Shown here: in pieces, positions 1-46,042 of the stretch
Layout of the letters: each line of letters opens with the position of its first letter
How positions within the stretch are numbered: the stretch's first letter is position 1
Assembly: GCA_943704415.1 (NCBI GenBank)
Contig: CALSCO010001228.1
Coordinates: 1-46,042, forward strand
Direction: 5' to 3'
Source: Parvularia atlantis
Taxonomy: Eukaryota; Opisthokonta; Rotosphaerida
DNA: 46,042 bases
Notes under the pieces: model-generated
Databases searched by the model: none
Seen by the model: the letters and a program-made list of their open reading frames with translations, nothing else
What the model was told of the DNA's origin: nothing
Program-made: the position numbers and the translations under genes

Positions 1-84
1 GCCCAGCCTGAGATCAAGGAATGGCTGAAGGAGCTGTGCGACATACTCGTTCACAGGTGCACTGTCAAGGCGCAAAGCAAGTGA
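1..84 (+). CDS. 3' end of an unidentified gene (partial)
   Basis: An open frame runs from the left edge to TGA at 82-84 and ends in ...CTVKAQSK. Third positions are mostly G or C (about 21 of 27), as in the confident genes here, which is the main reason to call it coding. It is too short to assign a family. The opposite strand can also be read open across this stretch, so the call is weak. What follows (85-208) holds no clear coding sequence. Confidence 0.35.
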   Translation, partial: AQPEIKEWLKELCDILVHRCTVKAQSK

Positions 85-208
85 TTTGAATCGGACTCTC
101 TGCTTGTCACGGTGGCAAGGTGACGTAACTCAGGCCAGCCCATCGCCTAGCACCACCACCACACACTCGTAAACGCACGACACGCCGACTCACGCATCGC
201 CGCACCAC

Positions 209-390
209 GTTGATCCGCTTGAGCCGCATCCGCTCCTGGATCTGCTTGGCATTGTCGTAGTCCTCGCGCCTGCGCCGCCGCCCGCCCGCCGCCCGCCGCG
301 CGGTCAGCCGCATCGCGGGCAATCACCAGCTGTCGCTGAGCGCTGTGTACGGCACGCTGCTCGTGACATCATGCCCCCTTTGCGCCCGCC
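209..390 (-). CDS. Exons of an unidentified gene (partial)
   Basis: Two short exons on the minus strand are joined by an intron starting gtgattgc and ending ctgac...cgcag (about 326 to 270). The joined frame reads ...VPYTALSDSW then REDYDNAKQIQERMRLKRIN. The second part resembles the UVR-type helix seen in several unrelated scaffold proteins (acidic, with the core DYDNAK). Codons are strongly GC3-rich. The next donor lies near 206-208, and where the gene goes after that is unclear: it may continue off the left edge or end near the convergent plus-strand gene. Its start, between about 390 and the Rab gene at 612, is also unclear. Confidence 0.45.
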
Positions 391-611
391 GCTCGCCGCG
401 GTGGGCCTATGGTCCCGCCCTGCACTTTCTTGGCTCGCGCGGCCTCCTTAGCCGGCCACGTCCGCTGCACGCGCGCGCGCGACCTCGTCCGCCTCACTCG
501 TCCACAAGCCCTCCGCACGTGCACCCGCACTTGCATCCAATGCGCCGGACCGTCTCACGCACGGCTGGCTCGGGCCCGCGCGCCGTCACGCCCGCGCGCC
601 ACGTGGACGAG

Positions 612-1573
612 ATGCCCATCGCCAAGGTCATCGTCGTGGGCGAGCCGATGACGGGTGCGCACGCGCGGATTCTGCGCCGCGCTGCCGCTGCGCTGACGTT
701 GGCCGTGCCCAGGCAAGACGAGCATCGCCCAGCGCTACACGTACGCGGCCTGCGCGCCCAACTACAAGGCGACCGTCGGCGTCGACTTTTTCTCCAAGAT
801 CGTGAACGAGGGCTCGCGGCCGTTCCAGCTGCAGGTGCGGTACGGCGCGCGCGTGGTGCACTGTGCTGACAGCGCGTCGGGCGCGGCAGATGTGGGACCT
901 CGCGGGCCAGGAGCGCTTCAACGCGATGACGCACATCTACTACCGCGAGGCGCTGTTCTGCATTCTCGTGTTTGACGTGACCAGCAGGCGCTCGTTCGAG
1001 AAGCTGCAACATTGGCGGGTGTGCGCGCGCTGCTGTGGCGCGACGTGCACTGACTTTGCGCACAGAATCAGCTCAACGTGCAGGGGCGCCTGAGCGATGG
1101 CCGGCCCATCCCGTGCGTGCTGATCGGCAACAAGGTGCGCATCCGAGGCGTGCATGGAAGCCGCTGATCGCGGGCGCGCACGCAGTGCGACGTCGACCCG
1201 ATCAAGTGGAGCGTGACTGAGGACAACATGGATGAGTTTTGTGCCCGCAACGACGTCGCCAAGTGGTGCGCGCGCACGCAGTGGGCGGCTGCGCCTGGCA
1301 GCGCGACTCACCCGGCACGCGGCGGCGCACAACAGGTTCCTCGCGTCGGCCAAGGAAAGCATCAACGTCGACGAGTCGATGGGCTTCGTGGTCGAGTCGC
1401 TCGCGGCCGACTACGACCACCTGCGCCGCCCGCCCACACCCGCGCAGCTGAGCGAGACGGTCGTGTTGCAGGCGACGTCGCTGGGCGTGCGCGAGGGCTA
1501 CAACGGACGGGCGAGCACGGACTCGTGCGCGTCGGGCGCCGGCAGCGCGCCGGGTGGGTCATGCGCGTGCTAG
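612..1573 (+). CDS. Rab GTPase, Rab32/38-like
   Basis: Small GTPase of vesicle traffic. The Rab32 group serves lysosome-related organelles, mitochondria-linked membranes and autophagy. Six exons are predicted: 612-654, 713-834, 890-1018, 1066-1134, 1186-1265 and 1336-1573. The spliced protein shows the P-loop GEPMTGKT, switch I threonine in YKATVGVDFF, WDLAGQERF, NKCD and SAK. The insert after switch II (NVQGRLSDGRPIP), and DNMDEFCARNDVAKW before the SAK box, are typical of Rab32. The protein ends in CAC, a CXC geranylgeranylation motif, which fixes the C-terminus. The start is the first ATG in frame before the P-loop, 6 bp after a CACGTG box (599-606). Introns are 48-70 bp, all starting GTGYG. 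Family assignment is strong; the exact subfamily is inferred. Confidence 0.93.
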
Positions 1574-1850
1574 CGGAGCTGAGGCGGTGTCGGCAAAACA
1601 AAACTTCTTCTTGTATCCTCGGCGGTGGGTTGAACGAAACTGAGTCCGTGACTTGCAGCTGCACGTCCAACTGGACGACTCGCGTGCCGGTTGCGTTGCG
1701 GATGGTCTGAGCAGGCCTCGTCTGCTGATCCTGCACGGCCTGAGCGGCGGCGGCAGCAGCATTGTCCGACGTCTGGGCCGCCTCGCTCGCCATCCGCTGT
1801 GCTGGCGTCCATGCCGACAGTAACTCTCGTGCGATCAGTGAAAACCCGCC

Positions 1851-2339
1851 ATGGACGGCGTTGTGCGGCGGCTCGTCTCGGCGCGGCCCGCAGTGCTCGT
1901 GCCCGTGCGCGGTGCGTGCGCGCTCGGTGGGCCCGGCCGTGCCGGTGCTGAGCAGCGTGCGCGCGCCAGGCAAGAAGCGCTACTTTGTGAACCCGGAAAA
2001 GTTCCCGCTGACGATCGTGCACACAAACGGGGCCACGATCAAGTCGTTCACGCTCAACCCGACCAAGCCCGTCTGGCGCCTCACGTGCGCGCGTGCCGGG
2101 CGGCGTGCTGTGCGGTGCTGCTGACACCGGGCAACCGCATGCGCGTGCTCGCCCGCCCGTGTCGCAGCGTCGACAGCTACAACCACCCGTTCTGGCAGCA
2201 CCACTGGCAGTACGACAAGGACGCCAAGGAGGAGGCGGTCGACACGGGCGCCGAGTCGGCGACGCTGACCGACGAGCAAAAGTCGATGCTGGACGACATC
2301 CTGCAGAGCGGCAAGGGCCCGCGGCGGCGCGTGTCGTGA
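1851..2339 (+). CDS. Mitochondrial ribosomal protein bL31m-like
   Basis: Small ribosomal protein of the mitochondrial large subunit. Three exons are predicted: 1851-1911, 1970-2084 and 2168-2339. After a short basic, arginine-rich leader (MDGVVRRLVSARP, a likely targeting peptide), the body reads KKRYFVNPEKFPLTIVHTNG, then a Lys/Pro segment, then VDSYNHPFWQ. The pattern 'short strand, LSNG/TNG turn, Pro-Val-x-x-L, then NHPxW' is that of fungal and protist bL31m. The tail is acidic and helical. The protein is about 115 residues. A TGTACA palindrome lies 14 bp after the stop. It converges on the PDRG1-like gene. Assignment rests on short motifs only. Confidence 0.7.
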   Translation: MDGVVRRLVSARPAVLVPVRGACALGGPGRAGAEQRARARQEALLCEPGKVPADDRAHKRGHDQVVHAQPDQARLAPHVRACRAACCAVLLTPGNRMRVLARPCRSVDSYNHPFWQHHWQYDKDAKEEAVDTGAESATLTDEQKSMLDDILQSGKGPRRRVS

Positions 2340-2352
2340 TGTGGGTCTGCAG

Positions 2353-2358
2353 TGTACA
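2353..2358. promoter_or_regulatory. TGTACA 3'-flank element (bL31m/PDRG1)
   Basis: Palindrome 14 bp past the bL31m stop and 45 bp past the stop of the convergent gene. One of eight such sites in 3' flanks (also 3311-3316, 3344-3349, 12630-12635, 14152-14157, 29873-29878, 33347-33352, 39136-39141). Proposed 3'-processing or mRNA-control element. Confidence 0.45.
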
Positions 2359-2402
2359 TTGCCCAGCGGCAGGGCATTGCGCAGCACACGGCGGCGCCCG
2401 CC

Positions 2403-2953
2403 TCACAACCCCTTGCCCTGCCGCTGCGCCTCCCACAGCAGTGCCAGCCGCTGCCGCTGCTCGCCGAGCTCGTGCAGCGTCTCGCTGCATCGGTCGTCGA
2501 CTGCCGCAGATGCGTGCGAACGTGCCGCACGCGTGAGCATGGCGCGGACGGCACCGCGAGCACGCGCACCCTCCGACGCGACGCTGAGCGCGCGCGCCTT
2601 GCTGACCTTCATGAACATGTCGCCGTGGATGACCCACACTTTCTCTGCGGTCGCGAGGCACGTGTCAAGCCATGGCTATTGCTCGCGGCGCACGCGCCCG
2701 CACCGTTCGACTGCCGCTTGAGCGCCTGCTCGGCCAGCTCGCTCTCGCGCGCCTGCTGCTTGACGACGCGCGTCTGCACCGGCGTGAGCCGCATCCGAGT
2801 TTGATCCGGGGGAGCACACCATCTGTTCGATCTCTTGCAGCTCGGCCAGCACGCCGTCCACGCGCAGCCGCTCTGCATCGGCGCGTTCAGCACCGCGCTC
2901 GCGTGGGCGAGGAGCCGCGGCGAACCTTGCGCGCGATGTGTTGTCGTCTCCAT
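2403..2953 (-). CDS. PDRG1/prefoldin-like coiled-coil protein
   Basis: Small helical protein of the prefoldin-beta type, like PDRG1 of the R2TP/prefoldin-like complex that helps assemble RNA polymerases and PIKK kinases. Five exons are predicted. The first is METTTHRAQ plus a split Glu codon (2953-2926). The product is a long N-terminal helix, then KVWVIHGDMFMKV, matching the 'VWVCFGNMFIK' hairpin that marks PDRG1, then a second coiled coil ending EAQRQGKGL. About 110 residues, close to the usual PDRG1 size. The introns carry GTGCG or GTGTG donors, except the first, which begins gttcgcc. Start codon 2953 lies only about 20 bp from the divergent plus-strand start at 2974. Confidence 0.72.
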
Positions 2954-2973
2954 ATGAGGTGAATTACAAGTGG

Positions 2974-3302
2974 ATGGTCAAGTGGCTGCAGAGGCAGCGC
3001 AACAAGCAGCGCCTGTTTGTGGCCTCGATGCTCGTCTGCGCGCTCGCCGCCTGCGCCACCGTCGCCTACCCGTGCGCCTTGGCCGCCTGCGTGCCGCCGC
3101 CACGGATGACAGCTCACGCGGACATGCGTTGCAGGGCCGTCATCAGCCCGGACCCGCAGATGCAGCGCCGCCGACAGCACATGCGCAAGCTCGTGTGTCC
3201 TCCTGCGGGGCACGTGGGCGCCGCGCATCGCTGAGGCCGCGCGCACGCCCCGTGCAGCACCAAGCCACGAGCGACGAGCACGACAAATACCCGCGCGAGT
3301 GA
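2974..3302 (+). CDS. Small single-pass membrane protein, unknown
   Basis: Predicted exons 2974-3071, 3135-3192 and 3258-3302 give a 66-residue protein. It has a basic N-terminus (MVKWLQRQRNKQR), one hydrophobic helix at about residues 14-34, then a basic cytosolic or matrix segment (QMQRRRQHMRK) and an acidic tail DEHDKYPRE. I do not recognise the family. Size and layout resemble small mitochondrial inner-membrane or ER accessory subunits. ATG 2974 was chosen because no earlier ATG is in frame; the open frame to its left begins only with GTG. The splices keep one frame throughout, which supports reality. TGTACA follows 9 bp after the stop. Confidence 0.6.
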
Positions 3303-3445
3303 CGCCGACCTGTACAAGACCATGTTGCGCGCCCCCGCGCGAGTGTACAGCCCGCACATTACACGCCGCATGCGCGCATCCGCCCCGGCCCGCGCACAGC
3401 GGCGCGCAGGGTTTCGATAGAGCAACTGTGGTTACACGCCCATGC

Positions 3446-4508
3446 TCACTTGCGCGCCTTGGCACGCGCCTCGCTTAGCGCCTTGTTGTACGTCTCGCTC
3501 TGCTTGTCGTACTTGGACGAGACCTACGCGGGCGTGAACCTGGAGATCGCGCGCGCGGCCACACAAAAAGGCGCACACCTCGGCGATCGCGCGGCTCTCC
3601 TGCGCCTCGAGGTCGGACAGCAGCTGCTGCAGCTTGGTCGCCGACAGGCTCACGTACACCTCCTGCCGACGCGGCGCGCGGCACATGAGCCACACACCAC
3701 GGCTTGCACGCGCACGTGCACCTTGCTCGCGTTCTCGCGGATCTCGACCTCGCGCTCCTGCAGCACAAACGTCAGGTTGGACGAGTTGTTCTGGTACTTC
3801 CAGTTGTACTGCACAAAGAGCGGGATCTCGGTGTCGCGCAGCACGCGGATGAGCTTGCCTACGGCAGCCGTTTTGCGTTAGCGCCATCGCACACACACGC
3901 CCGCAGCGGCAGCGCACGCACGCGACGTCGTGTCGTCGATCTTGGCCTTGCCGTCCTTGGGCTGCACCAGCTTGGCCGGGAACTTGCCGACGATGCCTTC
4001 GCACTCGCCCTGTGCGCGCCGCCGCCGCCGCCGCGCCGTAGCCGTGAGATCGCCAGCAACCGGTGCGCGGGAGGCGGCGCACCACCCACAGCTCGTCCGA
4101 CATCTTCTTCGTCACCGTGATCGTCTCGCCCTTGAGGAACATCAGGTCGTCGTCCGTCTTGGCGACATGGTCGGCCACGGCCACGTACAGGTTGGACGTC
4201 GCGCCTGTCGTGCGCCCGCTCCGTGTCGGCGCGACAAAAACAAGCGGCGCGCTCGCGCGGGACGCACCCTTGACGTACTCGGCCTCGTACAGCGTGTACT
4301 TCTGGTGGCTCTCGTTGCCAAACAGCTGGGCCACCATCGCCTTGACCACGTCGGCCACGGTCGTCTTGGTCGAGACGGGCACGCGCTGCGCAAGTGGTCG
4401 TGGGCCGCGCGGCTTCTCGACGAAAGGCGCGCGCACCTGGTAAAAGTCCTTCACGCTCTCGCCCGTCACCACGTACACGCCGATCACCGTCTGCAGCGTC
4501 GCCGACAT
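3446..4508 (-). CDS. SH3-domain coiled-coil protein
   Basis: Six exons predicted: 4508-4268, 4204-4083, 4009-3922, 3858-3722, 3662-3579 and 3523-3446. Residues about 1-80 form a ubiquitin-like, RA-type fold by eye (VIGVYVVTGES..., TTVADVVKAMVAQLFG). Residues about 83-140 are an SH3 domain: NLYVAVADHVAKTDDDLMFL, KGETITVTKK, DELWVGE, GIVGKFPAKLV. A beta-rich middle (PLFVQYNWKYQNN) and a charged coiled-coil tail (LQQLLSDLEAQESRAIAEVS...) follow. About 250 residues. SH3 domains bind proline-rich ligands, so a cytoskeletal or signalling scaffold role is inferred. No catalytic domain is seen. Minus-strand introns are 55-73 bp with GTGYR donors. Confidence 0.75.
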
Positions 4509-4661
4509 CGCTCCGTCCGCCCGTCCGCTGCCCTGCGAGACGGTGCACCGCGCGCCCGCTCAGTCAACAGAGCGCCCACTCCGCGGCCACGCTGGGAGGC
4601 GCACGTCTGAAATTGAGCGAAAAAAGAGCTTGCAAACCGTGACAACAAGCATCTATCGATT

Positions 4662-6232
4662 TCACCCGCGACGGCGCTCATACAGCGTCTGCGCGACGTC
4701 GTCGACGAACGACACGGGCACGTCGCCGCCGAGCCGCCGCACGATGCGCTCGAGCATGACGTCGTTGAGCAGGTACGGCGGGCAGCGCGGGTGCACGGGC
4801 GGCCGCGTGCCTTCAGGCGTGAGCGGTCGCGCGCCTTCAGGCGTGAGCGGCCGCGTGCCTTCAGGCGTGGCAGAGGGCTCCGTTTTCCCAAGCGGGCGCG
4901 GGCGCTTGGCGTGCGTCGGCGCCGGGTTGAGCGGCTCGCGCGGGCACAGAGCCACCAGCTCGGCCTGGAGCTGGCGAAAGTACGCGAGCTCGTCCCAGAA
5001 CTCGCGCGGCTGCCCGTCGAGGTGGCGCTGCAACTCGGCCGCCGCGAGATCGTAGATGGTGTAGTCGTGCTTGACGAGCTCGCGCAGCTCGGCCAGCTCC
5101 TCGGGCGTGTGCTCGATCTTGGCGCCACAGAGCACGCGCTTGCCGTCCCAGCGGCGCTGCTCGGTGCACGCGTCGAGCAGGGGCAGGTACAGGATGTCCT
5201 CAAACGACCACCCAAACATGCGCTTGAGCAGCACAAGCGACTCGTCAAAGCGCTCGACGACGAGGATGAGCGCAAACTGCTGGTGCCCGCCCGCGAGGTA
5301 CTGCTGCATGTCGGCGTCGGTGTAGAGGCCGAGGTCGGTCGCGAGCGTGCGCCACTTGGGCCGGGTGACGTTGGCGTGGAGCATTGCGACGGCGCTCGAC
5401 GTGGCGTAGGCGGGCTGGTGCAGGTAGTACCACTCGGACAGGAGGCGCTTGACCGGGTCGCGCACGATCGTGATGAAGCGCGCGCCGGGCACGCGGGCCC
5501 GGTACCAGCCCATGATCTCGACAAAGTTGTGCCCGCCCGGGAAGGTGAAGTGGTGGTACATTGAGATGTCGGCCGGCCGCGCCCAGCGCTCGAACGCGAA
5601 CCAGATGTAGTGCAGCGCGGGGACGAAGAAGCGCAGGCCGTGGCGCACGCCGAAGCGGAAGAGCAGCGACGACATGGTCGTCGAGGCCGTCTTGTGCGTC
5701 TTGAAGAAGACGACTTTGGTGACGGCGCCGGTGCACAGCGGTGCCGCGGACGCCGCCCACCCGCTCGTGTTGGCCGCGAGCCCGACACACGCGGCGCAGG
5801 CGGCCGCATCGGGCAGCGGCTGCGGCGGCTCGCTGTCGGGCACGGGCGCGAGGCTCGGCTCTGCACATGTGGCGCGCGATCAGCCTGCGATCGATCTGCG
5901 CGCCACACGGACGCACTGGGCACGCGCACGTCGCCCCAGCCCGGATTGAACTTGTGCAGGCTGACGGCGTACGTCGTCGTGGCCGTCACGTTGCGCCGGT
6001 ACGCGATCATCTCGGGCGAGGCCTGCAGCTCGACAAAGACTGGCGCGCCGTCGCCCGCGATCACGGCCTCGACGTCTGCGCTGGCCGTCCACGTCCGCCG
6101 CCCGTCCGGATCGTCATCGATCGCGCCGATCGCGCCGTCGCCGGCCTCGCCCGCGCCGCGCCACGCGCGCCACGCCAGCGCCAGCAGCACGACGGCGGCG
6201 CACGCGACGAGCAGCCGCGCCGTCCTCGACAT
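4662..6232 (-). CDS. Galactose-3-O-sulfotransferase family (Gal3ST)
   Basis: Golgi type II membrane enzyme that transfers sulfate from PAPS to the 3-OH of galactose on glycolipids or glycans. Two exons: 6232-5917 and 5860-4662, about 504 residues. It has an N-terminal signal anchor (LLVACAAVVLLALAW), a stem, then the PAPS 5'-phosphosulfate loop KTHKTASTTMSSLL and the 3'-phosphate loop ITIVRDPVKRLLSEWYY. The order and spacing fit family PF06990. The splice at 5916/5861 gives DVRVPKPSLAPVPDSEPP and keeps frame. The C-terminal third carries a 24-bp tandem repeat encoding PEGTRPLT-like units (about 4795-4870). It is divergent from the exchanger gene; the 105-bp gap has two CACGTG boxes (6246-6251, 6274-6279). 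Confidence 0.88.
4795..4870 (-). repeat. 24-bp tandem repeat in the sulfotransferase gene
   Basis: About three copies of a 24-bp unit containing ccttcaggcgtgagcgg. Each encodes a PEG[TA]RPLT-type octapeptide in a Pro-rich linker near the C-terminus. The copies are nearly identical, so expansion is probably recent. Confidence 0.85.
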
Positions 6233-6337
6233 TCGAGGCCAGCGTCACGTGGCGAGGAGTGTGACGGTGCGGCCACGTGCCGCGCGGGCTCCCCCTCGAT
6301 CACGCGCCCGTTCTCACGTCTCCTCTCGCCCTCGCAG

Positions 6338-7451
6338 ATGGAGGTCTCGGCCGCTGTTGGCGTGAGCAACTCGGTGCCGTTCATGGCCATGTTCATCGCG
6401 CTGTTTGCGTGCGTCGTCGTCGCGTGGTTCTGGCGCAGCCGCGACATTACCTTCGTGCCCGAGTCGGGTGCGTGCACATGCACTCGCGTGCGCGATGCGG
6501 GCGGCTGAGCGGCGGCGTGGCGAACGCACGCCAGGCATCTTCATCGCCGTCGGCGTGCTCATCGGCGGCATCAACTACGGCATCCAGCCCGGTGCGCGCG
6601 CCGCCGCTGAATCGCTGGTCGCTGATCAGCGGCGACGCAGGCGTGCCGCTCACCATCTTCGACCCGGCCCTGTTCCTCTACGGCTTCCTGCCCGTGATCA
6701 TCTTCGAGGCCGGGTACTCGATGAACAAGGTGCCGCACCACGCGCAGAACGCGGTGCAGCACTGACGCCGTACCGCCGGACAGCGCGAGTTCTTCAACAA
6801 CATCGGCATCATCAACAACCTCGCCATTGCCGGTACGGTCATCTCCACGCTCATTGTCGGCTACGGCCTGTACTGGTTCGAGCAGCTGGGCATCTTCACG
6901 ATGGACGGCACGCCGCTGGTGCGCATGCGCTGACCACTATGGCTGCAAATGCTCAGCGCCGGCCTCGCGCAGGTGCCGCTGCTCTTTGGCTCGATCATCT
7001 CGGCCATCGACCCCGTCGCGACGCTCGTCGTCTTCAGCTCGCTCAACGTGCGCGACCGTGCTCACACGCGGCGCAGCCCTGATGCCACCCCGCGAGCGCA
7101 GGTCGACCGCACGCTGTACTCGATCGTCTTTGGCGAGAGCGTGATGAACGACGCGGTCGCCGTCGCGCTGTACCAGACCTTTGCGAGCTTCCTCGGGCTG
7201 GACGGCTTTGGCACGTCGGAGCTGTTTGAGGCGCTCGGGTGCGGCGGCGTGCGCGGCGCTGCGCCGGCGCACTGACACGCGCTTGGTCGGCACAGCCTCT
7301 TCATCGCCAAGTTTCTCGGCTCATTTTGCGTCGGCCTGCTCATCTCGTTCATGGTGTCCAAGTTCCTGAAGCACTGCTACGTCGAGTACAACTACATGGT
7401 GCTGGCGATGTGCGTGCGCGGGTCCGCATCGCGAGAAGTGCGGGCGCCATA

Positions 7452-7525
<74 letters not shown>

Positions 7526-8753
7526 GCGCAGGTTCTCATGCACGGCGTACATCGTCTACAACCTGTGCGAGAGCATCATGCTCTCGGGCATTCTCGGCGT
7601 GTTTTTCTGCGGCATGGGCCTCAAGCACTACGCCTTCTACAATGTCTCACACTCGTCGCAGCACGCAAGCGAGGACTTCCTCAAGACGGTGCGCGGTGGT
7701 GCGGTGTGCGGGCGTGCGCGCGGGCTCACGCAGAGGTGCGCAGCTCGCGTTCCTGGCCGAGTCGGTCATCTACGTGTACCTGGGCATGTCGTTCTTCGAC
7801 GTGGCGCTGCTGTGGAATGCGCAGTTCATCGCGTGGTCGGTCGCGCTCTGTCTGGTGCGCGCCTCTGAGTGCTGGACTGCGCCAACTGACGCCTTGCCAG
7901 ATCGGCCGCGCGCTCAACGTGTTCCCGCTCGTGTTTATCACCAACTATTTCCGCGTCAAGAAGATCTCCCTCAAGTTCCAGGTGCGCCCGCACCCGCGCG
8001 CTGCTCGCTCTGACCCACGAGTACACGACGCAGTTCCTCGCGTGGTTCTCGGGCCTGCGCGGCGCCATCGCCTTTGCGCTCTCGCTGCTCATCCCCGTGG
8101 GCGTCGACGGCGTGCAGCAGGGCAGTAAGGACATGATCGTCGCCGCGACCCTGTTTATCGTCGTCAGCACGACGCTGTTCATCGGCGGCTCGACGCCCTC
8201 GATGCTGCGCCTGCTCAACATCAAGATGGGCGACGTTGTGACGGAGGAGGTGCGCCGCGCCCCGATGCCGCGCTGCCAGCGGTGCTGACCGAACGACGTG
8301 CGCGATCGCAGGAGATCCGCGCCTTTGCGGACGAGGACCGCGCCGTCCTGATGCACAAGTCGCTGCACGGGCGCTGGCACAGCCTCGATCGCAACTTTCT
8401 TATGTGCGCGCGCCCTGCCCGCGCCGCGCGCACTGAATCGCATCGCATCGCAGGCCGTTCCTGAGCAACCGCGACGTCGGGCTCATGCACCAGGACAGCG
8501 GCTATTTGCCGCGGGTGCGCCGCGTGCTCTGCTCTGCTGCGGGCGCTCGGTCTGCTCACGCATGCACACGCAGCTAAGGCGATCGGACGCGGAAGTGGAC
8601 ATGCCGACCGAAAAGGCGCGGCTGATGGACGGTGCGCGGGTGCTCTCGCGCGCTGCAGGCTCACGCTGACCGCGCCGTCGCGAGCCAGACAGCGTCACCT
8701 ACGGCGCCGTCGCGGGCAGCAACGGCAGCGCCTCCACCAACGCCAGCCTTTGA
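6338..8753 (+). CDS. Na+/H+ exchanger, NHE8-like CPA1 family
   Basis: Membrane antiporter that exchanges Na+ or K+ for H+, most like the organellar NHE8 group. About 15 exons. Spliced segments include FDPALFLYGFLPVIIFEAGY, REFFNNIG, LLFGSIISAIDPVATLVVF, VFGESVMNDAVAVALYQTF and WFSGLRGAIAFALS. Asn-Asp in GESVMNDAV is the ion-binding pair of electroneutral exchangers. About 11-12 membrane helices are followed by a short polar tail ending ...STNASL. One intron (from about 7410) holds a 70-bp (AC)n tract. The ATG at 6338 directly follows ctcgccctcgcag, which looks like a 3' splice site, so a 5' exon may exist. It ends 389 bp before the SART1 stop, tail to tail. Confidence 0.9.
7454..7523. repeat. 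(AC)35 microsatellite in an exchanger intron
   Basis: About 70 bp of pure AC dinucleotide repeat within the intron that follows the ...YNYMVLAM exon. It ends right beside the acceptor (acgcgcgcag). On the opposite strand it makes a false open frame of alternating Val/Cys. Confidence 0.95.
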
Positions 8754-9141
8754 CTCTTCACATCTTTGTTTCCTTCACGTGCTTTGCGCGATTACAATGG
8801 TTGTGGGGCTTGCGGGATGGACTGTCGAGGGGGGGGTTGGTGCACGGCGTCGCTGGCCAACTTGCAAACAACTTTTGAGAAAATAAAGTCCGCCAGCCAG
8901 TTGTCCGCCGGAACGGCCCGCGCGACCGTGCAGATGCAACTCGAGGGCATCGAAGCTAAGCGAAGCAAGACCCAGCCCGACGGCCACGAGCGACGTCCGC
9001 CTGGCCGTGCAGGCTCGCGTGACGTCCGACGACGACGTCGAGCATGCGCCACAAGCTGCACCACCTCGCCCACATCTCTCTGGTTTTACACAATGTTCCT
9101 TTTTTTTTTTTTTTTTTTTTTTTTTTTGTTGTTGGCTCCGG
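8754..9141. other. Convergent intergenic region with a T28 tract
   Basis: The space between the exchanger stop and the SART1 stop is more AT-rich than its surroundings. A 28-base T run lies at 9100-9127; on the SART1 strand this is an A tract starting 15 bp past the stop. A plus-strand frame at about 8820-9090 reads ...LANLQTTFEKIKSASQLS..., which looks protein-like. However, its codon use is unlike that of the confident genes and it has no recognisable match or clean start, so I do not call it a gene. Confidence 0.6.
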
Positions 9142-12100
9142 TCACGCGCCCGGCCGCGGCTTCTTGGACTCGGTGCCCTCGTCGCCGCTGCCCTTAGACG
9201 GCGCAGGCGTGGGCGCGGGCCGCTTGCTGGTGACACCAGACTGCGCGCGCGGTCAGCGATGCGAGCGACGGCAGACGCGGAGACGCACTTGCAAAATGTG
9301 CGCGGTCGAGATGCCCGACTTGGCGTCGGTCGAGCGCACGATCGGCGTGGTAATGCCACTGCGCGCCCCGCGCGTTAGAGGCGCCCGCAACCGTGCACAC
9401 ACGCACGCACCCGCGATTGCCCGTGCTGAGGACGATGTACGCGCTCCCGGCCTCCTTCTGCTGCTCGAGCATGGCCGACGCCGTGCCAAAGGGAGTGTCC
9501 GAGGCCTGCACCTTCTTGATGTAGATCTGCGCGCGCGCGCTCGTCGGGTCAGCGCGCGGCCAGGCGAAAGGAGCCGCACGACGCGCCTCCTCCTCGAGCT
9601 TCTTGAGCACCTTCTCGGTCTTGCGGCGCCCGGGCATGTTGCCGTGAAAGTGCTGCGTAAACTGCTTCCAGGCCTGGGCCGCACACGCCCACGCACGCCT
9701 CAGCCCTTGTCACGCGCGCAACGGGCATCACGTTGCCTGCTTTTCGTTCAGCTCGCGGCCAAACTCGTCCGTGTAGGACAGCTTGACCTCGGGCTTGTAG
9801 TTCTCGAAGCGCTTGACCGTCTCCTGGATCTCGCGCTCCTTATCGCGCTCGCGCTTGAGCTCACGCTCGCGCTCGGTCATCGCGGCCTCGGCCGACTTGC
9901 CCTTCTTGCCCGTCGGCTGCTGTTGCGCCGCGACGCATGAGCCGGCAGCGCGCACGAGCCAGCAGCGGCATCGCACCTTCTCGCGCTCGGCCTTCTGCCG
10001 CATCTCCTTCTCAAACTGGCGCTTCTTCTGCTCCGCCGTCCAGAGCTGTTGCTGGCGCAGGCGCGCCTCGCGCTCCAGCACGGTGCGGTCGGGCGCGGTG
10101 ATAAGGCCTGCCGGCTGTGAGACATTCGACCGTGCGGTACAGCACAGCGCCGCGCACCCTTGGCGCGGAGCACCGCCAGCGCGCTCGCCATGCCCTTGTT
10201 GACCGGCTTCTCGGCGCCCGTCGCGCTCTCGTCCTCGCTGCCCGTGTCGCGCTCGCGCACGCTCTCAAAGCCGCTGGCCGAGGGCGCGGGCGAGTCGACG
10301 GCACTGCCCTCGTCATCGAGTTCGACCGACGCCCTGCCGTGCGACGTCAGCCACGCGAGCGAGCCGGATGAGGCGCGGCTGCACGTGCCGCTGCGTCGTC
10401 GTGTCCATCGCTGGGCTGTCGTCGCCGGCCTCCTGCCCACCTGCGAGCGCGCGCTCGACCACGACGGGGCGGTCGTCTGCGCGCAGGCGTGAGCGCGGCA
10501 GCGCACAAACTGAGCTCGCACGGCGGTACGCACGGTGCTCTCGGTTCTCGTGCTCGTGGAAGAAGGCCGCCTCGGGCTCGGCCGCGGCTGCCTGCGATTC
10601 GCTCATGTTGCGCACAAACTCGGTCACGGACGACATCACACGCGACTGGTCCTGCGTGGCACGGACGCGCAGCGTGAGCCACTGCACAGCCAAAGCGACG
10701 CGCGCACCTGGTACGCCTCGGCCTCGCGCTGCTCGTCGCGCAGACGAGCCTCGCGTGCTGCGTGGGTGGCGCGATCAGCAACACACGCGCACGTGCACAC
10801 GCAACACGCACCGGCCGCGGCGACCTGCTCCGGCGTGAGCAGCGCCTTCTTGGCCGCGATGCGCCGCGACCGCGCGAGCGCCTCAGCCAGGTCGTCGTCG
10901 TCGACAAAGTTGGCGTCGTCCGCGATCGGCTTGAGCTCGAAGCCCTGTCCTCCCCCCACCGCATGTCAGCCCACGACTGCCAGCACCACTGCACACCGCG
11001 AGCGCACCGAGCGCGATGCTTGTGCTGCTGCCGCTGCCGACGATTGCCCACCGTCCACGTCCATGCCACTCATCTGCACCCGCGCGTCACGGCACCGCGA
11101 GCACGGCAGACGCACACGCACCGGCGGCCCTAGCGGCTCCATCCCGAGCGTCTCGGAGAGGGGCTTCTTGGTGCGGGCGGAGCGCTTCTTCTTGTTCTTG
11201 CGGAACTGGTCCATCTCCTCGGCCGTGTAGTAGTCGCGGATCTCCTGCATCTCTGGCGCACAAACAGGCGCGTAAGCTCTGCCAGTACGTCGCTCACGGG
11301 GCTTACTATTCACGTCGAGCGACACCGCGCCCTCGCGCAGCTTGGCGGCCACGCTCTGGCGCCGCTCGGCCTCGGACACGACGCCCTCCTCCTGGATTGT
11401 GAACGACTGTGCGGCGCACGCGTTCAGCGCACACGGCCAGCGCACGCGTGCGCGATCGTGCCTTCTTCGTCGGCCCGTCAATCTCGTCGTCGTAGTGCGA
11501 CAGGATTGGCTTCGGCATGCCGTCTGGCGCCGCACTCGGATCAGCTGGGCCGCGCGGACAGGCGCGCGCACGCACGCACCCTCGCCTAGCTCCTCGTCTT
11601 CGAACGCGTCGGTCTTCTTCTTGATCTTCTTCTTGTTCTCGAGGTTGCGCCGCAGCTTCTCGGCCTCGCCGACCTGGATGCTCTCGAGCTCGTCGCCTTG
11701 TTCTGCGCGGGCGTCGACGTGCTCAGCGGAGCTCGCAGCGACCGCGACGCCCCGCCCGCACCCTCGCTCTCGAGGATAGTCGAGTCCCTGAGCGTGAGCA
11801 CGCGCTCCTCGCCAAGCTCAAAGTCGCGCACGTCGTGAGCCACGCGCAGGCCGCGCAGGTCGTTGGCCGAATACTCCTGCGCGCCAAGACACCCCGCGTC
11901 TCTGTACGACGCCCGCGGATCGGTTCGCGCGGCACGTTGGCGCACCTTCCCCGCGTCACCGCTGCCGCCTGTCGCTGCGCGGTCCATCTCGTCGAGCGTG
12001 CTGAGCGTCTTCTTCGCCAGCTGGCTCCTGCGCCGCCACCGTCAGGCCGCGTCCTTCACCAGCAAACAAACGTGACGCACTCGCGCGAGCGGCGGACCCA

Positions 12101-12550
12101 GCTGGCCGCGTCGTCCGGCTCGGCGTCCTCCTCGGCCAGACTCTTGCCGGCCAGCTTGGCCTGCAGCTTGCGGCGGTAGCGGACCCTGCGGCGCGTCCTA
12201 GTTCAGCATCGCCTCTCGTTGCGCATCTCACGTCATCCGCCGCACTTCTCGATGCGCTTGCGCAGCTCCTCCTCCTCGGCCTTGCGCGCCTGCTCCTCGC
12301 GCGCCAGCCGGTAGTTCTCCTCGGCGATGACCTCCTCGTCGGCCGCCGTGCCCGCGCCGCTCGCCACGGCGCCGCCCGCGCTGCCGGCCGCCGCGCCGGC
12401 GCTGGGGCCGAGCGCGAGGGGCTTGAGGCCCATCTTGGCGCGGAGGGCACTGCGCGCGGCGCGACGTGAGACGTGAGCGGCGCGCGACACATGACGAAGC
12501 GGCGCGGCGCACTTGGTCTCCTCGATCGTTAGCTCTACGGTATCCCCCAT
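9142..12550 (-). CDS. SART1: U4/U6.U5 tri-snRNP protein SART1 (Snu66)
   Basis: Spliceosome factor that holds the U4/U6.U5 tri-snRNP together before activation. More than a dozen exons span 3.4 kb. The N-terminus reads MGDTVELTIEET then, across an intron, N-ALRAKMGLKPL, the hallmark of the family. Next come charged coiled coil, ASWVRRSRE, LRGLRVAHDVRDFELGEE (the 'glxVxHxxxxF' box), KPILSHYDDEIDG, FTIQEEGVV, EIRDYYTAEEMDQFRKNKKK, SYTDEFGRELNEKQA, the FHGN segment followed by RRKTEKVLKKLEEE, and SDTPFGTASAMLEQQKE. The end is SKKPRPGA. Domain order and length match SART1 along the whole protein. The start at 12550 is fixed by the family motif at residue 8 onward. Interesting here because splice signals in this genome deviate strongly. 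Confidence 0.94.
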
Positions 12551-12642
12551 GGCCGCTACGTGCCGGTACTGTGCAAACAACAAGTGTTGAAAGGCATACT
12601 ACACGCAGCAATCCAATACCTACAACAGCTGTACATAGGCTG

Positions 12643-12719
12643 TCAGACAGCGGACGCGGCGGACGCGACCGCGGTGCAGGGCGTGTTCCTGCGGTCGTGT
12701 GTGTGTGTGTGTTAGTGTG

Positions 12720-12783
<64 letters not shown>

Positions 12784-14126
12784 CGCTTGCACGGTCATCG
12801 GGGCCGACGTGCGCGCACCACTGGTCGTACATCGCCTGCACCGCCGTCATGTCGTCGTCCAGCCCGACGAGGTCCTGGTCGCGCTCGGGCTTGAGCTCGG
12901 GTTCCTTGGCCAGGTCGACGCGGCCCGTGGTGAGGTCGGTCGCGTGCAGGAACTTCTTGAACAGGTCGAGGCGGTTGCTCGCGCTGCGACCCGGGAAGTG
13001 CACAACAAGGTCGCCGGACCGGTACCTGCGTTGCGGTGCGCTCAACTGACCACGAGCGCGCATCTCACGGTGGCGCGCACCAGGGAAACTCGGCGTTGAA
13101 CGTGCGGAAGGGCACGTGCTTGACGTGGCACGTCCAGGCTGGGTCATGGTGGATGCGCACGACGACCATGATCAGGCCCTGGTCGTTCATGCCCCACGAG
13201 CCGTCGTCGTTGCACACGCGCAGCCAGTTGATGTGCGTCTGCAACGAGCCGTCGGGCAGGCGGATGTCGCTGCAGCGCTCCCCGCCCATCCGCACGAGCT
13301 CATCCACGACGGCGCGGCCCCAGGGCGTGTTGCGCACGTAAAAGTGCCCGTTGTTGCTGAACTTGGCGAAGCGCGTACTGTGCGGCGAGCCCGCGGTGAT
13401 GAACAGGTCGAAGCGCGGGTCCATCGCCTCGTCGAGCGTGCGCGAAAAGTTGATGAAGAGCGCGTCGACGTCGGCCCAGAGCGCGCCCTCGATCTCGTCC
13501 GGGTGCTCGCGGAAGGCCAGCTGCACCGCGGCGTAGCGCGCCATGAACGGCGATGCGCCCGCGCCGCAAACGCGCGTGTCGTCCGAAAGGTCCAGCAGCA
13601 TGTACCCGTGGTGCTCGGCGTACTGGCGCTTGTTGGCCATGGCGATGGCGACGTACTCGGGCTGGTGCCCGCAGTAGAACGTGATGATTGCGTGGCGCCT
13701 GGTGGTCTTGGTCGTGGTCGTGGTCTTGATTGTGGTCGTGGTCTTCTTGCCCGTGGTCGTGGTCTTGCCCGTGGTGGTCGACGTGGTCGTGACGGGCGCA
13801 TCGCCGCCTTGCAGCCGCGCCCGCAGCCGCTGCACAAGGTGCGCCGGCACGTCGCGCGCCACGATCCGCCCGCCGACCGCGTGCTGCTGCTGCGGGCGGA
13901 GGAGCGCGTCGACCTCGCGATCGAGCGCCGCCACGGCGGGGTCCTCGACCGCGGTCTCCGGTTCCCCCCGATGCTCTTGCTGCTCGAGGGCCGCGTCCGG
14001 CTGCTGCTGCTGCTGCTGCTGCGTGGGCCGCAGCGGCACCTGCGGCGTGGCCGGGAGCAGCACGAGGACGAGCGCGGTGGCCAGCGCCGCCATCACGAGC
14101 AGCAGCCTGCGCGAGGTCGGAGACAT
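12643..14126 (-). CDS. GT34 glycosyltransferase (GMA12/MNN10-like)
   Basis: Golgi type II galactosyl/mannosyltransferase. Three exons predicted: from 14126, one intron near 13080-13025, and a 130-bp last intron (12818-12689) that contains a GT microsatellite. Features in order: signal anchor (LLLVMAALATALVLVLLP), poly-Gln run, a Thr/Lys stem with many TTT repeats, then the catalytic domain. It carries ITFYCGHQPEYVAIAMANK, the DxD-type EGALWADVDALFINF, NNGHFYVRNTPWG, LMVVV-type core and AEFPW/YRSGDLVVHFPG at the exon junction. The His-Phe-Pro-Gly motif near the end is typical of PF05637. The C-terminus after the last intron is TPCTAVASAASAV. A TGTACA lies 8 bp past the stop. Acceptor sugar cannot be inferred. 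Confidence 0.85.
12696..12781. repeat. (GT)n microsatellite in the GT34 gene's last intron
   Basis: An 85-bp GT repeat, interrupted twice by GTTAGTG, fills most of the intron and makes it about twice the local intron length. Read through without splicing, it would encode a long His-Thr run, which explains a false open frame on the minus strand. Confidence 0.95.
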
Positions 14127-14179
14127 TCGCTGATCGCAAGTGAACCGGTGCTGTACATATGTGTCGCTGTCTCATTCAC

Positions 14180-15693
14180 TCAGGCGGGCGGGTAGAAGTT
14201 TGCAAAGAGCACGCTCGTGACGGCGCTGTAGCCGACGCCGAATGTGATCCACCACCGCGCCCAGCGCCGCTGCCACGACGCGTTCGGCGTGACGTACAGC
14301 TCGGCCGCGGCCCAGTACAGCGCCGGCAGGGCCGTGAAGACGCGCGTGACGATCTGGACGTGCGCGACAAGCACGCACGACGCGAGCATCGCCGCCCACA
14401 GCACGACGTGCGGCAGCACCTCGGCGCAAAAGAAGCCGGCACCGGCGCGGTCCTTGGCCGGCTGCAGCCCGAGCGAGCGCACGACGTCGGGTCGCCGCGC
14501 GCAGTACGCGGCGATGGCCACGGCCGAGAAGACGACCGTGGGCGCGGCCAGGGCAAAGTTCGGGATCTGGCGCGCCTCGTAGTAGCGCAGGAAGCCCACG
14601 TTCCTTGTGCGCACGCGCGTCAGCCGACAGACGCAACGAGCCACGCACACGTACGTACCAGTAGTGCTCCTGCACAAAGCCGTACACGCTCGGCAGCCAC
14701 GCGGCGCACCAGGGCCGCAGCGCGCCGTGCTCGACGCAGTAGCGCGTGTACGCGTGCAGCTGCACGGCCGCAAAGCCGCTCGTGCACAGCAGACACAGCG
14801 CGGCCGTCCTTGCCGCGTTCAGCACCTGCACGTGTCGCATAAGACGCCTGATCGCGCCGCGGCACATCGCGCACACCGTGCGCTGCCCGCTGACCAGGAA
14901 CGCGTGCGCAAAGAAGCCCGCGTACATGACGCCGTTGGACCTCGCCGCGGCCGACAGACCGAAGAGCGTCGCGGCCACGAGCGGCCGCCCGCCGTGGAAC
15001 GCGAGCATCCCGCCAAAGCTGAGCAGCGCAAACAGGCTCTCCGAGTACCTGCCGCCGTCGTGAGTCTCACGGCCGCCCGCTCAGCCGGCGCGCGCACATC
15101 GACGCGAGAAACATGCCCGCCGGCGAGGCAAGATAGGCGACGCAGGCGAACAACGCGCGCCGTCGATCGTGCAGCACGCGCTCGCTCAGCCTGCGTTCAT
15201 GCACCGTCAGGCACGACGAGCGCAAGCGCCTCACGCACCGCACACGCGCACTCACCAGAACAGTAGCGGCACCGACGCGACAAAGGCGGCGTTGCTGACG
15301 GCCACGCCGACGAGGACGTGCGCGCACGGCCCCGCGAGCGCGTCGTCGTCGCCGAGCACGAGCCGCGCGAGGCGCACGATCGCGCGGGTGACGAGCGGCA
15401 GCAGCGGCAGGAACGCGTTCTCGTGCTCGTAGACCCAGCCGTGCTCGGCTGCGTGCGCAAAGTAGAACGCGTCCCATCGCAGGAACGGGCGCGCAGCCGT
15501 CTGCAGCCTGCCATCCGCCACCGTCAGGCAGCGCCATCGGCACCCCGCGCCCGCCCGCGCACCACCCGGAGCACGACGTCGCGTCGGCCGCCGAGTCGTA
15601 GTCGGGCAGCGCCGCGTCGGCGAGCAGGGCCCAGGCCACGAGCGCGGCTTTGAGCAACAGCGCCGCGACCGTGAGCGTCCGCGCGTCTGCCAT
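14180..15693 (-). CDS. PIGV: GPI mannosyltransferase 2 (PIG-V/Gpi18)
   Basis: ER enzyme that adds the second mannose to the GPI anchor precursor, using dolichol-phosphate mannose. About 6 exons; ATG at 15693. Spliced protein: first helix LLLKAALVAWALLADAAL, then FLRWDAFYFAHAAEHGWVYE, the catalytic-loop signature of PIG-V, NAFLPLLPL, the acidic-turn MYSESLFALLSFGGM, RSNGVMYAGFF, and EHYWNVGFLRYYEARQIPN near the end. Eight or more membrane helices. A 51-bp stretch (GTGTGCGCG to GTGCAG, near 14880-14830) could be exon or a frame-neutral intron. The intron inside EHYW|N starts gtacgtacg. TGTACA lies 22 bp after the stop. The upstream GT34 gene on the same strand follows within 55 bp. Confidence 0.9.
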
Positions 15694-15751
15694 CGCTGAA
15701 ATGTCTCTGAAGTGCGCGCGCGCCGCAACATGCGAGCTCGCTATCGGCGGC

Positions 15752-16951
15752 TCATGGCAGGACGTCCTCCTTGCTCTTCATGTGCTTCTCGAGCGCCTTG
15801 GCCATCTTGAACATCTGCACGCGCGGCTTCCTGAACACGGCCTCGAGCTTGTCGTCGCAGACGATCATGCGCCGGTCCTTCGGGTCCTGCAGCTCGTGCG
15901 CCTTGATGTAGACCCAGAGCTGCTTGACGACGTCGGACCGCGCGAGCTGCGCAACGCGTTTAGCACGGCTGCGTGCATGCTTCATCATGCCGCGGCACCT
16001 CCGTCTGGCCGACCACCGCCGACAGCTCGGCCGAGAGCACCATGGGCATTTGGAAGCCCGTCTGGCGCTTCGTGCCGTCCTTCCGTGGCTGCTGCGTGTG
16101 CGCGCCGTCAGCCGCGACGTCGACCACGTGACGGCGGCGCATACCGAGCGCTTGGCCGCCGGCGACGGCGCCGCCACGCCCCCGCCGCGCGTCCGTCTCC
16201 GCCCATTGAGCTCCTCCTGCAGGCGCTGGGCGAGGCGCTCGTCGGACTCGTCGAGGCGCTGCGGATCGGTTGTTGCTCAGCGCACAACACGAAGCACAGA
16301 GAGGGGGCAGCGCCGCACCCCGCCCAAGCTCTCGTCCTCCTCGCCGATCGTGTCGGGCGTCTTGAAGCGCTTGTTGCCGTGCGCCGGCTGCTTGTGCCGC
16401 TTGATGACGGACCGCAGCGGCGACGACGAGTGCACGCCGCCGAGCCTTTGTGTCGATTGCGCCGTCAGCCAGCCGTCCACGTCAAGCAGCAGCAGCACCG
16501 GCACACCGCGGCGAGTGCGCGTGGCTGCTGTCGGCGTCGCTCTCGTCGTCGTCGCCCTCGTCGTCGTGCTTGTCGCCCGCCTTGTCGTGTGCGGCGCCGT
16601 TGCCGTTGCCGGCCGCGTCGCTCGCCGTCGCCGCCGCGGCGCGCAGCTTGTCGTACTCGTCGACGATGAGCGCGTCGATCTCCTTCTTGTGCGCGCTCAG
16701 GTCGGTCTGCCGGGCGCGAGGCGCGGTCAGCCTCGCGTGGGCCGGTCGCGGTCGCGCGCCTTGAGCTCGTCCTCGAGCTGCTTGCGGATCTTCCTGCTCG
16801 AGACCTGGTCGAGGTCGGCCGCGCGCAGCAGCTCTGGGCGGCGCGCGTGTGCGTCAGGCGGCCGTGGGAGGCGCGCGACGCGACTCGGACGAGAGGGAGA
16901 CGGCGCACCGACGACACGCGCCCTGATGCGGTCAAGGTCGACGGTGTCCAT
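15752..16951 (-). CDS. DEK_C plus SWIB-domain chromatin protein
   Basis: Nuclear protein of the UAF30/SWIB type, linked to chromatin remodelling and Pol I transcription. Seven exons. The N-terminus MDTVDLDRIRARVVELLRAA plus KIRKQLEDELKTDLSAHKKE is a DEK C-terminal-like domain. A long acidic, low-complexity linker (GDKHDDEGDDDESD) and a basic patch follow. The C-terminal SWIB/MDM2 domain runs from FQMPMVLSAELSAVVG to LARSDVVKQLWVYIKAHELQ, DPKDRRMIVCDDKLEAVF and KAKALEKHM-like end. The intron at 16759-16707 must start with GC: no GT is present at any position that keeps the DEK_C frame. Confidence in family is high, target genes unknown. Confidence 0.9.
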
Positions 16952-17060
16952 CCCAGCTGACGCTTGATGCACAAACTGCCGGCCCACATAGACAAATGTT
17001 GACCTTCGCAAGAGAGAGCGGGCGAGCACAGACAGACACACTCATATGACGCGGGCGCGC

Positions 17061-18742
17061 TCACAGCGCGACGATGACGCCGTGGCAGTTGCGCATGATC
17101 ACGTTCGTGAAGATCGTCGCGTAGTTGCGCTGGAAAAAGTCATTCTCCGACGTCGCCATCGGGTACTCGACCACGATGCGGTTAATCTTGTGGCCTGCGC
17201 GTGGGATGAGTGAGTGCGTGCAGGCCAGCAAGCGAGCGAGCGCGCGCGCACGCGAGAGGTAGTAGATCGGCGCAAAGATGATGCACAGGCACGTGAGCAC
17301 GCACAGCACCTTGACGCACGTGCTGCAGGCGCGTGCGCGTGCGGTGAGCACGTTCGCGCGCGCAAGCAAGCACAGCGCCGCGCGACGCACTTGTGCGCGG
17401 CCTGGCTGGCGAGGTTGCTCGAGTACGCCTTGACGACGCGGCCGGTGACCTCGTACGAGATGCTGAGGTCGAGGCCTGGCGCGCGCGGCTCAGCGCACAC
17501 AAGCGGCGGGACCGGCCGGCACGCACGGAAGCCGGTCGAGCGCACGGTGAACTCGATCGCGCGCGTCAGCGCGTTGAAGTCCCACAGCAGCTGTTCGCAC
17601 GCGTGCGCAGCGAGGTCAGACAAAATGCCTCACAAAGCGCCTAGGCACACCTGCTTGGTCAGGCTGATCTCCTTAAAGATGTTGCCGCTCGTCGTGTACT
17701 CCTCAAGCGTCTGGCCTGCGTGCGCTCGTGTGAGCCCAAAAGCACACAAGCACACGCGCGCCCATGAACAGCACGGATGTTCATGCCGCTCGACTCGACG
17801 ATGCGCGTCCACTGGTTGAGGACGTAGTGCGACGCGTCCAGGTGCACGTCAAAGTCCGTTACAGTCTCGTGGTACGTCTCGGTGCGGTGGTGCGTGCGGC
17901 CGTCGCGATGCTCGGTCACAGTGCGGTGGCGCGTCTCCTGGTGCGTGCCTGGCCGCGTGCGCGTGCGTGCGCGCGTGAGCGAGGGGAAGGGGAACGTCAA
18001 GGGCAGACCGCACCGTGAATGCGCACAATCAGGCCCGGTCGGTGCATGTTGGACGCGAAGAAGCGCCACAGCTCGTTCGCGTCCGTGTCGAGGCGCGCGT
18101 CGCACGAGCGGATCGAGCCGTCGCTGTCCTTCGTGGCGACGACCGACGTCGGGCCGTCGATGGGCGGGGCCGTCTGCGGCGTGAGGATGCTCATCTGCGG
18201 CACGATGCTGGCGGCGCCACGGCGTTCAACGAGCGAGGATGGCAGCAGCGCCGGCGGCTCACCTGAAGTCAAAGTAGTCCGGCGGCGGGTCGTACGCGGT
18301 CGAGATCGCGCCCTGGTGGTGCGCGCGGGGACGTGGTCACTGGGCACGCCCCCCCCCCCCCCCCCCCCCCCCCGACACGTGAGCGCAACGAGCCGCACCT
18401 GCGCGACGGCCGCCTCGAACGACGGCGGCGGACCGGGCGTCTGCGTGGCCATGGCGTTGCCCGCGCCGGGCATCTTGGTGTCGTACGCGCCGGGCGTCTG
18501 CGGTGGCGGTGAGTACTGCGGCTGCGGCACAGCGGCTGGCCCGTCACCGGCTGCGGCTGGTACACGTAGCCCGGCGGCGGCGACGTCTGCGCGTTGGCGG
18601 CGAAGAGGGGCTGGCGCACGTCTGCCGTGCGCGCGTGGAGGGCCGGGTTGAGCGGGATCTAGCCGCGCAGGGCGCGCAGGGGAGTTCGCACCAGTCATCG
18701 TGCCTGCGTACGCTTCGCTTGCACTTGGAAACACAGCTGCAT
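17061..18742 (-). CDS. Conserved-looking membrane protein of unknown function
   Basis: About ten exons. The N-terminus is Pro/Gln-rich (SPPPGYPQYSPPPQTPGAYD) and resembles disordered WW- or SH3-binding tails. Next come ILTPQTAPPIDGPT, a Thr/His/Arg stretch (ETRHRTVTEHRDGRTHHRTE), TDFDVHLDASHYVLNQW, a globular part and one strong membrane helix (VKVLCVLTCLCIIFAPIYYL). The protein ends HKINRIVVEYPM...CHGVIVAL. I do not recognise a named family. Alternating charged beta-like segments before a single helix suggest a lumenal or extracellular domain. A 44-bp intron (gtgtacc...ccgcag) joins GY to PQYS in frame. The start is uncertain: ATG 18742 needs a first exon of only six codons and lies just 7 bp past the stop of the LACTB-like gene. 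Confidence 0.65.
18348..18373. repeat. C26 homopolymer in an intron
   Basis: A run of 26 C lies within the intron that follows the ...FEAAVAQ exon of the minus-strand membrane-protein gene. Homopolymers of this length often vary in copy number and may be miscounted in an assembly. Confidence 0.9.
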
Positions 18743-18749
18743 TGGGTAC

Positions 18750-20391
18750 CTAGGCGCTGCGCGCGGCCTGGGCGATCGCCCGCTCGAGTGCGGTGACGTC
18801 GGCCTGCTCCGAGTTGCTCATCACGACCACGCACAGGCCCTCTTGCACGTGGTAGATCAGCCGCGTCGCCGCCTTCTGCGTGCTGCCGTTGTGGTCGACC
18901 GACAGCACGCGCCCGCTCGCGTCCGTCTGCACAAAGAACGCCAGCCCCACCCCGTCCGACGTCGGCGCGCCCCACAGCAGCTCCTTGGCGGCGGGCGACA
19001 GCAGCTGGTCGCCCATCAGGCCCTCGCAGTAGCCCAGCAGGTCGTCTGGCGTCGACATCAGGCCGCCGCCAGCCGCCTTGAACGACACGTCGGCGCTGCC
19101 GCGCGTTCGCGCGTGCACCCGTCAGCAGCAGCCGGGCCACCGCGGGCTCACGTGCCTGCCGACGTTGCGGTCGAGCGTGTTGTAGCCCTCGGCGCGCTCG
19201 GGCACGGCCTCCCACTCGTAGTCCGGGCGCATGCTCGCTGAGCGGCGCGCACTCAGCGGTCGGCACGGGCCTATCTTGGCAGCACGCACCGAGCTTGAGC
19301 GGCGACGTCACGCGCGCCGCCAGCAGCTCCGCGAAGGACGTGTTGGCGACCGTCTCGATCACGACGCCGCCGAGGTTGAACGCGAACGACGAGTAGTGGT
19401 ACGCGCTGTCCGGGATGTCAATCAGGGGCTGTGCAAGCGCATGCGGGTGAGTAGGGCGCGCGCGCGCGCGGTGGTGGCCGCCGCGCAACCTCCGCAATCC
19501 AGTAGTCCAGCGCCCAGCGCATGCCCGTGTTGACCGCGGGGTCGTTACGCAGCTCGTCGGGCGGCGTCGGGTCAAACTTGCCTGCACGCGCGCAAAGGGA
19601 GCGTGAGCATGCACACATGGAGATGCACGCGCGCGCACTGTTCGAGTAGTGCTGGATGCCCGAGCGGTGCGTGAAGATCTGGCGCATCGTGACCGTGCGG
19701 CGGCCGGCGGGGATCTCACGCGGCACGAGCTGGCGGCCACGCGCCGCATCAGCGTCAGCGGGTAGCACGGTCTGCCCGGCGTGGCAACCTGCTCCGGCCC
19801 GCACATGCTGCCGCCGTCGGCGCACACGTAGTACTGCATCGGCGTTGGGTAGAATGGCGCGTACTGGCGCACGTCCGCGTCCAGGTCGATCGCGCCCGCG
19901 AGGATCTGGCCACGCAGTCAGCTGCCCTGCGTACTGCAGCCTTGTACGGCGCGGCGCACCAGGTCTGCGGCCATCACTGCGGCGACCGTCTTGGAAATGG
20001 ACGCGTAGCGGAACAGCGTCTCATTGGCGACCACGGGCGTGCCGCGCTCGAGCGAGGCCAGGCCGAAGCCGTTGACGTAGCTGCGTGCCCCACACATCGC
20101 TCAGCCCCCCCAGTGCGACGCAGGGCAGGCCGCACCGCTCGCCCGTCGCCGCGAACGCCACGCCCGCGCCGACGCCGACGAGCCCCTGACGCGCCATTTC
20201 CGCGTTGACGGCGGCGTCGACGGCCTCCGCGAGCTGCGATCTGCGTCCCCTCCCAGCCGTCACCTCGCGGCAGGTCCGCACCACCACACCGCAAACGCCG
20301 CGCACCGCACAGCAGCCGCAGCCGCAGCCGCAACCGCAGCAGCCGCAGCGACGATCAGCAGCGCGCCTGTCACCATACCCCGGCTAGTCAT
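18750..20391 (-). CDS. Serine beta-lactamase-family hydrolase, LACTB-like
   Basis: Penicillin-binding-type serine hydrolase (PF00144). In eukaryotes LACTB relatives sit in mitochondria or the secretory path. Nine exons. The N-terminus is an Ala/Val signal or anchor ([15 protein letters not shown]). The body has VGVGAGVAF, the nucleophile motif SISK (Ser-x-x-Lys) in FRYASISKTVAAVMA, MRQIFTHRSGIQHYS, a YSS at the Tyr-box in AYHYSSFAFNLGG, FKAAGGGLMSTPDDLL and HNG in VDHNGSTQKA at the third box. About 440 residues. One intron (19155-19096) fits only with a GC donor, AG|GCACGT. Dense splicing argues against recent bacterial transfer. Substrate unknown. It is divergent from the Hip gene with only 45 bp between starts. 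Confidence 0.85.
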
Positions 20392-20436
20392 GGCCGCGAA
20401 GCGTGACAGATTGCCGTCATCGAACTAGCACCTTCG

Positions 20437-20823
20437 ATGGACGCCGCGCACGTCGCCGTCCTCCGCGCCGCCGTCGAGCGGCTCCGCGCCGAGCCGTCGC
20501 TCGTGCACGACAAGCAGCTCGGGTGCGATCTCTCCCCTGGTGGCGCGCGTGGCTGCGTCGCTCACACGGGCGCGCGTCAGCTTCTTCCGCGACTTTCTCG
20601 TCGGCCTCGGCGCCAAGCTGCCCGCCACGCCCAAGCCGGCGGCGGCGGCCGCGGGCAAGGCGCCGGTGGGCGACGACGAGATTGACGACCTGCCGGACCT
20701 GATGGACACGGACGCGTCGGCCTCGGCGCGGTGCGCGTTGGACGGGCGGACGGCGCGTGCCACATGCTGACGGCACAAGCGCGTGTGACAGTCCCACGGC
20801 TGCCGCCGAGGCCAAGGAGCCCG

Positions 20824-20871
<48 letters not shown>

Positions 20872-22050
20872 AAAAGGACCCGGACGTGGTCGAGCCCGAC
20901 AAGATCGATGACAGCGAGCACGTCTTTGCCAGCTCGGACAAGGAGGCCACCGACGCCGACATCGAGCGTGCGCAGGAGCTCAGGGTGCACTGACCGCGCG
21001 TCTGCTGCATGCCGCCTGACGCGGCGATCGCGTCGGCAGAACCAGGGCATGGCCGCGATGAACGACGGCAAGCACAGCGAGGCCATCGCGCTGTTCACGC
21101 AGGCGCTGCAGCTCAACCCGAGCGGCATCCTCTACGCCTCGCGCGCCAACGTCTTCCTGAAGGAGAAGCGCCCGAACGTGCGACATGCAGGCTCACAACA
21201 TGCGCAGCGCGGCTGACCGAGCGTGCGCCGGGGGGGGTTGACCAGGCCGCCATCCTCGACTGCGAGGCGGCCGTCAAAATCAACGCGAGCTCGGCCAAGC
21301 CGTACAAGATCCGCGGCCGCGCGCACGCGCTGCTGGGCAACTGGGAGCAGGCGGCCAAGTGCGTCGGGCGCGCGCTTGCCAGGGGCGTGTCTGAGCTGAG
21401 TGCGCGCGCAGGGACCTCAAACAGGCCAACCAGCTCGACTACGACGATGAGACGTACGAGAAGCTCAAGGCCGTGCAGAAGAAGCTCGACGTGCGTGCAA
21501 CCGGCACACGCGCGCACGCACGCCCCGCTCAGCCGCTTTTGCGCGCGCACAGGTCAAGATCGCGCGCGAGAAGGCCCGCGAGGAGAAGCGGCGCGCGCGC
21601 GAGCAGGCCCGCGCCAAGGCGTCTGCCTCGTCGTCGTCCTCGTCTTCGTCGCGCCCGGCCGGCGGCATGCCTGACTTTGGCGGCGGCATGCCCGGCTTTG
21701 GCGGCATGCCCGGCTTTGGCGGCATGCCGGGCGCGGGTGGCATGCCGGGTGCGCCCTTGAGTGGCAACCGCGCACGCGTGAATTGACGCGCGCGGCGCAG
21801 GCCTCCCGCCCAAGCTGCTCAACAAGATCATGAGCGACCCGGAGCTGCTGCAGATGATGCAGAACCCGAAGATCATGAGCGCGCTGCAGTCGGTGCAGGT
21901 GCGCGCGCGTCCGCTGACCGGCCGACGAGCGGCTGACCGTCGGACGGCACCCCGCAGAAGAACCCGGCGTCGCTGCAGGAGGTGCTCAAGGACCCCGAGG
22001 TGGCGCGGGCGTACGCCAAGGTGAGCAAGCTGATGAGCGAGGCGTCGTGA
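20437..22050 (+). CDS. ST13: Hsc70-interacting protein Hip (ST13)
   Basis: Co-chaperone that stabilises ADP-bound Hsp70. Nine exons. Residues 1-55 are the dimerisation helix pair ([27 protein letters not shown]). Then follow an acidic linker, an EEP repeat, and [20 protein letters not shown], which opens three TPR motifs ([38 protein letters not shown]). After a charged helix come GGMPGFGG repeats and the C-terminal DP/STI1 domain ([20 protein letters not shown]...[18 protein letters not shown]). This is the full Hip domain order. Introns are in mixed phases. The lipin start follows 60 bp downstream on the same strand. Confidence 0.95.
20823..20873 (+). repeat. 9-bp GAGGAGCCC tandem repeat (EEP)
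   Basis: About five copies of GAGGAGCCC encode Glu-Glu-Pro units in the acidic linker of Hip. Copy number is likely variable. Confidence 0.85.
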
Positions 22051-22110
22051 GTGGGAGCTGTCTGTGTGTCATGTTGTCTGTCCACTTCTGTCTGCGCCCG
22101 GTCCCACGCG

Positions 22111-25100
22111 ATGAACTACGTCAAGAGCGCGCTCTCGAGCGTGTCGACGTTCTACAGGGAGATGAACCCGGCGACGTTGAGCGGGGCGATCGACGTGGTC
22201 GTCGTGCGGCAGCCGGACGGCTCGCTGGCTGGGTCGCCGTTCCACGTGCGCTTTGGCAAGCTGCAGCTGCTCCGCCCCAACGAGAACCGCGTCGACATCA
22301 CCGTCAACGACGAGCCGATCGACATCCACATGAAGGTCGGCGACGCGGGCGAGGCCTTCTTCGTCGTCGAGACGACGGTACGGCGGCGGCAGCGCACGGC
22401 ACGCGATGCAGCAGCGCTGACGTCGCCGCGATATCGCAGCGGCCCGTGCCCAGCGACTACCTCACGTCGCCCATCCACTCGCCCACGCCCGCGCCGCCCG
22501 CCGCCGCGCCCGACGTGCGCCGCGCGCGTGCTGTTGCGCATGTGCTCTGACCGGGGCGCCGCAGCGCTTCGAGGCGCTCGATCTGGACGGCGATGGGGCC
22601 ACGACGACGACGACGACGGCGCGCGTCACGACGACGACAATGACAACGACGACGGCAGCAGCCGGATCGGTCGTCGCCGTGCTCGGTGCGTGCGCGCGAG
22701 GGACGAGGAACGTGCGACATGACGCGCGTGCGGACGCGGCAGAGGACACCGTGGCCATTCCCGTGCCGCCCACGTCCGAGCACGCGCCGATCAAGCCGGC
22801 CACGCCCGCGTCCATCGCGGCGCAGCTGGCCGAGCCGGCGGGTCCCGTGCAGGCACTGCAGCTGCCGCCGGCCGTGCTGGACGAGGCGGCGCCGGCGGGC
22901 AGCACGACCGTGACGACGACGACCACAACAACGATCAGCACCGCGGCCGTGTCGCCGGTGCGGCTCTTCTCGTGCGGCTGCTCGCGTCGTGCTTGACGTG
23001 AGGGGCGACCGCAGGGCGAGGACCCGTCCAAGTGGAACTGGCAGTGGGGCGGGCTGCCGCAGCGCACCGACGTGCCGGCCGCGCCCTCGCCCAGCAACGA
23101 CCCGGTGCTGCCGCACGCCGGCAAGGACACGGTCGACGCGCCGCTCGCGCACGAGGCGAGTGCTGCCGTCACACGCGTGTCGTCGGCGTCCACGGTCCTT
23201 GCGACGTCGGCGCCCTCCACGCCCTCGCCCACCGCGACCGCGACCACAAGCGCCACGACGCCCGCGCGCTCGTCGCCCGCCACGACGCCCAGCAGCAGCA
23301 GTGCCGCCGCCGCACCGCCCGCACCGGCCTCGCCGTCACTGCTGCAGCGCGCCGGGACCGAGGGCTCCGTCGTGCTCAGCACGTCGCTCGCACGCGAGGG
23401 GCAGGCCAAGCTCAACAAGGAAAACAGCGCGGGCGCGCTCCTTTCGCAGACACGCAGTGGCGGCGGCAGCGACACGGTCATCAACATTGCGTGCGCGCTC
23501 TATCGCGTTGTGCCCGCGCGCACGACTGAGCAGCGCCCGCAAAAACAAGCTCCGTCAGCCCGAAGCGCATGCCCACCGTGCCCATCTCCGACATCCCCGA
23601 CAGCTTCCTGCCGTGCGCTGAACTGCGCTGCGCTCGGCTGGACATGCCTGAGTGCGCGTGTCGCAGGCCCGCCGCGCTCACGACCGACGACGACATCGTC
23701 GACGACGGCCAAACGAGCGCGGGCTCCTTCGCGGTGCGTTGGTACGGCTGCCGCGCCTCGTGCCTGAACGCCGCGGCAGGTCGAGATGTCGCTGTGCGGC
23801 GACCAGCTGCCGCGCCTAATCATCTCGCTGGGCGAGTCGGAGGTGCGCGGCCAGGTGCTCCCGCACGCCTTTGTGACACGGCGCTGCAGCAAGCGGCGGA
23901 GCTGTTTGAGCGGCATAAGGTCACCTACGAGGAGTTTGCGGCCAACCCCGCGATGCTCCTCAACCCGAACCTGGTGCTGCTGATCGACGAGCGGTGCGCT
24001 ATTGCTGCGAGAGAGAGAAAGGGAGTGGCGAGCTGACGCCTGGGCCAGGCTGTTTCGATGGAACGTCGCGGCGCCGTACATCATGTCGCTGCTTGTGTTC
24101 CAGCGGCGGCTGCCGAAGGAGGCGCTCAAGGCGCTGCTGACCGACGACATCAACGCGATGGTGGCGTGCGCGTGCACAGCTCGCTGGTGCTGACGGGCGC
24201 GTGCACGCGCAGGCGGCCAAGGGCGAGAAGCCCAAGAGCAACTGGAAGATCTCCGAGTGGCTCTTTGGCAAGAAGGAGGTGTGCAGTCGCAGCTGAGGCC
24301 CGGGTGTGCAGTGCTGACGGCGCCGGCACAGCCTACGTCCGGCAGCCAGCTCAGTCTGACGTACAGCGGGAGCGCGTCGCAACTGCCGTCGGTCGACATG
24401 GAGCGGTATGTTTCAGCGGGCGTGCGAGGCGGCTTACTCGTTGTCTCAGGCTGAACCTGGGCTCGCCGCGCGCGAGCTTCTCATCGTCGACGGCCGAGAT
24501 CGTCGTGCCCGGGCGAAGGTGCGCGTGTGCCCTCGTCTCCAGGCTGCTCTGCTGAACGGCGCAGTGAGCACTCGCTCGCACCGCCCGAAACGCCGTCGGC
24601 GCCGCCGTCGCCCGAGCACCCGCACACGTACGCCAAGTCGCTGCGCCTGACCGAAAAGCAGCTGGTGCGCGCGTGTCGCACGCAAAACCAAAACTCTGCT
24701 GAGACCGTGGGGTCAGGCGTCACTCAACCTCAAGCCGGGGGCCAACAAGATCGTGTTTACGGTGTCGACTGCGCTGCAGGGCGTGGCGTCGTGCACGGCC
24801 AACATCTACCTGTGGAACCACGATGTGCGCATCGTCGTCTCGGACATCGACGGGACGATCACCAAGTGCGTTACGCACGGCTGGGTTACGCCAGCTGACC
24901 GCGGGGCCGCAGGTCCGACACACTCGGGCACATCTTCACGGCGGTCGGCAAGGACTGGACGCACTCGGGCGTGGCCAACCTGTACTCCAACATCGCCAAG
25001 AACGGGTACAAGATCCTGTACCTGACGTCGCGGGCGATCGGGCAGGTGTGTGAGTGCGCATGTTGCCGCTCTCCTCACGTGCCGACGCGCAGTCCAACTA

Positions 25101-25825
25101 CACGCGCGAGTTCATCAAGTGGGTCGAGCAGACGGGCGGGTGGCGTCTGCCGGACGGGCCCGTGATCTGCGCGCCCGACCGACTCTTCCAGGCGCTGCAC
25201 CGGTGCGCAGCCGCAAGTGAAAGGCGCTGGCTGCTGACGGGCTGCGCAGCGAGGTCATCCAGCGGCGCCCGCAGGACTTCAAGATGGCTGTGCTGCGCGA
25301 CCTCAAGAAGCTCTTCCCGGGGCGCGACCCGTTCTACGCGGGCTTTGGCAACCGCGAGACGGTGTGTCTCGGCGTGCTTGGTGCGAAGCGCTCACGCTTG
25401 TGCGCGCGCGCGCGCCAGGATGTGATGTCGTACAAGGGCGTCGACGTGCCGTTGCAGCGCATCTTCACGATCAACCCGCGCGGCGACATCCGGGCCGAGC
25501 TGGCCGAGAGCTTCAAATCAACGTGTGCTGCTGCGCGCACGTAGTGGGTGGACAGTTGATGCTGTGCGCCGCGGCAGGTACACGGCGCTGAACGACGTCG
25601 TCAACCAGATGTTCCCGCCGATCACGGCCAAGTCGAAGGAGCTGAGCGAGACGTTCAGCGACTTCAACTACTGGCGTCAGCCCCTGCCCGACATCTCGCT
25701 GGACGACGACGTCGACAGCGAGGTATGGGGGGGGGCGGTTGTGCGCGCGAGGGTGGTGCTGATTGGCATTGGATGCGCAGCCGAGCCGCGAGCCGCTCAC
25801 CGGCGGGTACCCGTTCTACGACTAG
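22111..25825 (+). CDS. Lipin, Mg2+-dependent phosphatidate phosphatase
   Basis: Dephosphorylates phosphatidic acid to diacylglycerol, feeding storage lipid and phospholipid synthesis, and acts at ER/nuclear membrane. About 21 exons. The N-LIP domain starts [20 protein letters not shown] and includes [14 protein letters not shown] and [14 protein letters not shown] long, poorly conserved Thr/Ala/Pro middle holds [11 protein letters not shown] and the [11 protein letters not shown] box. The C-LIP domain reads [25 protein letters not shown], then the catalytic DIDGT (DxDxT), [29 protein letters not shown] and [10 protein letters not shown]. All catalytic residues are present. The end is GGYPFYD. 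One intron (gtatgggg...) contains a G run. It converges on the desaturase, 160 bp away. Confidence 0.96.
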
Positions 25826-25985
25826 ATGATACGGCTGTGTGCGAGGCGCTGTGTGTGTGTGAGGGGAGCAATGTGCATTGGCTCATCCGTGAGTCGTGAG
25901 CTGCGCTGCGCGCCGCGGCCGGTGTCTACGGCACAACCTGGGCCCAGTACAAACACGCAGAAGGGTCTATCGGCACAAGTCGCGC

Positions 25986-27427
25986 TCAGCCGAGGTGCTC
26001 CTCGACCCAGTAGACGATGCCCTTGGTGTTCTCGAGGTAGTTGCACGCGGCAAAGTTGCGGTACAGCGTGAGGGCAAAGTTGCCGTCGTCCTTGTTGTAG
26101 TACTTGCCCAGCACGGGGATGATCGCGCGCGTGGCCTCCTCGGCGTGGTAGAACGGCAGCTGTGCCCGCGTCAGCCGTGCGCCGGCGACGCGAGGCAAAG
26201 CGCACCTTGGAGAAGATGTGGTGACACACATGCGTGCTGTGGATAAAGTGCAGCTACAGGGCGCGCGCGCAGGGTGAGACAGGAGAAATGCGCGCCAGGG
26301 GCACCGCACCTTGACGTCGAGGAAGCGGCCCATTGTGCGGTCGACCGTGCAGAGCGCGCCGCGCAGCCACGTCCACTCGCCTTCGTCGTAGTGCGGCAGC
26401 GACAGGTCCGTGTGCTGCAGGTACGTGATCGAGACAAGGAAGCCGTTGGTGATGAGCAGCGGCGGGAGGTAGCTGCAGCGCGTGTTCAGCACGGCGGCGG
26501 GCGACGCACGGGAGCGCACGCACAGCGCGAGGACGAGCAGCGAGCCGTACTGGCGGCCAATCATGATGAGCGCGAAAGTCCAGGCGATCAGGCCGACGCT
26601 GGACAGCATCACCTGCGGCGGTGGCTCAGCACACACACACACACACAGGCGTGCCGTCCATCCCGTCGCACCTTGACGCGGTCCCTGTCGTTGAAGATGC
26701 TCGACTGCGGCAGGAAGTGGCTGTTGAAGCCGGGCGCGGCGTGGCTCGAGACGTTGGCGACGAGGTACAGCGGCCAGCCAAAGACGAGGATGGAGAGCAG
26801 GTGGATCGCGGTGAGGACGGTGTTGCGCTCCTTGGGCGGGGTGATGGGTGCAACGCCGTCGTGCTTGGTCGGGACAAAGACCTCGTCGCGGGCGAGGTTG
26901 TTGGTGAAGTGGTGGTGGTTCGAGTGCGTGCGCTGCCAGGCAAAGTAGGGCACGTACAGACACGTGTGCAGCACAAAGCCGACAATGTCGTTGATGGTCT
27001 GGCTGGTCGAGAAGCCGCCGTGGCCGCACTCGTGGCCGACCACCCACACGCCCGTCATCGTCACGCCCTGGAACGCCCAGTACGCGATCCACAGCGCCGC
27101 GCGCAGCAGCATCGACGCGCCGTGCTCCGCCGCGACGCCGTCGAGCACGACCACGAGGGCCATCGCGCCCGCGACCTGCACCAGGTCCAGCCCGAGGTGC
27201 CAGAACGACTCGCGCAGCGTCGGCTTGAAGCAGTGCGGCGGGATGGCCGCGCGCAGGTCGCCCAGGGTGAACGGCGCGCGCTTGGTCGGCAGCACGGCGG
27301 CCTTGGTCGCCTTCTTGGCACCGGCGCCAGTGCGCTTCGACGGCACCACGCGCAGCGGTGGGAACCCGGGCGTCGCCGGCGCGCTCTCGGCATTGGCGTG
27401 CTCCGTCACGACGAGGTTGGGCGCCAT
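25986..27427 (-). CDS. Membrane fatty acid desaturase, FAD2 (delta-12) type
   Basis: ER di-iron desaturase that introduces a double bond into acyl chains, most like oleate delta-12 desaturases. Five exons; ATG at 27427. The three histidine boxes are HECGHG, HSNHHH and, formed across a splice, HSTHVCHH. Four main helices lie between them. Other family motifs are FTLGDLRAAIPPHCF near the N-terminus, GVWVVGHECGH and LQHTDLSLPHYDEGEWTWLRGAL. The tail ends VEEHLG. Residues 1-45 are Ala/Lys-rich and unconserved. The first intron contains a short GT repeat (26631-26646). It is divergent from the transporter gene, with 185 bp between starts. The exact regiospecificity (delta-12 versus delta-15) is not decided by these motifs. 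Confidence 0.93.
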
Positions 27428-27612
27428 TTACCTGCGCGTGCGAGGCGCGTGGGCGACGGCGCGCACACGAGGCGAAAACGGCGCGCACGAGGTGAACGAC
27501 GCGACGCACGTGGCTTGGGGCGCAAACTACTGTCACGCTACTCGTTCATTGGGGCGCGGCCACGTCTTATTTCGCGATCTACGTAGACGGTCGGCCATAT
27601 TGGCAATAGCGG
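27428..27612. promoter_or_regulatory. Bidirectional promoter, desaturase/transporter
   Basis: The 185-bp gap between divergent start codons is noticeably AT-richer than its surroundings near 27530-27605. It holds CATTGG (reverse CCAAT, about 27547) and the near-palindrome CCATATTGG (about 27594-27602). No clear TATA box. Shared regulation of the two lipid-related genes is possible. Confidence 0.4.
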
Positions 27613-27848
27613 ATGGACAGAGAGCTCGGTTCGGCGGCGACGTCGTTCCGCGACACGTCGCCCGTCGGAGCGACGCCGTCGGCCGCGTCGGGCGCGGCGG
27701 GCGCGACGGGCGGCGTCGTGGGCTTCGCCGGCAGCATCAACGGCGTGTACCGCCGCGGCGACGTGCCGGCGATCCTCACGGCACGCGGGAGGATCCCCAA
27801 GCGCGTCGCCGACATGGACAACGAGGACGACGACGACGACGGGCTGGG

Positions 27849-27894
<46 letters not shown>

Positions 27895-29825
27895 TACGGC
27901 GCGGGCGACAACGACGACGACATGCTGGTGCGGCGCGCGCAGGATTGGCGCGCGGGGCGTGCGCACGCGGCTGACGTGGCGCTGGCGCGCCGACATAGAC
28001 GCCCGCAGAGGGCGCACAAAGGGGCGAGCCGGCGAGCGAGCGCTGGCGCTGGCAGAACCCGGACGGCGACGACGGCGGCAACGGCGATGACGACGATGAC
28101 GACCGCGCAGCGCTGCTCGGTGCGCGCACGCGATCGATGTCGATGCGTCTGCTGACGTGCCAATCATCGCAGACGGCAAGCCCGCGCACGACGACGGGCG
28201 GCGCGGGTGCGCGCGGGTCATGACGCGCCCGGGCGTCGTGCTCCTGTTCCTCTGCATCCTCTCGCTCTGCAACTACTACGACCGCGGCGCCTTCTCGGGC
28301 CTCGTTGAGACGATCAAGGACGAGTTTGACCTGGACAACACCGAGGCCGGACTGATCTCGGGCGCGTTCACCGGTATGAATTGCGTGTGATCGTGCTCGT
28401 GTGCGTCTCACGCGCGCGGAGCGCCGCAGTCGGCTACGCCCTCGCCTCGCCGATCATGGCCCAGACCGCGCGCCACGTGCCGTCGGGCGCGCTGCTCATG
28501 GGCGGCATGCTCGTGTGGGTACTCGCGACGGGCGCGTGCGCGTTTGCAACCGACTTTTGGTACCTGATGGTGCGCGGCCGCTCGCGTACGGGAGGAGGGG
28601 CCTGACGCGCCGTGGCAGATGGCGCGCTGCTTCACAGGCATCGGCGAGGCCGCGTTCATCTGTCTCTCGCCCGCGCTCATCGACGACATCGCCCCGCCTG
28701 CGCAGCGCGGCCGCTGGCTGGCCGTGTTTTACTCGATGCTGCCGATCGGCTACGCGATGGTGCGTGTTCGCGCCTTCTCGCGCGTCGTGCTCAGGCGGCG
28801 GGCGGCAGGGCTACCTCGGCTCGGGCCTGCTGCTCATCACCATCGGCTGGCGATGGGTGTTTTTCACCGAGGCGCTGGTGGCGCTGCCATTCACGTGTCT
28901 GTGCATCTACCTGCCGAACGTGCAGATGGGCAAGGCGACTCTGGGCGGGCACGGCGGCGGTGGCGGCGACGACGGTAGCAGCAGCCCCGCGGGCGAGAAG
29001 GCCGGCGGCGAGCGGAAAACGCTGTTTGAAGCACTGCGACACCTCGCGCTCAACACGACCTACATGCTCATGACGCTCGGCTACTGCGCGCAGACGTTTG
29101 TGCTGGGCGCACTCACGTACTGGGTATGCGCGCGTCCGTGCTGCCCGTGCGGGGGGTGCTGACCGCGGCGCAGCTGCCCTCGTACCTCACGGCTATCTAC
29201 GACGTCGACATCGCCACGGCGTCGTTCATCATCGGCGGCACAACGGCGTTCTGCGGCATCGTCGGCAACGTCTTTGCGGCATCCATCTTTGACTACCTCG
29301 TCTCGAAGCGCAAGTACGACCGGACCATGGTGCGCGCGCACACGCACGCGTGTCGCGCTGTCAGCTCACGCGTCGTCGCGCAGGTGGGCGTGTTCCTCAC
29401 GGTCGTGTTTTCGTGGATCGCGCTGCCGTTCAGCATGTCGGCGGTGTTTATGCCGACGCTCGTGCCGTTCCTCGTGCTCATGGTCATGTCTGAGTTTTTC
29501 ATCCTCTGCACCGTCACGCCCGTCAACGCCGTCTTTCTCTCGACCGTCTCGGATGACCTGCGCGGGTGTGTGCGGCCGCCGTATGTGCTCGCGTGCCTGG
29601 CTGACCGTGTGTCCCAGGCACTCGGTGGCCATGTCGACGCTCGCGATCCACCTCTTTGGCGACATGTGGTCGCCCTACGTCTACGGTGCGATCACCGACG
29701 CGACAGGCTCGCAGCGCAACGCGCTCCTGTTCATGTCGTGCTGGATGGTCTGGGTCCTGCTCTTCTGGACGCTCGGCGCGGTCCTCATCCGGCGCCGGCA
29801 GCAGCGTCTCTACGGCCGCATCTGA
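27613..29825 (+). CDS. Spinster-type MFS transporter (SPNS)
   Basis: Major facilitator of the spinster group, whose animal members export sphingosine-1-phosphate or lysophospholipids from lysosome or plasma membrane. Nine exons. A hydrophilic N-terminus of about 170 residues carries Asp runs (27822-27896). Then come VVLLFLCILSLCNYYDRGAF, the motif typical of SPNS helix 1, EFDLDNTEAGLISGAF, RCFTGIGEAAFICLSP, helix 4-5, IGWRWVFFTEALVALP, YCAQTFVLGALTYW, FLSTVSDDLRG and WSPYVYGAITDATG. Twelve helices can be counted. The cytosolic loop between the halves is Gly/Asp-rich. The end is RRRQQRLYGRI. TGTACA lies 48 bp past the stop and serves the convergent GT47 gene too. Cargo is inferred only. Confidence 0.88.
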
Positions 29826-29872
29826 TTCGGCAGGCGGGTGCGAGCGGGATGTGCGGCTCATGTGCTTTGTGC

Positions 29873-29878
29873 TGTACA
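29873..29878. promoter_or_regulatory. TGTACA element shared by two convergent genes
   Basis: It lies 48 bp past the spinster-type transporter stop and 13 bp past the GT47 stop on the other strand. Because the hexamer is its own reverse complement, one copy can serve both transcripts. Confidence 0.45.
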
Positions 29879-29891
29879 GAAACAAGGTCGA

Positions 29892-31231
29892 TTATCGCGC
29901 GAGAAGGTAGCGCTCGGCTGCGACGACGGCGAGGGCGCGTAGGACGGTCGCGAGAACGCCGTCGGCGCTTAGGCGGAAGAGCGGCATCGCGGCCCTCCCG
30001 GCGCGCTGCATGGCCGTGCGCCGCTCGGGCGGGACCGCACGCAGGATCAGGTCGACGCGCACGGCCTCGTCAAAGCTGCGCGCAGGGTCAGCGCAGCGCA
30101 GGAGCCGAGGTGTTACGCACGTGAGGCGCAGGGCGATGTCGTCCCACGGCACGAGGCCGTCAAACGGCAGCACGAGCTCCTCGCCGACGACCACGGGGAT
30201 GCAGCCGTAGAACAGCGCCTCGATCGGCCGCGGTGTCCACGCGTAAAAGCCCGGCGGGCAGAGGCAGAAGACGGCGGCATAGGCCTGCGCGGCGTGAGCA
30301 CGCGTGCACAGCAAGCAAGGGCGCACGCACGCTGTCGTAGTCGCTGTCGCGGTCATCCTCGATGCGCACGTCGGGCGAGTCGGCAAAGAGGTCCTGCCAG
30401 AGCTGCCGGATGCCAAAGCTGTGCTGCCAGTACGGCCGAACCACGCCCTTGAACGACGCGAGCAGCGGGCGCTCCTGCCACGGGCGCACGTGGCGCTGGG
30501 CCGCGCCGTACGCGTGCGCCGTGAGCAAGGGCGGGATGATTACGTCGCGCTCGGGCGTGAAGCCGAGGAAGCGGTTGCCGTGCGACAGCAGCAAGATCGC
30601 GCGCTCGAGCAGCTCGGGCGGGAGCGCGTCGTACGCAAAGCCATGCGTCACGACAAAGACGTGGTCGTGCCCGTCGTGCCGCTGCCACAGCGGGCCCCGG
30701 CGCGCGTGCTCGTACGCTGCGCCGCGCCGTTTGAGCGGGACAAGCAGCCACAAGCAAGCGCGCACCGAGCTGCATCGCCTCACGGTACGCCGCCAGCGCG
30801 TACGAGCCGTTGGTGCGCGCGGCGACGGCGCACGCGTACTTGTTGGCGAAGACGGGCACGAGCACGAGGTCGTGCGGCTCGCCGCGGCCGCTGCTGCACG
30901 GGCTGTCGACGAGCAGGCGCGGCAGATGCACCTGTTGTGCGCGTTGCCGTCAGCGCTCGCGTGCACACGGCGCACCGCCGACCTCCATGTCAAACATCGC
31001 GCTGCCGGGGCCCGTGCGGCAGTCGCGGCCCGTGACGCGCGCGACGTCGCGCGTGATCGCGTCGGGCATGTCGAGCACGCGCACTCGCACGGGGCACGCG
31101 CGGTCGATCCGCGCATCGGCCTGCTCGGCGCGCCGCAGCAGCGCGAGCTGCACCACGAGCGTCGCGCCGAGCAGCAGCGCGAGCGCCCACACGATGATGC
31201 GCCTCGTCGTCACGGTTGATTGTGTTGTCAC
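29892..31231 (-). CDS. Exostosin-like glycosyltransferase (GT47)
   Basis: Golgi glycosyltransferase of the exostosin family (PF03016). Five exons. A membrane anchor (IIVWALALLLGATLVVQLAL) is followed by CPVRVRVLDMPDAI, then HDLVLVPVFANKYAC, HDHVFVVTHGFAYDAL, RDVIIPPLLTAHAY, RPLLASFKGVVRPYW and the donor-binding hallmark FCLCPPGFYAWTPRPIEALF, YGCIPVVVGEELVLPFD. The signature is complete. The 5' end is a problem: the open frame begins with GTG at 31231, no ATG is in frame before the anchor, and a stop lies 6 bp upstream. An upstream exon or non-ATG start must be assumed. It faces the ATG4 gene head to head. Confidence 0.85.
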
Positions 31232-31234
31232 ACT

Positions 31235-31242
31235 TCACGTGA
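31235..31242. promoter_or_regulatory. TCACGTGA E-box upstream of ATG4
   Basis: An 8-bp palindrome with a CACGTG core in the head-to-head region of GT47 and ATG4. It matches the core bound by bHLH factors such as TFEB (CLEAR-type) or Cbf1. Chance occurrence of the 6-bp core is not rare in GC-rich DNA, so function is a guess. Confidence 0.3.
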
Positions 31243-31483
31243 CGCACTCGCGCGCCGCCGCTTGCCGCTTGCCGCTTGCCGCACCGACGACGACGCCGCA
31301 GCGGACGCTGCTGGAGCAGGCGGGCGAGAGTGCGTGCGTGTGGGTGTGGGAGGCGCGCGCGGGGGGGGAGGGAGTGAAGAGGGCTGCGGTGTGTGCTTGC
31401 GCCACGCCGCGACGGTGCGTGACGTGGACGGACGCACGCGTGGCGTGGCACGCACAGTGGTCGAGCGCGCGCTCGGCGCCGTC

Positions 31484-33084
31484 ATGCCCGAGATGCTCGA
31501 CGGGTGGAAGGTGCCGCTGCGCAAGCTGTGGATGGGCGGTGCGGGCTGCGCGGCCCACTGCTCATGCGCGGACGCCGCTGAGTGAGGCAACGTGCGGCGC
31601 TGTTGCAGACGCCGACGACACCGTGCCTGACAGCTACGTCTGGCTGATGGGGCGCCGGTACGGGCCGTTCCGCGATGCCGAGCTGGCCGACCGCTACGGC
31701 GAGTTCCAGCGCTTCCACCGCGACTTTCACTCGCGCCTCTGGTTCACGTACCGCTCGGGTGCGCTCCGTTTGCCGCGCGATGCGTGACGGGCGGGGCTGA
31801 TGCGGGGACGCGGCAGGGTTCGAGCCCATCCGACCCACGCGCTTCACGACCGACGCCGGCTGGGGCTGCATGCTGCGGTCCGGGCAGATGGTCCTGGGCG
31901 AGACGCTGCTGCGGCACGTGCTCACGCCCGAGTGGCAGCTCGGGCACAACATGCGCGACGTCGTGCGGCTGTACTCGGAGGTGTGCTCATGCGGGTGCTG
32001 TGCGGGCGCTTATGGGGCCGTGTGCACGCAGATCCTCACGTGGTTCCTCGACCAGACGCCCTCGCCATTTTCGCTGCACCAGATCGCGACCGAGGGCGTT
32101 CGCTTCGACAAAAACATCGGCGAGTGGTTTGGGCCGTCGACCATCGCGGCCGTGCTGCGGTGCGCTCACGATGCACCTATGCGGCACGTCACTGACTCGC
32201 ATGTGCAGAGACCTTGTGCAGCGGCATAGGCCGTTCGGGCTGACGGCGTACGTGGCGCAGGACGGGATGGTCTTCCGCGACAAGGCGCTCGAGACGGCGC
32301 GCACGCCGCCGCCGTCGTCCGCCACCCTCGGTAAGTGCCATGCGCCATGCGCGACGTCTCGCTCACATGGCGCGCACCGCAGCCAAGCCCGTGCCCGTCG
32401 TGTCGCTGCGGCCGCTCTCGCCTTCGGCCTCCGCGTCCACCTCGGCCTCGCCGTCCGTCGCGAGCGAGAGCAGCGGCAGCACATCCGCCGACGACGCACC
32501 ACCCGCCTCGTCCAGCGACGCTGAGCCTTTCTACGGCGTGCTCATCCTCATCCCGCTCAGGCTCGGGCTTGACTACATGAACGAGATCTACGAGCCCGCA
32601 TTGCGCAAGTGCTTCGAGTTCCCGCAGAGCGTCGGCATCGCCGGCGGCCGACCCAACTCGTCGCTCTACTTTGTCGCCGTCGACGACTCGCTCCTCTACT
32701 TTCTCGACCCGCACATCACCCGCCCGGCCATGCAGGACATTAAGCCGCTCGGACAGTACACCGAGGAGGTTTGCCTCGCGCACGGCACACGCCGCCCCGA
32801 CTCACGCTGCGCTCGCACAGGACTGGCGCACGTACCACTGCCCCGACGTGCGCCGCATCGACATGGCCCGTATCGACCCCTCACTCATGCTCGCGTTCTA
32901 CTGCCGCACCCGCGCCGACCTCGACGACTTTTTCAGGCGCGCCGACGAGACCGCGGTCGAGGGCCCGTCCATCTTCAGCGTGGCCGACGAGGCACCGCGG
33001 TACTTCCAGGACGACGAGGTGGACCTGGCGGGCGCGGACGAGGGCGGGAGCGGGAGCGACGACGATGACTTTGACCTCATGTGA
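31484..33084 (+). CDS. ATG4: ATG4 autophagy cysteine protease
   Basis: C54-family protease that trims pro-ATG8 and delipidates ATG8. Seven exons. After MPEMLDGWKVPLRKLW the core includes DSYVWLMGRRYG, FHSRLWFTYRSGF, the nucleophile in TDAGWGCMLRSGQM, SPFSLHQIATEG, GEWFGPSTIAAVL, a Ser-rich insert, FYGVLILIPLRLGLDYMNEIY, then the catalytic Asp-His in YFLDPHITRP, and WRTYHCPDVRRIDM. The tail is acidic and ends DDDDFDLM, which resembles the C-terminal ATG8-binding motif of ATG4B. One intron starts with a standard GTAAGT, rare in this window. A TCACGTGA box lies at 31235-31242. The frame is open upstream of ATG 31484, so a longer N-terminus is possible. Confidence 0.94.
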
Positions 33085-33370
33085 TGAAAGGGTGGCGGCC
33101 AGAGTGCACAGGGCTGCACCGCGTGTCGGTGCTGCGCGCGGGCTGCGCGACGGGCGAGACGGGCGCGTGCCTGTGGGTGTGCGCCGAGAATTGCGAGCTT
33201 GTCTAGCAGTGGAACGCTGCCAAGGTCAACTCAGGCGCCGTGGTCAGGCCATTGCCGAGCAGCAGTGGGAGTTGTTCGGCCAGCGCTGCTTTGTCTTGCC
33301 GATGTCTGCCCTCTCCCGTCGGTTGTCAGTGCCTTTTGCTCTCGTCTGTACAGTCCGCCCCCCTCAGGCC
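33085..33370. other. Convergent intergenic region ATG4/YbeY
   Basis: Between the ATG4 stop and the YbeY stop I see no convincing coding frame or RNA gene. A TGTACA palindrome at 33347-33352 lies 19 bp past the YbeY stop and is the likely 3'-end signal for that gene. An earlier one for ATG4 was not found. Confidence 0.5.
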
Positions 33371-33982
33371 TTACTCGTCCAAGGGCAGCGGGTAGCGCAG
33401 TTCGGGCGGGAGGGCCTCCTGCATGGCGCGCTCCTTGTCCATCATCTGCGCCTCGTCGGCGTCGGTCTCGTGCACGAACCCGTGCAGGTGCGCCAGTCCG
33501 TGCACGACGAGCCGGTACAGGCGCTGCTCGTACGTGCACCCGAGCTCGGCGGCCTGCGCGCGCGCGTACGGCGCCGACACGACGACTTCGCCCAGGTCCT
33601 GCCCGTGCGGCCATCGGGCGGGCGCGCGGCGCTGTCCCGGGCGCAGCACCGTGATGCGCTGCCGCGCGAGCACGTCGGTCGCCTCGTCCACGCCGCGCCA
33701 CGCCCGGTTCAGCCGGCGGATGAGCGGGTCGGTCACGAGGCGCACATGTACATCACACGCGCCCGACCACGGCGCCACCGCATCGCGCAGCAGCAGCACA
33801 CGTCCCGCAAAGCCGCGCGGCAGCGCGCTCGGCCCAGCGTGATTGTGCACGAGCACGCGCCCGGCCCGTGCCGCGTCCCACACGACGTTGCCTCGTCTCC
33901 TCATCACGCACGAGATGCGCGGGCCCCGCTGACACACACGATGAGCGCACAGTGATGGCCGCGACGCGCGGGTCCCGCTCAT
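33371..33982 (-). CDS. YbeY-type endoribonuclease, likely organellar
   Basis: Single-exon homologue of bacterial YbeY, the zinc-dependent RNase needed for small-subunit rRNA maturation. About 203 residues. The core has IRRLNRAWRGVDEATDVLA, DLGEVVVSAPYARAQA and the metal-binding HGLAHLHGFVHE, which corresponds to HGxLHLxGYDH (three histidines kept). The N-terminus (MSGTRASRPSLCAHRV...) is basic, Ser/Arg-rich and acid-poor, as in a mitochondrial targeting peptide. A second ATG begins MRRRGNVVWD. It is one of the few intron-less genes here. Only 26 bp separate its ATG from that of the PLGRKT homologue on the other strand. Confidence 0.88.
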   Translation of the reverse strand: MSGTRASRPSLCAHRVCQRGPRISCVMRRRGNVVWDAARAGRVLVHNHAGPSALPRGFAGRVLLLRDAVAPWSGACDVHVRLVTDPLIRRLNRAWRGVDEATDVLARQRITVLRPGQRRAPARWPHGQDLGEVVVSAPYARAQAAELGCTYEQRLYRLVVHGLAHLHGFVHETDADEAQMMDKERAMQEALPPELRYPLPLDE

Positions 33983-34008
33983 TTCCGATCATCTGACTCG
34001 CTCGGAGG

Positions 34009-34636
34009 ATGGGCGGCGCGATCAGCAGCCTGCAGGCCAACGTGCTCAACCTGGGGGAGGGCGTGGCCGGGAAGATGGCCGAGAAGCAGCGCGAGGCGAT
34101 GGCGGCGCAGCAGGCCGTGCGTGGTCGCGATTGGGGCAAAGCGAGCTGATGCTGATGCTGACACGGCACACGGCGCGCGCCGCGACGCACGGGCAGTTCA
34201 TGATGCAGCAGGCCAAGCGCCAGCAGGCCATCATGATGGCGCAGCAGCGCGAGCAGCTCGTGTGGGAGGCCGGCGCGTGGGGTGCGCCACCTGCGTGATG
34301 CGCGCGATGCGGGCAGCTGATCGCGGCGACGTCACCAGCGCTCGTCGCTACCGCTACGACGATGCGCACCGTCGTCTCGCGCCGCTTCCCCGCGCCCGCC
34401 GCCGTGCCGCTGCTCGTCCTGCCGTACTTGATGGCGTACCAAGTCGATATGGCGTACGGCAACAAGATGGACCGCATCAAGGCCGAGTCGGATCGCATCC
34501 TTGTGCCGTGTCACACACCGTGTGCGCACACGCTGACCACCCCGTCCGCCCTTCTCCCCCGCAGGCCGAGGAGGCGCACTGGTTCACCGAGGTCAAGCCG
34601 GCCGACTCGAAGAAGAAGCTAATGACCAACCTCTGA
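34009..34636 (+). CDS. PLGRKT-like membrane protein
   Basis: Homologue of plasminogen receptor (KT)/C9orf46. Four exons. [13 protein letters not shown] opens with a possible N-myristoylation glycine. A long amphipathic helix ([36 protein letters not shown]) is followed by two short hydrophobic segments ([14 protein letters not shown] and [13 protein letters not shown]) and [16 protein letters not shown], matching the animal protein along its whole length. Unlike animal PLGRKT, it does not end in lysine (ends KKLMTNL), so the lysine-dependent plasminogen binding of the animal protein cannot apply. The ancestral role is probably mitochondrial or membrane-structural. Introns start gtgcgtg, gtgcgcc and gtgccgt. 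Confidence 0.85.
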
Positions 34637-34707
34637 TCTCTCTGTGTGGCGGCGCTGTCTGATCTGCGTACAACTTGGCACACCTCGCAAGCAGCGCCAC
34701 AACCCGT

Positions 34708-35078
34708 TCACTGTAGCAGGGCCGGCGCGCCGTTGACGAGCACCGAGCGCTGGCCGCGGCCGTCCTCGATGACAACCGTCTCGTTGCCGTGCTCGTCGAC
34801 CTCGCGCGTGCGCGTCGTGCGCACGCCGTTGACGACCGATGTCTGCGGGCCGGTGCTGAGCGCGGGTTGCAGCAATCGTGGTGTGTGCGCCGCACCTGCA
34901 CCGAGCGCTGCACGACGCACGGGCTGGCCGCTCGCCCGCTTGCGCTGCTGCCACCGCTGCTGCTGCTGCTTGAGCTGTAGGCGAAAGCGGTCGCGCCCAT
35001 CGGGGCGCTGCGACGTGCGCGCGCCGTCAGCCACGGCGGGGGCGTGCGTGCATCGGCGCTCGCCGCACCCGCCAAACA

Positions 35079-35110
<32 letters not shown>

Positions 35111-35800
35111 GCGGCAAAGAACGGCGGCAGCGGCGCGCTGAAGAACGTCGCCGGGGCGTACCCCTGGTGCGCGCCGTACATGGGCGGTGGTGCGTTGCCG
35201 AAGAACGGGTCGTGCGCAAACGGCGCGAAGCCGTGCATGGCGAAGAACGGGTGGCCAAACATCGCTGCGGCGACCGCGTGATGTCGGCTGTTGATCCGCG
35301 CTGTCCACGCCAGACGCGCACGCACCGGCGACCATCGGGTCGTTCGCAAACATGTCGCGGAAGAGGTCGTTGGCGTCGCGGTGCGGCGCGGCAAAGTCTG
35401 CCCGTCGTCGCTGTTGTCAGCGCCGCACCCCCCTCATGCACCGGGGACGCCACCGATGCCGCCGCTGTCGTACTGTCGCCGCTTGGTCTCTGCGCGCGCG
35501 CGGCATCGTGCTCAGCGTGCGCGCGCTGTGTCCTCGCCTCCGCGCGCATCGCACCGTCCGAGAGCACCTCGTACGCCTCGGCGATCACCTTGAAGCGCCG
35601 CTCGGCCTCCTCGAGCCGGTCCGGATTCTTGTCCGGGTGCCACTCAAGTGCGAGTTTGCGGTACCTGCCGCGTGCGCGCGTGCGTGCGCGTGTGTGGGCC
35701 GGTATGCGATACGGGGGACCGTGGCGCGTGCGCACGCGCGCCGGATGTCGTCGGGCGAGGCCGTGCGCTCGATGCCGAGCACCACGTAGTAGTCGGCCAT
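34708..35800 (-). CDS. DnaJ (Hsp40) protein, DNAJB6-like
   Basis: J-domain co-chaperone. Seven exons. The J domain spans residues 2-70: [35 protein letters not shown] with the HPD motif, [16 protein letters not shown] Gly/Phe-rich part follows ([18 protein letters not shown]), then a Gln-10 run, a Ser-rich segment ([12 protein letters not shown]) and a C-terminal beta strand region, [20 protein letters not shown], like DNAJB6/B2. The Ser-rich reading requires the phase-2 intron after MFGG; without it, another frame stays open, so this exon is less sure. The stop is at 34708, 71 bp from the convergent PLGRKT stop. Confidence 0.87.
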
Positions 35801-35872
35801 CCGCGCGAGCAGTGCGAAACAACGACTTTTGGCTATTCGGCTGCCCGTTCAGAACACACGCGAGCGCGCTTC

Positions 35873-37255
35873 TCACTTGGCCTTGACGGGCGACGGCGGC
35901 GCGCTACCGCTGTCGGACGGCGGGAAGAGGCGGCGCACGAAAAAGTGCGTCCAGAGCGCGCCCCACGTCACGACAATCAGCCAGAGGATGCGGTCGGGCT
36001 GTGCGCGCGCATGAGCACCGGCACAGATGCGACGACCGGTCGCGAGACGCACCAGCATCGCCGTAAAGTTCACGTCCGTCGGCAGGCCCTGTACGGTCAC
36101 AAACAGCACGGACCAGATCCACGCGCCGAGATGCGAGTCGAGGCTGACGCGAGCGCGCGTGCATGTCAGCCGACGGATCAGGCTGCACGCAGAACGTGCC
36201 GGTCGAGCACGCCGCCGTGTGCGAGCAGCAGCGACGACGTGTCCTTGAGGTGGTGGTTGCGCTTCCACCACGAGATGAACAGGTCGCCGAGGATGCCGGC
36301 GAGGATCATGCCGTTGACATAGAGCGCCGAGAGGTGCGTGGGCAGCACCGAGTCCTCCTTGAGCCACAGGAAGAAGACGAGGTTGCAGCTGCGCGCCGCG
36401 CGTCAGCACGCCGCACGCGACAGCGCACACGCTCACCCGATGAAGGCGCCGATGTAGCCCTCGAGCGACTTGTTGGGCGAGATCTTGGGCACAATCTTGG
36501 TGCGCCCGGTCAGCTTGCCCGCAAAGTACTGCATGCAATCGCTGCCAGCGATGGCCATGCTGCAGCGCGCACGCGACTTGAGCGCGACGGCACTGCGCGT
36601 CAACCGCGCACCTGATCGCCAGGAACACGTCCGACGGGAAGGCGTGAAGGAGGTACAGCGCGCAGGTGATGCCAACCATGAGGTAGTTGACGGTGATGTT
36701 GTCGATCAGGTTGACGCCGGCGGCCGCGCAGCCGACGGCGGCGACGACGACGCGCACGGCAGCGACCTGCACGCCCGCGTCAGACGCGCGCCGGCACTTG
36801 CGCAACGTCCACGCGCCTGCCAGATACTCAGCGCGGCCAACGGGAAGGTGAGCACGTAGACGTCGAAGAGCGAGAGCGCCGTGAGCAGCGCCTGGACGAT
36901 GCGGCCGTGGCGCGGGAACTCTTGCGCGAGCTGTGCGCGCCTCGTGTCACGCGGCGAGAGGCGAGAGGCAGAGGCGGAGGCACAGCGCACCTCCCACCAG
37001 ATGAGCGGCACGATCGTCAGCTCGAGCACGGCCGGGTAGTGCTGCAGCAGCAGGTGCGCGCCGATGTGCATGACGAAGCCGATGGGCACGCGCGCGGCCA
37101 TCAGCGACTCGCTCGAGTACCACGCGCGCCGCGCGCCCTTGCTGGGCGACCTGTCGCGCGTCACGCCCGTCAAGCGCCACACTGCGCGCACGTGACGCGA
37201 AACCGCACCCGGGCGCTGACCGAGGCGGCGTGCTCGCGGTCGTCGGCAGGGGCAT
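35873..37255 (-). CDS. Phosphatidate cytidylyltransferase (CDP-DAG synthase)
   Basis: ER enzyme making CDP-diacylglycerol from phosphatidic acid and CTP, the precursor of PI, PG and cardiolipin. Eight exons. The spliced protein starts [19 protein letters not shown] and has about eight helices, then [38 protein letters not shown] and the signature [32 protein letters not shown]. The end is [10 protein letters not shown]. Two introns work only with GC donors: 36816-36767 (CAG|GCGCGT) and 36199-36144 (CG|GCACGT). The second rebuilds the invariant DRLDS, strong evidence that it is used. It competes with lipin, encoded 10 kb away, for the same substrate. Confidence 0.94.
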
Positions 37256-37353
37256 AACACGCTGAGCCGTCAGTGGAAGAAAGGCACGCCTATATGAGTA
37301 GTTGTCACTTGGATCACAGCTGCGTCGCACACATAGCGAGGGAGGCGGCAAGC

Positions 37354-39102
37354 ATGGCCGAGGTCCGCGCTGAGCGCGCGCGCCGTTGCGCACGGCTCAC
37401 GTTTGGCGCGCAGCTCTCGGCTGCGCTGGGGCAGCTGCGCACGGCCAGGCAGCAACAGCATCAGCAGCATCAGCAGCAGCAGGAGCAGGAGGCGCAGCAG
37501 CAGACGGAGCAGCAGCAGAAGAAGCCGGCGGCCGCGACGCCGCCAGACTCGTTCGAGGAGCTGGACGACGGCGAGCTGCTGCGGCTGATCAACGACGACG
37601 GCGACGAGGAGGCCGTTGACGAGGGCGTTCTGGACGCGCTGGACGTGGTCGACGACGGCAAGGAGAACGTGCCAACGACGACGGTCGCGCGCGTCAGCTC
37701 CGCGCTTGAGTTCATCCGGCGCACGTGCGCGCAATTGAGCGGGCGGCTGCTGCTTCTGACGGGGTGCGGGCAGTGTGCCGCCCTCCGCATTGGCACCACC
37801 TCCGCCTCCAGCACCAGCAGTACCAACATCAACATCTGCACGTGCACCTGCACCTGCACCTGCACCGATGTGAGCGATCGGACGCGCACGTGCACGCGTT
37901 CGCTGACGGCACGCGCAGACCGGTGCTGGCCGTGATCGGCGGCGCGCTGGGCGACCATGCCGTCGCGCGTCGCAGCCCGCCGCAGCGACGGTTCCCGGGG
38001 CCGGCTGGCGCGCTCCCGCCACTGGTGCGTGTCGTCTCGCGCCCGCTCGCGGCTTACGGTTGCCCAACAGAGCGACGACGAGCGGCGGAGAGTGCTGCGG
38101 TCGGCCGAGGCGTCGCGCAAGCTTTCTCTTACGGTGCGCGTGCGAGAGATGGCAACGACACAGCTCGCTCGCGCTTACAGCCGGCGCAGGAGATGGGCGA
38201 GGGCGACGCCAAGGCAACCGAGTCGCCGCTGAAGAAGCTCAAGCGCTCGACGGCGATGGTGCGCGCCCCCCGCGGTCGCATGCAGCGTTTGCGCATTCAC
38301 GCTGCCGGCAGCTGCACACCGAGCCCGTTGACCTGCGCCTGTTCCAGCGCGGCGCGTGGGCAACGATGGTCACGGTGCTGGACGTGCTGGCGGGCTCGGC
38401 GGACGAGCCACGGCGGTCTCCGCTGGAGGAGCACAACATTGCACAGATCCTGCGGCAGCACGCGTCGGCCAAAGCACGTTCCAGCACCGCTGCTCGCTCG
38501 CTCGGCGCTAACGCGGAGCGCAGGTGCCGAACCTCGTTGTGTACGTCAAGGAGCTGCGCACGTCGGGCGGCGACGCGTGGGCCAAGCTTGTGGACCCGAC
38601 CGGTGCGTGCGATGCGCAGCGTGCGCAGTGTGGCCCACAATGCATCCGCGCGCAGGCGAGATCCAGGGCACGATCCACAAGCGCGTGCTGGACGACTTTG
38701 CCAAGATGCTCACGGTCGGCAGCGTCCTGCAGCTACAGCGGGTGCGTCGCCGCGCTGAGTCGCAGGCATGCCGCTGAGCCCGGCGCGTCGCAGGTGTCCG
38801 TATTCCACCCGTCGCCGCGGACAAAGTACCTCACGATCACGCGCGACAATGTCGTCCGCGTCTTCCCGAGCGAGCCCGACACGCCGCGCGCGTCGCAGGC
38901 CGGCTCGAGCGCCGCGTCTGCCCCCTGTGGCGACGACGCTGCCCCCGCACCTGCACCAGCCGCCGACGCACCCGCACCGCCAGCAGCACCACCCGCGCCA
39001 CCCGCGCCACCCGCGCCGGCGTCGCGGCTGGAGGACGACGCCGAGCTGGCGGTGCTGCTCGAGGCGATGGACGACAACTGCTTCGACGTCGGGATCGACT
39101 GA
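37354..39102 (+). CDS. HROB-like homologous recombination OB-fold protein
   Basis: Homologue of HROB/C17orf53, which loads the MCM8-MCM9 helicase in recombination repair. Nine exons. The N-terminal part is Gln-rich (RQQQHQQHQQQQEQEAQQQ) and acidic. The conserved block begins RRFPGPAGALPPL, the HROB signature, then a linker, and the OB-fold: VPNLVVYVKELRTSGGDAWA, KLVDPTGEIQGTIHKRVLDD, VSVFHPSPRTKYLTITRDNV. The tail is Ala/Pro-rich and ends ELAVLLEAMDDNCFDVGID. The intron 38474-38523 needs a GC donor (AAA|GCACGT). ATG 37354 (MAEVRAERARR) was chosen; an in-frame ATG at 37294 is possible but lies 38 bp from the divergent CDS gene. TGTACA is 34 bp past the stop. Confidence 0.87.
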
Positions 39103-39135
39103 CGAGCGCCGCGTGTGTGCAATGCTGCCTGTAAC

Positions 39136-39141
39136 TGTACA
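39136..39141. promoter_or_regulatory. TGTACA element between HROB and JMJD8-like stops
   Basis: The whole intergenic gap is 40 bp and contains this palindrome, 34 bp past one stop and 2 bp past the other. It is the only recognisable signal in the gap. Confidence 0.45.
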
Positions 39142-39142
39142 A

Positions 39143-40361
39143 CTAGACAAACGTGGACATGAAGACGGTCTCGCCGATGTTGAGCGTCGCATGCCACCAG
39201 TGACTGTGAGGGGCGTGAGCGGGCGTCGCCCTTGCACGCGCACGCGTACCTCGGCAGGTACAGCAACTCGCCGGGAGCGAGCACGCACTCGAGCGGCCGC
39301 AGCGTCGCGTGCGGATACACGTTGCGCAGCCAGTAGAGCGTCGTGCGGTTCGGGTCAAACTCGGGCGCGGGGCCGGGCGGGTACAGAAACCAGCGCTGGC
39401 GGCGAGCGTAAGGCGGCAGTCGCGGCGCGCGGCACCGCGCACCTTGCGGCCGTGCAGCACCTCGGCAAAGACGGCGCCGTGCGTGTGGAACGGTACGCCC
39501 GAGCCCGTCCCGGCCACGCCAAAGCTCACGCTACCATTGATTGGCGCGTGGCGCAGCGGCGGGCGCACGTACGCCTCGTAGAAGCCCGGCCACTCGCTGT
39601 AGCGGTTGTCGCCTTCGGCCCGGTGAACGCGCGCATGCCGATGTGCACACACACACACACACACAAGCGCACCAAAATGGTACAGCACGCTGTCGGCCTC
39701 GGCACTGTCGTCGCGCGGCGGCATGTCGTCGCGCACGTACTCGCGCAGCGGCTTGGTGACCTTGCTGTAGGAGAAGGTGTTGGCGGTGCTGAGCACGACG
39801 GGCGAGTCGCCGTACTGTGTGCGTTCATCAGCTAAGTCCAGGACGGCGCGAGAGACAGCGCACCAGCGCCAGCAGCACGCCCTTGCGCGTCATCTCGCGA
39901 AAGCGCGCGTTGTCGGTGAGGCGCTCGAGCACGACGGGCGCATCGGCGAAGCGCGCGGCAAACTCGTCCTCGCCGATAGGCCCGCGGTGGCGCACGATGC
40001 TGCACACGGCGCTGTCGAGGTCGGGCAGGCCCGCGGCCGCGTCCCACTCGTCGCCCACGAGCATCACGCGGAGGTGCTGCACGTCGTCGGCCATGCGGTG
40101 CGCGGCGTCGGTTGCCTTGGCCACGAGCGCGTCAACTACGGGTGCGGCCTCGTCGGCCACGCGATGCGCCGCGTCGCTCGCCGCCGCCATCCACCGGTCG
40201 CCCGCATCGACGGCCCAGTGCATCGCGCCGCCCATGGCCGCCACGCGCTCGTGCAGCCGGCACGTCCAGTCCTCGCACGGTGCCTCCGGCTCGTTTGCCG
40301 TGACGACAGGAGCGAGCAGGACGAGGCCGAGCACGACGAGCAGGCGCCGCGTCGTTGCCAT
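39143..40361 (-). CDS. JMJD8-like JmjC protein of the ER lumen
   Basis: Five exons. A clear signal peptide (RLLVVLGLVLLAPVVTANE) is followed by an insert with Ala/Asp repeats (residues about 40-100), then VLERLTDNARF, the JMJD8 core SPVVLSTANTFSYSKVTKPL, LYHFGDNRYSEWPGFYEAYV, SFGVAGTGSGVPFHTHGAVF, VLHGRKRWFLYPP, PEFDPNRTTLYWL, RPLECVLAPGELLYLP and HWWHATLNIGETVFMSTF. All these match JMJD8 in order. JMJD8 is a cupin-fold ER protein whose hydroxylase activity is uncertain; the His in PFHTHG and HWWH are visible. No KDEL-like end (ends STFV). The second intron carries a short GT repeat. The stop lies 40 bp from the convergent HROB stop. Confidence 0.9.
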
Positions 40362-40422
40362 GGGGAATTCACCGATCTGTGACATCCGCTCTTGCTCTTC
40401 TCCTTGCGCGACCGCCCTCCGC

Positions 40423-42014
40423 ATGGACACGACGCCCCCGCGCACACCGACCGAGCCGCCGCCGCCGGGCGTGAAGCCTGTCGACACGGTGCGGCACGCG
40501 CGCGCGTCTTTCTTTTGCGGCGCGCCGCTGTGCTAACTCGTTCTCCACGCTCCTCCCTCCTCTCTCAAGGGCCAGCTGCGCGTCAACGACGGCGGCCGCG
40601 GCGGCGACCCGGGCGGCAGTGCGCGGCACGGCCGCGCGAGCATGGCGAGCGGCCACGGCGTGCGTCGCGATCTCCTTGGTCGTGTGTGCGCGCGCGATCT
40701 CACCCCGCGCCCCCTGCACGCAGCACCACGGTCGTGAGGAGACCGGCGTGGTGGAGTCAAGAGAGGGCGCACATGTGCGCGACGCCTCGTACATCGAGCA
40801 TGCTATGAGCCTGCCTTGGCAGAGCCCGTCCGTCGCCAATAACGTGCGCCGTGCGCCTGCGCCTGCCGCTCCGAGTCCTCACTGAGCTGACGTTCACCCG
40901 CACCGGCAGGGCGCGGAGCAGCTCTCACACTTAGAGGCCCTCTCTGAGGCGCCTGTGAAATTCAACCAGCAGTGCGGCCATTTGGTGCGTCGTTGTGCTG
41001 GGCCTCCTGCCATGGCTGATGGGCCGTGAGCGCAGGCCGACAATGCCTGCGCGTGGGCGAATGCCCTGCCGCAGTTCCCTGCGGTGCGTGCGCGCACGGC
41101 TCTCGCGCGCAACGCTCACGCTGGCTTGTGATCGCAGCATGATTTGGCGCAGGACAACAACAACCAGGCGGTGCGTGCGCCCGCGACCGAGGCCGTTGAC
41201 CTTCTTGAACCCCCGCGTGCGCCCGCAGCGCAAGCGCAACTTTGCAGAAATCGAGCATGAGACGATTGAAAAGGCGGTGCGTGCGCGTGCGCGGGTGGAT
41301 GGCTGCGCACGCTCACGCTCGCTCCACCAGCACAAGCTGGGCGCGATCGTGGACCGCTACAACCGCCCGGAGCGGACGTGGGCCAGCGCGGACGAGCAGC
41401 TAGTGCGCGCGCTCGCTGCGACTGCGCGGGTTGCTGATGAGGCGCGCTCACTGCAGGCGCTGTCCAACATCGACGACCGTCAGCAGGTGGACGACGGCAC
41501 CGCGACCGCGCAGACGAACATTTTCCCCGGTTGGCCGACTCGGATCACGCAGCTGCAGGTCATCCAGCAAGTCGACACCCCGCCGCCCGACCCTGCGCCT
41601 GCCCACGACGACGCGATCGAGGTGGACGTGGTCTCCGTGCCGCGTCGCAACGGCGGCGTCCAGCGTCGCGGTGTAACGCGAGCCATCCGCACGCACATCA
41701 CAAACGGCGAGTTGCGCGAGGCGCTTATCGTCGCCGCCAACGCCCACCGCGGCATGCACGCGACCACCGCCGCGGAGCAGACGCGTCGGCACGGCGAAGC
41801 CTTTGGCATCGTGTGCTTCTACCTGGCGCTGCTGTACGACATCCCGCCTCCCGCCGAGGTCGCCAGGCGCTGGCTGAGCTCGCGCGTGCCGCTGGGTGAC
41901 CCCTCGTTCCGCCAGCACCTTGGTGACCTGATGCCCGCGATCGGCACCCCTGCCGCCCGCCCCTGGCAGCCCGAGTACGACCGCGTCCGGGAGGAGGCCG
42001 CGCGGGCCGCCTGA
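40423..42014 (+). CDS. Unrecognised protein, nine phase-0 exons
   Basis: I do not recognise this protein. Exons 40423-40488, 40570-40683, 40724-40843, 40910-40984, 41036-41083, 41138-41170, 41229-41276, 41331-41402 and 41457-42014 give 377 residues, and every exon is a multiple of three. The N-terminus is Pro-rich (TPPRTPTEPPPPG) and Gly/Arg-rich. Short helical parts include GAEQLSHLEALSEAP and basic RKRNFAEIEHETIEK. The C-terminal 180 residues look globular: AIRTHITNGELREALIVAAN, FGIVCFYLALLYDIPPPAEV, ARRWLSSRVPLGD. No signal peptide or membrane helix is evident. Third positions are less GC-biased than in neighbours. Exon 2 is the weakest part. It is 61 bp from the JMJD8-like start and convergent with the next unknown gene. 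Confidence 0.6.
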
Positions 42015-42176
42015 TCGAGGCCGATACACCAGCTCTATGTGGGGCTTTGTGTGTGCGTGTGTGTATGTGCGTGTGTCTTTGTCTTGTCTTTCGGGGGGGA
42101 AGTGGGAGAGGGAAGCAGGCACTGAGACGCACAGAAACACAGAAAGACAGACAGACGGACAGACGCAAACGGCGTC
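42015..42176. other. Convergent gap with GT-rich segment
   Basis: The 162 bp between the two unknown genes hold a GT-rich stretch (about 42047-42078), a G8 run and repeated ACAGAC units. No coding frame stands out. No TGTACA is present, unlike many other 3' flanks here. Confidence 0.5.
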
Positions 42177-43599
42177 TCACATGGTGCGCGCGCGCTTGGC
42201 GGCCGGCAGGACGAGCGCCTCGTTCTCGTCGACGTCCTCGCCCTCGTCAAAGTCGGCCGCGTCCATCAGCTCCGGCACCTGCACATTCTGCATCGCAGGC
42301 TGCGCGCCGGAACAATCAGCACGAGCGCGCTGGCACGCCTCACAGCGGCGCACCGTCCAGGTCTCAGGCGGCGGCGTCTCGTCGTGCATGGTTACCTGCA
42401 CGGCCAGCACGTCCTCCTGCGGGGTCGTGAACTGCGGAACATACAGTTAGCAAAGGAGGCATGCGCGGTCCAGTTCACGCACCACCACAGCGCCCGACGC
42501 AATCAGCGCCCGGCCCACGGCGACGCGGTGCTGCTTCAGGCGCGACCGGTCCGGGTCGCTCAGCTTGGAGTCGGGTTTGCGTGCCAGGCTCCACGTCGCG
42601 AAGCTCCAAGCTGCGTAAACGGCCGCGTCCGCCGGGTTGATGCGGTAGCGGCGCGAGGCCTCGCACGTGCGGCGCGCCATCGAGATAGGCTCCTGGAGAA
42701 GGCCGTTCAGGCCAGGCTGGGGCACGAGCTGGTAGTACGCGTAGTCGAACGCCTGCAGCGCGCGCTCTTCGGCCGCGTAGTTTTGAGTCGTCAGCGGCAC
42801 GCGCGCGCTTGAAGCCAGCCAGCCCATCGGGTACGGTTGCGGCGGGACCCCGTTGATCTGCGTGTTCTCGTTGATCGACGTGTTGATCTGCGTGTTCTCG
42901 TTGATCGATGTGTTGGTCGTCGTGTACTCGTTGATCGACGTGTTGGTCGTCGTGTACTCGTTGATCGATGTGTTGGTCGTCGTGTTCTCGTTGATCGACG
43001 TGTTGATCGTAATCTCGTTTGGCAGGTCATGCTCGACCTGCGCATTCATTTCGACATAGTCCACGTGCCCTTGGTGCACTGGCTCGTTGATGTAGGCAGT
43101 TGGCTGCGGGTTGTCCTCGGGATCGGCTGGGACTTGGCCCTCGAGCTCGTTCGCATTCTGCGGGCGCGACAGTGGGGTCTAAATGCCGAGCTCAAGAAGT
43201 CTGTGGCGCTAGGGAACGAACCTCATACTGGAAAATATTGAGGTTGAAATTGTTGCCCTGCGCGGCGAGCACACGGAGATTGAAATTGTTGCCCTGCGCG
43301 GCGAGCACGCGGCCGTCAGCGGCCTTGTGAAGGCAGAGGCGCGCGAGCGACGCGCCTGCATGTAATCCATAACGTTCACATCCTGCGCGCGACCGTCAGC
43401 GCCCCGAACGAGCGCATCGCCCCTCACACGCACATAAAAAAACGCATTGCTGACATTTTCGAGCTGAAGATCATCAGCGAGAGGCTCGTTCTCGGCGAGC
43501 GGCGAGGACAGATGGTTCCAAGCCTGGAGGGTGGGCGAGAGATGTCACGGATCGGCCGACGAGCGCGCTCTCTCCACGCGCGGCGCGTACCTCAGACAT
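42177..43599 (-). CDS. Unrecognised Asn/Thr-repeat protein, seven phase-0 exons
   Basis: I do not recognise this protein. Exons 43599-43591, 43523-43434, 43382-43356, 43293-43222, 43157-42483, 42431-42354 and 42299-42177 give 357 residues; every exon is a multiple of three. It opens MSE, then [39 protein letters not shown], an acidic part, 5.5 copies of a decapeptide NTSINE[NY]T[TQ][TI], and a helical domain ([50 protein letters not shown]). The tail is acidic and ends in a nuclear-signal-like AAKRARTM. No membrane helix or signal peptide. The third intron uses a GC donor. Base composition is less GC-rich than its neighbours. Nuclear location is an inference. Confidence 0.65.
42851..43012 (-). 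repeat. 30-bp tandem repeat, 5.5 copies
   Basis: Five full 30-bp units (42851-43000) and a partial one, beginning gttgatctgcgtg or gttggtcgtcgtg and sharing ctcgttgatcga. Two subtypes alternate in blocks (two of one, three of the other), which points to stepwise duplication. Each unit encodes a decapeptide rich in Asn and Thr. Confidence 0.93.
43245..43316 (-). repeat. 36-bp direct duplication across a 3' splice site
   Basis: Two copies of a 36-bp unit containing gaaattgttgccctgcgcgg follow each other. On the minus strand each copy ends an intron-like tail (ctcgccgcgcag) and begins an exon with GGCAACAATTTC. The copy keeps frame, so either acceptor (intron end at 43294 or 43258) gives a protein differing by 12 residues. 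Confidence 0.85.
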
Positions 43600-43829
43600 T
43601 TGAGCTGCGACGGCGGAGCGAACGGGGGACGCGGGCTTGCGGGCTCGTGGGTGGGCAGGACGGGCGCTGCGCAAAGGCGCGCGGCGGCGGGTCAGCTGCT
43701 GCGCTGCTCCGTGTGACGTGCGGTTGGCAAACATATACAGGCAAACCCGAGCTGCTGCCGCCCCGTAGCGATCAGCGCCTGACCTCGCACTATCGGCTCG
43801 TATCCCAGGCGCCCATAGCCCGACCAACC

Positions 43830-45055
43830 ATGTCGCTGCGCGTGCTCGTGGGCTGCAAGCGCGTGATCGACTACTCGGTCAAGGTGTGTGTGTGTGTGTG
43901 TGTGCTGCGCTTTGCCCGCGCGTGGACCGTGCACAAGTGGCCGGCTGAGCGCGTCGCCGCCGTGCGCGCCCGCAAAAAGATCCGCATCAACGCGGCCAAG
44001 ACCGGCGTCGAGACGGCCAACGTGAAGCACTCGCTCAACCCGTTCGACGAGATCGCGCTGGAGGAGGCCGTGAAGCTGAAAGAGACCAACAAGGCGGCCG
44101 AGGTGCGCGTGCGCGCGGCCGGTGCTGTGCGGGACGTGGCCTGAGCACGTCGCGCAGGTCGTCGCCGTCAGCTGCGGCCCGGACAAGTGCACCGAGGTGC
44201 TGCGAACGGCGCTGGCGATGGGCGCGGACCGGGCGATCCACGTCAAGGTGGCGTGGGCGCCGCGGTAAAGGGGGGACCGGCAGCTGACGCTGATATGCGC
44301 GCGCGCGCGCGACACGTCGGGAAAAGGTCGACGAGGATACGCCGCTGCAGCCGCTGGCCGTGGCCAAGATCTTCAAGGCGCTGGTGGCGAAGCACAAGGT
44401 CGACCTCGTGCTGCTGGGCAAACAGGTGCGCGGGTGGGGCGCATGGCCCAATCGTGGCTGACCTCGCTCGCAAACCGGCGCACAGGCCATCGACGACGAC
44501 GCCAACCAGACGGGCCAGATGCTCGCGTCGCTGCTAGACTGGCCGCAGGGCACGTTCGCGTCCAAGCTGGAGGTGCGCGCCGGGGCTTTTTGGCTGCGGT
44601 GTGCGGCGTGTGACACGCGGCGCAGGTGGATGAGGCCGGCAAGAAGCTCAAGGTGACGCGCGAGATCGACGGCGGCCTTGAGACGATCGCCGTCAACCTG
44701 CCGGCGGTGGTCACGGCCGACCTGCGGTGCGCGGGCTCGGCGCGTGTGCCAGCGTCGCTAACAGCCGTGTTGACCGCCGCACCAGCCTCAACACACCGCG
44801 CTACGCCGCGCTCAAGGCGATCATGGCGGCCAAGAAGAAGACGATCGACGAGGTCAAGCCGGCCGACCTCGGCGTGGACGTGAAGCCGCACCTACAGACG
44901 ATCAAGGTGCGTGCGTGTTACCGCCAAGCCGGGCGCAGCTGAGCCGGCTCGTTACGCGGCGCCAGGTCGAGGAGCCGCCCGTGCGCAAGGCCGGGGTCAA
45001 GGTGGCCGACGTGGACGAGCTCCTTAGCAAGCTGCGTAGCGCCGGCGCGCTTTGA
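43830..45055 (+). CDS. ETFB: Electron transfer flavoprotein beta subunit
   Basis: Mitochondrial matrix protein that, with ETF-alpha, carries electrons from acyl-CoA dehydrogenases to ETF-QO. Eight exons. The 250-residue product matches ETFB throughout: [101 protein letters not shown] (the AMP/ETF signature), [38 protein letters not shown] and [13 protein letters not shown]. The first intron begins with a 20-bp GT repeat, so its donor lies inside a microsatellite. No separate targeting peptide is seen, as is usual for ETFB. Start is fixed by homology. Confidence 0.96.
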
Positions 45056-45143
45056 CCGCCCACCCGCAGCGAGCGCGCGCGTGTGGCTAGTTGAGTGAAC
45101 GACTGGGGGGCGAAAGCAAAGGCATCGCACACTTTGATTCGCA

Positions 45144-45644
45144 ATGGCGTCGCTGCTAACCGACGGCGTGCTGCTCACGGCCCTGACCGAGCTCGGTGCG
45201 GGCACAATGGCCATGGTCGCGCCCGCGTACATGTTCCCCGGCACGGACGCGTACGCGCCGCAGGCCACACGCTACTGGGGCCTTGGCATCACGACGGTCG
45301 GGCTGCTCTCGCTGGCGATCGCGCTCGGTGCGCGAATGCTTGCGCATCTCACCTGCATCTCACCTCGATGCGCTCGCGCAGAGCCGAAGAACACGCCGCT
45401 GCGCCACCGCGCCGCGCTCGCGCTGTTTGTCTTCCAGACGGTCAACGCGATCGGCATCGTCGTGGCCGGCGTCCTCGGCCTGCCCTTCCCCTCGTTCAAC
45501 GACGTCCACGGCCCGCTCTACACCGACCCCTCGCTCAACGGCGCCGCGGCCGCGATCGGCGCGGGCCTGCACGCGATCACGGCGCTCGTGCTCCTGCGCG
45601 AGCTGCTCACGGCGCCCGCGTCCGCGTCCGGCAAGAAGCGCTGA
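45144..45644 (+). CDS. Four-helix membrane protein, unknown
   Basis: Two exons are likely, with an intron at about 45326-45379 (gtgcgcgaatg...cgcgcag). It is 54 bp, so the frame is open with or without splicing. The spliced protein has about 148 residues and four hydrophobic helices: LLTALTELGAGTMAMVAP, YWGLGITTVGLLSLAIAL, ALALFVFQTVNAIGIVVAGV and AAIGAGLHAITALVLLREL. A conserved-looking loop reads FPSFNDVHGPLYTDPS. The end is basic (SASGKKR). The layout recalls DoxX-like and other small four-helix families, but I cannot place it. It converges on the SDF2-like gene with 49 bp between stops. Confidence 0.75.
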   Translation: MASLLTDGVLLTALTELGAGTMAMVAPAYMFPGTDAYAPQATRYWGLGITTVGLLSLAIALGARMLAHLTCISPRCARAEPKNTPLRHRAALALFVFQTVNAIGIVVAGVLGLPFPSFNDVHGPLYTDPSLNGAAAAIGAGLHAITALVLLRELLTAPASASGKKR

Positions 45645-45693
45645 GAGAGACGCGCCTGTGGCTGGCTTTCGCGGCATACACACAAGCTCACTC

Positions 45694-46042
45694 CTAGTAG
45701 ACGTAGTTGCGGTCGCCTGCGCAGCAGAGAGCGGTGAGCCACAGCAGCAGCAGCAGCAGCAGCAGCACCGAGCGGCCGCCGCACCGATGTAGACACCCTC
45801 CTGCGCCGTCCACGTGTTGAACGCATTCTTGCCGTCGACGCAAAACACCTCGAGCTGGCCCGGGATCGGGTGGCCAAACTGGTGCGCGGCCATCGTCGTG
45901 AGGAACTTGCCCGTGTCCTTGTGCATAATGCGGATCTGCGCAACGCGGTGCGGCGGCAGTGCGGCGGCACGTGTCAGCGCTCTGCCGCGACCGTGCACCC
46001 CGCTCATCCGCCCCGCACCACCAATCCACCGATCCCCCCCCC
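45694..46042 (-). CDS. SDF2-like MIR-domain protein (partial)
   Basis: The C-terminal part of a MIR-repeat protein runs in from the right edge. Reading leftward, an exon starts after cgttgcgcag at about 45938 and reads IRIMHKDTGKFLTTMAAHQF, GHPIPGQLEVFC, NTWTAQEG. After an intron with a CAG/CTG repeat (near 45741-45765) the protein ends DRNYVY at 45694. 'H-x-DTGKFL...FG-PI-GQ-EV' is the MIR motif of SDF2 and of protein O-mannosyltransferases. Ending right after the third repeat favours SDF2, an ER quality-control factor. An upstream donor GTGCGGGGCGG is visible near 46020. The window's end is a C run, perhaps a sequence edge. Confidence 0.75.
   Translation of the reverse strand, partial: GGGSVDWWCGADERGARSRQSADTCRRTAAAPRCADPHYAQGHGQVPHDDGRAPVWPPDPGPARGVLRRRQECVQHVDGAGGCLHRCGGRSVLLLLLLLLWLTALCCAGDRNYVY

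Follow-up and report, generated by a model that had tools for sequence, protein, structure and literature searches.

Most introns of this GC-rich genome carry C at the fourth position of the 5' splice site (+4), mostly within GTGCGC or GTGCGT, and the only U1 and U6 snRNA genes found keep the canonical bases facing that position. The explanation that we favour, with moderate confidence, is that GC- and CpG-biased mutation together with selection at the U6 or tri-snRNP step shifted the donor to (A)G/GTGCGY (the slash marks the exon-intron junction). As part of the same explanation, the introns would be ordinary introns of the major spliceosome, about 56 nt long, with a CTNAC branch and a CGCAG acceptor.

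Donor consensus in predicted introns

The window, i.e. the whole stretch of DNA that was analysed (46,042 nt, on contig C310), belongs to an assembly of 16.25 Mb in 616 contigs, with a GC content of 67-71% and a CpG-rich genome. Introns were predicted with a gene finder that treats both strands and models introns explicitly. For training it was given 10-kb stretches, one from each of 20 contigs other than C310, with the window held out. The resulting intron sample (20 stretches plus the window) covers about 246 kb of the 16.25 Mb, and its junctions are inferred from sequence. The gene finder presupposes GT/GC-AG intron ends, and these ends fit the homology tests described below.

Training from GT/AG alone gave 810 introns with a median length of 56 nt, of which 588 began with GTGCG. 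The learned donor logo had G at -1 (.65), G at +3 (.92), C at +4 (.85), G at +5 (.85) and either C (.46) or T (.34) at +6. The same logo was reached from a start biased towards GTRAGT (800 introns, +4 C.85), and synthetic order-2 sequence put through the same training gave no such logo (GTGCGC 36/1161, +4 C.27). The convergence of the two starts, and its absence with synthetic sequence, demonstrates that the donor logo is not circular. C also persisted when the donor model was weakened: its share was still.82 with the +4 column flattened (n = 1003 introns), and when every donor column was flattened, 648 of the 1001 introns still began with GTGCG (+4 C.77, A.05). A strict set, defined by a CTNAC branch and a CAG end without a donor model, had C at +4 in 397 of 505 introns.

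Within the window, the 28 predicted genes with a coding sequence of at least 200 nt contained 195 introns (Table 1). GTGCG opened 134 of these, divided into GTGCGC (71), GTGCGT (41), GTGCGG (16) and GTGCGA (6), and the +4 base was C in 154, T in 23, A in 10 and G in 8. For seven introns, an alternative GT..AG pair of equal length lies no more than 12 nt away. The initial annotation had described GTGCGY as the dominant donor across the genes of the window, and at 112 of the 195 introns this is borne out. The rarity that it ascribed to GTRAGT was found as well, with one GTAAGT, placed in ATG4 as described, one GTGAGT (hence two GTRAGT) and four GTGAGC. Its proposal of a genome-wide shift holds for every sampled contig, since C was the +4 majority in all 21 pieces (the 20 stretches and the window), ranging from 26/42 to 36/40. 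The strict retention of GTGCG that it suggested applies to most introns, but some lack the motif.

Table 1. Predicted genes and introns of the window and the evidence for each
Feature	Position	Strand	Evidence and remarks
28 predicted genes, 195 introns (134 GTGCG)	540..45644	both	gene finder trained on other contigs
Na+/H+ exchanger gene, 14 predicted introns	6338..8753	+	gene finder; 3 introns pass homology
Intron GTGCCG..CAG (+4 C, +5 C)	6730..6783	+	exchanger; gene finder and homology
Intron GTGCGC..CAG	7048..7101	+	exchanger; gene finder and homology
Intron GTGCGC..CAG	7982..8033	+	exchanger; gene finder and homology
ATG4 gene, 6 predicted introns	31493..33084	+	gene finder
Intron GTGCGC..CAG	31759..31816	+	ATG4; gene finder and homology
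The window's one GTAAGT donor	32331-32382	+	in ATG4; gene finder; outside the coverage of the homology alignments
Electron transfer flavoprotein (ETF) beta-subunit gene, 7 predicted introns	43830..45055	+	gene finder
Intron GTGTGT..AAG	43884..43979	+	ETF beta; 96 nt by homology, 54 nt by gene finder
Intron GTGCGC..CAG	44103..44157	+	ETF beta; gene finder and homology
Intron GTGCGC..CAG	44426..44485	+	ETF beta; gene finder and homology
Intron GTGCGC..CAG	44727..44785	+	ETF beta; gene finder and homology
Intron GTGCGT..CAG	44907..44965	+	ETF beta; 59 nt by homology; 32 nt by gene finder, same donor

Acceptor and branch likewise agreed with what had been noted for the window, namely CAG ends with little pyrimidine tract and a CTNAC-like branch some 15-25 nt upstream. 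The acceptor was CAG, with C at -3 in.93 of introns, and T was low upstream of it (.10-.12 at -14 to -7). CG was favoured at -5/-4 (-5 C.62, -4 G.69), although G also precedes CAG in.50 of [N]CAG words within intron bodies, so that part of the -4 preference reflects context. CTNAC occurred in 607 of 982 introns of at least 40 nt, as against.136 in shuffles, and CTGAC in 344. YTRAY motifs were present in 466 of the 982, and their branch A lies at a median distance of 19 nt (quartiles 15-23) from the intron's 3' end. The GT/GC-AG ends and the branch motif, together with U1, U2, U5 and U6 genes in the genome, place these introns in the major (U2-type) class. Long CA/TG runs were observed at 7455-7522 and 12723-12780 of the window. 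One of them falls within an intron predicted for the exchanger gene which, at 122 nt, exceeds all other predicted introns of that gene in length.

Homology support for the junctions

Human Prp8, EF-1alpha, ATG4B, ETF beta, NHE6 and one human Rab were aligned to the DNA with introns permitted, any GT or GC to AG being allowed at equal cost, so that the alignment was donor-agnostic. This gave 52 introns with C (45), T (4), G (3) or A (0) at +4. Setting aside 17 with a nearby gap or low flanking identity (C 11, T 3, G 3) left 35 well-supported introns with clean flanks, of which 34 had C and one had T at +4. Among these 35 donors GTGCG accounted for 31, and the remainder were GCACG, GTGCA, GTGTG and GTGCC. 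The window contributed 24 aligned introns, nine of which pass as supported, eight with C at +4. The ninth, which is also the sole supported intron with T, is the first listed for ETF beta in Table 1, and its donor start lies within a GT run (43884-43903).

For Prp8, 25 introns were examined with any terminal dinucleotide permitted. Three were set aside because of a missing anchor, a gapped region or a next intron that was too near. All 22 resolved introns had C at +4, the best GT/GC..AG cut being GTGCG in 20, GTGCAT in one and GCACGC in one. For 20 of these 22 no other cut scored higher than such a one; at extein positions 237 and 424 the protein score taken by itself favoured a non-GT..AG cut, with margins of 2 and 9 points. 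Homology also exposed errors of the gene finder, at Prp8 extein positions 63 (a GC-AG intron, GCACGC) and 1086 (GTGCGC), and in ETF beta, where two introns differ in length from those found by homology; none of these was credited to the gene finder.

The same genome carries an EF-1alpha (L037) with an insertion after WFKGW, as in human EF-1alpha, which we take to be the opisthokont signature. Its Prp8 is 82.6% identical to the human protein over 1114 aligned residues, and human Prp8 ranks top by score among PDB entries. A green-algal lineage does not agree with these observations.

Base composition and selection at +4

C is the commonest filling of the corresponding words inside introns, with shares of.568 in G[N]G,.509 in TG[N]G and.521 in GTG[N]G across intron bodies. 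In GTG[N]G donors it reached 723 of 803 (.90), with T at.07, A at.02 and G at.01, whereas the matching intron contexts had G at.05-.11 and T at.25-.38. At the context rate of.568, the probability of finding C in 34 of 35 introns is 7e-8. Composition thus helps and selection adds to it, since contexts with about 51-57% C face 90% in donors; composition supplies more than half of the +4 C and selection the remainder. This sustains the earlier suggestion that selection acts beyond GC content. In the raw window GTGCGC was counted 270 times against an order-2 expectation of 177, an excess of just 1.53x; the signal resides at intron starts and not in hexamer counts.

In intron bodies G and C have similar frequencies, yet G is rare at +4. 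G, unlike C, could wobble with position 5 of U1. As C at +4 is uncommon among human donors, pairing leaves the preference for C over G unexplained.

Avoidance of GTGCG in exons was considered and rejected: 354 exonic copies were observed against 248 in synonymous shuffles, and the reverse complement, CGCAC, behaved similarly. GTGCG alone accordingly does not define a donor, and donors must be recognised jointly with branch and acceptor.

GC-AG introns and pairing with U1

With GC donors permitted, GC-AG introns made up 79 of 1021 (~8%) in the 20 stretches and the window. Examples include one Prp8 intron by homology and one SNRNP27K intron by reading. When the tested column was kept flat, GC donors had A at +3 in.43 of cases versus.035 in GT donors, and at +4 they had C in.80 and A in.035 (n = 85). 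In the trained model, 93 GC donors had A at -2 in.65 and G at -1 in.73, the corresponding shares for GT donors being.32-.33 and.66. GC donors therefore gain U1 pairing at -2, -1 and +3. They show no gain at +4, but since +5 and +6 are likewise not raised, +4 does not stand apart in this respect.

In the donor-model-free set, G at -1 and T at +6 traded off (odds ratio.46, p 2e-7). C at +4 and G at -1 did not, being associated in the opposite direction (odds ratio 1.69); some of these associations between donor positions will stem from mispredicted introns. We read the GC-donor gains and the -1G/+6T trade-off as signs that U1 pairing is at work and that the +4 C is set at another step. U1 pairing seems still to matter in donor choice. 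The weaker reliance on U1 that the initial annotation had offered as one possibility is consequently partial at best: the +4 C is unpaired with U1, but +3, +5 and -1 keep their pairing.

snRNAs and splicing factors

U1 and U6 were searched for with covariance models that tolerate single-base changes, and the best 41 of 149 and 47 of 492 candidates, respectively, were scored. Among these, one U1 gene was found (88.1 bits), which starts with AUACUUACCUGG and has the canonical 5' end AUACUUACCUG, and one U6 gene (63.7 bits), which contains GAUACAGAGAAGAUUAG and has a canonical ACAGA box, UACAGAGAA, the target motif of METTL16. No base change opposite +4 was present in either of these genes, the only ones found among the best candidates scored, which speaks against the compensating change in U1 or U6 predicted earlier. 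The branch-pairing region of U2 is canonical (GUGUAGUAUCUGUUCU), and a U5 snRNA is present in the genome.

The U6 gene (L002:1501-1662) has an insert of 48 nt that splits the catalytic AGC triad, with GTTGC at both borders of the insert. Inspection by eye revealed no clean GT..AG removal from this insert that would restore a canonical U6, and the predicted folds of most of U6 with the insert (138/162 nt) and of the insert with short flanks both fell within the shuffle range (z.68 and -.84). The mature form of this sole U6 gene is uncertain, given the insert in its AGC triad. U6 of S. pombe is known to contain an intron (PMC10581693, excerpts).

METTL16 is represented by a protein of 434 residues with the letters CNPPF; among PDB entries, this protein matches human METTL16 best (E 2.5e-48). 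SNRNP27K was found too, and a count along the alignment places a Met opposite human position 141. Loss of METTL16 or SNRNP27K was thus rejected as the cause of the shift. The zinc finger of U1-C was matched in part (positions 2-21 of 38). Luc7 was found in two pieces on contigs C511 and C75 (L046, L047, L048), covering profile positions 20-82 and 119-229, and these pieces may be a single gene that a contig break has divided.

Two further genes were noted. A gene with 20 predicted introns on the minus strand of the window, at 9142-12550, encodes a putative SART1, a tri-snRNP protein. The Prp8 gene (L035/L036, contig C417:3001-18000) has four in-frame inserts at conserved sites, predicted to be 407-576 aa long. 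Three of them match Pfam intein families (Hom_end_hint, 108.8, 54.3 and 57.7 bits), whereas the first, 450 aa long, gives no more than a weak LAGLIDADG signal (14.1 bits). Seven Prp8 intein sites across all eukaryotes are counted in excerpts of a 2019 paper.

A proposed mechanism and its alternatives

According to the explanation that we favour, GC- and CpG-biased mutation would provide C at +4, and the spliceosome would prefer this C over A, T and G with the facing bases of U1 and U6 unchanged. Because C cannot pair with position 5 of U1, the preference is most likely exerted once U1 has left. The selecting step would then be the docking of the donor on the U6 ACAGA box, with C facing A43, which we consider most likely; alternatively, proteins of the tri-snRNP may read +4. 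U6 A43 is predicted to be N6-methylated here, and C may fit the same geometry opposite A43.

It is unlikely that base composition by itself turned a weakly constrained +4 into C. GCG is the commonest GNG word in this 68% GC, CpG-rich genome, C takes more than half of the variable positions in intron words of the forms G[N]G (.57) and GTG[N]G (.52), and GTGCGC is frequent everywhere, but the donors exceed these contexts in C and fall below them in G and T, and 34 of the 35 supported introns carry C. Somewhat less probable still is that the snRNA letters were kept while modifications were altered, for instance by gain or loss of pseudouridine at U1-5 or m6A at U6-43, changing the choice at +4. 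The larvacean Fritillaria borealis offers a precedent, having reduced m6A in U6 despite METTL16, with unchanged U1 5' ends (PMC13326754, excerpts). Here both METTL16 and its U6 target are present, and the published loss of m6A moves +4 to U and not to C (PMC10581693, excerpts).

Two other explanations carry less weight. Variant U1 or U6 genes could be absent from the assembly or lie below the search score, and the 616 contigs, in which no 5.8S rRNA was found, and the interruption of the sole U6 copy leave some room for them. We regard such variants as improbable, however, given that models tolerating single-base changes retrieved canonical U1 and U6 genes among the best candidates scored and that GC donors match canonical U1 better at -2, -1 and +3. 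A founder effect, in which introner copies ending in GTGCG and CGCAG spread, or in which intron ends pair as a terminal stem, appears very improbable. TGCG of the donor consensus is complementary to CGCA of the acceptor consensus, but positions +k and -k show no covariation and pairing was observed near independence, which led us to reject the stem. Similar intron pairs numbered 288 versus 144 in shuffles, but this excess is weak, the best pairs (41.9 bits) lie barely above shuffled ones (37.4 bits), and introner families of near-identical introns were not found in the ~246 kb sampled of 16.25 Mb.

Relation to known systems

Donors of this kind are known, the lineage appears to be new, and a check of snRNAs and splicing factors is added here. 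Outside chromosome 2, Ostreococcus lucimarinus has GTGCGTG donors and ACTGAC branches, and Irimia and Roy (2008) consider that snRNAs might have changed to match these donors (PMC2483917, excerpts). Canonical introns of Micromonas favour AG/GTGCGT with NCTGAC; EST evidence there covers introner introns, one class of which often has GC donors (PMC3879977, excerpts). The present genome resembles these Mamiellophyceae in its GTGCG donor with C at +4, its CTGAC-like branch and its numerous GC donors (in Micromonas, those of introner introns), as far as the excerpts describe them. It differs in the branch, with the A ~19 nt from the intron end versus a motif 43-52 nt upstream in the Micromonas excerpts; in +6, which is more often C than T versus GTGCGT in Mamiellophyceae; and in lineage, opisthokont by EF-1alpha versus green algal. 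It appears to be an independent case, since the genome carries the opisthokont EF-1alpha insertion. The shift is therefore not singular as a donor type, GTGCGT donors being already in print for Mamiellophyceae (PMC2483917 and PMC3879977, excerpts). Among the matches listed for open-licence PMC articles, none of those considered described a GTGCG-type consensus in other lineages; further listed papers that hold the hexamer, PMC9024468 and PMC12465672 among them, were left out.

In yeasts, Parker and colleagues tied METTL16 and SNRNP27K to the choice between A and U at +4, the METTL16 target box of U6 being invariant there too (PMC10581693, excerpts). This +4 switch in Saccharomycotina is likewise a genome-wide change with unchanged U1 and U6 sequences, as described in the same excerpts. 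The move here, however, is to C instead of U, and METTL16 and SNRNP27K with its Met141 are both kept, where a switch of the yeast type would predict their loss. Fritillaria borealis is similar in having unusual donors with unchanged U1 5' ends, but most of its introns break the GT/AG rule and its U2AF is duplicated (PMC13326754, excerpts), whereas GT/GC-AG ends were assumed here and fit homology.

We tentatively suggest, although it is more doubtful than not, that C at +4 is a third stable donor state beside A (with m6A43 U6) and U (with unmodified A43). This state would be read at the U6 step by a specific contact of C with A43. It would have appeared separately in Mamiellophyceae and in a GC-rich opisthokont, the latter having kept METTL16 and SNRNP27K as well as an unaltered U1 5' end and U6 ACAGA box.

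Genomes like this one may be misannotated by gene finders that have learned GTRAGT donors. The snRNA changes suggested by Irimia and Roy, as excerpted, were not seen in this apparently independent case. Current explanations of +4 rest on METTL16, SNRNP27K and the choice between A and U, and the present genome keeps both factors with C in most of its introns, thus providing a natural system for asking what reads +4 at the U6 step.
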